A stretch of 64,000 nucleotides of DNA from Promethearchaeota archaeon (GTDB lineage: Archaea; Asgardarchaeota; Lokiarchaeia; Sigyniarchaeales; SOKP01). Shown one piece after another: positions 1 through 64,000 of this stretch. Position 1 is the stretch's first letter. Each line of letters begins with the position of its first letter. The stretch spans positions 416,184 to 480,183 of the forward strand of contig JAHPZA010000004.1 in NCBI GenBank assembly GCA_019058445.1. The letters run 5' to 3'. The translations under genes were made by a program, and so were the position numbers. The notes under the pieces are model-generated. The model made no database searches. It was given only the letters and a program-made list of their open reading frames with translations, and was not told the origin of the DNA.

Positions 1-503
1 ACCATGTAAATGAAAGATTAAATGAAATTGGTGATTATACGGAATTACTTCTAAAAAGTAAAGGATATGATGCCTTTTCTAAAAGTCAAAAAAATATTTT
101 TATAGATCAAAATACTAAAAGAACAGATTTACCTCATAAAACTGTTGCTACAAGAGCGGGTCTTGGATGGATTGGGAAATGTGCTTTGTTAATTACAGAC
201 CAATTTGGTGCTGCAATTCGTCTTACTACTGTATTAACTAATGCTGAGATAAAGGTAGGGAGTCCAATAAATAGCTCGAAATGTGGTGAGTGTGAAGAAT
301 GTAAAAAGATCTGCCCTGCAGAAGCCGTTAGAGGATATAATTGGGATATAAATCTGGAGAGAGATACCTTCTTTGAAGCTTTAAAATGTCGAGATAAAAT
401 CATTGAAAGGGGAGAAAAATTAAAATTAAGAGAGGCTATGTGTGGTTTATGTATCTATATATGTCCATGGACGCAAAAATATCTAAAGAATATTGGGGAT
501 TAG
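1..503 (+). CDS. QueG-like double 4Fe-4S cluster protein (5' end missing)
   Basis: The reading frame is open from the left edge, so this is the C-terminal part of a larger protein. The stretch ATRAGLGWIGKCALLIT matches the conserved core of the epoxyqueuosine reductase (QueG) family, in which an Arg-Ala-Gly-Leu-Gly-Trp-Ile-Gly-Lys segment precedes the iron-sulfur region. Two cysteine motifs follow: CGECEECKKICP and CGLCIYICP, the double [4Fe-4S] domain of that family. QueG itself needs cobalamin and makes queuosine in tRNA. Archaeal relatives are often uncharacterised reductases, so the exact substrate is not assigned. An ATG at 186 exists, but conserved family sequence lies upstream of it, so it is internal. 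Confidence 0.75.
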   Translation, partial: HVNERLNEIGDYTELLLKSKGYDAFSKSQKNIFIDQNTKRTDLPHKTVATRAGLGWIGKCALLITDQFGAAIRLTTVLTNAEIKVGSPINSSKCGECEECKKICPAEAVRGYNWDINLERDTFFEALKCRDKIIERGEKLKLREAMCGLCIYICPWTQKYLKNIGD

Positions 504-708
504 ACATAGGGTTTAAGATCTTATTTTTCTATCGTTTTTGAGAATTTTTTTTGCTTAAGAACAATTATAATTTATACTGAAATTATATTTAAGTAAAAAA
601 TGGTTATTTCTTTGATAATGAAAGTAATAAAATCGCTGAGATAATTTTGATTTATGAAAAATAGAAGAGATCTGCTAAATTACTAAATTTAAAAAAAATT
701 TTAAAATT

Positions 709-1491
709 ATGAAATGGAAGCATTCTTTACAAAAAAGACAGATTATTATCCTAATTCTAATTATAGGACTACTCACTGCAATAACTTCTTTAAATTTAAT
801 TCAGATTGAATATCAAATGAGAAGAAAAAGTATTAAGATAATGACTTGGAACATACATAATGGAGTTGGGATTGATGATGAATATGATTTAAACAGAATC
901 ACAACTATAATTAAAAGGAATCAACCTGATATTGTCGGTTTACAGGAAGTAGAAGAGGATATGGCTGAATATATTGCAGATGAGTTGAATATGGAATATT
1001 TTTTTGGGGCAGACTTTGATGATGATGAGGGGAATGCTATATTGAGTAAATATCCGATTGAAGATGTTGAAATTCTATATTTGTCTCCTGATAATAGCAG
1101 ATCACTTATAAGAGCAAATCTTATAATAGATTCTGAAATATGGTACTTATTTATAATTCATTTAACACTAAGACCTACAGAAGATAATTTAAGGCAAACA
1201 GAACAAATTTTATCCAAAGTATTAAAAGGGTATTCTAAACATGTTATATTAATGGGTGATTTCAATTTTGGACCCGATTCTGATCAATATGAAAAAATAA
1301 TGAATTATGAAAATATAGAATTTGTGGATACTTACAGATATTTAAATGAAGATCGTGGCCTTACTTTTAGAACAAATTATCTATTTAGGAGGATAGACTA
1401 TATTTTTTGTTCATCTGATCTGAAACCTATCAATAGTGAAGCAATTTATTCCCAAGCTTCAGATCATTGTGCTGTAATGACAACTTTCTAA
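709..1491 (+). CDS. Membrane-anchored endonuclease/exonuclease/phosphatase-fold hydrolase
   Basis: 260 residues. An N-terminal hydrophobic helix (about 11-31) follows a basic stretch, so the enzyme is probably anchored and faces outward or is released. The EEP (DNase I/sphingomyelinase-like) fold signatures are present in order: WNIHNG at 47-52, the metal-binding LQE with Glu80, GDFN at 183-186, a DYIF segment at 230-233, and the catalytic SDH at 251-253. These metal-dependent enzymes cleave phosphodiesters in nucleic acids, phospholipids or inositol phosphates; the substrate here is unknown. The gene stands alone with AT-rich gaps on both sides. The family assignment is firm and the function is open. 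Confidence 0.8.
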   Translation: MKWKHSLQKRQIIILILIIGLLTAITSLNLIQIEYQMRRKSIKIMTWNIHNGVGIDDEYDLNRITTIIKRNQPDIVGLQEVEEDMAEYIADELNMEYFFGADFDDDEGNAILSKYPIEDVEILYLSPDNSRSLIRANLIIDSEIWYLFIIHLTLRPTEDNLRQTEQILSKVLKGYSKHVILMGDFNFGPDSDQYEKIMNYENIEFVDTYRYLNEDRGLTFRTNYLFRRIDYIFCSSDLKPINSEAIYSQASDHCAVMTTF

Positions 1492-1590
1492 AATAAAAGA
1501 ATCAAGTTGCGTTTGTCTTATTGTATTAGACCTTTAACTATAGCATAATTGTAAAAAGGAAAAAAAGGATAAAAAAAAACAGTGAAAATT

Positions 1591-4398
1591 CTAAATTTTC
1601 AATTGTTCTTTTTCTAATGTTAGTGTATAGGCTTCGTTCATTGCAATTTCGAAAATTTTAACTTTAAATCGATCATGCAGAGGGGAGATTTTACAACCCG
1701 CATAGGTTATTTTATATAAAAACTGTGTTAATTTTCCAACGCCACCAATCATTGCTGCTGCCCTCTCAAATTCTTTAAGAGTATTACTATCAAATCCGCC
1801 GAAAAAACCTGCAAGGAAAGCAAAAAAATACATAAAAACAAAAATACCGACAACGAATAATAATAACACGTTAATTATTTTATCTCCTAAAGGTATTTCC
1901 CATACTAATAAACTGACAAATCTTAAGCATACATACGTGATAATTGCGGCGATTCCAGGTGCGATAAACGAGGTCCAAGGATATAGTTTATAGTCGGAAA
2001 TTTTTTTCTTCACAACAATCCATACAAAAAGATTTTTTATTATTAAGGCAGGAATGTATGCAATAATAACATAAATCATATTATTGAAATTCATCAATAA
2101 AATAAGCAATAATATGGCTCTTAACATTTGTTCAATAATCCACGCTATTCCAGCATATAAAGTTTTTCCTGTGCCTTCAAAAGTAGCATCACCGATCCAA
2201 GAATACGGACCAAAAAGTTGAAAGATTATGAGAAAGCCAAGATAATATGTTGCCCGAGCCCAAGTTGGTCCTGCTGCACCAAGAATAAATAAATCTCCAG
2301 TAGCCAGCAGTACAGCCACTAAAAAGAATGCGAGATAGTTACACCACTTAAAACCCTGATAAATATAGAGTTTTACTAAATTTGGACGATTATGCTCATA
2401 TGCCTCCGAAAATCCTCCTAAAAGACTATTGGCAAACAACGCAAGAAAAGAAATTATTATAACAAGGTTATATGCAAGGTTAAAATACCCAAATTCGTTT
2501 GAATAATTAGGAACATATATAGCAATAAGGACCATCTGAAAAAGCCATACAGCAGGAACCCAAATATTACCAATCATCAATTTCACACCATAAGACAACG
2601 CCTCATTCAGTTCTTGTTTGAAAAAATCAGCTCTAAAAATTCGTTTAACAGAAAACCCCTGCTTTTTAAAGAATATCATAGTAATAAAGAATGTACTCCA
2701 CTCAGCAAAATATGCCCCAAAAGCATAACCTATCCCTGCACCTAATGCTTCACCGTAAATTGGGTTCATTCTACCCCATTCTCTGAAGATTAAAATAAAA
2801 ATTATTTGACCAATTAGATTGAGAACTACTGCATATAAAATATACCCTACAAGCTGTAAATCTCCACGCTGTTGGCCTTGAAATATGTAGATAAATACTA
2901 AAAAGAAACCTGGATACTGAACAAGCGAATATGAGATAAATATCCAAGTCATATGAGCCATATTAGTCTGTGGGAAAATTATCGAGCCAATAAGTGCAAT
3001 TAATATTATCTGCAGCATTCCCGTAAGGATCTGCCACCACACGAAAATTTGGATATAGTGAATCGCTTTATCGGGGTCTTTTACCCTATATTGGGCGAAA
3101 TATTTAGCCAGTGCAAATGAAGTTCCTACATCAAATACCATCCAAATGGCCTGAAAGAATTGATAAGCAAAATTATAATATCCAGATGCCTGTGGGTAAG
3201 GTTGAACGTAGCGTGGAATAATGAAAGTAGTAACAACTAATTGGGGCATGACTATCAATAATCCTAAAAAGAAACTGAAAAAAAATCCGGAAATCTGGCG
3301 ATGTGTTCCGATTTGTTCCCATTCATCTTTTAAATCTATTTTTGTTTTCTTTTCTAATTCCTCAATCTCTTTTTTTTCTAAGAGCTTTAATTCTTCAAGA
3401 GAGATTATTGGAGGAGGTTCTGTTGCCTCCATTTTTTCTGCTTCATCCTTCTTGTCTGGTGTGGATTTCTTATCTATAGGATTGAGTTTTGATCTTCTTC
3501 TAACGGTTAAAAATAGTAGAATAGCCACAATTGAGACAATAGAAACATACACTGATAATAATATCTGTTCAAACAGATGGGGAACCGGACTATATTCCCA
3601 TTGATGATATTCGGGGATAGGTTCATCTTGGCAATCTTGAATTACACTATATATGAAATAATTGAAATAAGGCCAAAGTTTAAACTCTTTATTATACGCA
3701 TCTTCCATTAAACCAGTGAAAATGGAAATTTTCCCCTTTCCTAGATCTCTCTCTCCAAATATTAGAGTTTTATACTTTTCTTGTTCTAGATTTTTAGAGA
3801 TGGGGTAGCCTTTAATAATTACATCTACAGAATCATTTAAGTCGTGCAATATTAGTATATCTTTTAAGTCTGGGGCGGAATTCCATTCGATTTTTTTGCT
3901 GATCTCATGATCCTCATCTTTAGGAGTGAGTACGTATTCTTCATCATTGTATCCCATATCAGCACTTTTTTCAAGAATATTTAACTTTTCTAAAAGATAA
4001 GATTCATCCTCCAAATTTGGGCCACATAGTAAAAACAGCCCACCTCCTTTTTTAATAAACGTCGTCAAATTATTTATTTCAAGATCGTTGAATTCATCTA
4101 CATCTGGATCCAAAAGTACTACTACATCATAGTCATCTGCATCCCTTAATTCGGAAATTCTATCGGTTTTGTCAATTTCGAATGAATCGTCAATTTTTAA
4201 GGATCTTATAAAATTATCGTAATCCCCGTTATATACCACTAAAATTTCAACATTGTTATCTTTATCAGTTGAACCTGCAGCTTTAATTGGATGTAATGCA
4301 AGTGCAAACACCATGACATATCCGATTAATAAAATAAGAGAAATTATGAGTATTTTAGGAGTTCTATCTTTTTTGTGAAAAATAAATTCTAATTTCAT
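1591..4398 (-). CDS. Fusion: extracytoplasmic domain plus MOP-type (Wzx/MurJ-like) flippase
   Basis: 935 residues. An N-terminal helix (about 15-40) is followed by a soluble outside-facing domain (to about 280). This reads like the GATase-like/DUF4350 sensors linked to membrane exporters, with an EILVVYNGDYD start and a GGGLFLLCGP loop. A second helix (about 285-305) leads to a charged, Lys/Glu-rich cytoplasmic linker predicted to be helical (about 310-365). The rest is a polytopic domain of roughly twelve or more helices resembling polysaccharide (lipid-linked oligosaccharide) flippases of the MOP superfamily. By homology it would flip a glycolipid precursor across the membrane. I infer the soluble domain senses or binds the cargo. 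The fusion is unusual; no glycosyltransferase lies nearby. Confidence 0.7.
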   Translation of the reverse strand: MKLEFIFHKKDRTPKILIISLILLIGYVMVFALALHPIKAAGSTDKDNNVEILVVYNGDYDNFIRSLKIDDSFEIDKTDRISELRDADDYDVVVLLDPDVDEFNDLEINNLTTFIKKGGGLFLLCGPNLEDESYLLEKLNILEKSADMGYNDEEYVLTPKDEDHEISKKIEWNSAPDLKDILILHDLNDSVDVIIKGYPISKNLEQEKYKTLIFGERDLGKGKISIFTGLMEDAYNKEFKLWPYFNYFIYSVIQDCQDEPIPEYHQWEYSPVPHLFEQILLSVYVSIVSIVAILLFLTVRRRSKLNPIDKKSTPDKKDEAEKMEATEPPPIISLEELKLLEKKEIEELEKKTKIDLKDEWEQIGTHRQISGFFFSFFLGLLIVMPQLVVTTFIIPRYVQPYPQASGYYNFAYQFFQAIWMVFDVGTSFALAKYFAQYRVKDPDKAIHYIQIFVWWQILTGMLQIILIALIGSIIFPQTNMAHMTWIFISYSLVQYPGFFLVFIYIFQGQQRGDLQLVGYILYAVVLNLIGQIIFILIFREWGRMNPIYGEALGAGIGYAFGAYFAEWSTFFITMIFFKKQGFSVKRIFRADFFKQELNEALSYGVKLMIGNIWVPAVWLFQMVLIAIYVPNYSNEFGYFNLAYNLVIIISFLALFANSLLGGFSEAYEHNRPNLVKLYIYQGFKWCNYLAFFLVAVLLATGDLFILGAAGPTWARATYYLGFLIIFQLFGPYSWIGDATFEGTGKTLYAGIAWIIEQMLRAILLLILLMNFNNMIYVIIAYIPALIIKNLFVWIVVKKKISDYKLYPWTSFIAPGIAAIITYVCLRFVSLLVWEIPLGDKIINVLLLFVVGIFVFMYFFAFLAGFFGGFDSNTLKEFERAAAMIGGVGKLTQFLYKITYAGCKISPLHDRFKVKIFEIAMNEAYTLTLEKEQLKI

Positions 4399-4454
4399 AG
4401 ATTATAATTTTAATTTACTCTTTAAATAAGTATCTTAAAAATTACATAAATGTG

Positions 4455-4478
4455 GAAAAAAAATATTTTTTTTTAAGA
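4455..4478 (-). terminator. T-rich terminator after the HdrD/GlcF-like gene
   Basis: Immediately after the stop of the Fe-S gene, the minus strand carries two oligo-T stretches, the second eight T long. Uridine-rich tracts directly after stop codons are the usual archaeal intrinsic termination signal. No hairpin is needed or seen. Confidence 0.4.
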
Positions 4479-5651
4479 TTACTCAAGTATTTCAATATCG
4501 AGTTGGTCCAAAATCTCAATTAAATCAAGCACTTCGAAACCCATATTGAATGTTTCATTGGCATCGCTTAAGTTTGTCTTACAAAAGGGGCACATAGAGG
4601 TCAATACGGCAGCCCCTGTTTCTTTAGCTTCTTCCAGCCTCTCTTTTGAAATTTCTAAAGCCCAATCAGGGTACCCAATTTTTACACCTCCGCCTGCACC
4701 ACAACACCATGCATTTTCTCTAATTCTTTCCATCTCAACGAACTTAATTCCCGGGATTTGTTTTATTACTTCCCTGGGAACTTCATACATATCCATATGT
4801 CTTCCAAGATGGCAAGGATCGTGATACGTTATTACTTTGTCATAATTTGAGGCAATTTTGATTTTTCCGTCATTTAGAAGTTTTTTAATCAGTTCCCCCG
4901 TATGATAAACTTCAAATCCTAAGTCTGCTCCGAATTTTTCATAATCTTTCAATAAAGTTCTATAGCATCCCGCACAAGAAGTTACCACTTTAGAAGCACC
5001 TGCATTTTTTATTCGTGCAATATTGTAGTTCATAAAATCGGATGCACAATCTACTTGTCCAGTTCTTAACATTGGACTTGTGCAGCAATGTTCATCAACT
5101 AAAGTAAAATCTATACCTGTTTTTTTAAGAAGTCTAAGTGTTGCATCCCTTAAATTTTGTTGACGATAATTTGAAGTACAACCTATGAAGTAAACCCATT
5201 CTGCTTCATCTGGTAAATCGTATTCTTTCTTTAATGCTTCATTATCAGAGTTTGGCTCTCCATAAGGATTCCACATCTCGGGATTAGTTGCCCGCTCTAC
5301 CAATACTTTTTGTTTTTCAGGGCAAAATCCGCTCTTTGTGGCTTCAGCGCGAGCTGCTTCAATCATATCCACAAGTAAGAAATTAAATTTTTCAAATCTG
5401 CAATTTTCCATACAATTCCCACAGGTTGGGCAGGAGTAGAGTACGTTTGCTAAATTCTCGCTCCATTGCAGATCTCCATTAATTACTCCATAGATAAGCC
5501 ATAGTCTTCCTCCCGTACTGTATGTTTCAAAGCGATGCTTTTTATAGCTAGGACAGTTAAAATCATTATAATCATAAGTGAATTTACAATATCCACATCG
5601 AAAGCATCTATGGATGATATCTTTCCAATCTAATTCTGCTTCACTTGTCAT
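4479..5651 (-). CDS. HdrD/GlcF-like iron-sulfur oxidoreductase subunit
   Basis: 390 residues. The N-terminal ferredoxin-like part has Cys16-x2-Cys19-x2-Cys22 with Cys33 farther along, and Cys74-x2-Cys77-x2-Cys80-x3-Cys84. Both differ from the textbook CxxCxxCxxxCP spacing. Two CCG domains follow, with HCCTSP and CAGCYR in the first and CHLGRH, CCGAGGG and CPFC in the second. These bind the noncubane or [4Fe-4S] centres in heterodisulfide reductase D, lactate and glycolate oxidases. It starts 3 nt after the stop of the upstream GlcD-like gene. Its Shine-Dalgarno site (GAGGTG) is built into the last codons of that gene, so the two are co-translated. It probably accepts electrons from the flavoprotein and passes them to a carrier; the carrier is not identifiable. 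Confidence 0.8.
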   Translation of the reverse strand: MTSEAELDWKDIIHRCFRCGYCKFTYDYNDFNCPSYKKHRFETYSTGGRLWLIYGVINGDLQWSENLANVLYSCPTCGNCMENCRFEKFNFLLVDMIEAARAEATKSGFCPEKQKVLVERATNPEMWNPYGEPNSDNEALKKEYDLPDEAEWVYFIGCTSNYRQQNLRDATLRLLKKTGIDFTLVDEHCCTSPMLRTGQVDCASDFMNYNIARIKNAGASKVVTSCAGCYRTLLKDYEKFGADLGFEVYHTGELIKKLLNDGKIKIASNYDKVITYHDPCHLGRHMDMYEVPREVIKQIPGIKFVEMERIRENAWCCGAGGGVKIGYPDWALEISKERLEEAKETGAAVLTSMCPFCKTNLSDANETFNMGFEVLDLIEILDQLDIEILE

Positions 5652-5654
5652 TTT

Positions 5655-7022
5655 TTACACCTCCCAATTTCCAGGATTCATAATTCCATTAGGATCTACG
5701 ATATTACGGATGGTTTTTAAGAGCATTTTATAATTAGGATCCATTTTTTCAATCATTAATTTTTGACCACCCAATTCTGCTTTCCATGGGAGTCCTCCTA
5801 AATTTAACACCATTTCATTGGTTTCATGAAGTGCTTTTCTAGCTTTTTCCATATCCTCCGGATCAGCCCTATTAAATGAATATGAGGCAGCAAACATTAC
5901 GGCATGACCTCTTCCGATTATTCGAGAAACTTGCGTTGGGACAATCCCATACTTCAGAGAAATATCGCGCGCTATTTCGATAGCTTCTGGTATCTTTTCT
6001 AAAGGCATAAAGGAGCCGACATATTCGAAACCACCCCCTTTTCTAAAATCAGCAGCTTTTGCGGCAAATTGAGGTTGTTCTAAAAAAATATCATAATATT
6101 TAGGAGGCATTTTCATAAAAGTCGCTTTATTTTTACGATACATCTTTTTCAGTATTTTTGTTTTAGACGCTAGTTCTTCTTGAGTATCTCCATTTATATA
6201 AAGCATAAGAATTGCATATCCTTTCATAAAATCTGGCTTTTCTGCCAATGCAACCATTAGATCTTCAGGTATATCAGTTTTTGTAAGATTCAAAACCAAT
6301 TCTGGAATAGTGTCTAGATCTTTGATTAAGCCGATGACAATATCTCGAAATTTAGGCTTTGGGAATAATTTGATAGATAATTTTGTTACAATCCCCATCG
6401 TTCCGAAAGCACTAGTAAAAAGACCAACTAAGTCCGGTATGGGGCCTCTCGTAAACCAATATTTAGACATTGCACATGACCCAACTTTTAATACCTCTCC
6501 ATTTGCTAACACAACTTCTAATCCATTTATCATCGCTCCATGATCTCCGTACTTCTGTGATAAATAACCAGAACCGTGTATTAGCGCGTTTCCAGCTAAT
6601 GTTATTGATGGGGGCGCATCTGGAAATGGAGCTCGAAGATCTGGATATTTTTCATTTAAATAAGAAATGATTTGCCCGGAGGTTACCCCAGCTTCTACTA
6701 AAGCATATCGGCTTGTCTCATTTATTTCAATTATTTTATCCATTCGCTTCATGTCTAAAACGATGCCACCCTTAACCGGAATTACTAATCCACTTAAGGT
6801 CATTCCCCCTCCCATAGGGATGATTGGAATTTTTTCTTCGTTAGCTATCCTTACAATTTGTTGTACTTCTTCGACTGTTTCTGGCATAGCTACGAAGTCC
6901 ACAGGTCGAGGGTGAGAAACCCCTGGATCTTGGGAATAAATAAAGAGTTCTTCCGGACTATTTGATGCAAAATCTTTACCTACAATTTCTTCTAGTTTAC
7001 TTAACACTTCAACATTACTCAT
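5655..7022 (-). CDS. GlcD-like FAD-dependent 2-hydroxyacid dehydrogenase, copy 1
   Basis: 455 residues. A PCMH-type FAD-binding domain (about 35-215) carries PMGGGMTLSG and a GSGYLSQKYGDHG loop. The FAD-linked oxidase C-terminal domain ends in DPNGIMNPGNW, the family's conserved tail. Members oxidise D-lactate, glycolate or related 2-hydroxyacids. A TTG 15 nt further upstream is possible, but the ATG at 7022 is preceded by GGTGG at an 8-nt distance and aligns with the start of copy 2, so I use it. It is coupled to the downstream Fe-S subunit, giving a plausible GlcD-HdrD pair. It is the only one of the four copies directly linked to an electron-transfer partner. Confidence 0.85.
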   Translation of the reverse strand: MSNVEVLSKLEEIVGKDFASNSPEELFIYSQDPGVSHPRPVDFVAMPETVEEVQQIVRIANEEKIPIIPMGGGMTLSGLVIPVKGGIVLDMKRMDKIIEINETSRYALVEAGVTSGQIISYLNEKYPDLRAPFPDAPPSITLAGNALIHGSGYLSQKYGDHGAMINGLEVVLANGEVLKVGSCAMSKYWFTRGPIPDLVGLFTSAFGTMGIVTKLSIKLFPKPKFRDIVIGLIKDLDTIPELVLNLTKTDIPEDLMVALAEKPDFMKGYAILMLYINGDTQEELASKTKILKKMYRKNKATFMKMPPKYYDIFLEQPQFAAKAADFRKGGGFEYVGSFMPLEKIPEAIEIARDISLKYGIVPTQVSRIIGRGHAVMFAASYSFNRADPEDMEKARKALHETNEMVLNLGGLPWKAELGGQKLMIEKMDPNYKMLLKTIRNIVDPNGIMNPGNWEV

Positions 7023-7030
7023 GGTATATA

Positions 7031-7074
7031 CCACCAATTTTAAAATATAACCTATTATTTACTTGATTTTATAG
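7031..7074 (-). promoter_or_regulatory. Promoter and SD site of GlcD copy 1
   Basis: On the minus strand CTATAAAAT (7074-7066) lies after an A-rich stretch resembling a BRE-TATA element. GGTGG (7035-7031) is 8 nt before the ATG. The distance from TATA to start leaves about 20 nt of leader. A related A-rich element with the same AAGATAAAAAAA core precedes copy 2 (around 8558-8590), so copies 1 and 2 probably share promoter ancestry. Confidence 0.4.
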
Positions 7075-7147
7075 ATTTTTTTATCTTGATATGAATAAAT
7101 ATTATTCTCTTTTTATATTTTTAATAATTATTCATTTTAGGATCTAA

Positions 7148-8518
7148 TCAAATAATTTCCCAATTCCCAGGATTCATTATTCCATTTGGATCTAGAGTAT
7201 TTCGTATGGTTTTTAGTAAATATTTATAATTCGGATCCATTTTCTCGAGAATTAATTTTTGTCCGTCTAATTCCGCTTTCCATGGAATACCACCAAGTTC
7301 TAAAGCAAGTTTATTCGTTTCATGGAGCGCATTGCGTGCATTTTCCATCTCCTTAGGATCAGCTCTATTGAACGAATAAGAGAAAAACATTACTATAGTG
7401 TGGGTTTCACCAATTAATCTTGATCCTAATGTAGGAGGAATTCCATATTTTCTTGAAACTTCAGCACCCTTTTTATATGCATCAGGAATTTTTTCCAATG
7501 GCATAAATGCTCCAACATATTCAAAACCACCGCCTTTTCTATAATCTGCAGCTCCTGCTGCAAAAATTGGTCTACCCAAATATAAATCATGCATCTTTTT
7601 GGGTGCTTTCATAAATCTTGCACCAGATTTACGATATAATTTCTTTAAGATTTTAACTTGTTCATCTAAAGTTTCTTGTGTTTCCCCAGTGATATATGTC
7701 ATAAGAAAAACATAGCCTTTCATCCATTCGGGTTTATCCTGCATACCTAGTAATACATCTTCAGCAATACCAATGGCAGTTAATTTATAAAGTAAATCTG
7801 GGATTTTTTCAGGATCTTCCATTAAACCAAATACGATATCCCTCTTTTTAGGTTTTGCAAATAATTGAATTGATAGCTTAGTGATTATTCCCATTGTTCC
7901 AAAAGCACTTATAAATAATCCTATAAAATCAGGTATAGGCCCTCTACCAAACCAATAATCTGATAAAGCACAAGATCCAAACTTAGCAATCTCTCCATTT
8001 GGAAGTATAACTTCTAAACCATTGATCAGACCTCCATAATCACCGTATCTTTGGGATAAATACCCAGAGCCATGGATTAATACGTTTCCTACTATTGTTG
8101 CTGAGGGCGGAGCGTCAGGAATGGGCGGTTGTAAATCAGGATAATTTTCTCTAAGATATGTCAGTAATTTGCCTGTAGTAACTCCTGCTTCTATTAGGGC
8201 ATAGCGACTAAATTTGTTAATCTCAAGTATTTCATCCATGCGTTTCATGTCTAAAACGATACCTCCTTTAACAGGGATTATAAGTCCAGAAAGAGTTAAT
8301 CCTCCACCCATAGGAACAATCGGGATCTTTTCGTTATTTGCTAATTGTACGATTTTCTGAACCTCTTCAGTTGTTTTGGGCATTACTACAAAATCAACTG
8401 GACGAGGAATTGACGCTCCAGGATCATGAGAATAAATAAAGAGGTCTTCCCGCTTATTTGAGGCAAAATCTTTTCCCACAATTTCTTTTAATTTACTTAA
8501 TACTTCAACACTATTCAT
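7148..8518 (-). CDS. GlcD-like FAD-dependent 2-hydroxyacid dehydrogenase, copy 2
   Basis: 456 residues and closely similar to copy 1 along its whole length: the same N-terminal SVEVLSKLKEIVGKDF block, the FAD-binding PMGGGLTLSG and GSGYLSQRYGDYG, and the DPNGIMNPGNW tail. The start ATG follows GGGG at about 9 nt. It is separated from copy 1 by 125 bp that contain a promoter-like element, so it can be transcribed independently. Differences cluster in the C-terminal half (for example 230-330), the part that in this family shapes the substrate pocket, so a different 2-hydroxyacid is plausible. That is an inference. No separate Fe-S subunit accompanies it. Confidence 0.85.
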   Translation of the reverse strand: MNSVEVLSKLKEIVGKDFASNKREDLFIYSHDPGASIPRPVDFVVMPKTTEEVQKIVQLANNEKIPIVPMGGGLTLSGLIIPVKGGIVLDMKRMDEILEINKFSRYALIEAGVTTGKLLTYLRENYPDLQPPIPDAPPSATIVGNVLIHGSGYLSQRYGDYGGLINGLEVILPNGEIAKFGSCALSDYWFGRGPIPDFIGLFISAFGTMGIITKLSIQLFAKPKKRDIVFGLMEDPEKIPDLLYKLTAIGIAEDVLLGMQDKPEWMKGYVFLMTYITGETQETLDEQVKILKKLYRKSGARFMKAPKKMHDLYLGRPIFAAGAADYRKGGGFEYVGAFMPLEKIPDAYKKGAEVSRKYGIPPTLGSRLIGETHTIVMFFSYSFNRADPKEMENARNALHETNKLALELGGIPWKAELDGQKLILEKMDPNYKYLLKTIRNTLDPNGIMNPGNWEII

Positions 8519-8642
8519 TTTTGTTAGCCCCTAATTCAACAAAAAACAATTTATCTTTGAAATAAAAGATTTTTTTTATCTTGATAAGATTATATATTTG
8601 TCTCTTTTTATTCTTATAATAATTATTCATTTGAGCCGTAAA

Positions 8643-10028
8643 CTAACGAATTTCCCAATTCCCGGGATTCATAATCCCGTTAGGATCTACGACGTTGCGG
8701 ATAGCATTAAATAACTTTTTATAGTTCGGATCCATCTTCTCGAGAATTAACTTTTGACCGGTTAATTCTGATTTCCAGATTATTCCTCCTAAATCTAATA
8801 CCAATTTATTTGTCTCATGAAGAGCATTTCTAGCATTTTCTATATCTGCTGGGTCAGCTCTATTAAATGAAAAAGAAGCAGCAAACATTACATTATGTCC
8901 TTTTCCAATTACTCTACAAACTTGTGTGGGGGAAATTCCGTATTTTAATGAAATGTCACGCGCTTTTTCAATCGCCTCTGGAATTTTTCCAAGTGGCATA
9001 AAAGAGCCAACATATTCGAAACCGCCACCTTTTCTATAATCTGCTGCTGTTGAAATAAACATAGGCTTTTCTAAAAAGAATTTATTCAGTTCTTCTGGTA
9101 TTTTCATGTAGCTACCCTTCGTTTTACGATATAAGCGCTTTAATTTTTTTGTTTTGGAATCGATTTCTTCTTGCGTGTTTCCAGTTATGAATGTCATTAA
9201 GAATACATTACCCTTCATGAAGGCGGGTTTATCTTGTACGAAGAAAGTGATATCTTCGGCTAAATCTATCTGAGTAATTTTTGATATAGCAACCGGAATC
9301 ATCTTAGGATTCCCAAATACGCCAACAGCAAGATCTCTTAATTTGTCTTTCGGATATAGTTTAATAGAAAGTCTAGTCGCAATTCCCAAAGTGCCAAAAG
9401 AACTTATAAATAATCCGATAAGATCGGGGATAGGACCTCTGGTAAACCAATAATCGGATATACAACAAGAACCAAGCTTACAAATCTCACCGTTTGGCAA
9501 AACTATTTCTAATCCATTAATCATCTCCCCATGGTTCCCATACTTTTGGGATAAAAAGCCCGATCCATGAATTAACGCATTTCCAGTCACCGTTGCTGAA
9601 GGAGGAGCATCCGGGATTGAGACTTCTAAATCGGGATGATGTTTTTCAAGGTAAGCGGTGAGGATTCCCGTTGTTACTCCTGCTTCAATAAGAGCATATC
9701 GGCTTGTTTTGTTTATTTCAATGATTTGATCCATTCTTTTCATATCGACCACAATCCCCCCTTTAATAGGGATAGTCAATCCACTTAATGTCATCCCCGC
9801 ACCCATTGGAACCAAAGAAATTTTTTCTTTATTAGCTAATCGCACGATCTTTTGGACTTCCTCAACTGTTCTAGGCATAATCACATAATCCACAGGACGA
9901 GGAATTGAGGCTCCAGAATCCTGGGAATAAATAAAAAGATCTTCTGCTTTATTAGACGCAAAATCTTGACCAACGATGTCTTCTAACTTTCTCAAGATCG
10001 CTTCTTTATTCGTTATGGATAACTCCAA
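8643..10028 (-). CDS. GlcD-like FAD-dependent 2-hydroxyacid dehydrogenase, copy 3
   Basis: 461 residues. It has PMGAGMTLSG where the other copies have PMGGG, then GSGFLSQKYGNHG, a YRKGGGFEYVGSFMPL block and the DPNGIMNPGNW tail. The start appears to be TTG: the same position in copy 4 is ATG and the upstream GAGCTGAT Shine-Dalgarno-like sequence has the same spacing. The upstream region resembles that of copy 4 more than those of copies 1 and 2. This supports two rounds of duplication, an ancestral pair and then duplication of the pair. The flavin domain appears intact, so the protein should be functional; its substrate and electron acceptor are not known. Confidence 0.85.
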   Translation of the reverse strand: MELSITNKEAILRKLEDIVGQDFASNKAEDLFIYSQDSGASIPRPVDYVIMPRTVEEVQKIVRLANKEKISLVPMGAGMTLSGLTIPIKGGIVVDMKRMDQIIEINKTSRYALIEAGVTTGILTAYLEKHHPDLEVSIPDAPPSATVTGNALIHGSGFLSQKYGNHGEMINGLEIVLPNGEICKLGSCCISDYWFTRGPIPDLIGLFISSFGTLGIATRLSIKLYPKDKLRDLAVGVFGNPKMIPVAISKITQIDLAEDITFFVQDKPAFMKGNVFLMTFITGNTQEEIDSKTKKLKRLYRKTKGSYMKIPEELNKFFLEKPMFISTAADYRKGGGFEYVGSFMPLGKIPEAIEKARDISLKYGISPTQVCRVIGKGHNVMFAASFSFNRADPADIENARNALHETNKLVLDLGGIIWKSELTGQKLILEKMDPNYKKLFNAIRNVVDPNGIMNPGNWEIR

Positions 10029-10139
10029 ATTTTAAATCAGCTCTTAAAAAAATACTAAAATTTTCCCTTAGTGTTTCATATTTGGATTAATAATTACTTA
10101 AACTTCTTCGTTTTAATACTTTTTTCACATTTAAGTCAA

Positions 10140-11525
10140 TTATCCTATTTCCCAATTGCCCGGATTCATTATTCCATTCGGATCCAAAGAACTTCTTATG
10201 CTTTTAAAGAGTTTTTTATATTTGTCGTCCAATTTATCTAGTATTAGTTTTTGAGCATTTAATTCTGCTTTCCAGGGAATGCCCCCCATGTCTAAAACAG
10301 CCTTATTTGTGTCTTCTAAAGCATTTCTCGCATTTTGTATGTCCTTAGGATCTGCCCTGTTAAAAGCATAAGATATAAAAAATAGGATGTTATGCCCTTT
10401 TCCAATAACTCTGCACCCCATGGTAGGAATAATACCATGCTTAGAAGATATTAAAGATCCTTTGGTTAAAGCTTCAGGTATCTTTTTCAGCGGCAACATT
10501 GCTCCTACGTATTCAAAACCACCTCCCTTTCGAAAGTCCGCCGTGGTTGAGTAGAAAATGGGTTTCTCTAAGAAAAAGTCTTTCATTCGTGGTGGTAATT
10601 TCATTTGGCGCCCTTTTACGCCCTGGTAAATCTTTTTTAACGCTTCATTTTTCCTGTTTAACTCTTCTTCAGTATTTCCATTTATGAATACAAGTGCGAA
10701 AATGTGACCTTTCATCCAGTTTGGCTTATCTTGGATGGCCAATAGAATGTCTTCTACTAACTCAGAGTGGGTGAGGTTTAGCACAAGGTCTGGAATTGCG
10801 TTTATATCATCAAAAACGCCCACAACTAGATCTCTCAATTTTGGTTTCGGATATAATTTTATGGACAATTTAGTGGCTATTCCTAGGGTACCAAAAGAAC
10901 TTACGAATAAGCCAATTAAGTCTGGTATGGGGCCTCTCGTAAACCAAAAATCAGAAACCGCACACGACCCTAATCTAGCTAATTCTCCATTTGGCAACAC
11001 GACTTCCAAGCCATTAATCGTGTCTCCATGATCTCCGTATTTTTGCGAAAGAAATCCCGACCCATGAATCAAGACGTTTCCCGCGATGGTAATTGATGGG
11101 GGCGCGTCGGGAATAGAGGCTTGTAAGTTAGGAAACTTACGTTGAAGGTAGGATTTCAACTTACCCGAAGTGACCCCCGCTTCGATAAGAGCATATCGAC
11201 TCATCTCGTTTATTTTAATGATTCGATCCATTCTTTTCATATCGACGACAATGCCCCCTTTAACTGGGATGGTTAGTCCGCTTAATGTCATCCCCCCACC
11301 CATAGGTACTATGGGGATTTTTTCTTCATTAGCTAAGCGCACGATGCTTTGGACTTGTTCTACCGTTCGAGGCATAATCACATAATCCAAAGGACGAGGA
11401 AGTGAGGTTCCAGAATCTTGGGAATAAATAAAAAGATCTTCTGGTTTATTAGATACAAAATCTTGACCAACAATATTTTCTAACTTGGTCAAAATTACTT
11501 CCTTTTTGGTCATAGACAACTCCAT
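10140..11525 (-). CDS. GlcD-like FAD-dependent 2-hydroxyacid dehydrogenase, copy 4
   Basis: 461 residues, the most upstream copy in the array. The N-terminus is nearly identical to that of copy 3. PMGGGMTLSG, GSGFLSQKYGDHG and FRKGGGFEYVGAMLPL are intact and the tail is DPNGIMNPGNW. The start ATG is preceded by GGAGCTGAT. A TTTTAATACTTTTTTCA element occurs in the gap after copy 3 and again in the 5' region of copy 4. On the minus strand this reads as an A-rich BRE followed by a TATA-like stretch. Base use is slightly richer in G and C than in the other copies. The function is as for copy 1, with substrate specificity unassigned. Confidence 0.85.
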   Translation of the reverse strand: MELSMTKKEVILTKLENIVGQDFVSNKPEDLFIYSQDSGTSLPRPLDYVIMPRTVEQVQSIVRLANEEKIPIVPMGGGMTLSGLTIPVKGGIVVDMKRMDRIIKINEMSRYALIEAGVTSGKLKSYLQRKFPNLQASIPDAPPSITIAGNVLIHGSGFLSQKYGDHGDTINGLEVVLPNGELARLGSCAVSDFWFTRGPIPDLIGLFVSSFGTLGIATKLSIKLYPKPKLRDLVVGVFDDINAIPDLVLNLTHSELVEDILLAIQDKPNWMKGHIFALVFINGNTEEELNRKNEALKKIYQGVKGRQMKLPPRMKDFFLEKPIFYSTTADFRKGGGFEYVGAMLPLKKIPEALTKGSLISSKHGIIPTMGCRVIGKGHNILFFISYAFNRADPKDIQNARNALEDTNKAVLDMGGIPWKAELNAQKLILDKLDDKYKKLFKSIRSSLDPNGIMNPGNWEIG

Positions 11526-11757
11526 AATCCAAATCAGCTCCTAATTAGTAACTAAAGGTGGTTGTTAAATGTCTTATAGTTGGATAATATAATATTTTCA
11601 TTTCCTTATTTTAATACTTTTTTCAAGTTTAAAGAAGAATCTACAAAAAAATTATGTATCTTGATTTAAGAAGAATATGATATATACTATATGTATTTTA
11701 AGACTTACATCTAAAATGCTTGAATTTTAAATTTAAAAAAAAATTGAGAGGGTAATA

Positions 11758-12291
11758 TTACCAGGTTATATCAAATATAGCTTTATTTTGATCAATCATT
11801 TCAACTTTTCCGGTTTTAATACCCAACATTTCTAATATCCCTAAGTAAACACCTTTATATAACAGAGGATCATAACCGGGTGCTGGTGCCTCAATAACAA
11901 CATGACGATCCTCAGCAGTAAGAATTTTTCTGGGAATTACTGGAACACCCCCATCATCTTGATGATCCACGAGAAAATTCTCTGTTTCAAATAAAATCGC
12001 ATCCAACGGAGTCTTGATTTTATCAGGTGGTAAGCCAACAGTTCTATTCACTAGTGGATAAACATTCCTTCCCATGGTAACTATTGCTTTTCTACCTGTA
12101 GGTGAAGCATTAGCATAAGCTTTTAAAGCAAAATCAATTAATTCAGCACTATAATATTCTTCGGGTTCAAGTTCTTCGAAATGTTTTCCAGTTTTTGCAT
12201 AAATAGCCTCATCTGCTTTTTTTTTCTGTTCTTTATAAAGTGTCATTAATCTACCGATGAAAGTAATAAATTTACCTTTTACTTTAGCCAT
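11758..12291 (-). CDS. Conserved hypothetical protein, possible small sensor domain
   Basis: About 177 residues, soluble, without cysteine clusters. Two ATGs lie 6 nt apart; the second is chosen because GGGGAT sits 6 nt before it. The N-terminus is helical and Lys-rich (about 1-40) and includes FEELEPEEYYSAELIDFALK. The C-terminal half (about 120-177) ends in strands with GVYLGILEMLGIKTGKV and a terminal FDITW. This layout recalls small HNOB/V4R-type ligand-binding domains, whose last strand ends in a similar Phe-x-Ile-x-Trp. That resemblance is only by eye and is weak. The gene follows the GlcD array in the same orientation but is separated by 230 bp, so a shared role is not shown. Confidence 0.6.
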   Translation of the reverse strand: MAKVKGKFITFIGRLMTLYKEQKKKADEAIYAKTGKHFEELEPEEYYSAELIDFALKAYANASPTGRKAIVTMGRNVYPLVNRTVGLPPDKIKTPLDAILFETENFLVDHQDDGGVPVIPRKILTAEDRHVVIEAPAPGYDPLLYKGVYLGILEMLGIKTGKVEMIDQNKAIFDITW

Positions 12292-12363
12292 ATACATATC
12301 CCCTTATTAAATGTAAGTAACTTATTAATTTTCTTTGATTATTTAAATTTTCTTTGAATATAA

Positions 12364-12450
12364 TTTTTCGAACGGATGTATGTCACATTTTTGTAATTTC
12401 CAAATCTTAAGAGAACATCCTAAATATCATCTAATATCTCTAACTACTTA
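12364..12450. repeat. Diverged direct repeat, copy A
   Basis: This roughly 87-bp stretch is, by eye, about three quarters identical to 13381-13468. Both contain ATGTATGTCACAT followed by an equivalent AT-rich tail. The two copies flank the ICMT-like gene in the same orientation. Read on the minus strand it encodes a degraded peptide (KIWKLQKCDIHPFEK) that parallels NIWEFQGCDIHVLEK in the other copy, so it looks like decayed coding DNA. Confidence 0.55.
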
Positions 12451-12490
12451 GAAAATATGAAATCTTAGATTAATCATTAAATATGAAGTA

Positions 12491-12545
12491 GTTTTTTTAA
12501 AGAGAAATAAAGCGCCAATTTTATCTGAAGGTTCATTGTGGACTT
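12491..12545 (-). pseudogene. Relic of the DUF1998-helicase C-terminal tail, copy A
   Basis: On the minus strand this encodes NEPSDKIGALFLFKK, which matches the last residues of the intact helicase at 15070-17391 (NEPLDKQGALFLLRK). It has no start and runs out of homology within about 20 codons. Together with 13315-13443 it shows that pieces of the helicase tail have been copied and have decayed in this region. The rest of the gap from 12292 to 12627 shows no gene. Confidence 0.45.
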
Positions 12546-12590
12546 TAACATAGTGATGTAAGATTTTTTACAATTTTGTTAATAAGGCCA

Positions 12591-12606
12591 TATATTTATA
12601 AATTAA
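12591..12606 (+). promoter_or_regulatory. TATA-like element of the ICMT-like gene
   Basis: TATATTTATAAATTAA lies about 24-30 nt before the TTG start at 12628, so the transcript would begin at or just before the start codon. This fits a leaderless message, and no Shine-Dalgarno site is visible. Confidence 0.35.
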
Positions 12607-12627
12607 TATGATTTAATCCATTATACC

Positions 12628-13281
12628 TTGTTGAGTATCGCTATATTACTATTCACTATTTTTGGTATATGGACAATCAAATTTATTCTCCCTCCAATCA
12701 TTAAGCGAATTCGAGGAAATAATTTACCTAAGGGATGCATTATAATAGATAGAGATATTCCAATAAACAAAAAGCAAAGACCGGGAAATAGATTGTCGCA
12801 GATAGCTGTTGGATTCGGGATATTTTATTCATATGTTATTCTATTTGACTATGCAATTCGCTTAACAATATTAGGTTTTGGCGAGCATAATTTATTTTTC
12901 ATAATGGAACTTCCTGTTGCGGTGAATTGGATAGGTATTATTGGAATGTGGCTCCTAGGCGTTTGGGTATCATTAACTTTTACTTATAATGTTAATTATA
13001 CTTCCTGTACAAACAAAATGAAAGTAGAAAAATATGTATTAACTACAGGAGGACCATATAAATATGTCCGACATCCGGCATATATTGCGGGAATATTTGA
13101 GAATTTGTTTATATTTCTGGCAACCGGTATATGGGGAATATTATTTGGCTTAATTGGTTTTTTAGCACTCCCTTACCAAGCAAAAGAGGAGGAAAAGATG
13201 CTGAGCGAAATATATGGTGAGATATATACTAATTACATGTCTAAAACGGGACGATTCTTTCCGATATTTAAAAGAAAATAA
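12628..13281 (+). CDS. Isoprenylcysteine methyltransferase (ICMT/PEMT)-like membrane protein
   Basis: 217 residues with about five membrane helices. The C-terminal half carries the hallmark of the ICMT/phospholipid methyltransferase superfamily: GGPYKYVRHPAYIAG, then after a helix pair a Glu-rich turn (KEEEKMLSEIYGE), a Tyr-x2-Tyr (YTNY) and a TGRFFP end. These bind S-adenosylmethionine at the membrane surface and methylate prenylated cysteine, phosphatidylethanolamine or small isoprenoids. The start is TTG with a second TTG right after it, close behind a TATA element. Neighbours do not reveal the substrate. The gene sits between two decayed repeat copies, suggesting a rearranged locus. Confidence 0.75.
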   Translation: MLSIAILLFTIFGIWTIKFILPPIIKRIRGNNLPKGCIIIDRDIPINKKQRPGNRLSQIAVGFGIFYSYVILFDYAIRLTILGFGEHNLFFIMELPVAVNWIGIIGMWLLGVWVSLTFTYNVNYTSCTNKMKVEKYVLTTGGPYKYVRHPAYIAGIFENLFIFLATGIWGILFGLIGFLALPYQAKEEEKMLSEIYGEIYTNYMSKTGRFFPIFKRK

Positions 13282-13314
13282 TAAAGTTTTATATAATTAA
13301 TTAGAAGAAAAAAT

Positions 13315-13443
13315 TTAATCTTTAATATTAAGAAGCTTCTTTATTAAGAGCAAAGCTCCCTTTTTGTCAAGTGGTTCACATTTTTCTAACACATGTATGT
13401 CACATCCTTGAAATTCCCAAATATTAGGAGGATATCCTATATA
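13315..13443 (-). pseudogene. Relic of the DUF1998-helicase C-terminal tail, copy B
   Basis: An open stretch of 42 codons without a normal start ends in EPLDKKGALLLIKKLLNIKD and a stop. It is clearly related to the EPLDKQGALFLLRKILDL end of the helicase at 15070. The upstream half (NIWEFQGCDIHVLEKC) is shared with repeat copy A but is not in the helicase. It is probably a remnant of a second helicase-like gene or a recombination scar. Confidence 0.5.
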
Positions 13444-13468
13444 TTATCTAAACCCTCTAAATTCTTTA
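13381..13468. repeat. Diverged direct repeat, copy B
   Basis: This is the partner of 12364-12450, about 1 kb away in the same orientation. It overlaps the helicase-tail relic on the minus strand and ends just before the stop codon of the next membrane gene. Confidence 0.55.
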
Positions 13469-13474
13469 ATGTAA

Positions 13475-14245
13475 TTAAGAGTTATTTGAAGAACAAAACA
13501 AGATATCATGTTTAATTTTCTCAACTTTATTATAATTTTTAAAGACAAAACCTACAAAGATAAAAATAAATATAAAAACTAGAATTAAATCAATTATAAA
13601 TAAAATCGAACAAATATAAACGATTATTATAAACACAGGATAAACCTTAGCCAATAAAATATTGGCTAAACCAACTATTAGAATTAATGGTACTAAAAAA
13701 ACAAGAATTCCCGTTATATTTTCTATTTTTCTAATCTTCGATGAAAATATATTATATGGAGTAAGATCACCAGTAAATTTGCGAGACTTTGTTTCATTTA
13801 GCTTAAGAAATTCATTAGTCCAAACATTATTTTTCACGTAAATAATCGATTCAAACTTAAAAAATTCTAATTTAATATATTTTCTACTAGTTTTGGAGAA
13901 TCTTTCATAAAGACAAAAAATACTAATTAGGGATATAAACAATAAAAAAGAAATCCACCAGATAATTTGGATTATCATTAATAAAATAACAAGAAGAATC
14001 AATAAACCCCATAAATACAGACAAGGACTTATAGATGGTCTCCCTTTCAATTTGGAATGTCTTAAACAAGCCCACGCTTTAAAGTGTCTTTTATGATTTT
14101 TATCATACACATCAATTTTACTCTTAACCTCCTCACTACCACATATAGGACAGACTTTCGGAGGAATCAAATCAATTTCTTTATGCGATTCATCTTTAAA
14201 ATCATTTGTAATGAATAAAACATTAAATCCTGATATATCATCCAT
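13475..14245 (-). CDS. Zinc-ribbon membrane protein of unknown function
   Basis: 256 residues. A short N-terminus leads to half of a zinc ribbon (CPICGSEEVKSKIDVYD) with a later Cys-x2-His (CLRHSK), together a plausible Zn site on the cytoplasmic face. It is followed by two close hydrophobic helices (about 80-115), a basic soluble middle section and two more helices near the C-terminus (about 178-240). I do not recognise the family. It is followed by 14295-14648 upstream in the same orientation, another membrane protein with a zinc ribbon; the 49-bp gap suggests a shared transcript. The function is unknown. Confidence 0.65.
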   Translation of the reverse strand: MDDISGFNVLFITNDFKDESHKEIDLIPPKVCPICGSEEVKSKIDVYDKNHKRHFKAWACLRHSKLKGRPSISPCLYLWGLLILLVILLMIIQIIWWISFLLFISLISIFCLYERFSKTSRKYIKLEFFKFESIIYVKNNVWTNEFLKLNETKSRKFTGDLTPYNIFSSKIRKIENITGILVFLVPLILIVGLANILLAKVYPVFIIIVYICSILFIIDLILVFIFIFIFVGFVFKNYNKVEKIKHDILFCSSNNS

Positions 14246-14294
14246 AAATATTCCTTTATTTATATTTAAAGTTCCGATTTCAGCTGAATTTTAT

Positions 14295-14648
14295 TTAAAA
14301 GTCTAATTTTAATAAAAATTCAATAAAATTTAAATCAGTATTACAATTTGGACATGTTTCAGCTTTTTTCATTTCACTAATATCAGCTCCGCATTTATAA
14401 CAGTAATTTTGATATGCCCTAAGATGGTTTATATTGCTTTTTACATTATTTATTGCTGAATTAAAATATATAAATAAGACATAAGTGGCTCCTACTGGAA
14501 CTATACTAAATCCTAAAATAAGCCATATCCCACCACATTCAAAAAGTTCTGGTGAGGAGATGAATAGTATTACAGATAACCCACTTAAACTAATATAAGC
14601 AGATATAATTTCAATTAAGCCTATGATTTTTATAGTTTTTAATTTCAT
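14295..14648 (-). CDS. Small two-helix membrane protein with C-terminal zinc ribbon
   Basis: 117 residues. Two hydrophobic helices (about 8-32 and 40-65) are followed by a cytoplasmic tail with two CxxC knuckles: CYKCGADI and CPNCNTDL. The architecture is typical of many archaeal small membrane proteins of unknown role. It is probably co-transcribed with the zinc-ribbon membrane protein that follows it. The start ATG is the first in frame; a short AT-rich leader precedes it. Confidence 0.65.
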   Translation of the reverse strand: MKLKTIKIIGLIEIISAYISLSGLSVILFISSPELFECGGIWLILGFSIVPVGATYVLFIYFNSAINNVKSNINHLRAYQNYCYKCGADISEMKKAETCPNCNTDLNFIEFLLKLDF

Positions 14649-14753
14649 ATTATTTACAACTTTTCTTAGAATTTCATTTTAAATAAAAAATCTTTAAATT
14701 AATTTAAGTATAAAATGAAATTGTTTAATAAAATTCCTATCAATCATTCTTAA

Positions 14754-15014
14754 TTAACAACTCTTCAAGAGGATTTAATTCAACCTTTCCCTTTTTCTGT
14801 TAATATTGAAGGTATAAATTTATCTACTAAGAAAATTGCTTTGATAAATTTCAGTTTTTTATATAAATTGTTAAATTTGGATATTCAAACAAAAAACACA
14901 TTAGCTAAAATAATTTTGTTTAATAGCTTAGAAGATGTTGAAAAATTAAAAAGTCTAATAAATAAATTAGACCGTAATCCTCGACTAAAAATCTATAGTA
15001 TTAATGAATTCTAA
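14754..15014 (+). pseudogene. Small open frame without a normal start, possible relic or ATT-start gene
   Basis: About 86 codons with protein-like composition, for example LINFSFLYKLLNLDIQ and LEDVEKLKSLINKLDR. There is no ATG, GTG or TTG at its beginning. An ATG at 14715 is in frame but separated by one stop (14751). A GAGG at 14769 lies 5 nt before an in-frame ATT at 14778, so translation from ATT is conceivable although the spacing is short. I do not recognise the protein. The alternative is a gene disabled by one nonsense change. The rest of the gap 14649-15069 has nothing visible. Confidence 0.35.
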
Positions 15015-15069
15015 ACCTATCTTCAAAAAACCGTATTAGACAAATAGACGAGAAATTATAAATAATACT

Positions 15070-17391
15070 TTAGAGGTCTAAAATCTTTCTAAGTAAAAAC
15101 AAAGCACCTTGCTTGTCTAAAGGTTCATTATTATTTCCGCATTTGGGGCTCATTATGCAACATGGACAACCGTTTGGCTCATCACAGCTACAAGAATCAA
15201 TTAATATGTGTGTCAGGACCAATAAATCTGTCAGACTATTGTAGAGCGATTCAGCGATCCCTATACCACCTCTGTATGCGTCATAAATATAGATAATTGG
15301 TTGCTGTTTAACTGGATCGAAATCTATGGAAAGCCCGCCAAGGTCCCATCTGGAAATTTGGGCTAACGCCGGCGCCATTGCTATCATGGCATGTTCAATC
15401 GCATGCACCGTCCCGCCAAGATCATGCCCTTCCATTTCTAGTTCTTTTTGAAATTCATAAGGAATTAAAAACCAAAGTGCTTGAGATTCAAATTCGATAA
15501 TAGGAATATCGTCTAAGGGAAATCTTGAACGAATTTCTTGAGTTAAAGTATCAATAACCTTGTAAGAATAATATTCATGTTCGACCTTCACATTTCCAAA
15601 ATGAGCTTTTATTTGATTTTTTGGTCCAGTTTCTTTTTCTAAAAGTATTTCTAAAGGAGTAATATCGGTATGTTTTAATGATTGTGTGTAAAAGTCAATG
15701 TTTGCTCTCGTAATGTATACTTTTCTCGCTTCAAAATCAAGTTCTTCTACAATATATGTCTCAGCCTCATAAAGATACACTGCCCCATGATGTAAGTCTC
15801 TAAAAACATAACTCTCATCTTCCACAGTTAAGTATTCTTCTTTAGTAGGAGTTCTTAAAATAATCTTATAACTTCGATCAGAGAGATTATTCAATCCATA
15901 TTTCTCATTTGGGAAAAAGTCACCTTTCCAATAATACTTATCACCCCGTTTCATAAGTAGTGATTCAGAAACTAATTCTTCAAGAGATTCTATAAAAATG
16001 GCTTTATCAGGCTTGCCGAATTTATAATAATCATTACTTTTTAGAGGAATTTCTTTCGCAGCACAACACAAATGATTTTTTAAAATATATTTATTATTTA
16101 AAGTAATCAAGACCTCTTCCTTGATTGGTCCAAATAAAATCTCTGGATTATGAATATAAAATAAATCTAGGGGATTTGGCATAGGAACTAAAGTAGATAA
16201 TGATAGTTCTTCCCCTCTACCAGAACGACCAATTTGCTGCCGAAAACTTGAAATGGTGCCCGGAAATCCAGAACTAATAGTGGCTTCCAATGAGCCAATA
16301 TCTATTCCTAATTCTAATGCATTTGTAGAACTGATCCCTAATATTTCTTTGCGTTTAAATCGCTGTTCAATTTCTCTTCTTTTATTTTTACTAATGCCTG
16401 CTCTATAACTAAAGATTTTGTCCCTTAGATTGGGTAACGCTTCTCTTGTCCAAATTGCTTGAAGTTCAGCCATTTTTCGTGATAATGTAAAGGTTAAGGT
16501 TTGAATTCCATTGTTGTATTTTAAATGACTTAAAAATAAATTTTTCGTTTCTTGATGAGCAGAACGGTATTTTCCAGTAATTTTATCATAAGGCAAATCC
16601 CACATAATAACTTTTTTTTTTCCCGAAGGTGAGTCATCCTTATCTATAACAACAAACTCTTCTCCCACTAACTTTTCAGCAAAATCTTTGGCATTATTAA
16701 TGGTGGCGCTAGATAAAATCCAAATGGGTTTTACATTATATAATTCAAGGATTCTTTTTAGCCGTCTTATCAATAAAGCGAAATTAGAACCAAAAATTCC
16801 CCGATATATATGAATTTCATCTAATACAACATATTTTAAGTTTTTACATATTCGCTGCCATTTCTGTTTAAACCAGGGCAAATAAAAGTGAAGCCCATAA
16901 GGATTAGTAATTATAATGTTAGCACTTGATAGTACTTGCCTTTTTTCATTAGGTTCAATATCGCCGTCATAAATTCCAAGTCTGGATTTTTTGATATTAG
17001 TATCTTCCATTAATTTTGAAAGCACATTAAATTGATCCCTTGCAAGAGCTTTCGTCGGAAAAATATAAATGGCAGTTGATTCTTCATCTTTAAAAATTGA
17101 CTGTAAAACGGGTAAATTGTAGCAGAGAGATTTTCCTGATGCTGTGGAAGTGACTATTACCGTATTATTCCCATTTAATATGCTATTAATAGCTTCAGTC
17201 TGGTGACCCCATAATTCTATCGAATTGTTATCTAACCAACGCTGTAATCTTTTTCTCAATGATTTCTCTAATTCACCATATTTAGCCTTTTTAGCGGGAA
17301 TATTTTGAATGTAAGAGATTTGTCCAGAATAATAATCTTGAGATTTAATATAGGCTAAAAATTCTTCAAAATCAACCATAGATTGTGTCAT
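15070..17391 (-). CDS. MrfA/YprA-type DEAD-box helicase with DUF1998 domain
   Basis: 773 residues, typical length. Helicase motifs appear in order: a motif I variant STASGKS, DEIH (motif II), SSATIN (motif III) and QQIGRSGRGE (motif VI). The C-terminal DUF1998 region has the four-cysteine Zn site CSCDEPNGCPCC with a further Cys in SPKCGNNN. MrfA unwinds DNA 3'-5' and acts in repair of mitomycin-type crosslinks independently of UvrABC in Bacillus; archaeal and fungal (Hrq1) relatives are known. The gene stands alone with AT-rich flanks. Decayed copies of its last ~20 codons lie at 12491-12545 and 13315-13443, so this tail has been duplicated locally. Confidence 0.85.
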   Translation of the reverse strand: MTQSMVDFEEFLAYIKSQDYYSGQISYIQNIPAKKAKYGELEKSLRKRLQRWLDNNSIELWGHQTEAINSILNGNNTVIVTSTASGKSLCYNLPVLQSIFKDEESTAIYIFPTKALARDQFNVLSKLMEDTNIKKSRLGIYDGDIEPNEKRQVLSSANIIITNPYGLHFYLPWFKQKWQRICKNLKYVVLDEIHIYRGIFGSNFALLIRRLKRILELYNVKPIWILSSATINNAKDFAEKLVGEEFVVIDKDDSPSGKKKVIMWDLPYDKITGKYRSAHQETKNLFLSHLKYNNGIQTLTFTLSRKMAELQAIWTREALPNLRDKIFSYRAGISKNKRREIEQRFKRKEILGISSTNALELGIDIGSLEATISSGFPGTISSFRQQIGRSGRGEELSLSTLVPMPNPLDLFYIHNPEILFGPIKEEVLITLNNKYILKNHLCCAAKEIPLKSNDYYKFGKPDKAIFIESLEELVSESLLMKRGDKYYWKGDFFPNEKYGLNNLSDRSYKIILRTPTKEEYLTVEDESYVFRDLHHGAVYLYEAETYIVEELDFEARKVYITRANIDFYTQSLKHTDITPLEILLEKETGPKNQIKAHFGNVKVEHEYYSYKVIDTLTQEIRSRFPLDDIPIIEFESQALWFLIPYEFQKELEMEGHDLGGTVHAIEHAMIAMAPALAQISRWDLGGLSIDFDPVKQQPIIYIYDAYRGGIGIAESLYNSLTDLLVLTHILIDSCSCDEPNGCPCCIMSPKCGNNNEPLDKQGALFLLRKILDL

Positions 17392-17574
17392 TATTTAAAA
17401 TGATTGTGGCTAATTAAAAATTTCAAAAGCTTGTAGATTTAATAATTTTTATTAAGAGTTAAAATTAAATTTCTAAACTCTTTTGTTTTTTAAAAGTATA
17501 AATATATATAGTTCATCTATAATTTATGATATTATAGAAAAGAAATGTATATACACAAATAATAGTGAATTAAA

Positions 17575-17904
17575 ATGGCTGGTGCTGCAAAAACCTGTTT
17601 AATATGTCTAGGGCTGATTCTGATTATAATAGGTCTCATAGCTTTGCGGAATGGAGGCATTATATTACTTATTACTGGCGCAGTATTATTTATCGTGGGG
17701 ATTTGTTCCTCCAGAAAAGCATCAAAAAGTCTTGATAAAACGCCCATTACGAAAACAACTCCTAAATCTGAAACGATCCCGCCTCCACAAGCTAGTCCGC
17801 AAAAAGTTCCAGAACCAAAAGTCGAAACTCCCAGGTATTGTTCGCTTTGTGGTGCTGAAGTTAAAGGAGAGTATTGCCCTGATTGTGGAACAAAGATTGA
17901 ATAA
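17575..17904 (+). CDS. Small two-helix membrane protein with zinc ribbon
   Basis: 109 residues. Two close hydrophobic helices (about 6-20 and 25-45) are followed by a Pro/Lys-rich linker and a C-terminal zinc ribbon: CSLCGAEV and CPDCGTKI. Another frame overlaps it, but only this one has the cysteine pairs and normal composition. A palindromic TGTATATACA (17546-17555) followed by CAAAT lies 20 nt before the ATG. This is similar to the palindrome upstream of the TrmB-type gene at 44.6 kb. The function is unknown; such proteins are common in Asgard genomes, which is recall rather than a check. Confidence 0.65.
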   Translation: MAGAAKTCLICLGLILIIIGLIALRNGGIILLITGAVLFIVGICSSRKASKSLDKTPITKTTPKSETIPPPQASPQKVPEPKVETPRYCSLCGAEVKGEYCPDCGTKIE

Positions 17905-18055
17905 GACCAATTTGAGTAGTTTGCTCAATATTTTTTCATTAATTTTTTATTATTTTTTTTTAGATAAGAAGTTAAATTCATAAATTTCAAAATTATATGA
18001 TTTTTAATAAGTCTAAATAAATTAATAAAAATATTTAAAATTCTTTTAAAGGAAG

Positions 18056-19048
18056 ATGCTTACTTCCAAATGGGAAAAAGTAGATTTTCAGCAATTTGTA
18101 AATGATTTTGGCACTAAAATTATATTAGAAAATGCTCCAACTTTATTGTATTCCAACAAGGAAAAGGAACATGAAGCTTATAATTCCTTAATCGCGTTTT
18201 TTTTAGTTGGTGCGGGATTGTGTTTGTACGTATCAATTTCATTATTCTTAATGGAAGTTTATTTTAATATCTTCACTTTTATTATCATTACCATTTTATT
18301 AACCACTTTTGATATAGTGTTACTATTCAATTATATTAGATCTAAAGTGCATATTAAGCCTATAGAGTGTTGGATTGAGGTTTACAAATATTTAGATTTT
18401 TATTGCCTTTCTTATTATCCCATCTTTTCGGGGAAAAGTCTTCCCAATAAAGCGAAAGACGTCATTTATAAGCTGTACCAAAACGAAGTCTTACATCATA
18501 AAATTAATATTACTCAGATTGAAGTTTATTTAGAAATTTCTCAAGCTGATGATAGCAATTATAAAAAATTAGGTTTCTTTTTCCAATACGGGAGGGGAAA
18601 AGATTTTAAAGATGATGAGATCGAACGCAATTCTTGGAAATATTTTTCAGCTGATACATCATTGAATGAAAATTACTTAGCTGTTGCAAATTGGGATCAC
18701 CAATATGAGTGGCGTTTAGATCTAGAACAGGATTTTGACAAAATTAATGTGTTTTCCCCGTGGGTAATTAAAAAATGGGATCAAACCAACTTAAAACCTC
18801 TCACAGAAGATTTTAAAAAGAAGATCAAATGGCACCTTCTAAATTTAAAATCTGAACCCAAATTAAAACCTTGGAATGGAAATATTGAGGAACAAACATA
18901 TCAAAACAAGAATGCTTATAAAGATTTAGAAATAATAGATGAAGCGATTGAAAAAATCATCGGACCAAATGTAGAATTAAACAAACTTGGAGACCTTGAA
19001 AAACAGCTTTTAAAGTTTAAAATATATTTTAGAGATTTGAAATTGTAG
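18056..19048 (+). CDS. Hypothetical protein with a membrane hairpin
   Basis: 330 residues. After a soluble N-terminus (about 1-42) there are two hydrophobic helices (about 44-65 and 68-92), then a long soluble domain rich in aromatic and charged residues (about 100-330). The ATG is directly preceded by AAAGGAAG, which is too close for an ideal Shine-Dalgarno site. No catalytic motif is recognisable. The downstream gene begins 48 nt after the stop in the same direction and also has two membrane helices, so the two may form one operon. I do not recognise a family. Confidence 0.6.
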   Translation: MLTSKWEKVDFQQFVNDFGTKIILENAPTLLYSNKEKEHEAYNSLIAFFLVGAGLCLYVSISLFLMEVYFNIFTFIIITILLTTFDIVLLFNYIRSKVHIKPIECWIEVYKYLDFYCLSYYPIFSGKSLPNKAKDVIYKLYQNEVLHHKINITQIEVYLEISQADDSNYKKLGFFFQYGRGKDFKDDEIERNSWKYFSADTSLNENYLAVANWDHQYEWRLDLEQDFDKINVFSPWVIKKWDQTNLKPLTEDFKKKIKWHLLNLKSEPKLKPWNGNIEEQTYQNKNAYKDLEIIDEAIEKIIGPNVELNKLGDLEKQLLKFKIYFRDLKL

Positions 19049-19095
19049 CCTTATTTTGGCTAGTTTATATAATATTTTTAAAAAAATTAGAAATA

Positions 19096-20529
19096 TTGAT
19101 AAAAGTAAAAGAACATAATTTGACTAATAATAACTTTTATTTTCCTAAAATACAAATTTTATGGAGTGAATTAATTTTGGAATCATCACAAACAGTATCA
19201 AAAATAGAAATTCCTGTAAATAAAATCTTTTATAGTAAAGATTCAAAGGTACTCTCTGTTGAAGTGCTCGGATTTACGTTTATAGGTCATTATAAAAAAT
19301 CTTCCACAATAGGGGAGATATTGGATGATATTTTTAACTCATTACGCCACATCCAAATAGAAAGGGGTAGTATTTTTATTATCGATGCTGCACATCTACA
19401 TATACCTGAAACAACGAAATTAAAGAATTTAAAAATAAAAGAGAAAATATTTATTGAAGAAAAGGAAAAAAAAGTAGAGGAGAAAGTAGAGAAAAAAAAA
19501 AGTAGGAAAAAAAGGTATACTAGTACTAAAGATATCGGCGAACCCATTGAAGAGGTCGCTGAAGAAGAAGAAATGGAAGAATCTTTTGATGATAGGGAAG
19601 CGAAACCTAAAGCAGATGAACTTGAACTACGAAAATCAATGGAGGAAGAATTATCTGGATTAAAACTAAGCAAACCCCAACCCGCAAAAAAAGAAAAAGA
19701 AGTATCACCCCCTCGAATCCCTAAAGCACCCCCAGCTGCAGGACCAGCTACTGGTGCTGCTCGAGATTCCTTAGTTTCCGACCTAAAGCGATCAGAAGAT
19801 CTTGAAACTGAAGCTGAAGAAGAACCCAAACCAACCAGATACGATATCAATATGGGGTTTCAATACTATTCAGTAATGATGGAAAATCAATCGTACTTCT
19901 TTTATGTTTACTTAAGTTTTAAAGAATTAATAATTCAAGATGAAGAGGGTAAGACAGTTTATAAAACTCGATTTTCTATAACCACGACTAAGGAAGAACC
20001 TCCCATATTAGATTTGAGAATTGAGGGAGAAGGTTTTGAAGTCCATCCTCTAAGCGGTAAAGTTGAAGTCAAAAAAGATTTCGTCAATCCTCCCGTAATG
20101 ATATTTTCAGTTCTTCCGATAAAATCAAAAAAGAAAAAAAAGAAAAAAGAAAGCGAGAAGAGATTCCTTAACGTATATGTTGATTTTGAAGGAAAAACGG
20201 TTAGTCATTCGATTTTATCAATAGTTGTTCAACCTAAACATTTTCATTTAGATGTTGGTCCCTTTCATTTCGACTTGACTAAAACCCAAGCCATGTTAAT
20301 ATCTTTTATCTCAATATTAATAACCATAGGATCGGTTGCGTATTCATTGTTAACCTTAGATATTTCAGGACCTACGACGGATGTAATAACTGGGTTCGTT
20401 CCAGGAATAGGATCTTTGATTTTCTTAGGCACGTTTCTCTATACCCTAATAAAAGAAGGAATATATCCCGTGCAACAACAATTAAATAGTCTCCTTAACT
20501 TCGATAAGGGTATTACTACGCTAAAGTAA
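19096..20529 (+). CDS. Hypothetical protein with charged linker and C-terminal membrane helices
   Basis: 477 residues, apparently starting at TTG. Residues 1-115 form a compact domain. Residues about 115-240 are a low-complexity Lys/Glu- then Pro/Ala-rich linker, probably disordered. A second beta-rich domain (about 245-390) follows, with a basic KKKKKK run near 350, and then two hydrophobic helices (about 397-420 and 430-455). It looks like a membrane-tethered cytoplasmic scaffold. The family is unknown. The ORF with Ser-rich composition on the opposite strand is only its mirror. It ends 7 nt before the convergent LysR gene. Confidence 0.55.
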   Translation: MIKVKEHNLTNNNFYFPKIQILWSELILESSQTVSKIEIPVNKIFYSKDSKVLSVEVLGFTFIGHYKKSSTIGEILDDIFNSLRHIQIERGSIFIIDAAHLHIPETTKLKNLKIKEKIFIEEKEKKVEEKVEKKKSRKKRYTSTKDIGEPIEEVAEEEEMEESFDDREAKPKADELELRKSMEEELSGLKLSKPQPAKKEKEVSPPRIPKAPPAAGPATGAARDSLVSDLKRSEDLETEAEEEPKPTRYDINMGFQYYSVMMENQSYFFYVYLSFKELIIQDEEGKTVYKTRFSITTTKEEPPILDLRIEGEGFEVHPLSGKVEVKKDFVNPPVMIFSVLPIKSKKKKKKKESEKRFLNVYVDFEGKTVSHSILSIVVQPKHFHLDVGPFHFDLTKTQAMLISFISILITIGSVAYSLLTLDISGPTTDVITGFVPGIGSLIFLGTFLYTLIKEGIYPVQQQLNSLLNFDKGITTLK

Positions 20530-20535
20530 GTAAGC

Positions 20536-21435
20536 TCATTTTTTTATTTTTTTTAAATATTCCCAAAATTTTTTTTTTAAACCAGTCAACTCTAATTCTT
20601 TTAATTTGATAAAAAAGATTTCTCTCTTTGCAATAATAGGATATTGTTCAATTTCTAAAATTCTAATAAGACCAGCATCTGCCGCTTTTTTTGCTATGTG
20701 TTCACTTAATATTGAGATATAGTTTGACCCGCTTACCGCTGAAATAATAGAATCATTATCATTTATTTCTAAACCAATATTTAGCTCATGGTATTTATTA
20801 AATTGTTCTTCAAAAATATCTCGAGTCCCTGAACCTTTTTCTCTAGCGATGAAGGGAAATTTCACAAGTTCATTAAAAATAATTTGATCAGTATTACGCT
20901 TTAGTAATGTATGTTGAGTTGAGCATATAAATTTTAATTGATCTTGCCCTATTTGAATCACTTCAAAATCATTTTTATTATAACTCATAAAGCTACCTAT
21001 TCCTGCAAAATCTGCCATTTCCCGTTTTAGTAATTCAATAGATTTATGAGAATTATTAATAGATATTTTAAAATTTACAGAAGAATATTTTTCTCGGAAT
21101 TGGGCTATACTCTTGGGAAGTATATGAGAACCGGGGAGTGTTGAAGCAGTAATAATTATATCTTCAATTTGCTTTTGTGTGAATTGTGAAAGTTCTTGTT
21201 TACATGAATCAAATAAAGCTATAATTTTCTCAGCATAGTTCAGAAAAATTTCACCCTCTGGAGTGAGATTAAATTTTCTGGTTGTTCTATCTATTAACGT
21301 AACTCCCAACTCTTCTTCTAATTGAGATATCTGGTGAGATAACGTACTTTGGGATATGGAAAGATCTTTTGCTAAACCAGAAAAACTCTGATATTTTGTC
21401 AGACTTATAAAATTTCTTAAAAATTCAATATTCAA
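20536..21435 (-). CDS. LysR-type transcriptional regulator
   Basis: 299 residues. The N-terminal winged helix-turn-helix reads SISQSTLSHQISQLEEELGV followed by a Gly-containing wing (TPEGE). The effector-binding type 2 periplasmic-like domain spans about 85-295. The start chosen is TTG at 21435 (MNIEFLRNF, the usual LysR opening), preceded at 7-8 nt by GAGTTGAT; an in-frame TTG at 21447 is less likely. It is divergent from the two NDP-forming acyl-CoA synthetase genes with a 164-bp intergenic region. By the usual rule for LysR proteins it probably controls those genes and itself in response to a related metabolite. Confidence 0.85.
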   Translation of the reverse strand: MNIEFLRNFISLTKYQSFSGLAKDLSISQSTLSHQISQLEEELGVTLIDRTTRKFNLTPEGEIFLNYAEKIIALFDSCKQELSQFTQKQIEDIIITASTLPGSHILPKSIAQFREKYSSVNFKISINNSHKSIELLKREMADFAGIGSFMSYNKNDFEVIQIGQDQLKFICSTQHTLLKRNTDQIIFNELVKFPFIAREKGSGTRDIFEEQFNKYHELNIGLEINDNDSIISAVSGSNYISILSEHIAKKAADAGLIRILEIEQYPIIAKREIFFIKLKELELTGLKKKFWEYLKKIKK

Positions 21436-21536
21436 ATTAAAAATCAACTCAAAAATAGTATATGTTTATTAGAAACAACATCTAATATTACTTCAATAGT
21501 TCTTATATGTTTATCAATTCTATAAGCTTTAAAGTT

Positions 21537-21554
21537 AGAAAGTATTTAAATTTA
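21537..21554 (+). promoter_or_regulatory. BRE/TATA element before the acyl-CoA synthetase genes
   Basis: AGAAAGTATTTAAATTTA resembles an archaeal BRE followed by a TATA box about 48-55 nt upstream of the ATG at 21600. A GGATT just before the start could serve as a weak ribosome site. The LysR binding site is expected in the same divergent gap. Confidence 0.4.
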
Positions 21555-21599
21555 TAATTAAAATATTATCATCTTTTTAGAAATTCAAGGATTAGAATT

Positions 21600-23078
21600 A
21601 TGTCATCTCATTTTTTACATGATTTATTAAATCCGAAAAGTATCGCCTTTTATGGAGCAAGCAATAGTTACCAAAAATTTGGTAGTATGTTGTTCATGAG
21701 AGTTATAAACTCTGGATTTGAGGGGAACATATATCCAATCCACTTAGAATTGGACAATGTACAAGGTCTTAAGGCTTATAAAGAAATCGCAGATGTTCCA
21801 GAAATACCGGATCTCGCTGTTCTAGTTATACCGTCGAAAATCATACTTAAAATTCTTAGGGAATGTGCTGAAAAAGGCGTAAAATATTTCGTGATTGTTT
21901 CGGGAGGATTCAGAGAAATGACAGGAAACTACAAGAACACATTAACTGAGGAAATTATCAAAATCGCAGATAAATACGGGATTCGAATCATTGGACCTAA
22001 TTGCTTAGGAATTTATAATGGTTGGCTTGATCCGGACGAGAATAAATCATTTAATATGATGCTAACCCATCAAATTGGCCTTGGGAAATTTTCCTTAGTA
22101 AGCCACAGTGGAACAGTATCATCCCAATTATTTCGAGATCCTGCGAATATGGATTTGAAATTAGGCAAAACTTTATCTATCGGAAATGAAGCCAATATTG
22201 ATCTTGTGGATTTTTTAGAATATTTTAAAGACGATGACGAGACCGAAGTAATTGGATTATATATTGAAGAAATAAAAAGATCAAAAAAATTTATAGAATT
22301 AGCTAAAGAAATTACACTTAAAAAACCAATTATAGCAATGTATGGTGGCGGAACCAGAGCAGGAAATAGGGCAATAAGTAGCCATACAGGTTCTATGGCA
22401 GGAAACGCTAAGTTGTTTGATGCTATGGTTAATGAAACGGGTATTATTCAAACACATTATGTAGAAGAATTTTTAGACATTGCATCGATTTTATCCAAAC
22501 CAAGTTTTGTGTACCCTAAAGGAAATCGACTTGGAATCTTAACTACTTTTGGAGGCCCAGGAGCTTTAGTAGCAAATAACGCAGAGAGGCTAGGATTAGC
22601 GGTTCCCGAATTATCAGAATCCCTCCAACAAAAGTTTAAGAAATTTTTACCTCCTACTGCGAACTGTATGAATCCTGTTGACGCAACATTTGACCCAAAT
22701 ATCTTAAATTTTTATGTTAAATATCCAAAAATGCTAATGAAATCAGGTGAAATTGACGCGATAATATTAATCGGGGTCGCTGGATTCTTTTATGATATCT
22801 TGAGACTCCAAGAACAAGAAGGTTCAAAAGATATGGTTTCCCAGGAAGCTTTCATTGAACAATTAAAAGATCTGGAGAAAGTTCTAATCACTCCCACCAT
22901 TAAATTTTCACAGAAATATTCAATCCCTGTTATATATATTAATACTCAAAACTTAGCGAGTACATGGTCAAGCAAAATACGAGAGCAAGGGGGTATTGTT
23001 TTCAAATTCTGGGATCGTCCGGTGAAAGCGCTGATAAAAATATGTAAATATGTCGAATACAGAAAGTTGCACTCATAG
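21600..23078 (+). CDS. NDP-forming acyl-CoA synthetase, alpha-type subunit (copy 1)
   Basis: 492 residues. Residues 1-130 are a CoA-binding Rossmann domain (LLNPKSIAFYGAS). The succinyl-CoA-ligase-like domains follow, with a phosphate loop VSHSGTVSSQ and the SSHTGSMAGN motif, whose His is the phosphorylated residue in ADP-forming acetyl-CoA synthetases. The ATP-grasp beta part is missing, so a separate beta subunit must be encoded elsewhere or the protein uses CoA without ATP. Such enzymes convert acyl-CoA to free acid plus ATP. It is paired with a close paralogue and opposite a LysR regulator. Confidence 0.8.
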   Translation: MSSHFLHDLLNPKSIAFYGASNSYQKFGSMLFMRVINSGFEGNIYPIHLELDNVQGLKAYKEIADVPEIPDLAVLVIPSKIILKILRECAEKGVKYFVIVSGGFREMTGNYKNTLTEEIIKIADKYGIRIIGPNCLGIYNGWLDPDENKSFNMMLTHQIGLGKFSLVSHSGTVSSQLFRDPANMDLKLGKTLSIGNEANIDLVDFLEYFKDDDETEVIGLYIEEIKRSKKFIELAKEITLKKPIIAMYGGGTRAGNRAISSHTGSMAGNAKLFDAMVNETGIIQTHYVEEFLDIASILSKPSFVYPKGNRLGILTTFGGPGALVANNAERLGLAVPELSESLQQKFKKFLPPTANCMNPVDATFDPNILNFYVKYPKMLMKSGEIDAIILIGVAGFFYDILRLQEQEGSKDMVSQEAFIEQLKDLEKVLITPTIKFSQKYSIPVIYINTQNLASTWSSKIREQGGIVFKFWDRPVKALIKICKYVEYRKLHS

Positions 23079-23226
23079 CTAATCCTAGATTTTTTAGGTA
23101 GTTTAGTAGCTCTCAAAAATGGATTTCTATGAGTTTATCAAATTTAATTAAGTTTTAAAGTTAAATCACTTTTTCCTATGTAGGATTAGGATATATATTT
23201 TTAATAGAAAAGTTTAAAAGTTAGAC

Positions 23227-24714
23227 ATGAGTGCACATTTTTTACATGATTTTTTACGTCCAAAAAGCATAGCTATTTATGGGGCAAATAATAGCTATGG
23301 TACTACAATGGGAACGATGCAGCTTATCAGAATTATCTCTTGCGGATATAAAGGCAAGATTTTTCCGATTCACCTAAGATTAGACAATGTGTTAGGTTTC
23401 AAGGCTTATAAATCGATTGCTGATGTTCCAGAGATTCCCGATCTCGTTATCATTGTATTACCCCCGAAAGTGGTCCCTCAAATATTTAGGGAATGTGGAG
23501 AAAAAGGAGTTAAAAAGATTGTGTTAATTTCCGGAGGATTTAGAGAAGTAAGCGGTGATCGCGCTAACACTCTTACTGAAGAAATAACAAAAATTGCAAA
23601 TCGCTATGGGATTAGGTTCACTGGGCCGAATTGTTTTGGATTTTATAATAGTTGGCTATATCCTGAGGATAATGGCATATTCAATATGATGGTATGGGGA
23701 GATGGATTGAAACGCGGGAAGTTTTCGGTAGCTTCACAAAGCGGAACTATGTCAAGTCATTGGGGAATGGACCCCGAATCTCTTGATGTTCGCGTTGGTA
23801 AATCAATTTCAGTCGGAAATGAAGCAAACATAGATCTTGTGAATTTCCTAGAATATTTCAAAGATGATGAAGAAACCGGCGTAATAGGATTATATATTGA
23901 AGAAATTAAAAGAGGACAAGAATTTATTCAATTAGCCAAAGAAATTTCCCGAACAAAACCGATAATTGCGATGTATGGGGGTGGTTCTGGAGCTGGAAAT
24001 CGCGCAATTAAAAGCCATACTGGTTCAATGGCAGGAAATATGAAGGTATTTGATGCAATGATTAAAGAGACGGGTATCATCAAAACGGATTATATCGAAG
24101 AGTTTTTAGATATTGCTTCGATTTTATCAAATCCAGATTTCTCCTATCCTAAAGGAAACCGTATGGGAATTATTACCAATTCAGGAGGACCGGGAGCGTT
24201 AATAGCCAACAACGCCGAAAGAAAAGGATTAACCGTTCCAGAATTATCGGACTCATTAAAATTAAAATTAGAAAAAATATTACCTCATACTGCCAGTTGG
24301 CTTAATCCGGTTGATGTAACCTTTGATATGAACATCTTTAACTTTTATACCTCAATTCCTAAAATGCTTATGAAGTCAGGCGAAATTGATGCTATAATAA
24401 TTTATGGCGCAATAGGTTTTCATGAGACAATGCCAGCATTGCAGCAAAATGAGAAAATAGCACCCTATATAGAACTCAGAGAAGATATGACTGAAAGAAT
24501 GGACGAGATGGACAAAATATTCATCGCACCAACAATGAAAGCCTCTCAAAAATTTGGAGTTCCCATTATTTACATAAATCCTCAAAATTACGCCTGCCAG
24601 TGGTCTAAAAAAATAAGAGAACAGGGGGGAATAGTATTTCAATACTGGGATCGTCCTGTTAATGCCTTGGCAAAGATAATTGAATATGTTGAATTTAGGA
24701 AAGATCATTCATAG
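23227..24714 (+). CDS. NDP-forming acyl-CoA synthetase, alpha-type subunit (copy 2)
   Basis: 495 residues, a tandem paralogue of the preceding gene with shared blocks such as FLRPKSIAIYGANNSYG, ASQSGTMSSH, KSHTGSMAGN and the GNEANIDLV segment. The catalytic His is retained. The CoA-binding and ligase domains are complete and the ATP-grasp domain is again absent. Where copy 1 has SHSGTVSSQ this one has SQSGTMSSH, so active-site details differ and the acyl preference may too. The 148-bp gap after copy 1 allows its own promoter (GAAAAGTTTAAAAGTT just before the ATG, rather close). Confidence 0.8.
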   Translation: MSAHFLHDFLRPKSIAIYGANNSYGTTMGTMQLIRIISCGYKGKIFPIHLRLDNVLGFKAYKSIADVPEIPDLVIIVLPPKVVPQIFRECGEKGVKKIVLISGGFREVSGDRANTLTEEITKIANRYGIRFTGPNCFGFYNSWLYPEDNGIFNMMVWGDGLKRGKFSVASQSGTMSSHWGMDPESLDVRVGKSISVGNEANIDLVNFLEYFKDDEETGVIGLYIEEIKRGQEFIQLAKEISRTKPIIAMYGGGSGAGNRAIKSHTGSMAGNMKVFDAMIKETGIIKTDYIEEFLDIASILSNPDFSYPKGNRMGIITNSGGPGALIANNAERKGLTVPELSDSLKLKLEKILPHTASWLNPVDVTFDMNIFNFYTSIPKMLMKSGEIDAIIIYGAIGFHETMPALQQNEKIAPYIELREDMTERMDEMDKIFIAPTMKASQKFGVPIIYINPQNYACQWSKKIREQGGIVFQYWDRPVNALAKIIEYVEFRKDHS

Positions 24715-24847
24715 AACTTAAAATTAAAATTATTCTTTTTAATTATAAATTTATGAAAAAATTCGATAAATTATTCTCAAAATATTAATATATTCTCTAA
24801 TCATATTCTACTTACTGAAATTATTCATTTTAGATTAGAGAAAAAAA

Positions 24848-25207
24848 ATGTCAGATAAAAAGAAAGTTTTCACAATTGCTATTGGTAGCGGTCAATATAC
24901 CAGGGAGAGACCTTACACACTTCTTAGATTTGCTTATACCGCTCTTTTAGAAGGGCATAAAATTAATATCTTTCTAGTAGAAGATGGTATTTGGGTGGGA
25001 AAGAAAGGACAAGATCCTGCCACTTATGATAATGTTGGAAAATGGCTAAAAGATGTTATTGAAGAAGGCGCGAGAGTGTTAGCATGTGGGGTTTGCATGA
25101 AAGCTCGCGGAATGTCTGAAGATGAGTTAATGGAAGGGATCAAAAAAACCACTATGAATGGATTTCTTGAAATGTGTGAGGAAGCTGATAATATAATGTT
25201 TACATAA
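24848..25207 (+). CDS. DsrE-family sulfur-transfer-like protein
   Basis: 119 residues, with the alpha/beta fold of DsrE/TusD-like proteins: an opening FTIAIGSGQYTRERPYT, HKINIFLVEDGIW, and ACGVCMKARG. The cysteines in the last motif are where DsrE-type proteins carry persulfide sulfur. Next in line, 19 nt downstream with an AGGAG site, is a TusA-like protein, its classical partner in sulfur relay. The pair then precedes a cysteine-rich reductase subunit. I infer sulfur delivery or sulfur metabolism. Direct function is not proven; DsrE-like proteins also occur without sulfur roles. Confidence 0.75.
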   Translation: MSDKKKVFTIAIGSGQYTRERPYTLLRFAYTALLEGHKINIFLVEDGIWVGKKGQDPATYDNVGKWLKDVIEEGARVLACGVCMKARGMSEDELMEGIKKTTMNGFLEMCEEADNIMFT

Positions 25208-25226
25208 CGAAGGAGATGAAAAAATC

Positions 25227-25454
25227 ATGGGAGAAACATTAAAATTAGATTGTTCTGGTCTTGTTTGCCCAATGCCCGTGGCTAAAACAAAAAGAATGCT
25301 GAATAATATGAAAAGTGGAGATAAATTAGAAGTATCAGGAGATTTTTATGAGGCGGGAGAAAATATAAAGAGATTCGCAGAAAACCATGGGGGAAAGATT
25401 TTAGTTTTCAAATCTGAAGGAGATAATTACTATTTGGAAATAGAAAAACTATAA
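25227..25454 (+). CDS. TusA/SirA-like sulfur carrier
   Basis: 75 residues with the family signature LDCSGLVCPMPVAKTKR: the second Cys in CPMP is the persulfide-carrying residue. The length is normal. A clear AGGAG site lies 10 nt before the ATG. It is co-transcribed with the DsrE-like gene. TusA passes sulfur to acceptors for tRNA thiolation, molybdopterin synthesis or sulfur oxidation and reduction. Here the target is unknown, but the next gene encodes a large iron-sulfur protein. Confidence 0.85.
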   Translation: MGETLKLDCSGLVCPMPVAKTKRMLNNMKSGDKLEVSGDFYEAGENIKRFAENHGGKILVFKSEGDNYYLEIEKL

Positions 25455-25490
25455 TTCATTTTTTTAATTTCGCTTTTTTTATTTTTTTTG
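25455..25490 (+). terminator. Oligo-T terminator after the DsrE-TusA operon
   Basis: Three T-runs of seven or eight residues follow the stop directly, separated by a few bases. This is a strong archaeal-type terminator and separates the sulfur pair from the reductase gene. Confidence 0.5.
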
Positions 25491-25596
25491 ATTTATCGAA
25501 ATCATCGATAAGTATGATCGATATATTTAATAATTGTAATTCATGTTTTCTATCATTAAAAAAATAGATTTGAAAAGAAAAAAGAGAAGAATTTAA

Positions 25597-26889
25597 ATGA
25601 CTGAAAGTGAAAAACCAAATTGGCGTCCTATGTGGAAGGAACTAGGCATTGACATGGAAAAGCATGATCAATTATTAAGTGTTCTTCCAGATGTTTTTAA
25701 GGAAATTTATATTGACGCACAAAAAAATCGACCAGAAGCTATTGGTTTTTGGGACTTTGTTGTAGGAGATATTCATGGAATACGAGTAAATGAACTAAAG
25801 AAGGCAAAAGACGAGGGTAAAAAAGTTGTAGGAACTTTCTGTTTATATGTACCCGATGAGATTATTTTTGCGTTAGGTGCAATTGGTGTTGGATTATGTG
25901 GAGGAACTAACTTCTCAAATTATGCAGCTGAAGATGTTCTGCCTGCTAACATTTGTGCTTTAATTAAATCAGCTATTGGTTTTGGAATAGGAAATATCTG
26001 TCCATATTATGCAATGACAGATATTCTCATAGGTGAAACTACATGTGATGGAAAAAAGAAAGCATGGGAAGTTTTGAGTGATTACAAACCGATATATGTA
26101 ATGGAAACACCTCAATGTAAATCTCGACCTCAAGCAAGAGAACATTTCATAACAGAACTTAAAGCACTAATAAAAAAATTAGAGGAAGTAACTGGAAACA
26201 AACTAACCGTCGAAAATTTAAAAGCTGCAATGGAAAAGATTTCCAAAAAACGAGCTCAAATGCGAAGGATATATGAAGCACGAAAAGCTAATCCACCGCC
26301 AATATCCGGTAAGGATGCTTTACTTATGTCTCAAGTTGCTTTTTATGATGATCCTGACAGAGAAATTGAAATGGTTGGCAAATTAGCTGATGAATTGGAA
26401 CAAAGAATTAAAGATGGAGTTGGAGTAGGCGATAAAAAAGCTAAACGAATTTTAATTAGTGGAACTCCAATGGCTATTCCGAACTGGAAAATGCATCATA
26501 TCATTGAAAAAAACGGAGCTATAGTCGTCGCAGAAGAAACATGTACCGGAACAAGATATTTTGATGCAGAATTTCCAGAAATTAAAGGAGATTCCATCAA
26601 TGACCTGTTGGAACTTATCGCTGACAGATATTTGAACATAAATTGCGCATGCTTTACCCCTAACGATACACGTTTATTAGACATTAAACAACTTGTAAAT
26701 GAATATAAAGTAGATGGAGTGGTACTATATACTCTTTCTTTCTGCCAAGCTTATGATATTGAAGCTGTAGCCTTTGAAAAGATACTTAAAAAAGAAGGTA
26801 TCCCCGTAATTTCAATTACAACAGATTATTCTTCAGAAGATGTGTCCCAATTAACCACGCGTATAGAAGCTTTTCTCGAAATGCTTTAA
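25597..26889 (+). CDS. BcrB/HgdB-like Fe-S reductase subunit (possible double-cubane protein)
   Basis: 430 residues of the benzoyl-CoA reductase/2-hydroxyglutaryl-CoA dehydratase D-component family. Conserved cysteines appear at FCLYVPDEI, GLCGGTNFS, ANICALIKS, GNICPYYAM, GETTCDGKKK and ETPQCKSRP, followed by a second alpha/beta domain with NCACFTPNDTR and YTLSFCQAYDIEA. No partner subunit and no ATP-dependent activator lie next to it. Single-subunit relatives include the double-cubane-cluster reductases, which have about this length and more cysteines than HgdB. That is my preferred reading, with a dehydratase subunit as alternative. The upstream DsrE/TusA-like pair might serve it, but this is inference. 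Confidence 0.7.
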   Translation: MTESEKPNWRPMWKELGIDMEKHDQLLSVLPDVFKEIYIDAQKNRPEAIGFWDFVVGDIHGIRVNELKKAKDEGKKVVGTFCLYVPDEIIFALGAIGVGLCGGTNFSNYAAEDVLPANICALIKSAIGFGIGNICPYYAMTDILIGETTCDGKKKAWEVLSDYKPIYVMETPQCKSRPQAREHFITELKALIKKLEEVTGNKLTVENLKAAMEKISKKRAQMRRIYEARKANPPPISGKDALLMSQVAFYDDPDREIEMVGKLADELEQRIKDGVGVGDKKAKRILISGTPMAIPNWKMHHIIEKNGAIVVAEETCTGTRYFDAEFPEIKGDSINDLLELIADRYLNINCACFTPNDTRLLDIKQLVNEYKVDGVVLYTLSFCQAYDIEAVAFEKILKKEGIPVISITTDYSSEDVSQLTTRIEAFLEML

Positions 26890-27006
26890 ATAATCGTATT
26901 TTGAGAAAATAATCTAGTTTTCATAATTATTTTTTGAGTTTCTTATTTTTTTATTCCCATCTCTTCAATAAAATTATTTATATAAAGAGGGAGTATATTA
27001 AAGTGT

Positions 27007-28161
27007 ATGATATACACAAAATTTCAAGAAATAGTTGGGACGAAATATCCGATAATTCAAGCCGGTATGGGACCATATAGTACCACCGACCTTTCAATAG
27101 CTGTAGCTAAGGAGGGCGCATTAGGATTAATATCTACTATTGGAATGGCTGCTGGAGGGGCCAGTTCCGCAGCGCCTGAAACAGCTAAAGAAATCTTTGG
27201 CAAAGGACGTCCAAAAACTATTGTAAAAAGGGTTATCCAATACGTTTTTGATAACCTTAAGGATTACCCAGATGCTAAGTTTGGAGTAAATATCCCGGTT
27301 GCAACAGATTTTACGTATGCAGCAACGAAGTTAATGAAGGGAACAATAGAAATTTGTAAGGAAAATCCAGAAATGCAAAAAAAATTGAAAGTTATTGTAA
27401 CTTCTGCAGGTGATCCTTTACCATGGGCGATAGATGCTTTAGCCAAAGGAGCGAAAAAGGCTAGAATTGCCATTAAAGAAGAATTACCTCATGTAGTATG
27501 GTGTCATGTATGCCCCAATGTAAGAGCGGCAAAAAGATGTGAAAAAGCTGGAGTAGATATCATCATCGCATCAGGCAGAGAAGGAGGAGCCCATTGTGCG
27601 TGGAGAGATGTATCTTCTATGGTATTACTACCTGAAGTAGTCAGAAATGTGAATAAACCTGTTGTTGGAGCCGGGGGTTTCGCAGATGGAGCTTCTTTAG
27701 CTGCTGCATTAGCATTAGGGGCTGCTGGCATCCAAATGGGTACCCGATTTATTGCCACTCAAGAGGCGGATTTTCAAGAAATGTGGAAAGAAGCAATCGT
27801 TAAACGAGCTGAAACAGATACTCTTATCGCAAGAGGATTATTTGGACCTATGAGATTTCTGAGAAACGATATGTCTTTAAAAGTTGTCGATGAAACAATT
27901 AAGGACGCATCGGATCTATTTCGAGGAATCCCTTGCTCTTCCAATGAAGCTATAATGAGAATAGAAATGACTGGGCTTGAAAAGCTTCTAGAGGAAAATG
28001 AGGATGAATCCATAATTTTAGGGGGAGTGGTTGCAGGTCGAATACATTCAATTCCTACTGTAAGAGAATTACTCGAGAATATTATGAAAGAGGCAGAACA
28101 AATTATTTCAAATTTACCATCCCTCATAAAAAAAGAAAAATTATTAGAAATTAAAAAATAA
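27007..28161 (+). CDS. Nitronate monooxygenase/enoyl-reductase-like FMN protein
   Basis: 384 residues, a TIM-barrel flavoprotein with the start GTKYPIIQAGMG, a GREGGAHCAW loop containing the active-site-region His, and the phosphate-binding GAGGFADGASL and GAAGIQMGTRF. This family covers nitronate monooxygenases, FabK-type enoyl reductases and several unknown reductases. It lies after the BcrB/HgdB-like protein, so an enoyl- or acyl-CoA-related redox step is plausible. I cannot separate the activities from sequence alone. GAGGGAG lies about 13 nt before the ATG, somewhat far, so the start is moderately certain. Confidence 0.8.
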   Translation: MIYTKFQEIVGTKYPIIQAGMGPYSTTDLSIAVAKEGALGLISTIGMAAGGASSAAPETAKEIFGKGRPKTIVKRVIQYVFDNLKDYPDAKFGVNIPVATDFTYAATKLMKGTIEICKENPEMQKKLKVIVTSAGDPLPWAIDALAKGAKKARIAIKEELPHVVWCHVCPNVRAAKRCEKAGVDIIIASGREGGAHCAWRDVSSMVLLPEVVRNVNKPVVGAGGFADGASLAAALALGAAGIQMGTRFIATQEADFQEMWKEAIVKRAETDTLIARGLFGPMRFLRNDMSLKVVDETIKDASDLFRGIPCSSNEAIMRIEMTGLEKLLEENEDESIILGGVVAGRIHSIPTVRELLENIMKEAEQIISNLPSLIKKEKLLEIKK

Positions 28162-28208
28162 AAAAATGACTTTTTTATAATTAATTTTTTTTCCTAATTT
28201 ATCTATAA

Positions 28209-28364
28209 ACTAACTCAGTTTCTTTCCTTGGGGATAATGCAGAAGCGCAAACTAAAGTTTTGATGAAAAAAGGTTTCATCCCTGCTTCTAAAGAGTATTT
28301 AAAAATAAATATTTCACTTTCAGGCTATTATTTTCGTTGGATGGAATTTTTAAATAATTTTTAA
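28209..28364 (+). pseudogene. C-terminal relic of an unknown gene
   Basis: An open frame of about 51 codons with clear protein character (GDNAEAQTKVLMKKGFIP then YYFRWMEFLNNF) but no start codon near its beginning. It ends 2 nt before the stop of the convergent ferredoxin gene. It may be the tail of a deleted gene. I do not recognise its parent. Confidence 0.4.
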
Positions 28365-28366
28365 AG

Positions 28367-28834
28367 TTAATGGATTGCGTTGACTGGACAAACTTCTTCA
28401 CAAATCCTACAGTTTCTACATTTTGTTGGATTAATTACTGCTTTATTGTTTACCATACTGATCGCATCATTGGGACATTGATTTATACATTCAGCGCAGC
28501 CAGTACACTTATTCTTATCTACAACAGGTAATATCATTTGTTGAATGTTATTTTGCAAGTTTGTGGAATAAACTTGATTTATCCCGGGATTTTGTACTGG
28601 AAACTGCAGATTTCTCGAAAAATTCTGATTTGGTATGGCTCTCATCATGGGAATACCACATTCTGGGCATATTATTTGATTGCATGGCACTCCAGGTCTA
28701 TGAAGTACTTCTCTACCGCATTTAATACATTTACAAATTCCCGAAGGTCCTAATCCCCTGCCTCCACCTCTTCTCCCCCCAGCTCTGCCTCTACCTCTAC
28801 CTCCAAATCGACCTCCTCCTCTATAGCTCATCAT
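28367..28834 (-). CDS. RGG-rich, zinc-ribbon, two-cluster ferredoxin
   Basis: 155 residues. Residues 1-30 are almost entirely Gly and Arg (RGGGRFGGRGRGR), an RGG-box. Then comes a zinc ribbon (CIKCGREV and CPECGIPM), a Gln/Asn-rich linker and a typical dicluster ferredoxin: CTGCAECINQCP and CRNCRICEEVCP. RGG boxes in other proteins bind RNA or phase-separate. The combination with a 2[4Fe-4S] ferredoxin is not one I know. It lies convergent to the flavoprotein and divergent from an acyl-CoA ligase. Electron transfer is certain in type; a nucleic-acid role is only suggested. Confidence 0.75.
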   Translation of the reverse strand: MMSYRGGGRFGGRGRGRAGGRRGGGRGLGPSGICKCIKCGREVLHRPGVPCNQIICPECGIPMMRAIPNQNFSRNLQFPVQNPGINQVYSTNLQNNIQQMILPVVDKNKCTGCAECINQCPNDAISMVNNKAVINPTKCRNCRICEEVCPVNAIH

Positions 28835-29067
28835 TATGAATTTATTTAAAAATATTAAAAGATTTGGGCTTTACCAAAAAGTTTGCAATTAGAATTATGA
28901 AATATATTAATTTAAAATATGATCGAAACGATATTTAAACTATTCTTGAAAATTTAAATGAACTTGAAAAAAGTATAAAACTAAATTCATGTCTAATTTC
29001 TGACAGTATTATCATTATTTATGTTTTTAAATTAATGGAGAGAAACTTAAAGGTATAGGAGAAAAAA

Positions 29068-30789
29068 ATGGAAAAAAAAACCTATCCAGAATATAGCATT
29101 CATTACCCTTTACTTCTTACCACCTTTATGAAAAGGCCCGCAAGAGTTTATCCAAATGAAATTGGTGTTGTATACAGAAATCATATCACTGGAAAATATT
29201 ATCGTTTTACTTGGCTAGAATGGTATCATCGTACATGTCGGTTGGCAAATTTATTACAATCTCTGGGTATAAAACCTGGCAAACCAGGAGTCCTTGGTGA
29301 TCGTGTTGCTACTCTGGCACTGAACACCCACAGACATTTCGAGCTTTATTTTGCTGTGCCTTGCAGTGGAGCAGTTTTGCATCCAATCAATATAAGATTG
29401 GCACAAGATCATATAATTTATACAATTAACCATGCAGAAGACTCTGTCATCTTTTTTGATGATACTTTGCTTGAGCTAGTGGAAGGAATTTATGATAAGA
29501 TTAAAGATACCGTCAAGAAATTTGTATATATGTCAGATAACCCAGGACTTCCTACCACAAAAATTAAAAATCTATATGAATATGAAGTGCTACTTGCAAA
29601 GGAATCCGATGAATTTGAATGGCCGCATTTACATGAGGATAATTATGCTTCGCTTTGTTATACCACTGGTACGACAGGGTTGCCCAAAGGGGCTATGTTT
29701 ACTCACAGAGCGCTTTATCTTCAAACTTTACATTTAATCGCTCATGCCAGCTTTATTAATGACCCCTCCTATGCCCTTCTAGGTGAAAACATTGTTTTTC
29801 TGATGATTACGCCCTTATATCATGTCCATGCATGGTGTGCGCCTTTTATTTATGGTTTTTTGGCTGCGAAATTGGTATTACCTGGTACATTCACTGTGGA
29901 AGGTTTTTGTGAGTTAGTCCAGACTGAAAAAGTCACAGATACCGCCGTGGTTCCGACAATTTTGGCTTTACTCGTTGAATATGAAGAACTAGATCAATAT
30001 AATTTAAGCAGCCTTACTTATGTTAGGGTAGGCGGTGGAGCATTACCTTTAGGTTTAAAAGCTAAGGTTGAGAAGAAAATTCCTGGATTTTCGGCAACCT
30101 CGGGATATGGCATGACGGAAACTGCGCCAACTACAGTCAGATCCTTCGTAAAGAAATATATGATAGATTGGCCAAAAGAAAGACTGGATGAAGTAAGAGT
30201 TAAGACGGGGCTTCCTATTCCAGGAATCGAGGTAGAAGTAGTAGATGAAAATGGAAAATCAGTTCCCCATGACAATAAAACTCTAGGACAAATTGTTATC
30301 CGAGGTCCCTGGGTAATTGAAAAATATTTTAAAAACCCTGAAAAGACCGCTGAAGTGTGGTACGATGGATGGTTTCATACAGGAGATGTAGCCAAGGTTG
30401 ATGAGGATGATTTCATAATAATCGCGGATAGGATGAAAGATGTTATAAGAAGCGGTTCTGAAATGATTCCAACAGTACTTCTTGAAAATCTTGCAACTAT
30501 GGCTAATTTTGTCCTTGAAGCTGCCATCGTGGGAGTCCCCGATGAAGTTTGGGGCGAAAAACCACTCGCACTCATAAAATTAATCGCAAACTCTAACAAA
30601 ACGGAAGATGATTTTATTGAATTCCTTAAGGTCGAAGGGGTGGATAAAGGAAAAATTACAAAATGGATGCTTCCTAAATTAGTAGCTATCGTTGATGAGG
30701 TTCCTAAGACAAGCGTAGGAAAATATAATAAAAGGGAAATCAGGAGGAATATAAGAAATTATCTTGATATTGCTAAAAGTATAACATAA
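29068..30789 (+). CDS. AMP-forming acyl-CoA ligase (long/medium-chain type)
   Basis: 573 residues of the ANL superfamily. The phosphate loop is YTTGTTGLPKGA; then follow GYGMTETAP, GWFHTGDVAKVDED with the conserved Asp, DRMKDVIRSGSEMI at the hinge and the C-terminal catalytic Lys region TSVGKYNKREIR. All core motifs are intact. It activates carboxylates as acyl-AMP then acyl-CoA; the sequence resembles AlkK-type medium-chain or fatty acyl ligases. Its substrate would feed the acyl-CoA genes upstream. A TATAGGAG site is about 8 nt before the ATG. Confidence in enzyme class is high, in chain length low. Confidence 0.85.
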   Translation: MEKKTYPEYSIHYPLLLTTFMKRPARVYPNEIGVVYRNHITGKYYRFTWLEWYHRTCRLANLLQSLGIKPGKPGVLGDRVATLALNTHRHFELYFAVPCSGAVLHPINIRLAQDHIIYTINHAEDSVIFFDDTLLELVEGIYDKIKDTVKKFVYMSDNPGLPTTKIKNLYEYEVLLAKESDEFEWPHLHEDNYASLCYTTGTTGLPKGAMFTHRALYLQTLHLIAHASFINDPSYALLGENIVFLMITPLYHVHAWCAPFIYGFLAAKLVLPGTFTVEGFCELVQTEKVTDTAVVPTILALLVEYEELDQYNLSSLTYVRVGGGALPLGLKAKVEKKIPGFSATSGYGMTETAPTTVRSFVKKYMIDWPKERLDEVRVKTGLPIPGIEVEVVDENGKSVPHDNKTLGQIVIRGPWVIEKYFKNPEKTAEVWYDGWFHTGDVAKVDEDDFIIIADRMKDVIRSGSEMIPTVLLENLATMANFVLEAAIVGVPDEVWGEKPLALIKLIANSNKTEDDFIEFLKVEGVDKGKITKWMLPKLVAIVDEVPKTSVGKYNKREIRRNIRNYLDIAKSIT

Positions 30790-30931
30790 AATACTTATTT
30801 TTATTAAATTGCATTCATATAATCTTCAAATATTTTAATTTGTTTAAGTATCATTTGGATTAGGAAAGAAGCTTTATATATTTTATAATAGAACTTATAA
30901 TTATAATATAATAAAGATATAGTGATTAAAT

Positions 30932-31678
30932 ATGCAAATGGGAATTGAAGAGTTTACTTCTTTAGATATAATACGCGCATTATTCGCATTAATATTTGTT
31001 GTAATTTCGCTCATTTCTGGTCTTAAAATCTTACAAAAATATTTTGAACATAAAAATAAAAGCTTTATTTCGGTTGGATTAACATGGATTTTTATTTCAA
31101 CTCCATGGTGGCCTTTACCTATTACCCTTATAACTGTTCTCTTGTTTAATTATGCACTTGAACCTTTAGTATATTTGTATCTCATGACAGCCTTCATTCC
31201 TTTAGCTTTAATATTTTGGATAATATCCTTCACAAATTTAATATATCCAACTTATAAAAAGCAAATCATTTTTCCCTATTTGGTTATCTGCGTATTTTAT
31301 TTCATAATATATCATATCTTATTGTTTATTAATATAGAATATATTAGTGTATACAAAGGACATTTTCAATACCAACATTCAATTTTTATTTATATTTTTT
31401 TAGTTTTCACTTTATTTTCTGCAATGATCACAGGATTTCTATTTGCATTAAAATCAACAAAATCAGAAGATCCAAGAATTCAGTGGAAAGGAAGATTTTT
31501 GTTTCTGGCAATTTTGTTTTTTATAATCGGAGTATTTTTAGACACTTTTAGTTTCGGAAGCGTAATAATGCAAACTACTGCTCGATTCATATTAATTTTT
31601 AGTGCAATTGAATACTATATGGGCTTTTTCTTACCTAAAAAAATAGAAAACTGGTTGATTAAAGATACTAAATCTTAA
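30932..31678 (+). CDS. Polytopic membrane protein, unknown family (paralogue of 38365-39138)
   Basis: 248 residues with about seven hydrophobic helices. It is clearly related in sequence and layout to the protein at 38365-39138: both share the GxKILQKYF / GINIASKYF block near 25-35, a ProTrp-rich turn (STPWWPLP against ASPWYPSS) and an RFILIFSAIEYYMGFFLP-like end. No catalytic motif is visible. The family appears to be a 7-helix receptor-like or sensor-type membrane protein found in Asgard genomes; that is inference only. GTGAT, complementary to the anti-SD, precedes the ATG by 5 nt. Confidence 0.6.
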   Translation: MQMGIEEFTSLDIIRALFALIFVVISLISGLKILQKYFEHKNKSFISVGLTWIFISTPWWPLPITLITVLLFNYALEPLVYLYLMTAFIPLALIFWIISFTNLIYPTYKKQIIFPYLVICVFYFIIYHILLFINIEYISVYKGHFQYQHSIFIYIFLVFTLFSAMITGFLFALKSTKSEDPRIQWKGRFLFLAILFFIIGVFLDTFSFGSVIMQTTARFILIFSAIEYYMGFFLPKKIENWLIKDTKS

Positions 31679-31846
31679 CAATTTATAAAGGAACTTAATT
31701 TAAATTTTTGTTTACTCAAGACGACTTGATTTAAAGTAAATTTATTGGATAGGGAAATAGAACTGAATTAGATTCTAAGGTGTGTTTAGAATATCAAGCA
31801 CGATTGATTAAATGATATATTTATGTGTATTTTGAAGTAAACCTTT

Positions 31847-31866
31847 AAAAAAAAGGAACAAAAAAA
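31847..31866 (-). terminator. T-rich terminator after the surface protein gene
   Basis: On the minus strand two T-runs (seven and eight T) follow the stop of the surface protein gene. The same motif, TAAACCTTTAAAAAAAA on the plus strand, recurs after the CdhD gene near 34600-34618. Confidence 0.45.
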
Positions 31867-31879
31867 TAAGGGATTTAAA

Positions 31880-34294
31880 TTATATTTCATGATTACGTAA
31901 CTTTGCTAATTTCTTCTTAGATTTGAGTTTATTTAACAGAAAAGCAATAGCTATTGTTGAGACAATAGAATAGACAGAGATAATAGAAAGAGTCGTAATT
32001 AGCATATTTCTATCAATTTCAGTTTTTTTTAATTCTGAATCATCATCATTATCATTTTCAATAATAGTTATTTGACTTTGAGAATATTCAGTGAGAATTG
32101 TAAGACTAGCTTGATAAGAATTATCATTTTCACCACTAGGATTTAATGAGCCGTCTTTATTACTATAAGTTTCATTCACGTTATTAAGTTGATCAATTAT
32201 AAGCTCCAATGTGTATTGCCCCGTCTTATTAATTAATGAATATTCTTCCTTGTAGTTAACAGTTTCATCAACATCAATATCAATTGGTGTATTTGAATTA
32301 TTATATAGAATTATATTCTCAGATTGGCATCGGATAATTATTATTACACCCTCAGCTTTCCAGATCCCATTATTTTGAATTGAGAACTCAAGGAAATATG
32401 ATGCGTTTTCATAGACAACAATATCTTTGAAAGTATTAACTCTTAAATTTGGCATTGGATACCACCATAGATCTAATGGATCCGTGTTGAGTCCAACTTC
32501 CAAGCCATCCCCGAATAAATCATCATCAGTATCATTATTTGCGGGATGGAGTAAATTATTAATTTCCCAGTTATCTAATAACCCATCATAATCAGTATCC
32601 GAATTCGTTGCATTGGTTAAAAATCCGTCATTTTCATAAGTAAATTCTTCAATATTGCTAATTCCATCATTGTCAAAATCACCATCAAACGGGAATATAA
32701 GAGGATACATTAGTGGTTTTGTATCATTCGCATTTGATATACCTAACAGAGTATAATTACTATCTCCAATTCCATAAAGTGGATTTTCATCAATGCCATC
32801 GTAATTACTCCAATAATTACCTATTGTTCCATTATCCCAGTGATTGTTATTACCAATGTCAAAATTCTCGTCAGCAAAAATGCTATTATAATGATTAGTG
32901 CTGAAATTCGTATTCTCCAAATTAAATCCAATAAATGGATTATTTGTACCATCAACCCCGAAAGGTCTATCTTGTCCAGGATTTCCGGAACCGAAACCTG
33001 GGCCTACTAGCCCTCCAAGACCACCCGCCCCACCAGTCCCGTAATTTCCATTCGAAAAATTAACTAACAGGTTAAAGGTAGTTGTAATATTTGAAGAACT
33101 TAGAAAATTCATGACAATGAAATCCCCGCTATCACCCCCATCACCAGCCCAACCTCCATCTCCACCATCTCCTGCAGAAATAGGATTAAATCCTATTCCT
33201 CCCTGTCCTCCCGTTCCTCCATCTCCACCTACCCCTCCGTTTCCGCTAGTAGAGTTATAAATTTTATTATTGCTAAATGAAACATTTATAGCATTTAAAA
33301 GAGAGTATCCTCCTATGAGGCCACCATCTCCACCATCCCCTCCATCCCCTCCATCAAATCCTTCACCCCCTATATCTAAAAAAGGACTACCATCTCCTCC
33401 GTTATTACCATTACCGCCATTACCGCTAATAAGTTTATATATAAGGGAATTATTTGATAAAACTTCAGATGAGTTATATATTAAAATTCCATAAGCATCG
33501 CCTCCATTCCCTCCTTTGCCACCATTCCCACCATAATAATTTTGTCCCCAGACTCCCAATCCTCCAAGACCTCCATTGCCACCATTTCCACTTTCAATAT
33601 TAAAAATTTCAATATCATTTAATAAGATAATATCAGAATTGATGATATTAACACCATATGTATCACTACCTTTTCCACCTTTAAGCCCATTATCTTGAGT
33701 AGTTGAACCATCAATACCGTTGGCACCATTCCCACCTTTCCCGCCTGAAATATAGTATATTATGATTTTAGAAATTTCAGAATTGGAACAATTTAAAATG
33801 GATATACCGGAACATATTTCAGCATTCGGTCCATCAGTATAGGAACCTGCATTTGGAGCATTTGGACCATTAATGTTAGAAATTGTTATATTGTAAAGCT
33901 TAAAATTTGTAGCATTTACAATTTTTATTCCTGCTTCTGCGTTTGTGATAGTGATATTTCTGAATTCAAAATATTCTCTTGTATTACAGATTAAAATACA
34001 ACATTCATTACCATTTCCATCTATAGTAACATTTTCTATTACATAAGGTTCGACTTTTGTACCTTTTCCATTGCACCATAAATTGGATGAATTAGTTTGC
34101 GTCCAATTACTATTAACATAAATAAAATTCTCCGTATAGAAAGCAGATATTTTCAAATTATTCTGAATCATTTCGCTTTTTTGAAGATTACTTTTCTTCA
34201 CTGGATCTTTATTAATTTGATTAGCTTGTTTGATTAATAGATTAGATGATAAAATAACAAAAATGCATAGAATTAGGATTATCTTCTTATTCAA
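31880..34294 (-). CDS. Giant secreted glycine-rich beta-helix surface protein
   Basis: 804 residues. A TTG start (9 nt after GAGG) leads into a signal peptide (about 1-25). From about 60 to 470 the chain alternates NosD/parallel-beta-helix-like rungs with Gly-Gly-x loops such as GGNGGKGGNGGDA and GGDGGDGGDGGLIGG. Then comes a Ca-binding type-3-repeat-like region with repeats like DFDNDGISNIEE and DTDYDGLLDNWE (about 540-620). A CARDB-type beta-sandwich follows (about 630-740), then a C-terminal membrane helix (about 765-788) with a basic tail. It is anchored outside the cell, probably an adhesin or cell-surface protein. The Pro-rich frame on the other strand is its mirror. Confidence 0.8.
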   Translation of the reverse strand: MNKKIILILCIFVILSSNLLIKQANQINKDPVKKSNLQKSEMIQNNLKISAFYTENFIYVNSNWTQTNSSNLWCNGKGTKVEPYVIENVTIDGNGNECCILICNTREYFEFRNITITNAEAGIKIVNATNFKLYNITISNINGPNAPNAGSYTDGPNAEICSGISILNCSNSEISKIIIYYISGGKGGNGANGIDGSTTQDNGLKGGKGSDTYGVNIINSDIILLNDIEIFNIESGNGGNGGLGGLGVWGQNYYGGNGGKGGNGGDAYGILIYNSSEVLSNNSLIYKLISGNGGNGNNGGDGSPFLDIGGEGFDGGDGGDGGDGGLIGGYSLLNAINVSFSNNKIYNSTSGNGGVGGDGGTGGQGGIGFNPISAGDGGDGGWAGDGGDSGDFIVMNFLSSSNITTTFNLLVNFSNGNYGTGGAGGLGGLVGPGFGSGNPGQDRPFGVDGTNNPFIGFNLENTNFSTNHYNSIFADENFDIGNNNHWDNGTIGNYWSNYDGIDENPLYGIGDSNYTLLGISNANDTKPLMYPLIFPFDGDFDNDGISNIEEFTYENDGFLTNATNSDTDYDGLLDNWEINNLLHPANNDTDDDLFGDGLEVGLNTDPLDLWWYPMPNLRVNTFKDIVVYENASYFLEFSIQNNGIWKAEGVIIIIRCQSENIILYNNSNTPIDIDVDETVNYKEEYSLINKTGQYTLELIIDQLNNVNETYSNKDGSLNPSGENDNSYQASLTILTEYSQSQITIIENDNDDDSELKKTEIDRNMLITTLSIISVYSIVSTIAIAFLLNKLKSKKKLAKLRNHEI

Positions 34295-34608
34295 ATTTTA
34301 CATCCTCTAAATATTTAATATAATTAATAGAATATCGCTATTATTAAAGAAAAAATACTTAATTGTATAAAAGTTTACTATATAATTTCAAGCAAATGCG
34401 CTTTTTTTTCACTTTAAATAAATCTATTTAATTTGTTATATCAGAGAGTATATCCTTTTTCTATTACAATTCTCAATCCAGATAGATTATAAAATTTGCC
34501 AGGATTAACTCTTTTAAATTAATGAGGATTCTCTCATTTAGTATATTTTTTGATTTTCTCTAAAAATATGTAAATAAAATATCTATGCATATATTAAACT
34601 AAACCTTT

Positions 34609-34629
34609 AAAAAAAAAATAGAAAAAAAA
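34609..34629 (-). terminator. T-rich terminator after CdhD
   Basis: Two minus-strand T-runs (eight and ten T) lie downstream of the CdhD stop. The rest of the gap 34295-34608 is AT-rich and shows no gene; the promoter of the surface protein must lie in its left part. Confidence 0.45.
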
Positions 34630-34646
34630 TTAAACTAATTTAGCAA

Positions 34647-35840
34647 TTAGCGTTTCAAATTCGCGGAAGCCCAATCGTAATAGCCTTTCTCTTCCATCAC
34701 TTTTGGAATCTCAGCAAAGAATTGGGATGTTATATCTTTTACGTGTTTTGCGGCAACCGGATGGAACATCATAGCTAAGTCCAAACCAACTAATGTTAAA
34801 GAAAGCGCATTTAATACCTCCCATATAGGCCCTCGATATTGCCGTAGACCCCATTCGGGAACTTGCTTTTCGCTCATCCATGCCTCACGGGCACCCCACG
34901 CATTTGTAGTACCACCACTGATTGGATAAGCTAAATCTTCTTCACCCAGCAATCCCGCAATTCTCATTCTTTGATAGATACTGAAGCTGTACTCCATCCC
35001 ATAACCGAGTGTAGCACAGGTTGGATCCATCACAATCCTATTACGAGGTAATCCTAATTCTAAGGCATCTTTATTCATTTTGATTTGATTATTCAGATCT
35101 AAAGAAGTCCAGAGTAGGCAATTGTGGTCATATTTCACTGCGAGTGGAATAACCTCTTCCCAAGTAGCTTTATCTGCCGCCGATAACATTAATACATCAC
35201 TTTCAGCAACAGGTGCGGTAGCTTCAAATAATTCCATATCCTTCTTTTTATTCCCGGAGCAGCCAATTATCACCGGAACATCAACAGCCTGAAGAATATC
35301 CTCTAAATATTTGACAGATTGAGAGACTGGTGCGTCGCCCATTGCAGGATCTATTTCAAGACTATGAAAGGTAATGCAATCAGCACCAAATTTATCGACT
35401 GCAAATTTTGCCCAATCTGCAGGGTGGGCGAGAACGTCCCCATATTCTTGTTTTATTGGTTTAGGGAGCATCATTTTTGAGCCCATATCGAAAACGTCGT
35501 AGGTCACTAAAGGCGGATTCGGATTTCTTTTATCGAGTCCTAAGAAATTATAAAAAGGCGGAACAACTTCTCCACCAATTACAGCCCTCTTTCCATTTGC
35601 CCGTACAAACTCTATAGTTTCAATTTTTCCTGGAAAATCAATATCAACTTGAAATTTAGCGGGTGTCCATTCTGCTTTCCCAAGTGTGGGTATGCCTGCC
35701 GCTTGAGCTGCGGAGGCAATCATTCCTGGTAAAGCTTGAAATTCTAAATATTCAGCAAAGAGCTCTACATCAACTAATTCGAGTTCCTTTGTGTCTTTCA
35801 TTAATTCTTCTAATTTTTTACTTAAATCCTCGAAAGAAAT
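34647..35840 (-). CDS. cdhD: Acetyl-CoA decarbonylase/synthase delta subunit
   Basis: About 397 residues from an ATT start, or 384 from the first ATG at 35801. The corrinoid-protein TIM barrel is recognisable by KPIKQEYGDVLAHPADWAKF, DCITFHSLEIDPAMGD and VIIGCSGNKKKDMELFEATA, all characteristic of CdhD, the small subunit of the corrinoid Fe-S protein. It carries the methyl group from tetrahydromethanopterin or folate to the A-cluster in the Wood-Ljungdahl pathway. In-frame ATT at 35840 (MSFEDLSKKLEELM) follows GTGATC with anti-SD alignment 9 nt upstream. The extra 13 residues continue a helix as in other family members. It is isolated here: no other ACDS subunit is nearby. Confidence 0.85.
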   Translation of the reverse strand: MSFEDLSKKLEELMKDTKELELVDVELFAEYLEFQALPGMIASAAQAAGIPTLGKAEWTPAKFQVDIDFPGKIETIEFVRANGKRAVIGGEVVPPFYNFLGLDKRNPNPPLVTYDVFDMGSKMMLPKPIKQEYGDVLAHPADWAKFAVDKFGADCITFHSLEIDPAMGDAPVSQSVKYLEDILQAVDVPVIIGCSGNKKKDMELFEATAPVAESDVLMLSAADKATWEEVIPLAVKYDHNCLLWTSLDLNNQIKMNKDALELGLPRNRIVMDPTCATLGYGMEYSFSIYQRMRIAGLLGEEDLAYPISGGTTNAWGAREAWMSEKQVPEWGLRQYRGPIWEVLNALSLTLVGLDLAMMFHPVAAKHVKDITSQFFAEIPKVMEEKGYYDWASANLKR

Positions 35841-35844
35841 TTCA

Positions 35845-35850
35845 GATCAC
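35845..35850 (-). promoter_or_regulatory. Shine-Dalgarno site deciding an ATT start (CdhD)
   Basis: GTGATC matches six bases of the universal anti-SD complement AGGAGGTGATC. Aligned to the GG position, the spacing to the ATT at 35840 is 9 nt. The next in-frame ATG is 39 nt further downstream with no ribosome site of its own. Confidence 0.55.
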
Positions 35851-35974
35851 TTTTGTTTATGATTTTTAAGTTTTAATGATAGGTAGGAAATTGTTGAATT
35901 GAATTTAAAATTATTTGTAGGAAACCGATCAGGCGTGATTAATTACGTGGAAAAAAACCGAAAACATTCATAAT

Positions 35975-36082
35975 ATGAGTATAGAAAAGATCTCAATCGA
36001 TCATTACTTAAATATTGCTTGCGACGAAATTCGTCAGTGTTCTAGAAAAATAGAATCTAAACTCTTTTATAGCAATCAATAA
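35975..36082 (+). CDS. Small putative ORF (35 aa)
   Basis: ATG-started frame of 35 residues (KISIDHYLNIACDEIRQCSR) ending in TAA, in the gap between CdhD and the secreted-protein gene. The composition is protein-like, but no ribosome site, neighbour or homology supports it. It could be a fragment of a lost gene. The remaining part of this gap holds nothing visible. Confidence 0.25.
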   Translation: MSIEKISIDHYLNIACDEIRQCSRKIESKLFYSNQ

Positions 36083-36149
36083 CTCAATATCTTAATATCT
36101 AGAATCTAAAGAAAATCAATTTAAATTATAAAAACACGGGGTTTTTATT

Positions 36150-37145
36150 ATTAAGAAAAGAGCTATAGCAATTATTATTATTTCATGTTTTAGTATAGCT
36201 GTTATTGCAGGAGTTGGAACTTATTATTGGACGTTGAATGTTGAAATTGATTCGGACGATGATGATGATAATGATGATACACATGATTCGGGACCAAAAA
36301 TCAATATTATAGACCATAATTGCGCTCATTTAGAAGATTTAAAAAGCATTCCGATTGGATGGATAAATGCTGCTAAGGCAAATTTAAATATAGCTTATGG
36401 TCATACATCCCATGGGAGTCAATTAACCACTGGAATGGATAATTTGGATCCTTTTATGGGGGGAAATGATGTTTATATTTATGGATCAGATGGAGGCGGA
36501 GATGATACGAAACTTGAATTTTACGATTATTATGGTGGATTCGGGGGTGCTTTAACAACAACCGAGGCTCATGATCTTGGCAATCCAAATGACGATGCAT
36601 GGGCGGCTGCTACTGAGGAGTATTTAGACCATCCTAGTAATCCCGGAACGAACGTTATAATGTGGTCATGGTGTAATATAGGAGGTCACAACATTAATGC
36701 CTATATTACACATATGGAATATCTTATTTCAGCCTATTCTGCGGGGGGTTCAAAAGGGAGGACGGTTGCAACGGAAGTTACATTCATATTCATGACTGGG
36801 CACGTAGATGGGCAAGGAATAGGAGGAACAAATAATTTACAGAATGAACTTATTCGGGATCATTGCAGGACCCACAATAGAATATTATTTGATTTTGCAG
36901 ATATAGAAAGCTATGATCCTGATGATAATTATTTTCTTGATAGAAATGTGAATGATGATTGCAGCTATGATGGGGGAAATTGGGCAATAGAATGGCAAAC
37001 CACTCATAATGGTGTTGATACTGAACCAAATGGTGGAAAATGGTATTCATGTTCTTCAGCTCATTCCCAACCTTTAAATGCCAACTTAAAAGCATATGCT
37101 TGTTGGTATTTATTTGCGATATTAGCAGGTTGGGATGGGAACTAA
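36150..37145 (+). CDS. Secreted or signal-anchored protein of unknown function (ATT start)
   Basis: About 331 residues from ATT at 36150, which gives MKKRAIAIIIISCFSIAVIA, a textbook signal peptide or anchor. A TTG at 36234 would drop this segment and leave an acidic N-terminus. GGGG ends 8 nt before the ATT. The mature part starts with an Asp-rich linker and contains YGHTSHGSQL, WSWCNIGG, FIFMTGHVDG and SSAHSQPLN, with conserved-looking His, Ser and Asp residues that suggest a hydrolase (SGNH-like or an esterase). I do not recognise the family. It probably acts outside the cell. The promoter is not clear. Confidence 0.65.
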   Translation: MKKRAIAIIIISCFSIAVIAGVGTYYWTLNVEIDSDDDDDNDDTHDSGPKINIIDHNCAHLEDLKSIPIGWINAAKANLNIAYGHTSHGSQLTTGMDNLDPFMGGNDVYIYGSDGGGDDTKLEFYDYYGGFGGALTTTEAHDLGNPNDDAWAAATEEYLDHPSNPGTNVIMWSWCNIGGHNINAYITHMEYLISAYSAGGSKGRTVATEVTFIFMTGHVDGQGIGGTNNLQNELIRDHCRTHNRILFDFADIESYDPDDNYFLDRNVNDDCSYDGGNWAIEWQTTHNGVDTEPNGGKWYSCSSAHSQPLNANLKAYACWYLFAILAGWDGN

Positions 37146-37198
37146 TTAAAAATGAATTGAGGTTGCAAAAATTTCCGATATCCTAAAATATTTCGAGT

Positions 37199-38368
37199 TT
37201 AATTTAAAGGAGGTTTACTTTTAGCCTCTGTTTTCTTTTCCTTTTCAATCTTAAATGGTTTTACAGGTTTTGATTCGTCAAATGCTGAATTGCACACCCA
37301 GCATGCATTTTCTAAATTACTTAATGCGGTGGAACAATCTACGCAATAAATCGCCTCGCAATTCGGACAGATATAGGTAAGCCTTGATGTTTTACCTTTA
37401 CAAACTAAACATATCTTTTGTTCTTTATAAAATGTAATCTCTTCTTCAGTTAATTTTTTGGGTTTAATTTGAGTAATATGACTCATAAAATCCTGTAGTT
37501 TATCCATTTTCATTCTTTTTATTCCTAATAATTCTATTTCATGTGATTTTAATACATTTATTTCGCGAGAAATGGCATACAGAAGCATAAAAACATAGAG
37601 AGAAATAGCAACTAAAATATACATTAAGATAAAGAGGGATGGTTGATATGTAAAAATCACATATAAGAGAGCAATGATAACGATTGAAGATATAGCATTT
37701 AGGGCTTGCTCTATTATTCCTTTAGATATAGCAATAAGTGTTCCAAGAATAAAAAACAGTGCTGGAAATGAAGGAGATATAATTTTTAATTCTTTTACCA
37801 TAAAAGTAGCGAGAAAATATCCAATCCATAAGAGGAGGACTCCTATCAATGTATGGGCGGTAATTGTCTGAAAATCCCTCCTAGAGCGTTTAGAATATAA
37901 CAAAAATAAAGAAAAGAGAACTAAAATGATAATCCCTAGAGCAATCCAAAAGAAGCTCATTTCAATAATGATAATGACTAAAAAGAAAAAGCTTAAGAGG
38001 GTCATCAAATATTTATTCCGTCTTGTAGCTTTTTCAAATGTAAAAAAGAATAAAATAAATCCTATAAAAACGCTAATATATCCCCCATGAATTAAAATCT
38101 CATATGTACTGGTAGTATTAGTAAAATTACCGTAATATGAATGACCAGAATAACTTCCGCCTATAAAATAGCTACTAAAATATTCAAATATTCTTGCAGT
38201 TGCGAGTCCAAAAAAATTAAATGCAAATCCATGCATCATCAATCTTTCGCTTTTTGATTCCCTATAATATCCGCTATATAAGTAATATATGCCGCAAAAA
38301 ATTAGAATAGCTATTACTATCGACCAGATAAACCGATTAAACGGATCAAAAATTATATTCTCTGTTAT
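37199..38368 (-). CDS. Polytopic membrane protein with C-terminal zinc fingers (ATA start)
   Basis: About 389 residues from ATA at 38368. A TTG at 38242 would cut off the first helix (FIWSIVIAILIFCGIYYLY) and the sequence that leads into it. About eight helices follow, then a cytoplasmic tail with paired Cys knuckles: CLVCKGK, CPNCEAIYCVDC and CWVC, a zinc-binding RING- or ribbon-like module. Its ATA overlaps the TAA stop of the upstream gene as ATAA. GAGGG in the end of that gene lies 8 nt before it, so translation is coupled. The function is unknown. It forms a two-gene unit with the membrane protein next to it. Confidence 0.65.
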   Translation of the reverse strand: MTENIIFDPFNRFIWSIVIAILIFCGIYYLYSGYYRESKSERLMMHGFAFNFFGLATARIFEYFSSYFIGGSYSGHSYYGNFTNTTSTYEILIHGGYISVFIGFILFFFTFEKATRRNKYLMTLLSFFFLVIIIIEMSFFWIALGIIILVLFSLFLLYSKRSRRDFQTITAHTLIGVLLLWIGYFLATFMVKELKIISPSFPALFFILGTLIAISKGIIEQALNAISSIVIIALLYVIFTYQPSLFILMYILVAISLYVFMLLYAISREINVLKSHEIELLGIKRMKMDKLQDFMSHITQIKPKKLTEEEITFYKEQKICLVCKGKTSRLTYICPNCEAIYCVDCSTALSNLENACWVCNSAFDESKPVKPFKIEKEKKTEAKSKPPLN

Positions 38369-39138
38369 TTCAAATCCCTCATCATATTTTTTCTTTTTTC
38401 ATTATAGAATATTCCCACATGTGTTAAAAAAAGCTTCTTAGTCCATTCGGGTAAGACAAATCCTGCATAGAATTCAACTGAACTTAATATTAAAATCAAT
38501 CTAGTAATTGGTAAAGTGATGTAATTAAGCGGAACTGAAGCATCTAATAGGGCTCCAATAAGAAAAGATAATAATCCTATTAGAATTAATTTTCCTTTTA
38601 ATTTAAGTTCTGGATCGTCAGATTTTAACAGATCTAAACTAAAAAGCATTCCAGTAATTAAGAGAATAATAAACACAGAAAGAATATAAAAAATTAAAAA
38701 GGCTTTATATTGGACATCTACGATTCCTTGAAGTTCACCGAGTAGAGTGATATCTGTAAACAATAAATAAAAGAATATTATTTCGAATACAATTCCATAA
38801 ATTGAAGCGATAATTAAGATTGATTGTTGTTTGTTTTTATACATTAAGTCAGTGATCCCGGCAAGCCAAATAACTATGAGTAAAGGGATTAAAACATCTC
38901 CAAATATCAAATAGATTTGAATTCCAAGACCTTCACCTGTTGCGAGAGCCACTAAAAATGAAATACTGCTTGGATACCAAGGAGATGCGATTCCCATCCA
39001 AAATATTCCGATTAAAAGAAATTCTCTTTGTTTATATTGGAAATACTTCGAAGCAATATTGATCCCTACGATGATATTTGTGGTAACAATAATAATACTG
39101 AGGGTTCCATTTAAATAATCGAGGGGTTCTAGGATCAT
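38365..39138 (-). CDS. Polytopic membrane protein, paralogue of 30932-31678
   Basis: 257 residues, about seven hydrophobic helices. It matches the protein at 30932 in length, topology, the GINIASKYFQYK block and the conserved Asp-Pro-Glu (KSDDPELKLKG against KSEDPRIQWKG). The C-terminus has a short basic tail ending in MMRDLK. It is translated before the zinc-finger membrane protein with a 4-nt overlap. GAGG lies 10 nt before the ATG. No function can be assigned. Confidence 0.6.
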   Translation of the reverse strand: MILEPLDYLNGTLSIIIVTTNIIVGINIASKYFQYKQREFLLIGIFWMGIASPWYPSSISFLVALATGEGLGIQIYLIFGDVLIPLLIVIWLAGITDLMYKNKQQSILIIASIYGIVFEIIFFYLLFTDITLLGELQGIVDVQYKAFLIFYILSVFIILLITGMLFSLDLLKSDDPELKLKGKLILIGLLSFLIGALLDASVPLNYITLPITRLILILSSVEFYAGFVLPEWTKKLFLTHVGIFYNEKRKNMMRDLK

Positions 39139-39290
39139 GAACGGATTTCCTCTAGTGTACCTTCTTGTATAAATATCATTATATGAATCTGATATTTAAA
39201 TGTTAAAGTATTGTGAACAAGAATTTATGGAGAGGAAATAAAAGAAATAAAAGAGAAGTAATAATTAGAATATGTTTTTAAAATAATGTC

Positions 39291-39821
39291 TTATTGAGAA
39301 GAAGAAATGATCTTTTTCTTTTTTATTACATAAATTATGATTCCTATGGACAGCACTAACGAAAGCATCATAATTTCTACCTGATATCCGGGTATCTGGG
39401 GTAAATAATATCGTGAGAGTTTCTCATTTGCTTCCATTTTGAAGAAATCTGGACCATTTTTTTGGAGGATTACTTGTAGATAGTAGATTTGATCGTCTTC
39501 GGCAGTATAATTAATATGCGGTTTTGTACCGGCGTCATGAGCCACTTTATCCTTATTTATATCGCTGTCGATGGAATTATCCATGTTTACATGTGTTTCA
39601 GTTGGGCGTTCATCAAAAAGATAAAGATGAAAATAGCCATCTTCCCGTGCTTTTAAATCAACTTTAAGCTCATCATCTTCTTCTAGCTCCACTAAAAAAA
39701 AAAGAGAATTTCCATCATTCATTTGATCTTCAAACACAAATTTAGTTTTGGCAAGCGAATACGTAACTGGAAATAGCAGCAAGAATAGAATAGATGCTAA
39801 AAAAACCTTATAATAATTCAT
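39291..39821 (-). CDS. Secreted, C-terminally anchored protein
   Basis: 176 residues: a signal peptide (about 1-22), an acidic beta-rich extracellular domain (about 25-140) and a membrane helix (about 148-168) with a Lys-rich end. The domain resembles small outside-facing lectin- or emp24-like beta-sandwiches in general composition (FVFEDQMNDGNSLFFLVELE), but no clear family can be claimed. It is in the same orientation as LeuCD upstream and the membrane genes downstream, with short gaps. Confidence 0.55.
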   Translation of the reverse strand: MNYYKVFLASILFLLLFPVTYSLAKTKFVFEDQMNDGNSLFFLVELEEDDELKVDLKAREDGYFHLYLFDERPTETHVNMDNSIDSDINKDKVAHDAGTKPHINYTAEDDQIYYLQVILQKNGPDFFKMEANEKLSRYYLPQIPGYQVEIMMLSLVLSIGIIIYVIKKKKIISSSQ

Positions 39822-39881
39822 TATACCTTAAATAGAGTTTTTTTTTAAACTTAATATTAATTATAAAACCATTAACTTTTA

Positions 39882-40379
39882 TTAATTTTTTAAAATTTTA
39901 TTTCTAGCATAATTAATTAGCCCTTCAGCAGAAATAAGTTCTTGCAGGAATTCTGGCATCTTATTAATCCTATATAGTTTATTTGTAGTTATATTAGTAA
40001 TAATTCCCTTTTCATAATCAATTTCTAACTCATCTTGAGTGTTTATCTCCTCAATTTCTTTTAATTGAACTATCGGCAGTCCTATATTAATGGCATTTCT
40101 AAAAAAGATCCTAGCAAATGAAGGTGCTATAACACACTTAATTCCAGCAGCTTTAATAGCTAAAGGGGCTTGTTCCCTACTAGAACCACTTCCAAAATTA
40201 CTATTTGCAACAACAATTGAGATATACATTTCTTTTTTCTTCTGATGAAAATCAGGATCAAAATCCTCAAAACAGTGAGCAGCAAGATATTCTGGATCGG
40301 AACTGACTAAATGTCTTGCTGGAATTATTAAATCTGTATCTAAATTTTTTTTATTGTATTTTATTACTTTTCCTCTCAT
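39882..40379 (-). CDS. leuD: 3-isopropylmalate dehydratase small subunit
   Basis: 165 residues from ATG at 40379, chosen because GAGG lies 8 nt before it and MRGKVIKYNKKNLDTDLIIP is the normal family start; an ATG 15 nt earlier would be a small extension. The swivel domain carries NSNFGSGSSREQAPLAIKAA, which binds the substrate carboxylates. It follows leuC with a 20-nt gap and works with it to isomerise 2- to 3-isopropylmalate in leucine synthesis. The substrate loop also fits homoaconitase-like archaeal enzymes, so leucine is favoured but not proven. Confidence 0.8.
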   Translation of the reverse strand: MRGKVIKYNKKNLDTDLIIPARHLVSSDPEYLAAHCFEDFDPDFHQKKKEMYISIVVANSNFGSGSSREQAPLAIKAAGIKCVIAPSFARIFFRNAINIGLPIVQLKEIEEINTQDELEIDYEKGIITNITTNKLYRINKMPEFLQELISAEGLINYARNKILKN

Positions 40380-40399
40380 TTTTTTTAGCCTCATTAAGT

Positions 40400-41674
40400 T
40401 TATAAGTATTCTGGTGAAGTAATATAACCTCTAATAGCAGAAGCCGCAGCAACAGCCGGACTAGATAAATAAACTTCACTTTCTACATGACCCATTCTTC
40501 CGATAAAATTCCGATTAGTGGTTGAAACTGCTCTTTCTCCGGCAGCAAGAATACCCATATATCCGCCCAAACATGGTCCGCATGTTGGTGTTGATACTAC
40601 CGCTCCAGCATCAAGAAAAATTCCAATTAAACCTTCTTTTATGGCCATAAGAGATATCGCTTGAGTTCCAGGAATGATAATGCATCTTACTTTAGGATTT
40701 ACCTTTTGATTTCTCAAAATTTTAGCAGCGATTCTTAAATCTTCAATGCGGCCATTAGTGCATGAGCCAATGACACTTTGGTTTATTTCAATCTTCATGC
40801 CATCAACTTCAGAAATGGGCTTAGTATTTTCAGGTAAATGAGGAAATGAAACCTGTGGTTCTATTTTTCCACATTCAAACTCAATGATATCATCATATTC
40901 AGCATCTTTATCGCTTGCATACTTTTTATAACTAAATTTTCCAATATTTTCTAAGTAGGTTTCAGTAATTTTATCTGGAGCAATAATTCCATTTTTTCCG
41001 CCTGCTTCAACTGCCATATTACACATAGTAAATCGATTTGCCATTGATAGATTTTCTATAACTTGTCCAGTAAACTCCATGGCTTTATAGGTTGCGCCAT
41101 CTACACCTATTTTACCAATTGTATATAAGATTAAATCTTTTCCTGAGATCCATTCATTGAGCTTCCCTGTATAAATAAATTTGATTGAATTGGGAATTTT
41201 AAACCAACATTGCCCTAAAGCTAAGGCTACACCTAAATCAGTGGAACCTACCCCTGTAGAAAAAGCTCCAAGAGCGCCATAGGTACACGTGTGAGAATCT
41301 GCACCTATAAAAAGTTCTCCAGGTAATACTAAGCCTTGTTCTGGAATTAAACAATGTTCTATGCCAACGCGTCCTATTTCAAAATAATTTACGATCATTT
41401 TTTCATGTGCAAAATCTCTTAAAATTTTACATTGTTCTGCAGATGCTACATCCTTATTAGGGGTAAAATGGTCGGGTGTTAGTATAATTCGATTCTTATC
41501 GAACACGCCTTTTCCGGTTCCTTCTACGACTTCATTGAAAACTTCTATAGCTATAGGAGCTGTGATATCATTAGCTAGACATTTATCAACATTTGCAAGG
41601 ATAAAATCACCAGCAGAAGCATTTTTGTTATCGCAGTGATCACGTAGAATCTTTTCTGTAATTGTATATCCCAT
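40400..41674 (-). CDS. leuC: 3-isopropylmalate dehydratase large subunit
   Basis: 424 residues, archaeal-type length. [4Fe-4S] ligands sit in [11 protein letters not shown] and [10 protein letters not shown]; the substrate and metal region has [10 protein letters not shown] and [13 protein letters not shown]. With LeuD it forms the isomerase of leucine biosynthesis; related archaeal pairs act on homoaconitate or citramalate. Since the diaminopimelate route for lysine is encoded nearby, the homoaconitase reading is less likely. Leucine-pathway genes leuA and leuB are not in the window. Confidence 0.85.
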
Positions 41675-41829
41675 TTAATCCAAACCAATATAAAGTTAAA
41701 TTTAAGTTATGTTTTTAATCCTTATCAATAATACATTCTATAAATCTTTTATTCATTAAAATGAACAAGATTGAGATATTTCTATAAGATAAACAATTAA
41801 ATTGGTTTTATAGATTAGCTCTTCAATTT

Positions 41830-42270
41830 CTAGTAGAATTTTACATTGAAACGAGAGCGAATTTTTTTCTTATAAAAATGATCAAGATAGAATAGAATAC
41901 CTATAAAAAAACCTACAAACATCCAAGCAAGAAGTATAAGAATATAAAAATTTATTTGATAAAGAAAAAATGTTAAAATAAATAAATAAGATAATAATCC
42001 ACTTAAAAATATAAATAATAAAATTCTTCCAATTATCTTATTTAATTTAACGAAATATTTTTGATCATTATTGTTAAGTGAGTTAAAATGTCTTGGACAA
42101 AGTCTTGCCTTGATGATGCTTTTAGCGCATTTATTACAATACATCGTTTCACATATTATACATTTAACATATGATGGACGAGGATCCCTCCATCCTCTTG
42201 CCTTTAGTGTTTTCCCACATTTAGAGCATTTTCCTACCACTGTACCTGCGATGATAGCTGCAAATATCAT
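41830..42270 (-). CDS. Zinc-finger membrane protein, unknown
   Basis: 146 residues. An N-terminal zinc-binding region has CSKCGKTL, CIICETMYCNKC and CPRHF, in a RING- or FYVE-like spacing. Two hydrophobic helices (about 85-107 and 110-130) follow, with a basic tail. Both the order and the cysteine pattern resemble the zinc tail of the membrane protein at 37199, so the two may share a domain. No partner is evident. The small opposite-strand ORF over it is a mirror. Confidence 0.6.
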   Translation of the reverse strand: MIFAAIIAGTVVGKCSKCGKTLKARGWRDPRPSYVKCIICETMYCNKCAKSIIKARLCPRHFNSLNNNDQKYFVKLNKIIGRILLFIFLSGLLSYLFILTFFLYQINFYILILLAWMFVGFFIGILFYLDHFYKKKIRSRFNVKFY

Positions 42271-42537
42271 TGATTTTGCAAAATATACTTTAGAATTGTG
42301 ATTATAAGAAAGAAAAGAGTGTTTTGATATAAAATATTTTTACTATAAATAGGTTTCAAGTCTTATTAATTATTTGTATAGGAGTGTAGAAAGCTAAATT
42401 AAAAAATAAATTGTATTTTAAATTTTTATTCCTTTCTATTAATATCATAAAATATGCTCATTAATTTATTTAAACTACCGTAGAATGGAGTCTAAATTAA
42501 ACATAATCGGTAAATATTTAGAACTGGAGAAAAAAAT

Positions 42538-43704
42538 ATGCCATCAATAGCTCATTTGGTAATGGGAGGAATTATAGGGATTTGCTTGTATTATATTAGC
42601 GATAAAAAATTTTCGAAAACTCATGTGTTTATTCTATTTTTAGGAAATTATGTGGGACCAGATGTAGGATGGGTTCTAGGAATAGGGCGTTTTAGCCATT
42701 CCCTCGTGTTTTGGCCCGTTTTTGCGATTGGTTTAGCATATGTCTATCATTATTTTACCAGATTTACACTTAGAATTAATGGGATTAAAGACATTGAGAT
42801 TATTGATTTAGAACACTATAAACTTGATTATTTAAACACATACTTCTTAGTATTAGCTGGCGGTATTATGCATCTCTATTTGGATGGTATTATGAATAAA
42901 CAAGGTGAATTCCGTATTATCCCTCAAATGTCTTTCAATTCTGAAGAATATACATGGTTGTTAGAAGATTTTGTAAATTTTGGGTATTATGGCGTTATTC
43001 GGAGTAATTTATTAATTTCAATAATTATAGGAATCTCCTTGATTTTCGGATTTGTATTCGTTTTTATCTGGTTTTTAAAAAGAAATTCCAAAATAACAGG
43101 TTTAATTGTCACTTCCTATATAATCATATTCTTGATCTTTTTTTACCTAGTAGGCTCAATTTCCACAATGTTCCATCCCGATGGAGGAGCAATAATATAT
43201 GTCGCTATTTTTTGGGGAACACCAATGATATTATGTGTTTTATCAACTAAAGATTTCAGCATTCCGCAAGAAGAAAAACAAGAAAAAACAGAAAAAAGAG
43301 TAAGAGCCACTAATAAGGGAAAGCTAAAATTGGAATTCATAATTATATGGTTGCTTTTTTTGGGAGTAGTCACTCTAATTTTCTCAATATATGGCATTAT
43401 CTATAACAAGGAGATTTTAAATAGAATTTTTTCGAATTACGGTGACAGCATTTCAGAATACTTTACTTATAATGAAGTTCATTCCCTAATTATTGCTATA
43501 TCCATTTTCCATTTAATTGTAGCGATGTTTAGCTTTATCTGCGGTATCGGTCTCCTATTTAAAAACGAGAGTATATGGAAGTTCACCGTATATTATCATC
43601 TCGCCTTCTCTTGGACGGTAATAGGATTAGTCATAGCATGTGCATTGAATGAGAAATCTGTAAAAAAACGGATTTTTTCTAAACAGCTTCAATTTTTAGA
43701 ATAG
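42538..43704 (+). CDS. DUF457/YdjM-like membrane protein (putative metal-dependent hydrolase)
   Basis: 388 residues with about nine hydrophobic helices. The N-terminus has PSIAHLVMGG with a His, GPDVGWVLG with an Asp, SHSLVFWP and HLYLDGIMNKQGEF. This His/Asp pattern is that of membrane-bound DUF457-type hydrolases linked to phospholipid or DNA-damage responses. The C-terminal half is less conserved. GGAG lies 9 nt before the ATG. It overlaps the convergent TrmB gene by 26 nt, so the two messages may interfere with each other. Confidence 0.65.
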   Translation: MPSIAHLVMGGIIGICLYYISDKKFSKTHVFILFLGNYVGPDVGWVLGIGRFSHSLVFWPVFAIGLAYVYHYFTRFTLRINGIKDIEIIDLEHYKLDYLNTYFLVLAGGIMHLYLDGIMNKQGEFRIIPQMSFNSEEYTWLLEDFVNFGYYGVIRSNLLISIIIGISLIFGFVFVFIWFLKRNSKITGLIVTSYIIIFLIFFYLVGSISTMFHPDGGAIIYVAIFWGTPMILCVLSTKDFSIPQEEKQEKTEKRVRATNKGKLKLEFIIIWLLFLGVVTLIFSIYGIIYNKEILNRIFSNYGDSISEYFTYNEVHSLIIAISIFHLIVAMFSFICGIGLLFKNESIWKFTVYYHLAFSWTVIGLVIACALNEKSVKKRIFSKQLQFLE

Positions 43705-44602
43705 GTTTAATCATTTCCTTAAGAATTTCTTCTGATTCTGCCCAAAGGTAAAAAATTTTCTCTTTAATCGGTAAAATAACTGCTTTTCCGATTTCATAAT
43801 ACTGATTTTTTCTCTCATATTCTTTAATTTCAATCACGATTTCAGTGAAATACTCTGAATTTTCCAGATCCTTTATTTTAATGAGCATGTTAAAACAATG
43901 AAGCTGCTTTTCAAAAACATTTAACTTATCGTCAGTCAGTTGGAACTGCTTAATGTCAAAAAAATATGATTTCATCTCTTTAGTTTTACGTTTAAGCCCC
44001 TGTTTAAAAAATTCTAAGGCATTAATATCCCGTTCGATATCATAATCAAAAATGAATAGATGAAAACTACAATCCTTTAAAAATCTCGCGTGTGGGGCGT
44101 GAAGCAAACAATCGTATGCTTGATAGTTAAACATCGCTAATTCTTTTCTTTCAATATACGACTGAATCCACCAGCCTCTATCTACTAATGGTTTGAAATA
44201 ATCTTTTAATTTAGAAGCTATATCATCTAAATTCACTTCAATTCCTTTTTTAAAAATAGTATGTAAAGATTTAGAATGAGTTTCTTTAACTTGCAGTAGG
44301 TTTTCAATCTCAGTTTTTTTTCGTTGAATGAGATGATCAAGAAACTTTACTGGATCTATAGCAATAAAGATCGTTGCATTTTTAGATTTTTCAGCTTGAC
44401 CGCCCTCCTTAATACATCCTATCTCAATCAGATCGCTTAAAATGGGGTATATATTTGTTCGTTTTATATCTAACGCATGATCTAATTCCCTTACAATACT
44501 TCCTTTCGTGCCAGCTTTTAGTAAAGCTAAATAGACAAGTGCTTGATTTCGTGTAAATCCAATATCTTTCAATAATTCAATAATTTCGTTTTCTTTTACC
44601 AT
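43679..44602 (-). CDS. TrmB-family transcriptional regulator
   Basis: 307 residues. The N-terminal winged helix (about 5-80) shows FTRNQALVYLALLKAG and RTNIYPILSDLIEIG. A helical segment (about 85-115) and a C-terminal sugar- or metabolite-binding-like domain follow. TrmB proteins are archaeal repressors or activators that bind palindromes near their targets. A 16-bp palindrome lies 27-42 nt upstream of its ATG in the divergent gap before dapF, so autoregulation and control of dapF-lysA are plausible. Confidence 0.8.
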   Translation of the reverse strand: MVKENEIIELLKDIGFTRNQALVYLALLKAGTKGSIVRELDHALDIKRTNIYPILSDLIEIGCIKEGGQAEKSKNATIFIAIDPVKFLDHLIQRKKTEIENLLQVKETHSKSLHTIFKKGIEVNLDDIASKLKDYFKPLVDRGWWIQSYIERKELAMFNYQAYDCLLHAPHARFLKDCSFHLFIFDYDIERDINALEFFKQGLKRKTKEMKSYFFDIKQFQLTDDKLNVFEKQLHCFNMLIKIKDLENSEYFTEIVIEIKEYERKNQYYEIGKAVILPIKEKIFYLWAESEEILKEMIKPILKIEAV

Positions 44603-44628
44603 GATTACTTAATTTATTCATTTGTATA

Positions 44629-44644
44629 TGTGTATATATACACA
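44629..44644. promoter_or_regulatory. Perfect palindrome, candidate TrmB operator
   Basis: TGTGTATATATACACA equals its own reverse complement. It sits in the 120-bp gap between the regulator (start 44602) and dapF (44723), and overlaps a TATA-like stretch, the classical place for a repressor. A shorter related palindrome lies at 17546-17555. Confidence 0.5.
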
Positions 44645-44722
44645 AATAAATTTAAATTATTTGAATTATAGTTTTAACTTACAAAGAGTTAATATTAATT
44701 TAATAAGTTCAAGCAAGCTGAA

Positions 44723-45610
44723 TTGAGTATGAATGAAATTTTAATAGAAAATTTAGGATTTGGAAAATACCACGGATTAGGGAATGATTACATAATAATA
44801 AATGATATTGAATTAGATATTCCTGAAGAAAAAAAGAGTCTTTTAGCAAAAAAATTATGCGAAGTCCATTTTTCTATTGGAGCCGATGGCTTAATATTTG
44901 TGTGTAATTCGGATAAAGCTGATATTCGAATGAGAATATTCAATGATGATGGTTCTGAAGCTGAAATGTGCGGAAACGGAATAAGATGTTTCTGTAAATA
45001 TATATATGAAAATAATATTGTAAAAAAGCAAAAAATCAATATTGAAACGTTAAAAGGTATTATGATTGGAGATTTAACGATTAATGATGATAAAGTAGAG
45101 GCTGTTAAAATTAATATGGGAGCTCCTTTACTTCAATGTGACGATATACCAGTGATTTCAACTAAAAATTCGGACAAATGTATAGAGGAGTCTATTGAGA
45201 TTTTGGATAAAAAATTCCAATTTACTGCTGTATCCATGGGAAATCCACATGCTATTATATTCGTGGAAAACCAGCTTGATGATAATGATTTAAATAAATA
45301 TGGTTCTGCTATAGAGCCTCATAAACGATTTCCAAAAAAAGTAAATGTGGAGTTTGTTAAAATAATTTCAAAAAATGAGGCAGTTCTCCGGGTTTATGAG
45401 CGAGGTGTGGGAGTAACTAAATCATGTGGAACGGGTACATGTGCCGCAGTTGTTGCAGGAACTTTACTTAATAAATTTGAAGAAAATTCACCCATAGTCG
45501 TTCATAATGACGGAGGAGATCTGATAATTACCTATACCGGAGAAACTGTTTTCATGGAAGGTCCGATAATAAAATCATTTGAAGGAGTTATAGATTTTAT
45601 AAAAATATAA
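44723..45610 (+). CDS. dapF: Diaminopimelate epimerase
   Basis: 295 residues from TTG at 44723; an ATG two codons later is an alternative. The two catalytic cysteines lie in EMCGNGIRCF and SCGTGTCAAV, the N-terminal substrate site is YHGLGNDYI, and there is a GNPHAI loop. It converts LL- to meso-diaminopimelate, the last step before LysA. lysA follows after 14 nt with its own AGG site, so the two form an operon. dapA and dapB lie nearby on the other strand. Confidence 0.9.
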   Translation: MSMNEILIENLGFGKYHGLGNDYIIINDIELDIPEEKKSLLAKKLCEVHFSIGADGLIFVCNSDKADIRMRIFNDDGSEAEMCGNGIRCFCKYIYENNIVKKQKINIETLKGIMIGDLTINDDKVEAVKINMGAPLLQCDDIPVISTKNSDKCIEESIEILDKKFQFTAVSMGNPHAIIFVENQLDDNDLNKYGSAIEPHKRFPKKVNVEFVKIISKNEAVLRVYERGVGVTKSCGTGTCAAVVAGTLLNKFEENSPIVVHNDGGDLIITYTGETVFMEGPIIKSFEGVIDFIKI

Positions 45611-45624
45611 TAAAGGATAAAAAA

Positions 45625-46938
45625 ATGTCATATAAAGAATGGTTAAAAAATAAAGATTTAGAGTATCAAAGTGGCGTTCTCCATATTGCGGGGGTAAACA
45701 CTATTGATCTAGCTAAAAAGTTTGGAACACCGGTCTATATACTAAATGAGAGATTGATAAGAGCCCGATATAAAGCTCTTAAGGATATCTTAAATTCTGA
45801 AAATAAAAATAACCAAATTCATTTTGCTGTTAAGGCAAATACAAGTTTATCTATATTAAAAATCCTCTTATCAGAGGGGGCGGGTTTTGATTGTTCCTCT
45901 GTAGGAGAGGTGTTTACTTGTTTAAAAGTAGGGGCAAAACCAGAACAAATTATTTATACAGGAAATATGTTTACTAATGATGATTTTAAATTTGCTGTAG
46001 AACACGATATATTAGTTAATTTAGACTGTGTTAGCCAGTTAAAAAGATTAGCCAGAATTCATGATGAGTTAGGAAAAGAAAAGAAAATGATTTCTTTCAG
46101 AATTAATCCGGAGTTCGGAGCAGGTCACCACGCTCATACTATTACCGCAGGGAAAGAGATTAAATTTGGAATTTTGGATAATCAAGTTATTGAAGCGTAT
46201 TCAAAAGCTAAGGAATATGGTTTCGAACAATTTGGTACTCACATCCACATTGGCTCTGGTATTATTGATCCTCATGACTATGAAAAAGCCATTGAAAAAT
46301 ATCTAGGAATCATAATGAATCTGGCAGATACCTTAGATATTACATTTGATTTTGTTGATTTTGGAGGGGGATTAGGGATACCGTATCGTCCTGAGGAAGA
46401 ACCTTTAGATTTAGTATTATATAAAGAAATTGTTATTAAAAAATCTAAAGAAGCCTTAGAAAAGATGGGAATGGAAAAACTTTCATTTAAAGTTGAGCCA
46501 GGGCGTTATTTATCAGCTGAGGCAAGTATAATTTTAACTCAAATTAATACTATCAAAAATAACGGATATAAATTATTTGCTGGAGTAGACGCCGGTTTCA
46601 ATACCTTAATTCGCCCCACGATGTATGGATCTTATCATCACATCATTTCATGTCTACAAAACGAAGAAAGAGAAGAAATGAAATATGATATTGCCGGACC
46701 TATATGCGAATCCGGAGATATACTTGGGAGGGAAAGAATTTTACACGAGTTAGAGGAAGAAGAATATCTAGCAATATTAGATTCAGGAGCTTATGGTTTT
46801 ATAATGAGTAGCCCTTATAATTCTCGTCCAAGACCTGCGGAAGTTCTGATTAATAATAAAAAATCCTATTTAATCAGAAAAGCAGAAACCTATGATGATC
46901 TCATTCAGCATCAAGTCATTCCAGATCATTTAAAATAA
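45625..46938 (+). CDS. lysA: Diaminopimelate decarboxylase
   Basis: 437 residues. PLP-binding Lys is in FAVKANTSLSIL; the barrel shows HIHIGSGI and the phosphate loop DFGGGLGIPYR; EPGRYLSAEA and GPICESGDIL with the active-site Cys complete the set. It converts meso-diaminopimelate to lysine with release of CO2. It is co-transcribed with dapF. Length is normal and all key residues are present. Confidence 0.9.
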   Translation: MSYKEWLKNKDLEYQSGVLHIAGVNTIDLAKKFGTPVYILNERLIRARYKALKDILNSENKNNQIHFAVKANTSLSILKILLSEGAGFDCSSVGEVFTCLKVGAKPEQIIYTGNMFTNDDFKFAVEHDILVNLDCVSQLKRLARIHDELGKEKKMISFRINPEFGAGHHAHTITAGKEIKFGILDNQVIEAYSKAKEYGFEQFGTHIHIGSGIIDPHDYEKAIEKYLGIIMNLADTLDITFDFVDFGGGLGIPYRPEEEPLDLVLYKEIVIKKSKEALEKMGMEKLSFKVEPGRYLSAEASIILTQINTIKNNGYKLFAGVDAGFNTLIRPTMYGSYHHIISCLQNEEREEMKYDIAGPICESGDILGRERILHELEEEEYLAILDSGAYGFIMSSPYNSRPRPAEVLINNKKSYLIRKAETYDDLIQHQVIPDHLK

Positions 46939-47060
46939 TTTAAATTCTTTTTACCTGCTTAGTCAATCTAAATTGACATCATCAAGCAGATTTTCACAGA
47001 AATGTAGAAATTCTTAAAAATGATTATGGAAATCTAATACTTAAAAATTATAATTTTTTG

Positions 47061-48194
47061 GTGAGTTCAAATATTTCTTTTGATAAAGATGATGATGAAA
47101 TTTCGATAAAGGAACAAATAAAAAGATTAGTCATAAAGAACATGTATGGGTTCCAAACCGTTATTTTATATGGCTTGGGAAGACGTTTAGAAATTTTTGA
47201 TTACTTATACAATAAGAGTAAATATTTATCGGATAAAGATGAGGTTTCCATTATATCCTTTACACCTAAGGAATTATCTGAAAAATTATATTTGGATGAA
47301 AACTATTTAGATGCTTGGCTACACATGGCACTTGAATGCGGTATATTTGAAATAGATGATCCTGTCAAGAAAACTTTGAAAACCGGACCACATATATATG
47401 AGTTATTAATCAATCAAGATCACACCTTCTATGTTGGAAATATGATTTCGATGTTTTATTACATGGCACCATATAGTGAATTTATTTATAATAATTTTAA
47501 AACTGGAAAGATCGAAAATATTTTTGAATTTCCCGAAGAGATGAAAAAAGATGGTCATAGAATTGGTGCAAGACAGGCAACTTTTACTGAAAAACTATTT
47601 TCAAATCAGTATAAAGAGTTTAATAAAAGATTAAAAAAGAGTGGAATCATTCTTGATGTGGGATGCGGTTATGGTTTTAGTCTCGAATATTGGGCTAAAA
47701 AATACAAAAAGGCAAGATTTATAGCAATTGATATCAATCACAAAGCAGTTACATTCACAAAAGAATTAGTGGAACGAAATGGTTGGAGTAATAGAATTCG
47801 AATCTTTAATATCTCAATAGATGAATTTGCTCATACTTCTGATGTTAAATTTGATCTTATATTGTTAACCGATACTCTTCATGAAATGGATCCCGATGAA
47901 GAATACAGAAGAAAAGCTTTAGAGGATCTTTATATATTGTTAAAGGATGATGGGATTTTATTAGTTAGAGAAAGCATGATTTCTGACATATTTGCTCCAA
48001 AAAAAGAGTTTCAACTTTTTGATGTAATGCACAAATGGCTTGGAGTCGTATTTGGTTCTCGTTTTTATGATGAAGAGAGTTTTAAGAAATTAATTAATTC
48101 AACCTCCTTTAAAAGTGCTGAATTTATAAAAAAAGGTGGTGAGTATTTTTGGGCAATTAAGAAAGAAACACATGAAACTCATCTGTTAGTTTAA
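47061..48194 (+). CDS. SAM-dependent methyltransferase with winged-helix N-terminus
   Basis: About 377 residues from GTG at 47061, with TTG just before as a second choice. Residues about 55-115 are a dimerisation/winged-helix region (TPKELSEKLYLDENYLDAWL). The Rossmann domain has motif I ILDVGCGYGFS and a TDTLHEMDP segment with a His-Glu-Met-Asp, as in O-methyltransferases of the hydroxyneurosporene/acetylserotonin type. The substrate is unknown. It is 120 bp after lysA, not clearly part of that operon. Confidence 0.75.
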   Translation: MSSNISFDKDDDEISIKEQIKRLVIKNMYGFQTVILYGLGRRLEIFDYLYNKSKYLSDKDEVSIISFTPKELSEKLYLDENYLDAWLHMALECGIFEIDDPVKKTLKTGPHIYELLINQDHTFYVGNMISMFYYMAPYSEFIYNNFKTGKIENIFEFPEEMKKDGHRIGARQATFTEKLFSNQYKEFNKRLKKSGIILDVGCGYGFSLEYWAKKYKKARFIAIDINHKAVTFTKELVERNGWSNRIRIFNISIDEFAHTSDVKFDLILLTDTLHEMDPDEEYRRKALEDLYILLKDDGILLVRESMISDIFAPKKEFQLFDVMHKWLGVVFGSRFYDEESFKKLINSTSFKSAEFIKKGGEYFWAIKKETHETHLLV

Positions 48195-48278
48195 TTAATT
48201 TGTTTCCTAAGTTTTATTTAAGAAGATTCATCCTTAATCGTTAAAAAAGAATAAATAAATTAGAATCCACTTGTTGAT

Positions 48279-48422
48279 GTGGGAAATAGAAAATGGAAAG
48301 GTCGATGTGTCCATCTATGGACCAATGAACCAAATGTTTTTAATGATCTTCCTCAAGAATTCATTGATAATATCCCAGATTCTACTAAAAAAATCCTTAG
48401 AGAAAGAAATGTTCAAATTTAA
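48279..48422 (+). CDS. Small putative gene or fragment (47 aa)
   Basis: GTG-started frame with KWKGRCVHLWTNEPNVFNDL and DLPQEFIDNIPDSTKKILRE, a composition much more like protein than the overlapping frame. It may be a short real gene or the tail of a truncated one. Nearby, 48535-48594 encodes a second fragment (RHLRLGYPLIDLDEELAL). The remainder of 48195-48737 has nothing recognisable. Confidence 0.4.
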   Translation: MGNRKWKGRCVHLWTNEPNVFNDLPQEFIDNIPDSTKKILRERNVQI

Positions 48423-48737
48423 GATAAAAGATACTAATCATCCCCAATCACTTAACATAATTCAAATTAGTGTTCTTTTCCGTAAAAATTAAATTTTTTG
48501 ACTTTCTTTTTTATATTGAGATAAAATTATAAGAATGAGACATTTAAGGCTTGGATACCCTTTAATTGATCTCGATGAAGAGTTGGCGTTATGAAATCTT
48601 AACGAAGATTGATGATAATACAGATCTGCTCTGATATTTTTTATAATTTTATCTTATAATTCCTTATTTTCAATAAATAAAAAATAAATAAGAATTGAAA
48701 TATTAAAATAAATCTGTTTCTAAAAGAAATAAAATAT

Positions 48738-49559
48738 TTATAGATCTAAAACTTCACGAGTACTGTATATCTTATTCTCTTGAGCGTTTGCAATAAATTT
48801 AATAGCTGTTATAGCTCCGCTTGCAAAACAATTCCTACTATGAGCTTGATGTTTAAATTCAATTCTTTCTCCTGGGCCTGCATATAATACAATATGATCA
48901 CCAACGATATCACCTGCTCTTATTGAATGAACTCCAATTTCATTTTTAGCACCGACCGCTCTCTTATTTGGGCCAAGAGATCTGCCAAATTTAGCTACTT
49001 CATTAAAGTCTGTACCTAATGTATCAGCTATAATCTGTCCAATAGTCAAACATGTCCCACTTGGCGCATCGACTTTGCGATGGTGATGAGTCTCCAGAAT
49101 TTCTATATCCCAATCTTCTAAATATGCCGTTAAAATTGAGACCATTTTAAAAAAGATGTTCACTCCAGTGGCCATATTTGATGATATTACTGCCGGAGAT
49201 TCATTTTCTACAATTTGTTTTTCAAATTCGTCTAAAAATTCCTGAGTTAGGGCTGTGGTACCAATAATACACCTAATTCTATTTTTTACACAAATCATAC
49301 AATTTTTTTCTGTAGCCTTAGCTATGGAAAAATCAACAGCTACATCGGGAGCTGTATCGCTAATAATTTTTTGAAGATCCTTAATATCACTAATTTTTAA
49401 TTTGTCGGGATCAATAGTACCCGCTAAGTTTTCAAGGGGTTGTCCGATATTACTTACATCGCATGCAGCAACCACTTGAATTTCCTTATCTTCTACGGCT
49501 AATTTACTAATTAATCGTCCCATGGAGCCACTTGCTCCTAGTATTAACAATTTTATCAA
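48738..49559 (-). CDS. dapB: 4-hydroxy-tetrahydrodipicolinate reductase
   Basis: 273 residues from TTG at 49559, preceded at 8 nt by GGG of GGGTGATG; this gives MIKLLILGASGSMGR, the family's usual opening. The NAD(P)-binding GASGSMGR, the GTTAL loop and the catalytic HHHRKVDAPSGT are all intact. It reduces the product of DapA in lysine synthesis. dapA lies 26 nt upstream in the same orientation, forming a dapA-dapB operon. Confidence 0.9.
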   Translation of the reverse strand: MIKLLILGASGSMGRLISKLAVEDKEIQVVAACDVSNIGQPLENLAGTIDPDKLKISDIKDLQKIISDTAPDVAVDFSIAKATEKNCMICVKNRIRCIIGTTALTQEFLDEFEKQIVENESPAVISSNMATGVNIFFKMVSILTAYLEDWDIEILETHHHRKVDAPSGTCLTIGQIIADTLGTDFNEVAKFGRSLGPNKRAVGAKNEIGVHSIRAGDIVGDHIVLYAGPGERIEFKHQAHSRNCFASGAITAIKFIANAQENKIYSTREVLDL

Positions 49560-49585
49560 AATCATCACCCAAATAAAAATATTAA

Positions 49586-50485
49586 TTATAATAATTTTAA
49601 ACTTTCTAGTACAGTTTTGATTTTTGTCTGATTTTGTTCTAATGGTGGTGTCATTGGTAACCTCAAGCGTTTATTCATAATTCCCATTAATTCTGCTGCA
49701 TATTTCACTGGACCGGGATTAGTCTCAATAAATAACACGTTGAAAAGTTCATAAAGTTCTAATTGCATTTGCCTAGCTTTATCCCAATCTCCTGCATTCA
49801 TTGTTTTAGTAAATTCGAATATTTTCGCAGGAACGATATTTGAAGCAACGCTGATAACTCCTACGCCACCTAATGCCATAAGATGATAAGTCATACTATC
49901 ATCTCCGCTTAATACGATGAAATCATCTGGGGTTTTTTTAATTATTTGAGTGATTTGATCTAAGTTACCACTTGCTTCTTTAATTCCAACTATATTATCT
50001 TTTTTATTCGCCAAAGTTGCAACTGTGTCGGGATCTATATTCCGTACGGTACGGCTTGGTACATTATATATTATTATGGGAAACGAAACAGCATCCGCGA
50101 TGGCCGAATAATGATCAATTAAAGAATGTTGAACTGGCTTATTATAATAGGGAACAACAATAAGGCAACCGTCGGCACCCGCTTTCTCAGCATACTGGGA
50201 TAGTGAGATAGCCTCTTTGGTGGAATTACTACCAGTTCCTGCTAACACAAATGGATCCTTACCACTCTTTTTTGCCTCATCAACAGTAATATCTATTGCA
50301 TAATGGTGTTCCTCATGAGATAGGGTTGCACTCTCTCCAGTTGTTCCCATGGTTAAGGGCTGGCAACCGTTCTCTATCTGGAACCGTATGAACTCGCGAT
50401 ATTTGTCTTCATCAATACTAAGATCTTCATGAAACGGTGTAATCATAGCGGTTATAACATTTTTCAATTTATCCAGTTTTGACAT
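49586..50485 (-). CDS. dapA: 4-hydroxy-tetrahydrodipicolinate synthase
   Basis: 299 residues from ATG at 50485, preceded by GGTTGA at about 8 nt; a TTG 15 nt further up is less likely. TIM-barrel motifs TMGTTGESATLSHEEH, YNVPSRT and the Schiff-base Lys in GIKEASGN are present. It condenses pyruvate with aspartate semialdehyde. N-acetylneuraminate lyase-like relatives exist, but the pairing with dapB settles the assignment. Confidence 0.9.
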   Translation of the reverse strand: MSKLDKLKNVITAMITPFHEDLSIDEDKYREFIRFQIENGCQPLTMGTTGESATLSHEEHHYAIDITVDEAKKSGKDPFVLAGTGSNSTKEAISLSQYAEKAGADGCLIVVPYYNKPVQHSLIDHYSAIADAVSFPIIIYNVPSRTVRNIDPDTVATLANKKDNIVGIKEASGNLDQITQIIKKTPDDFIVLSGDDSMTYHLMALGGVGVISVASNIVPAKIFEFTKTMNAGDWDKARQMQLELYELFNVLFIETNPGPVKYAAELMGIMNKRLRLPMTPPLEQNQTKIKTVLESLKLL

Positions 50486-50599
50486 AACGATCTCAACCAA
50501 TTAAATTTAATCTGTTGATTAACATATTATTTGTATAGAATCCTTTATAAGCCTTATTAAAAATCTTATAAAAGAGAATGAAAATAATATAAAGGAATT

Positions 50600-51835
50600 T
50601 TATTTCTTTTCTTCTTTCAATTTTTTTTTTATTAAAAAGCCCATTTTGCTCTGTAAGCCGAAAAGAGGTATAAATCCATAACTTAATCTCTGATTGAAGG
50701 TACTATCGGTGTCATATGTTGCCAAATTTAAGTCATATATTCCGTTAGGAGATTCTCTGGCAACGACTTCTGCGCTTCCTTTAAATAGCTTCACTTTCGC
50801 ACTGCCGGTTACCTTTTTATTTACTTCATTTATGAACGCATCTAAGGCATCTTTTAAGGGATCTACCCATAGCCCTTCATAAGCCAATTCAGTCCACCTC
50901 TGATCCACAATCGTTTTGAAAGAATTTTCATTTTTGGTACATACATATTTTTCAATATCTTTGTGAGCTTTAATTAAAATTAATGCAGCAGGAACTTCAT
51001 AAGTTTCTCTGGATTTTAATCCAATAGCACGATCCTCCATATGTTCTATTCTTCCAACTCCATGTTTACATCCAATATTATGTAGTGATCGGATCAATTC
51101 CACTGAATTCATTTTTTCTCCATTTAATCCTACAGGGACCCCCTCTTCAAAATTAATAGTAATATATTCAGGTTCATTAGGTGCTTCTTCGGGAGCAGTA
51201 GTCCATTCCTTAGAATCCTCGGGCGGTTCCACACTTGGATTTTCTAGTATATCACATTCAGCACTTCTTCCAAAAAGATTCTCATCTATGCTATATTTCT
51301 TATATCTGTTGACTGGAATTCCATGTCTCTCTGCATACTTGACTTCCTCATCCCGTCCCATGTTCCATTCAATTAATGGTTGTAGAACCTCGATTTCAGG
51401 AGCATAAGCATTTGCGGTTATATTAATCCTAATTTGATCGTTTCCTTTTCCCGTACAGCCATGAGCTACAACCGAGATTCCCTCTTTTTTAGCAATTTTA
51501 ATAGCTTCAATCGCAATTAGGGGTCTGCCTACAGCAGTGCTTAATGGATAGATACCTTGATATAGCCCATTTGCTTTAATAGTCGGGAAAACATAATCAT
51601 TCACAAATTTTTCCTTACAGTCTATAGTAAAATGTTTTACCGCACCAAGTTTATATGCTTTCTCTTCTATTTCCTTGAATCTGGTAGGATCGGCAAATTC
51701 TTGTCCCAAATCAGCAGTGAATGTATAAACTTCAGCATCATAGGTTTCTTGCAGCCATTTTATCATACAACTAGTATCCAAGCCACCTGAATACATAAGT
51801 AAAATTTTATCGTATCTCTCTTTCTTTGGTCCCAA
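50600..51835 (-). CDS. argG: Argininosuccinate synthase
   Basis: 411 residues. The ATP-binding loop YSGGLDTSC starts near residue 15; ELVxRP-like GRPLIAIEAI and HGCTGKGNDQIRI are present, the last being the citrulline/aspartate site. It joins citrulline and aspartate using ATP in arginine synthesis. The start is TTG at 51835, while in-frame ATT codons with a GTGAT behind them lie just upstream and are also possible. No argH or other arg gene is nearby. Confidence 0.9.
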   Translation of the reverse strand: MGPKKERYDKILLMYSGGLDTSCMIKWLQETYDAEVYTFTADLGQEFADPTRFKEIEEKAYKLGAVKHFTIDCKEKFVNDYVFPTIKANGLYQGIYPLSTAVGRPLIAIEAIKIAKKEGISVVAHGCTGKGNDQIRINITANAYAPEIEVLQPLIEWNMGRDEEVKYAERHGIPVNRYKKYSIDENLFGRSAECDILENPSVEPPEDSKEWTTAPEEAPNEPEYITINFEEGVPVGLNGEKMNSVELIRSLHNIGCKHGVGRIEHMEDRAIGLKSRETYEVPAALILIKAHKDIEKYVCTKNENSFKTIVDQRWTELAYEGLWVDPLKDALDAFINEVNKKVTGSAKVKLFKGSAEVVARESPNGIYDLNLATYDTDSTFNQRLSYGFIPLFGLQSKMGFLIKKKLKEEKK

Positions 51836-52051
51836 ATTGCTAATAATTCCATCACATCTCTTTTTAATAAATAAATAAAGAATAGCTACAATTTATCTTT
51901 TCTTATTATTCTATACTAATCTAAGCTATCCAGAGCTAGAGGTTATAATTTAGATTAGACCAAATCTTAAATACTAATTCGTTTACTTTTTTCTCAAGAA
52001 AATTTTATTATAATATTGTGAGGCCTTACAAAATTAGGGCGGTGGATTTTA

Positions 52052-55000
52052 TTGAGCGAAAAAGGGAATAATTTAAGCTTATCTAGAGAAAATTATAAAT
52101 CTATTTTTAAACTACTCCCGCATACATCATATATTTGGCAAAAACTTGAAGATGATTTAATTTTAATTGAATATAATAGAGCAGCAGAAAAATTTACTGA
52201 AGGAAAAATCAAATCTTTAATAGGTATCAAAGCATCAGAACTATACAAGGAAAGACCTATAGTTCTCGAGGACTTAAAACGTTGTGTAAGAAATCAAACG
52301 GTAGTTTCTAGAGAAATAGTTCATAAATCAGTTACTACAGGTAAGGAAAGAAATCTTATCAGATTTTATAAATTTATTGAACCAGATTTAGTGCTTGTTC
52401 ATTCAGAAGATATAACTAAACAAAGATTAGCTGAAGCATCTTTAAAAAAAGAGGAAAAAGAAAAGTCAATGATATTGGAAGCCGTATCAGATCATATTAT
52501 TTATTACAATACTGATCAAGACATTATCTGGGCAAATCAAGCAGCCATTGATTCAGTAAATTTATCATATAAAGAAGTAGTTAGTAAAAAATGTTATGAA
52601 ATTTGGCAGAATAGAAATGAACCATGCGAATTTTGTCCTGTTTTAAGAGCTTTAAAGACTGGAAAAACTCAGACTAGTGAAGCAAGGACTCCAGATGGGA
52701 GGGTATGGTTCGTAAGTGGATTTCCTGTATGGGATGATGATGGGAATATAATAGGTATGGTCGAAATTACAAGAGATATTACCGCCCAAAAATATGTGGA
52801 AGAAAATTTACGTCGGGAACGAGACATTTTAGGTCGGCTGACAGATACAAGCCCAGTTGGAATTACTTTAGTAAATAAAGATGGGAAAATAATTTTTGCC
52901 AATGTACAAGCAGAAAAGATATTGGGATTAACTAAAAATGAGATTACTCAGCTTAGATATAATGCTCCAAGTTGGAAAATTACAGATTATGATGGAAATC
53001 CTTTTCCTGATGAAAAATTACCTTTCCAAAAGGTGAAGTCTACAAGAGAGTCTGTATTTGATGTGAGGCATGCAATTGAATGGCCCAATGGCAAAAAATG
53101 TTATCTTTCTATTAATGCATCGCCTATATTCGATGAAAACAAAAATCTTGAGGGAATGGTTGCAACTATTGAAGATATTACTGAAAAATGGGTAATAGAA
53201 CAAAATCTAAAAGAATCTGAAGAAAGTTTTAGGACGATTACAGAACAGTCCTTAATGGGAATATGCATTATACAAGATTTTGAAATAAAATATATAAATC
53301 AACAGATGGCAGATATTTATGGATATTCTTTGGAAGAAGTATATAGCTGGCAAGCTAAAGATTTTTTTAAAGTACTGGTGAATGAATCCAGAGAATATAT
53401 TATTGAACAAATAAAAAAAAAACAACAAAGTGCTAAAGATGTAGAAACACGTTATATCTCTAAAGCAATTAGAAAAGACGGTAGCTTAATTTGGGTAGAA
53501 AATTATTCAAAATCAATAATTTATCAGGGAAAATCAGCAGATCTGCTTACACAAATCGACATTACTGACAAAATGAAAGCGGAACAGAGATTAATTGAAT
53601 CGGAAGGAAAATATAGAGATATGGCAGAACTTCTACCGGATGTTATTTTTGAAGCAGATTTAGAAATGAATCTTAAATATGTGAATCCTGCAGGATTTGC
53701 TATGTTTGGATATTCACTTCAAGAAATGGAGAATGGAATAAATCTTAAGCAACTATTAACAACTGATTCATTGAAAAAAGCTATAAAAAGAGTTAAAGAT
53801 ATTTCATTAGGAATATCTACTTCTCCGAATGAATACGAATTAGTCAAAAAAGATGGAAGTAAATTTTATGGAAGGGTTCATTCAAGATCCGTAATTAAAG
53901 ATGATAGAATAGTTGGATTCAGAGGTACAGTTACAGATATTACGGATATAAAGTTAGCAGAACAAAAATTAAAAGAATCAGAGGAAAAATATCGAATTCT
54001 TATAGAAAAATCATTGCAGGGGATATGCATTCTCCAAGATGTTAGAATTATTTTTGCAAATGAGGCTTTATCTGAAATCTTAGGATATAGTATTAACGAA
54101 TTATTATCATTTTCCAACGAGGAAATAATAAATCTAATACATCCAGATGATAGAAAATTAGTTTTTAATCGTCATATGGCACGTTTAGAAGGAAAATCAG
54201 TTCCTGCACGTTATGAATTTCGAGTTCTTAGAAAGGATGGAGTTGTTAGAATCGTTGAAATGTACGCTTCACGCATTAATCTTAATAATAAAACTGCTGT
54301 TCAAGAAGTTTTTATAGATATTACAGAACGTAAGAAGATTGAAGAAAAATTAAAAAAATCCGAGGAAAAATATCGTGAAGCATACAATCGAATTAACTTA
54401 TATAAGGACTTATTTACCCATGATATCAATAATATTTTCCAAAACATTTTATCCTCTAACGAGCTTGCCATGTTATATTCTAATATTCCAGAAAAATTAC
54501 AGGATTACGTTGAAGTTGCCAATCTTATAAAAGAACAAGTTTCAAGAGGATCAAAATTAGTATCAAATGTCCAAAAACTATCTGAACTTGAAGACGTTGA
54601 TAAGCCATTATATACTTTAGAAGTGTATAGTGTTTTAAATAATGTAATAAATTCAATTAAAAAGAGTTTTCTTCACAAAAAAATAGAAATCAATATTTAT
54701 TCTTCTGAAAATCAGTATCTTGTTAAGGCAAATGAGTTATTTTTTGATGTTTTTGATAACATTTTGATGAATGCTGTAAAACATAATAAAAATCTGACAA
54801 TTGAAATTCAAATTAAAATCTCACAAAATTTAATCGATGATATAAACTACGTGAGAATTGAATTTAGTGATAACGGTGTTGGCATACCAGACATTATGAA
54901 AGATGTTATTTTCCAGAGAGATGTAAAGAAAGAAAAAGCAAGTGGAATTGGATTAGGACTATTGTTAGTAAAGAGAATAGTGGAAAGTTATAAAGGATCG

Positions 55001-55075
55001 GTAAAAGTGGAAGATAGAGTTCTCGGAGATTGCTCAAAAGGAAGTAATTTTATAGTATTAATTCCAGGGTCATAA
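52052..55075 (+). CDS. Multi-PAS sensor histidine kinase
   Basis: 1007 residues, no membrane helix, so a cytoplasmic sensor. Six PAS domains follow each other (about 15-115, 130-250, 262-385, 392-510, 520-635, 645-770), each ending with a DIT-type helix. The second has CEFCPV, where cysteines could bind metal or sense redox. The H-box is DLFTHDINNIFQN, and the ATPase has NAVKHN, FSDNGVGIP and GIGLGLLLVKRI. The TTG start is 9 nt after the GG of GGTGG. The receiver protein at 55340 is the likely phosphate acceptor. Confidence 0.85.
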   Translation: MSEKGNNLSLSRENYKSIFKLLPHTSYIWQKLEDDLILIEYNRAAEKFTEGKIKSLIGIKASELYKERPIVLEDLKRCVRNQTVVSREIVHKSVTTGKERNLIRFYKFIEPDLVLVHSEDITKQRLAEASLKKEEKEKSMILEAVSDHIIYYNTDQDIIWANQAAIDSVNLSYKEVVSKKCYEIWQNRNEPCEFCPVLRALKTGKTQTSEARTPDGRVWFVSGFPVWDDDGNIIGMVEITRDITAQKYVEENLRRERDILGRLTDTSPVGITLVNKDGKIIFANVQAEKILGLTKNEITQLRYNAPSWKITDYDGNPFPDEKLPFQKVKSTRESVFDVRHAIEWPNGKKCYLSINASPIFDENKNLEGMVATIEDITEKWVIEQNLKESEESFRTITEQSLMGICIIQDFEIKYINQQMADIYGYSLEEVYSWQAKDFFKVLVNESREYIIEQIKKKQQSAKDVETRYISKAIRKDGSLIWVENYSKSIIYQGKSADLLTQIDITDKMKAEQRLIESEGKYRDMAELLPDVIFEADLEMNLKYVNPAGFAMFGYSLQEMENGINLKQLLTTDSLKKAIKRVKDISLGISTSPNEYELVKKDGSKFYGRVHSRSVIKDDRIVGFRGTVTDITDIKLAEQKLKESEEKYRILIEKSLQGICILQDVRIIFANEALSEILGYSINELLSFSNEEIINLIHPDDRKLVFNRHMARLEGKSVPARYEFRVLRKDGVVRIVEMYASRINLNNKTAVQEVFIDITERKKIEEKLKKSEEKYREAYNRINLYKDLFTHDINNIFQNILSSNELAMLYSNIPEKLQDYVEVANLIKEQVSRGSKLVSNVQKLSELEDVDKPLYTLEVYSVLNNVINSIKKSFLHKKIEINIYSSENQYLVKANELFFDVFDNILMNAVKHNKNLTIEIQIKISQNLIDDINYVRIEFSDNGVGIPDIMKDVIFQRDVKKEKASGIGLGLLLVKRIVESYKGSVKVEDRVLGDCSKGSNFIVLIPGS

Positions 55076-55325
55076 TTAGGCAATATTACAATTAAATTCT
55101 GAGAAAAATTTATTTAGTCTGGATGAAAAGAAGGATAATATAAGCCAAATTTATTTTTTATTTTAAAAAAGTTTTTAGGCATACAAAATTATAAAAGTAT
55201 CGATCTACAAATTCTTAAATATAAAATTTTTTTCAGTATATTCATACGACAATTTTACCTTTATTAATATAAAAAATAATGGGGCTTCTCTGTTATTTCA
55301 AGTAGGTGTAATATTATTTAAGTCC

Positions 55326-55332
55326 GGAGGTG
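55326..55332 (+). promoter_or_regulatory. Strong Shine-Dalgarno site deciding an ATA start
   Basis: GGAGGTG is a seven-base match to the anti-SD complement, ending 7 nt before the ATA at 55340 (9 nt from the GG). It has no ATG, GTG or TTG at a useful distance in frame. It is the clearest evidence of an ATA start here. Confidence 0.65.
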
Positions 55333-55339
55333 TCATAAT

Positions 55340-55723
55340 ATAGCAGCAAATATACTCATTGTTGAAGATGACCTATCATTACAGAGGCTATATGAGATGA
55401 TTTTGAAAACTTCTGGATTTAATGTAATAGGAAAAGCAAACAACGGGGAAGAAGCGGTACACTTTTATGAAACCAATTCATCAAGTTTGGATGTGATACT
55501 AATGGATCATAGAATGCCAATTAAAAATGGGATTGAAGCAACAAAAGAAATTCTTGAAAGGAATAATAAGACAAAAATTATTTTTACAAGTGCGGATAAA
55601 AGTATAAAAAAAACAGCTTTATTAACGGGAGCGATTAGTTTTTTAGAAAAACCTTTTAGTTTTGCTGATTTAGTAAAAGAAATTGAAAAAGTTCTAAAAG
55701 CAACTAACCTCTCCGCTAATTAA
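55340..55723 (+). CDS. CheY-like response regulator (ATA start)
   Basis: 127 residues from ATA at 55340, the normal length of a single receiver domain. The N-terminal acidic pair (NILIVEDDLSLQRL) lies upstream of the first in-frame ATG at 55397 and is needed for Mg binding. Other conserved residues are the phospho-Asp in VILMDHRMP, the Thr/Ser in FTSAD and the Lys in LEKPF. No output domain is present. It follows the multi-PAS kinase by 264 bp and is its probable partner. Confidence 0.85.
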   Translation: MAANILIVEDDLSLQRLYEMILKTSGFNVIGKANNGEEAVHFYETNSSSLDVILMDHRMPIKNGIEATKEILERNNKTKIIFTSADKSIKKTALLTGAISFLEKPFSFADLVKEIEKVLKATNLSAN

Positions 55724-55774
55724 TATTTAGAAAATTATAATTTTATTAAACCAGTTTGTCATTTTAAAAAAGTA

Positions 55775-56770
55775 ATGGATATCTTAGACAAATTTCAAGG
55801 CTCTTTGATGGGAGTAGCAATAGGAGACACACTTGGACGTCCCTTTGAAGGCAAATTAAGAACAGAAATCTATTCTATTTTCACTAATTTTGAAGATTTT
55901 ATTCAAAATAAAAAAAATTTATTCAAAACATATACCGATGATACACAACTTACATTACATACAGCAGAGGCTTTAATTAGGGGTAATGGATTTAATCTTA
56001 ACAATTTTATTTCAGAATATGTAAAGTGGTTAGATGATCCTCCAATTGGAGCGGGTTATGGCTGTATTTCTTCGATTAATAAGTTAAGATATGGTGTACC
56101 ATGGGAAAAGGCAGCTTCCAATTCTGGTGGAAACGGTACTGCTATGCGAATAGCACCCGTCGGATTATTTTATTATAAAGACTTAAAAGGATTAAAATCT
56201 GCGGCCATAAAATCGAGCGTTCTAACACATTCACATCCTGCAGCCTCAGCAGCTTCAATAGTTATAGCTAGAGCTATTGCATATTTAATTGATAAGGATC
56301 CAAAGATTAGGTTTTCTGTGGACCAATTTTTTGATGTAATCATATCTTCTATAGCTAGTTCTCAAGAGGAAATATGGGAAGAATTTATTGAATCATTAAA
56401 CAAATTAAAATCAAATTTACATGTTTCAATTGAAGCTGGTTTGATTAAGTTTTCTCAAATTGGAGTAAAATCACCGTTCTTTATCGAAGATTATTTAGGA
56501 CATGCTTTTGTCCATCCATATGCTATTAGCACAGTTATTTGTTCAATATTCCTTTTTTTGAAAAAGTTAACTTCATTTAAGGATTGTATTTTCGAACTTG
56601 CTACCGCTGGAGGAGATAGTGATACCGTAGGGGCTATTGGTGGTGCTTTAGCAGGAGCATATTTTGGTTTAAAAAATATCCCTAATGATTTAATAAAACT
56701 AGTTAAAAATTATAAGAAAATCTTAAAAATTAGTGAAGAGCTTTATAATACTTTTAATGTGCGATATTAA
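55775..56770 (+). CDS. ADP-ribosylglycohydrolase (DraG/ARH family)
   Basis: 331 residues. Metal-binding motifs are GVAIGDTLGRPFEG, TYTDDTQLTLHTAEAL, HSHPAASAAS and GGDSDTVGAIGGALAGA, which place the two Mg or Mn ions. These enzymes remove ADP-ribose from arginine, serine or other sites. No ADP-ribosyltransferase is seen nearby. It begins 51 nt after the receiver gene and ends 1 nt before the convergent archaemetzincin. Confidence 0.85.
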   Translation: MDILDKFQGSLMGVAIGDTLGRPFEGKLRTEIYSIFTNFEDFIQNKKNLFKTYTDDTQLTLHTAEALIRGNGFNLNNFISEYVKWLDDPPIGAGYGCISSINKLRYGVPWEKAASNSGGNGTAMRIAPVGLFYYKDLKGLKSAAIKSSVLTHSHPAASAASIVIARAIAYLIDKDPKIRFSVDQFFDVIISSIASSQEEIWEEFIESLNKLKSNLHVSIEAGLIKFSQIGVKSPFFIEDYLGHAFVHPYAISTVICSIFLFLKKLTSFKDCIFELATAGGDSDTVGAIGGALAGAYFGLKNIPNDLIKLVKNYKKILKISEELYNTFNVRY

Positions 56771-56771
56771 T

Positions 56772-57422
56772 CTAATTTAGTTTTTTGTTTATATAATTTT
56801 TCAATTTAATTAAATAAACTGTCTCAAATTTTGAGGATTTAATTACATTAAAGAATATATTTAACTCTTTTTGGCATGCTTTGCAAAATTTAGAGGGTTT
56901 TTTATCAACATAATAGACGCTACTTGAAAATTGCATAACACAGTCATTATCACAGTGATGTAGGCCTAAAGTGTGTCCGATTTCATGTATCGCCTCTTTC
57001 AATATTCTTTTTTGTTCCCTCTTCTTCTTTGTTCTTCTATTGTAAAATTGTTCTCTAAGCCGTGTAATGGACACTATTGACACTCCGGGGGAATCTAAAT
57101 CCTTTCTTGTTCTCGCAAGTCCAAAAACAAAATGATAAGGTTTCTTATTTTTGCTTATAGAGAAGATATCTTTATCTAATATCCCAAGGGTACAAAATAA
57201 CTTGTTGCTTTTTACATAATATTCCAATTTTCTTAAAATAGATTTTCCATAATACTGTTGTCTTTCCAGAATGTAATCAGTTTCATCTAAAGGAAACATT
57301 TTAGGTAGAATATCTACTGATACAATGAAATTTTTAAAGAATCTATTTAAGTGCTTCTGTAAATATTGCAAGATTTTACCATCTAAATCTCCTATTTGCA
57401 CCAAATAGACCTTTTTTTCCAA
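56772..57422 (-). CDS. amzA: Archaemetzincin metalloprotease
   Basis: 216 residues starting at TTG 57422, 7 nt after GAGG. The zinc site HEIGHTLGLHHC with following CVM and the later FCKAC cysteines, which bind a second zinc, are diagnostic of archaemetzincins. The N-terminal domain (about 1-125) is the family's usual alpha/beta part. The physiological substrate is unknown in all archaea. It converges with the ADP-ribosylglycohydrolase. Confidence 0.85.
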   Translation of the reverse strand: MEKKVYLVQIGDLDGKILQYLQKHLNRFFKNFIVSVDILPKMFPLDETDYILERQQYYGKSILRKLEYYVKSNKLFCTLGILDKDIFSISKNKKPYHFVFGLARTRKDLDSPGVSIVSITRLREQFYNRRTKKKREQKRILKEAIHEIGHTLGLHHCDNDCVMQFSSSVYYVDKKPSKFCKACQKELNIFFNVIKSSKFETVYLIKLKNYINKKLN

Positions 57423-57572
57423 ATTTCAACCTCAAAAAAATTCATTTTATTCTGCTCTAGAGATATAAATGAAATGTTAAACATATTATTACCGCTTTTG
57501 ATTCATAAAAAAATAAAATTGATAAAATATCATTAATTCTCTTAAAAATAAATTAAAATTTAGAATTAAAAA

Positions 57573-57583
57573 TTTTTATTTAG
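57573..57583 (+). promoter_or_regulatory. TATA-like element of the tRNA gene
   Basis: TTTTTATTTAG with an A-rich stretch before it lies 25-35 nt upstream of the mature tRNA 5' end, in the usual position for archaeal tRNA transcription. Confidence 0.35.
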
Positions 57584-57607
57584 TTTAACATTTCCCTCTA
57601 TAATAAT

Positions 57608-57710
57608 GGGAGGGTGGTCTAGCCTGGTATGATTCTTAAAAGAAAAACGCTTTAAGTATAAATCTTGGTTTGGGACCAAGGGGCCGGGGGTTCGAATCCC
57701 CCCTCTCCCA
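57608..57710 (+). tRNA. tRNA-Pro(TGG) with a 29-nt insert (probable intron)
   Basis: The acceptor stem GGGAGGG pairs with CTCTCCC, the T arm is GGGGG-TTCGAAT-CCCCC, and the anticodon stem-loop CTTGG-TTTGGGA-CCAAG gives anticodon TGG at 57671-57673. A discriminator A is present and CCA is not encoded. The D arm is normal. Between position 26 and the anticodon stem lies a 29-nt segment (about 57635-57663), which contains the inverted repeat CTTAAA/TTTAAG. Because TCTT occurs at both ends, the splice point is ambiguous by up to four nucleotides. Removing it gives a 74-nt tRNA that fits the usual shape. The location, at the 5' side of the anticodon stem, is not the canonical 37/38 site. Confidence 0.85.
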
Positions 57711-57783
57711 TTCTTCTTTCTTATTATTCTCTTTTCCGCAGATTGAGTTGATTTAATGAACCCATTATCAATAGAAGACTATT

Positions 57784-58083
57784 TTATACATTCTCAACGT
57801 TTACCAACACCTCTTCCTCAATAGTGTTTTCAGACTTAAAGTAAATTTCTGGTATAAGCTCATTAATAGTAGAAACAAGTGAAAGTAGAATTGCAGGACT
57901 TTTGGATGTTATCTTATAATATTTATGCAATCTAATTCGTTCTGAAACTTGAATATTTATTTTGAAAAATTCGAATAATTGGATTAGGTCATCTTTAATT
58001 TCCTTTTTTTTTTGGATCCATACGGATATTGTTTTATTCTTTTTATCTAGTTTCTTATTTTGAATCTTTATTTTTAAAATCAT
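57784..58083 (-). CDS. Small hypothetical protein
   Basis: 99 residues, basic first half (KIKIQNKKLDKKNKTISVW) and acidic C-terminus. Overall size and alpha/beta outline recall the KEOPS subunit Pcc1, but its key residues are not evident, so I leave it unnamed. It lies convergent to the tRNA gene with a 73-bp gap. Confidence 0.5.
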   Translation of the reverse strand: MILKIKIQNKKLDKKNKTISVWIQKKKEIKDDLIQLFEFFKINIQVSERIRLHKYYKITSKSPAILLSLVSTINELIPEIYFKSENTIEEEVLVNVENV

Positions 58084-58220
58084 AATAATACATTATCTGG
58101 ATATAATTTGAAATCAAATAAGAGATTAAATTATTTATTTAAGAAATTATAAAAACAAGGAGTATTTTTCTAAGTTTAAAAAAAATGCTAAAAAAGCTAT
58201 TTTTAATTTAATTTTTAGAA

Positions 58221-58793
58221 TTATTTAGCAGGCTTATTCTTCAGTTTTCTAATTAATAGAGTCAAAACAGCTAAAATTATCCAAATAAAAATTATACCCA
58301 TTAATATAAATTTTACAAGAGCAAAACAACTGTGAGTTATTGCCCATGTGTCAGGAAACCCTTGAGGATCGGTGAGCATTAATAAAATAAATACATTTTC
58401 CGTAGCATCACAGCACGCAGAAATAACTCCAAAAATGGCACTAATATATCCCATTTTTCTCCATCCTGAATCTTCATCGAATTTCCGAGAGATATAAAGT
58501 GACAAACTGAAATATAAAGTTCCATATGCAAGCATATAAGGGTAATCTAGTAGCTGAGCAATTCGATAAAGATCTATTTCTGCTGAACTCATTGTTCTAA
58601 GATGTGATTTTATAGTCGCTCCTGAGAATGAGAGTTGACTTTCAAAGACACTCACGGGATAATTAGAAATTATGTAATAATAATTGAGAATCGGATATAC
58701 AATTAGATATAAAATAATACTGCTAATTAGCAATATTTTAGTTTTTTTAGGGGAAGGTTTATCGGATAATTTTTCAAGCAAAATAATAATCAA
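58221..58793 (-). CDS. Four-helix membrane protein, tandem paralogue 1
   Basis: About 190 residues and four hydrophobic helices (about 20-40, 90-108, 117-138, 158-185). Shared with the next gene are SQLSFSGATIKSHLRTM, FILLMLTDPQGFPDTWAI and HSCFALVKFILMG. The start is uncertain: TTG at 58793, or an ATT at 58784 that aligns with the ATG of the paralogue. The family is unknown; the conserved Arg, His and Asp near the membrane surface may be functional. It is 150 bp downstream of its paralogue. Confidence 0.6.
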   Translation of the reverse strand: MIIILLEKLSDKPSPKKTKILLISSIILYLIVYPILNYYYIISNYPVSVFESQLSFSGATIKSHLRTMSSAEIDLYRIAQLLDYPYMLAYGTLYFSLSLYISRKFDEDSGWRKMGYISAIFGVISACCDATENVFILLMLTDPQGFPDTWAITHSCFALVKFILMGIIFIWIILAVLTLLIRKLKNKPAK

Positions 58794-58943
58794 CTATGAT
58801 ATGATTTGTATAAATGTAAAACACTAGGACAATCTTATTAATAAATATTATTAATGTCTTTGGATCCTTTTTACTAAGATCTTATGAGAATATCTGATAT
58901 GAAAAATAGTACAAATAAAAAAAATGAATTTTGGTATAATACG

Positions 58944-59501
58944 CTATTTCTTAGTGGATCGTTTATTTACAAGGAGACTAATGAGTGCTAAAATTATCCA
59001 TATAAACACCATTCCAAACAAGATGAATTTGGCCAGAGCAAAGCAGCTGTGAATTATAGCCCAAATATCAGGAAATTCCTGAGGATCTGTAAGCATTAGC
59101 AAGATAAATAAATTTTCAAGTCCATCACATATCGCAGCTGTAATTCCAAAAATAGCAACAATATAACCAGAATTTCTCCAACTTGTGTTTTCTTCAAAAT
59201 TTCTTGCGATTGTTAAAGCTAAAGAAAAATATAAAGATCCATAGCCGACCATAAGGCCATAATCGAGAATTGTCCAGATTAAATAATAATTTAATTGCTC
59301 AGTATTCATTGTGCGAAAGTGAGACTTAATAATTGCGCCACTAAATGACAATTGACTCTCGTAAAAACCTACGGGATACTTAGATAATTCATAAAAATAG
59401 TTCATGAGTATCATAAAAAAGAAATATAGTATGAGTCCTAAAATTATCATTATTTTAGTATTTTTTTTAGAAGGCTTTTCTGATAACATTTCCAATACCA
59501 T
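58944..59501 (-). CDS. Four-helix membrane protein, tandem paralogue 2
   Basis: 185 residues, clearly a duplicate of the downstream gene with SQLSFSGAIIKSHFRTM, LFILLMLTDPQEFPDIW and an identical helix pattern. The ATG follows GAGG at 9 nt. No function is known. The two genes could encode partners of a dimer or diverged receptors. Confidence 0.6.
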   Translation of the reverse strand: MVLEMLSEKPSKKNTKIMIILGLILYFFFMILMNYFYELSKYPVGFYESQLSFSGAIIKSHFRTMNTEQLNYYLIWTILDYGLMVGYGSLYFSLALTIARNFEENTSWRNSGYIVAIFGITAAICDGLENLFILLMLTDPQEFPDIWAIIHSCFALAKFILFGMVFIWIILALISLLVNKRSTKK

Positions 59502-59574
59502 ATAATCATCCCTCTTATTGTTAAATTTTTTTAGACTAGAATATAAAAAAATTTTTGGTGATATAAATTAATTT

Positions 59575-59844
59575 TTACTTTCTCATCCGTTTTAATTCCA
59601 TTGTAATTGCATTCATCCTATCCGGGCATTCTACTTGAATTACATCAGTATCAGGTCCCCAAGGAAAATTACCGCCAAATTGAAGTGTACTTATCGTTGG
59701 AAAAATATCATGATAAAAAATACCACATAATCCATTTGCTTTGTGAACACTTAATTCTATTTCATCGCCCACTTTATGATGCGCACTGCAACGTCCTTTA
59801 ATATCTTTAACAGTTCCTACAATTTTAAATATTTTTTGAGAAAT
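59575..59844 (-). CDS. TIGR04076-family small protein (ATT start)
   Basis: 89 residues from ATT at 59844. The family block VKDIKGRCSAHHKVGDEIEL precedes the in-frame GTG at 59772, which would cut the family's first strands and one of its conserved cysteines. The rest has GLCGIFYHDIFP, LQFGGNFPWG and VIQVECPDRMN, as in TIGR04076 proteins. Two ATH codons are possible: ATA at 59847 and ATT at 59844; the second has 9 nt to the GG of GGTGA. The function is unknown; cysteine and His residues suggest metal binding. Confidence 0.75.
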   Translation of the reverse strand: MSQKIFKIVGTVKDIKGRCSAHHKVGDEIELSVHKANGLCGIFYHDIFPTISTLQFGGNFPWGPDTDVIQVECPDRMNAITMELKRMRK

Positions 59845-59850
59845 TATTTT

Positions 59851-59855
59851 TCACC
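59851..59855 (-). promoter_or_regulatory. Shine-Dalgarno site deciding an ATT start
   Basis: GGTGA on the minus strand, complementary to the anti-SD, lies 9 nt (from GG) before the ATT at 59844. There is no comparable site before the GTG at 59772. Confidence 0.55.
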
Positions 59856-59979
59856 TTTGATAATTTTTTTTTCAAACATTCAAACGATTTGTTTGATATT
59901 ACGAAAAATAATTGAATTAACTTTATAAATTTTATGAAAAATGAATAGATGCTAAATAAATATATCAAGTTATTGGAAA

Positions 59980-60579
59980 TTATTTCTTCATTCCTTTAAG
60001 TATTAGAGAAACAGTGAAGACTATTTCCTCGTTTATCTTAGAAAAATCAATATCCGTAATTTTAAAAACATTGAGATTTCTAACTGCCTTCATTTTAATC
60101 GCATCAGCAATAGCTAATATACCTTTTGCTATGCGATATGAATCACATTCTTGAAATACCCCTTTATTAACACATTCATCTATTATCCCACCAAGAAAAT
60201 CTACTTCTAACTTAGCCAAAAATTCACCTAATTGTTTGAAGATGGGTTGCTTTATTTGAATTATTTCTACTGTAATTGATGCTAAAACTGGAACATTTAA
60301 AAAAAAATATAATCGCTCTTCTAAAAATGTTAAAATTTTCTCTTCGCAACCCTTTAATCTCTTTAGTTTAGATTGAATGGCATCAAAATAATCTGCTTTT
60401 TCTTTAAGTACAACTTCATTGAAAATTTTGTCTTTATTTTTAAAATAATGGTAAAGCGACGTTTTATTTAACCCAACTTGCCTCCCTATATCTTCCATAG
60501 TCGTTTTTTCATAGCCAAAACGTGCAAAACATAGTCTAGCAGCATCGATAATTTTTTTCTTTTGTTCTTTTCTTTTCAT
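59980..60579 (-). CDS. TetR-family transcriptional regulator
   Basis: 199 residues. The N-terminal helix-turn-helix reads ARFGYEKTTMEDIGRQVG and NKTSLYHYFKNKDKIF, typical of TetR. The C-terminal ligand domain (about 70-199) is helical and unassigned. Neighbours suggest control of the DUF1624-like membrane protein upstream or of the TIGR04076 gene downstream; both are inferences. The palindromic target is not apparent. Confidence 0.8.
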   Translation of the reverse strand: MKRKEQKKKIIDAARLCFARFGYEKTTMEDIGRQVGLNKTSLYHYFKNKDKIFNEVVLKEKADYFDAIQSKLKRLKGCEEKILTFLEERLYFFLNVPVLASITVEIIQIKQPIFKQLGEFLAKLEVDFLGGIIDECVNKGVFQECDSYRIAKGILAIADAIKMKAVRNLNVFKITDIDFSKINEEIVFTVSLILKGMKK

Positions 60580-60739
60580 TTTATTAGGATCGATGTTATC
60601 TGAACAATTCGATTTAATTTTATATTTCTTATGAAAAATAAATATTCAATCTTTTTAATAAATTGTTTGATAATTTGAAATAATTCTTAGAATATTAAGT
60701 AGAAAAAAATATTGTTTTAAAAAAGAATAAAAAAGTCTC

Positions 60740-61924
60740 TTACTTTTTAAATCCTAAATTACCGAAGTATATTTTTTTAAGCATTTTTATGGATGATTTC
60801 GACAAATTTCTCTTCGTCTTCTCGATTTTTAAGGTTAAAATCATACTTATGATCCCGATTAACGTTTTCACTGCAATTTTAGCCTGATATTTTTTATAGA
60901 GCATTCTAAGAACGAGCCCTATAACAACAAAGATTGGAATAAAAAAGAACCAAAAGTTTATCACGTTAAATTGATGACGTATTGGAACGAAAAATAAGAG
61001 ATAATGTGCTAAATATATTGTTAAAGAATAGTAAGAGAAGTAAAACAGAAATCGATAATTTTTTTCGGTTTTTATGTGTTCTTCAAGATAAATACCGATT
61101 GAGAATATTACAAGTTGAACTCCACAAGAAAAGATTGCCCAATAAAAATTAGTGGGATGGATTAATACCTTAATATCATAGTTCGGATACCACACCCACA
61201 ATCCAAAAATTATAAGTATCGAACCTATAGATAACGAAGGATATAAAAGTTTTTTACATATTTGTTCTTTCCTTTCAATTGGGTTTTTAGTCTCGCTAAC
61301 TTCCAATAGTATATCTCCAACAACTGTCCCATAAAGAAGAAATGGAAAGAATCCTAAAATTACATCTTGATCAGACGAGTGGAATAAGATATGATACAAT
61401 ACACCGTAAATATTTAACTGCCCTGCATAAATAGCCAAATAAGAGAATAATATATGATTAGCAATCCAAGATATTCCCGAAATGCAAATTCTTGTCAATT
61501 TAGATGTGTTTAGGAGTGGAACAGTTAATAATAGTGAGATTCCAATTGTGAACAAAACAAACCAAGTCCATATATACCCGGGATCCATCAAAGCAATAGC
61601 GATGCACGTATTGAAGATGAGCCCGATTAATACTATTAACAAAGCACGAAAGATAAATCCATTTTTTACCATTTCTAAAGAAAAAGCATCTGATTTTTCT
61701 GCCATCATTATTCCCTTTCTATATGATATAATACCGCTTACTCCTGAAACAAACAAGAATCCTGCTGCCCCCACCCATGAAAAAAGAAAAATTAGAAAAT
61801 ACCATAACCATCTGCTATTTGGGTGAATCCACCAGTCCATAAGATGTCCACCAATCATGTAAAACATAGCAAGTCCCCGAAATATATCAATTGTCTTAAA
61901 TCTTTTCTGCGCCATAAAAATCAT
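60740..61924 (-). CDS. DUF1624/HGSNAT-like multi-helix membrane protein
   Basis: 394 residues with about ten helices. It opens with RFKTIDIFRGLAMFYMIGGH, the signature of DUF1624/heparan-alpha-glucosaminide acetyltransferase-like and OpgC-type acyltransferases, in which the Asp, Arg and later His are conserved. FLFVSGVSGIISYRKG is the second motif. It probably transfers acyl groups across the membrane to a surface sugar. A start at the fourth codon (61915) is also possible. Confidence in the family is good, in substrate low. Confidence 0.75.
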   Translation of the reverse strand: MIFMAQKRFKTIDIFRGLAMFYMIGGHLMDWWIHPNSRWLWYFLIFLFSWVGAAGFLFVSGVSGIISYRKGIMMAEKSDAFSLEMVKNGFIFRALLIVLIGLIFNTCIAIALMDPGYIWTWFVLFTIGISLLLTVPLLNTSKLTRICISGISWIANHILFSYLAIYAGQLNIYGVLYHILFHSSDQDVILGFFPFLLYGTVVGDILLEVSETKNPIERKEQICKKLLYPSLSIGSILIIFGLWVWYPNYDIKVLIHPTNFYWAIFSCGVQLVIFSIGIYLEEHIKTEKNYRFLFYFSYYSLTIYLAHYLLFFVPIRHQFNVINFWFFFIPIFVVIGLVLRMLYKKYQAKIAVKTLIGIISMILTLKIEKTKRNLSKSSIKMLKKIYFGNLGFKK

Positions 61925-62019
61925 TTAATCTTAATTTGATGAAAAATAAAAGCAGTTTATGATATAAATAGCTATTGAATTTAATAAGATTTAAAAATAG
62001 AATATGATTGATTAATTAA

Positions 62020-63093
62020 TTAGTTTAATTGCTTTTTTACTTCTTTAGCAATTTTTTCTGTCTTTTTATCCTTGATCCAATATCGAATCTTCTTGGTTCT
62101 GAGTAAATTTTGAATTTTTTCATTTAATTCATTTAGTTTCTTTCGATCTTGATCAGATAATTGTGGAACTTCTTCTAAAATCTTTTCTTTTACTTTTTCA
62201 ATTTCTTGTTCAATAATTGGAATATCTATAGGTTCCTTTTCTCTTTGAGTTATTCTTTTTCTCAAAATCTCTTTTATATTTTTTATCCATCCCTCAATCC
62301 AGGGAAAGGCCCCTTCTTTTTTTGGATCAATTATCTCGATATCTTTCCGATCTACAATTATTAAATCGTCAGGACAGCTGTTTTCACAAGCACCGCAATA
62401 AAAACAAGCATCTTCATTACACGCAATTTTCCCAAATTTAGCTATTTCCTCCGCACTTTCGGGTATAAACCATGATTCAACAGGACAAATATTTACGCAT
62501 GCTTTGCAACCCAGAGGATCGCATTTATGGAGCATATTCTTTTTGATGATGACTTCGCCTTCTATTGGAGAATCGACTTGGAAGCATTTTGTAGGGCATT
62601 CTTTTTGGATTTTATAAAATTCTTCGACATGATTTCTCTCTCGGACCTTTAAGCATAACTGACAGATTTCATTATTCAGATCTTCTTCACATTTTTGAAA
62701 ATCAATTTTATAGAACTTTCCAATGGAAGGAAACTCATCCAGATTAATATGCCCTTCAGGTTCTATATTTTCATGAAACGCGTCTGTAGGGCATACTATA
62801 GCACATAACATACAGTAACAACATTTTTCATGATCAATTAAGAGTTTTGGATTAGACTCGTCTAATATATTTTGGGCGATTTCAGGAATTGGACCGAGTT
62901 CAATCGCATCAACCGGACATACCATTTTACATAAACTGCATCCTATACATTTTTTAATGTCGTATGTGAGTTTTTTATTTACATCTTTATATTTCCAGTT
63001 GAGAATGAATTGATCTGGGCTAATATCTAACCCTTTTTCGATTTCTTCTTCAATTTCCTTGTGGGCTGTATCTTCTGAAGATGTTTGCGTAAT
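62020..63093 (-). CDS. Polyferredoxin with four 4Fe-4S motifs (ATT start)
   Basis: About 357 residues from ATT at 63093. Clusters: CIGCSLCKMVCP, CCYCMLCAIVCP, CKACVNICP preceded by CDPLG, and CFYCGACENSCP; further cysteines lie between. The first motif starts upstream of the only in-frame ATG at 62925, which would leave just its last Cys. In the upstream part there is no ATG, GTG or TTG, so ATT (MTQTSSEDTAHKE) is the only reasonable start, with GG 10 nt before it. The C-terminal 90 residues are a charged coiled coil. It is a FwdF-like electron carrier; the partner is unknown. Confidence 0.8.
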   Translation of the reverse strand: MTQTSSEDTAHKEIEEEIEKGLDISPDQFILNWKYKDVNKKLTYDIKKCIGCSLCKMVCPVDAIELGPIPEIAQNILDESNPKLLIDHEKCCYCMLCAIVCPTDAFHENIEPEGHINLDEFPSIGKFYKIDFQKCEEDLNNEICQLCLKVRERNHVEEFYKIQKECPTKCFQVDSPIEGEVIIKKNMLHKCDPLGCKACVNICPVESWFIPESAEEIAKFGKIACNEDACFYCGACENSCPDDLIIVDRKDIEIIDPKKEGAFPWIEGWIKNIKEILRKRITQREKEPIDIPIIEQEIEKVKEKILEEVPQLSDQDRKKLNELNEKIQNLLRTKKIRYWIKDKKTEKIAKEVKKQLN

Positions 63094-63216
63094 TTTTTGT
63101 CAACCACTAAATTAGTTTTCCTACTCTTAAGTAATCTATATTGTTCTTGGTAATTAATTTTAATGATATAGAAAAATAATTAATTATAAGAAATATATAA
63201 TAAGATTTGATTTTAG

Positions 63217-63558
63217 ATGTATGAATATATTGACGGAAACGGGAATAAATATCTCATTACAAACGAGGGCAAAAAAATTATAGAATATATCCCTATGAAG
63301 CCTCATCTTAGTTCAAGTGGAGTTTATGATGGTGGGGAGTATATGAAAAAAGAATTAAGCAACCAAGAATGGGATATTCTGATTTTAAATCTTAATCAGG
63401 CAGTAAGAAATTCAGAAAGTCATATCAAAAATAGGATAAAAAAGTCAGGGATGGTAATAATCGACGATAAAAATGTGAAAAAATCATGTATTCTTGATCC
63501 AAACTCAAAAAAACTATTAGAAATTGAAAAATTATTACACTCTATTTTTGATAAATAA
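63217..63558 (+). CDS. Small hypothetical protein
   Basis: 113 residues, soluble and charged, divergent from the polyferredoxin by 123 bp. MYEYIDGNGNKYLITNEGKK at the start suggests a beta-hairpin; the rest is helical. I do not recognise it. Confidence 0.55.
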   Translation: MYEYIDGNGNKYLITNEGKKIIEYIPMKPHLSSSGVYDGGEYMKKELSNQEWDILILNLNQAVRNSESHIKNRIKKSGMVIIDDKNVKKSCILDPNSKKLLEIEKLLHSIFDK

Positions 63559-63616
63559 ATGCAGCTTTATACCAGAGATATCTTTTATCCTTTCTTATGA
63601 GAGATAATCTAGTTAA

Positions 63617-63901
63617 TCACTGACTAAGATAATATTCAGCATTTTCTAAAATCAACTGATTCCCGTATGCTCCAGTACTGATAACAGCATCCTCATCGAT
63701 CAAAGGATCGGGGATTAATTTTTCTTCCTTGAGCAATCCACTTACTGATATTTTTTTATCCAAAAATTCTGATGGCCAAAATTCGAGTCCTTTAATGAAT
63801 ATAACATTTCCTTCTGGAGTGAGCAATACAGCCCCGCCTTTGGCATCCTTAGCAGTACCATTTAAGTTTACTTTTTGACCTATTTGCTTCTCTACTTTCA
63901 T
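63617..63901 (-). CDS. Small OB-fold-like hypothetical protein
   Basis: 94 residues. The pattern LNGTAKDAKGGAVLLTPEG, FIKGLEFWPSEFLDKKISVS and a later LILENAEYYL resembles small OB-fold proteins of bacteria and archaea with a Trp-Pro motif in the middle. Function is unknown. It converges with the preceding gene and lies downstream of another minus-strand gene, which may be co-transcribed. Confidence 0.6.
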   Translation of the reverse strand: MKVEKQIGQKVNLNGTAKDAKGGAVLLTPEGNVIFIKGLEFWPSEFLDKKISVSGLLKEEKLIPDPLIDEDAVISTGAYGNQLILENAEYYLSQ

Positions 63902-63939
63902 TTCACATATAATATTTAATATTTTTGAAATTTAAATTA

Positions 63940-64000
63940 TTATTCTTCAATAAATTTTGGCGGTAAATTTTCTAATCCAGGGAAGGAAAGAGGAGGTTTA
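63940..64000 (-). CDS. C-terminal end of an unidentified gene (partial)
   Basis: The minus strand at the right edge reads an open frame ending PGLENLPPKFIEE and TAA. The composition is protein-like and Pro-rich, and the frame runs off the window. Too short to name. Confidence 0.4.
   Translation of the reverse strand, partial: KPPLSFPGLENLPPKFIEE

Follow-up and report, generated by a model that had tools for sequence, protein, structure and literature searches.

The six ATT or ATA codons at positions 35840, 36150, 38368, 55340, 59844 and 63093 of the analysed window were all found to be genuine gene starts when the genes were aligned with their orthologues or paralogues. The explanation that we favour, with an overall probability of roughly 0.87 as judged from sequence comparison, is that the ordinary initiator would start translation at AUU and AUA in a few percent of the genes, often with the aid of a Shine-Dalgarno (SD) match. 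The window, i.e. the whole stretch of DNA that was analysed, comprises 64,000 nt of contig JAHPZA010000004.1 (positions 416,184-480,183) from a Promethearchaeota archaeon (Lokiarchaeia), a member of the Asgard archaea, which are close kin of the ancestors of eukaryotes.

Table. Genes of the window that start with ATT or ATA, and the sequences ahead of their starts.
Feature	Coordinates	Strand	Start codon	Remarks
cdhD-like gene (CO dehydrogenase/acetyl-CoA synthase delta subunit)	34647..35840	-	ATT, 35840-35838	PF03599 (3.9e-52); TIGR00381 above cut-off
SD GTGATC ahead of cdhD ATT	35845..35850	-		strong match
Secreted or membrane-anchored protein gene	36150..37145	+	ATT, 36150	only weak GGGG at 36138-36141; no SD by the criterion used
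Membrane protein gene	37199..38368	-	ATA, 38368-38366	weak SD GAGGGAT at 38380-38374
SD GGAGGTG ahead of response-regulator ATA	55326..55332	+		strong match
Response regulator receiver gene	55340..55723	+	ATA, 55340	PF00072 (2e-23)
TIGR04076 family gene	59575..59844	-	ATT, 59844-59842	TIGR04076, 54.5 bits (cut-off 33); strong SD AAAGGTGA at 59858-59851
FwdF-like polyferredoxin gene	62020..63093	-	ATT, 63093-63091	Fer4 domain; weak GGTTGA at 63105-63100, no SD by the criterion used

At all six sites, the reading frame contains conserved coding sequence ahead of its first ATG, GTG or TTG, and none of these three codons occurs between the nearest in-frame stop upstream and the ATT or ATA. This bears out the sequence-only reading of the same DNA, which had claimed that conserved N-terminal sequence precedes every in-frame ATG, GTG or TTG, and the alignment with relatives that it had proposed as a check places the start at the codon it named in every case. 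Each of the six aligns with an ATG, TTG, ATT or ATA codon in orthologues or paralogues. By such comparison of sequences, the position of the AUU/AUA starts, the coding nature of what follows them and their conservation are established.

The cdhD-like gene provides the largest start column. Among 48 named, independently assembled lokiarchaeal MAGs, the start codon is ATT in 34, ATA in 3, ATG in 7 and TTG in 4, and ATC was never seen. This column is unlike an ordinary isoleucine column, because ATC is absent from it despite the isoleucine codon usage of the source genome (ATT, ATA and ATC at 54.7, 34.0 and 16.8 per thousand, respectively). The sequence ahead of the first ATG was examined by codon position for the cdhD-like and FwdF-like genes. 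Codons 2-13 of cdhD, the 12 codons before that ATG, showed 72, 51 and 263 differences at codon positions 1, 2 and 3, and this bias to the third position indicates that they evolve as coding sequence. The differences in codons 2-56 of the FwdF-like gene are likewise biased to the third position ahead of the first ATG, and most genomes of this family have ATT or ATA in the start column.

These findings bear on the view that a downstream ATG, TTG or GTG is the true start and that the conserved codons upstream of it are untranslated. An in-frame ATG at codon 14 of cdhD is present in nearly all genomes, which favours this view, and it could serve as a second start. However, the third-position bias of the upstream codons and the ATG or TTG found at the upstream column in relatives argue against it. 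Moreover, a downstream start would remove Cys motifs or the core fold from the products of the FwdF-like gene, in which the Cys motif of the Fer4 domain sits upstream of the first ATG, of the aIF1 and TIGR04076 genes and of the response regulator gene. We therefore rejected this view as very unlikely.

The remaining four window genes show the same picture. Relatives of the gene at 36150 have ATG or TTG in the place of its ATT, followed by the same hydrophobic N-terminus (for example ATG-AAG-AAA-AAA in a relative versus ATT-AAG-AAA-AGA here). The ATA start of the membrane protein gene and the stop of the upstream gene (38365-39138) overlap by the 4 bases ATAA; related copies read ATG-ACT-GAA at the start column, and the copy in genome G014 reads ATT-TCT-GAA. 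The response regulator ATA-GCA is aligned with ATG-GCA in the orthologue of the congener G004, and relatives of the TIGR04076 gene have ATG or TTG in the start column.

Assembly or consensus errors could have changed ATG to ATT or ATA, or introduced frameshifts upstream of these sites; consensus errors at all six were the main alternative named by the sequence-only reading. Such errors do occur in metagenome assemblies, and several of the sites vary among relatives. Nevertheless, the same ATT or ATA is found in dozens of independent MAGs produced with different assemblers, including the closed chromosomes CP070805.1 and CP070831.1, and the non-ATG start of aIF1 recurs across genera. In addition, within clusters of at least five orthologues (one mis-anchored cluster was set aside), every non-standard codon in the start column is ATT or ATA; the codons do not spread at random. 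The independent assemblies thus leave this alternative a practically negligible chance, and it was rejected.

Equally considered and rejected, as most unlikely, was the opening of these frames by stop read-through, by programmed frameshifting from an upstream start or by mRNA splicing. An in-frame TGA is often located just upstream of the ATT or ATA, which might hint at read-through; this TGA is explained by the GTGA of the SD sequence, which contains it. Introns are frequent in the tRNAs of these genomes, which might hint at splicing. Against these possibilities, the upstream stop differs among orthologues (TGA, TAA or TAG), the sequence upstream beyond the SD is not conserved, and the aIF1 leaders show no upstream ORF that overlaps the gene consistently.

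The prevalence of AUU/AUA initiation was assessed on 1.26 Mb of the source genome and 1.19 Mb of the congener G004, with orthologue pairs filtered for overlap to remove antisense shadow ORFs. Among 216 pairs, hand-checked alignments point to ATT/ATA starts in about 2-3% of the genes of the source genome and about 5% of those of the congener. A strict automatic spectrum of aligned codons was noisy because of N-terminal misalignment. Outside the window, ATT/ATA starts followed by a family-typical N-terminus were found in genes for Ras-like GTPases, a flavodoxin, a cytidylyltransferase, an AsnC-type regulator, a DUF255 thioredoxin-like protein and URO-D. Such starts are a lineage-wide feature and not peculiar to this segment. 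A test based on dicodon composition only was positive in the congener (40 coding-like leaders versus 8.8 expected) and null in the source genome (10 versus 9.3).

An SD-like match ahead of ATT or ATA had been claimed for all six genes. This holds for 35840, 55340 and 59844, where the match is strong, and for 38368, where it is weak, but not for 36150 and 63093. GTGAT is kept upstream of the cdhD start in most relatives. No 16S rRNA, which would carry the anti-SD sequence, was found in the source MAG. A strong match precedes 11 of 18 ATT/ATA starts versus 53 of 274 confirmed standard starts, a comparison whose P-value is optimistic because the set of 18 was partly curated by hand, and for a few of its members the SD was visible during curation. 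With only about 19% of the standard starts so equipped, SD sequences are not general in the source genome, and the earlier statement that the ordinary ATG and TTG starts here are preceded by them in the same way went too far. In an unbiased scan of SD matches by codon, ATA and ATT were only slightly in excess; the scan is too weak a test, because SD sequences are infrequent and also precede the leader codons close to true starts. Overall, the proposal of relaxed start-codon identity is supported, with the ribosome-binding site probably helping at many of these starts.

An unusual initiator tRNA or aIF1 had also been suggested. A single type of initiator tRNA was found, with the canonical CAU anticodon, the GGG:CCC anticodon stem and A1:U72, and a pattern search allowing up to 3 mismatches gave no convincing initiator-like second copy with a non-C wobble base. 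On the basis of this search, a variant-anticodon initiator reading AUU/AUA was rejected. As for aIF1, its sequence fits known aIF1 (SUI1 domain PF01253; best PDB match aIF1 4mo0, 1e-22; 97 bits with the subfamily model, just under the cut-off of 98); instead, it is its own gene that has an AUU start across the family. ATG was found at this start in none of 19 family genomes from eight genera; the codon is ATT in 15, ATC in 1 and ATA or GTG in 3, the ATA of the latter having a possible GTG upstream.

In the mechanism that we propose, the ordinary Met-tRNA initiator (CAU), besides starting at AUG, UUG and GUG, would accept a third-base mismatch and start at AUU and AUA too, and an SD match (GGTGAT, GTGAT or GGAGG) would often help its placement. 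The first residue would presumably be methionine, and no special tRNA would be required. AUU is kept across genera in a few genes, namely those for aIF1, CdhD and the FwdF-like protein. Sulfolobus aIF1 is known to discriminate against non-canonical starts (PMC8211752, PMC6237735). By analogy with bacterial IF3, the weak start of aIF1 suggests a feedback loop, in which aIF1, rejecting non-AUG complexes, may hold down the production of aIF1 itself and of the proteins of other AUU/AUA genes. At slightly less than even odds, we tentatively propose an archaeal counterpart of IF3 autocontrol, with aIF1 made from a conserved AUU, repressing AUU/AUA starts, and a regulon that responds to the aIF1 level and includes Wood-Ljungdahl genes, namely the cdhD and FwdF-like genes.

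Alternatively, AUU and AUA could have arisen from AUG by neutral drift in an AT-rich genome, without any regulatory role even in aIF1. Many ATT/ATA starts are indeed sporadic and swap with ATG or TTG between congeners, as drift would predict. We regard this view as somewhat improbable, given the absence of ATG from the aIF1 start in all 19 family genomes, the retention of AUU in the cdhD and FwdF-like genes across most genera, and, for aIF1, the feedback that the weak start of a fidelity factor provides in bacteria and eukaryotes.

If AUU/AUA initiation is as common as proposed, a few percent of the lokiarchaeal proteins, aIF1, CdhD and the FwdF-like protein among them, would be truncated or misplaced by standard gene callers, which are restricted to ATG, GTG and TTG. 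Start-codon stringency would become directly testable in Asgard archaea; this step is of central importance for how eukaryotic scanning arose. We found no reports of AUU/AUA starts in Asgard archaea in the literature searched, which included only a minority of the subscription papers.

In bacteria, infC, encoding IF3, has a non-canonical AUU/AUC start that is conserved across genera (PMC5472188; Butler et al. 1987, cited in PMC9845219). Lokiarchaeal aIF1 is similarly a start-codon fidelity factor with a non-canonical start in its own gene. However, it acts on an archaeal ribosome, it is a SUI1-fold protein and not IF3, and AUU/AUA serves a few percent of the lokiarchaeal genes instead of a handful; autocontrol, known for infC, is putative for aIF1. 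In Streptomyces, the GTC start of sigR is repressed by IF3 (PMC5472188), and the other lokiarchaeal genes with non-canonical starts would putatively respond to the fidelity factor in the same way, although codon, factor and domain of life differ. Eukaryotic eIF1 (SUI1) autoregulates through an AUG in poor context, according to Ivanov et al. 2010 as cited in PMC5823381. aIF1 shares with eIF1 the SUI1 family and a conserved weak start, but the weakness lies in the codon in aIF1 and in the context of the AUG in eIF1. If the proposal is correct, bacteria, archaea and eukaryotes would each appear to have a weak start on a start-codon fidelity factor.

The window (G000:C4:416184-480183) lies within a 4.6-Mb genome of 10 contigs, the closest named relatives of which are 'Candidatus Lokiarchaeota' MAGs. 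For six of its genes, which the sequence-only reading had proposed to start with ATT or ATA, the codons from the preceding in-frame stop to the first ATG, GTG or TTG were tabulated. No standard start was found in this interval in any of the six, the stretch ahead of the first standard codon was protein-like in all of them, and comparison with relatives placed each start at the ATT or ATA, the aligned column holding ATT, ATA, ATG or TTG. Consensus errors, named earlier as the main alternative, fail as an explanation of these six codons and were rejected.

Non-standard start codons and associated features (L-numbers denote DNA stretches of single genomes)
Feature	Location	Start	Family or remark
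cdhD	window 35840	ATT	CdhD (PF03599, TIGR00381)
Secreted or membrane-anchored protein	window 36150	ATT	
Membrane protein	window 38368	ATA	
ATAA overlap	window 38365-38368		
Response regulator	window 55340	ATA	PF00072
TIGR04076 gene	window 59844	ATT	TIGR04076
Polyferredoxin	window 63093	ATT	FwdF is the closest family
aIF1	G000:C10:8878-9090 (L369)	ATT	compared over L341-L369
1048-codon frame	G000:C4:35274-38418 (+), within L032		
Initiator tRNA	G000:C7 near 14202 (L332)	
tRNA-like gene	window 57607-57711		with intron
cdhD with insertion	L204, 3001-4682		about 0.5 kb inserted

Across the family, most genomes retain ATT or ATA at the start of the FwdF-like gene. The relatives of the TIGR04076 gene have ATG or TTG, as do those of the secreted or membrane-anchored protein, which continue with the same hydrophobic N-terminus; the response regulator has an ATG counterpart in the congener G004, and copies related to the membrane protein gene have ATG, with one ATT. 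No Pfam family was found for the latter protein or for the secreted or membrane-anchored one. The ATA of the membrane protein gene overlaps the upstream gene's stop as ATAA, the same layout as the common ATGA coupling, which suggests translational coupling at a non-AUG start.

The start codon of cdhD was counted by hand in the 48 named Lokiarchaeal MAGs that hold the region (ATT 34, ATA 3, ATG 7 and TTG 4, a few ATG/TTG cases being offset by some codons), and in most of them a GTGAT element directly precedes it. Were this codon a normal isoleucine inside the gene, the genome's isoleucine codon usage would predict ATA and ATC alongside ATT; under that usage, at least 34 ATT among 37 codons has a chance of about 2e-7, relatedness being ignored. 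Between the genome of the window and 52 relatives, cdhD codons 2-13, ahead of a conserved ATG at codon 14, differ 72, 51 and 263 times at codon positions 1, 2 and 3; for codons 2-56 of the FwdF-like gene the values are 137, 75 and 286. In both genes the stretch upstream of the first standard codon is coding. Some relatives carry an insertion in cdhD (L204) or one in-frame TAA that interrupts the gene, together with some 30 additional bases (L106 and L173, the same cdhD), which may reflect an intron, an inserted element or an assembly fault.

ATT/ATA starts are lineage-wide. From 1.264 Mb of G000 and 1.187 Mb of G004, 216 reciprocal-best pairs were obtained, and inspection of discordant pairs by hand gave about 5-7 genes with such starts in G000 and about 11-12 in G004; these counts are estimates, because a dicodon test gave a signal for G004 but none for G000. 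They include Ras-like GTPases, a flavodoxin, a cytidylyltransferase, an AsnC-type regulator, a DUF255 thioredoxin-like protein and a URO-D protein, each beginning at its family's normal N-terminus when ATT or ATA is taken as the start. Among clusters of at least 5 orthologues, leaving out a mis-anchored CdhD cluster, the non-standard codons in the start column were all ATT (4) or ATA (1). The first 53 codons of the 1048-codon frame lack a standard start, and an ACG after GAGGTG aligns with ATA in G004; ACG may be a further start codon.

A Shine-Dalgarno site had been described before each of the six codons; a match is seen at four, weakly at one of these, and none satisfies the criterion used at the other two. 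The signal is used only modestly in this genome: among confirmed standard starts, 53 of 274 have a 5-base match with suitable spacing, versus 11 of 18 AUU/AUA starts (odds ratio 6.6; Fisher P = 2e-4, which is optimistic because some of the 18 cases were chosen with the signal in view). The direction of the difference fits with pairing assisting a weak codon.

The unusual initiator tRNA that had been envisaged is not supported. The initiator, located via its GGGCTCATA motif, shows A1:U72 and carries its CAU anticodon on a GGG:CCC stem; when the same tRNA body was sought with a base other than C at the wobble position, only CAU initiators and unrelated-looking near-matches came up. A special initiator is thus unnecessary at the sequence level, and C34 may be modified. 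In G000 its gene has introns in the anticodon loop and, apparently, in the T-arm, as do initiator genes of the family (L332, L325, L326, L329, L330), all of which default tRNA finders miss because of these introns. Only ARAGORN with introns allowed, and Rfam at 31.7 bits for tRNA, picked up the tRNA-like gene in the window; its anticodon, tta, is probably misread owing to the intron.

By SUI1 search, almost all genomes have a single aIF1; the one in G000 matches a solved aIF1 structure at 1e-22. In the 19 family genomes examined, the codon that precedes the Zn-finger motif (typically K-D-D-D-I-C-P) reads ATT 15 times, ATC once, ATA three times and never ATG; a non-AUG codon is conserved here. 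The three ATA genomes, all of one genus (g6), have a GTG four codons upstream, so their start is ATA or GTG; in the other family genomes examined, the stretch from the stop to the Cys motif holds no standard start. A sister family has ATA or TTG in this column, another has ATG. The leader AAAGGTTGTGA is common to several genera, and sequence farther upstream is not shared.

Non-AUG starts are already known as a general phenomenon; what appears to be new, within the searchable literature, is how widely an archaeal lineage uses and conserves them, and that aIF1 carries one. Archaeal aIF1 acts against non-canonical starts (PMC8211752, PMC6237735). Bacterial IF3, which has the same job, is made from an AUU/AUC start and is self-limiting (PMC5472188; Butler et al. 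1987, as cited in PMC9845219), and eukaryotic eIF1 limits its own synthesis via an AUG in poor context (Ivanov et al. 2010, as cited in PMC5823381). By analogy, the conserved AUU of Lokiarchaeal aIF1 would fit this logic of self-limitation: like IF3, it places a non-AUG start on the fidelity factor's own gene, whereas eIF1, which like aIF1 belongs to the SUI1 family, has a poor-context AUG as its weak element.
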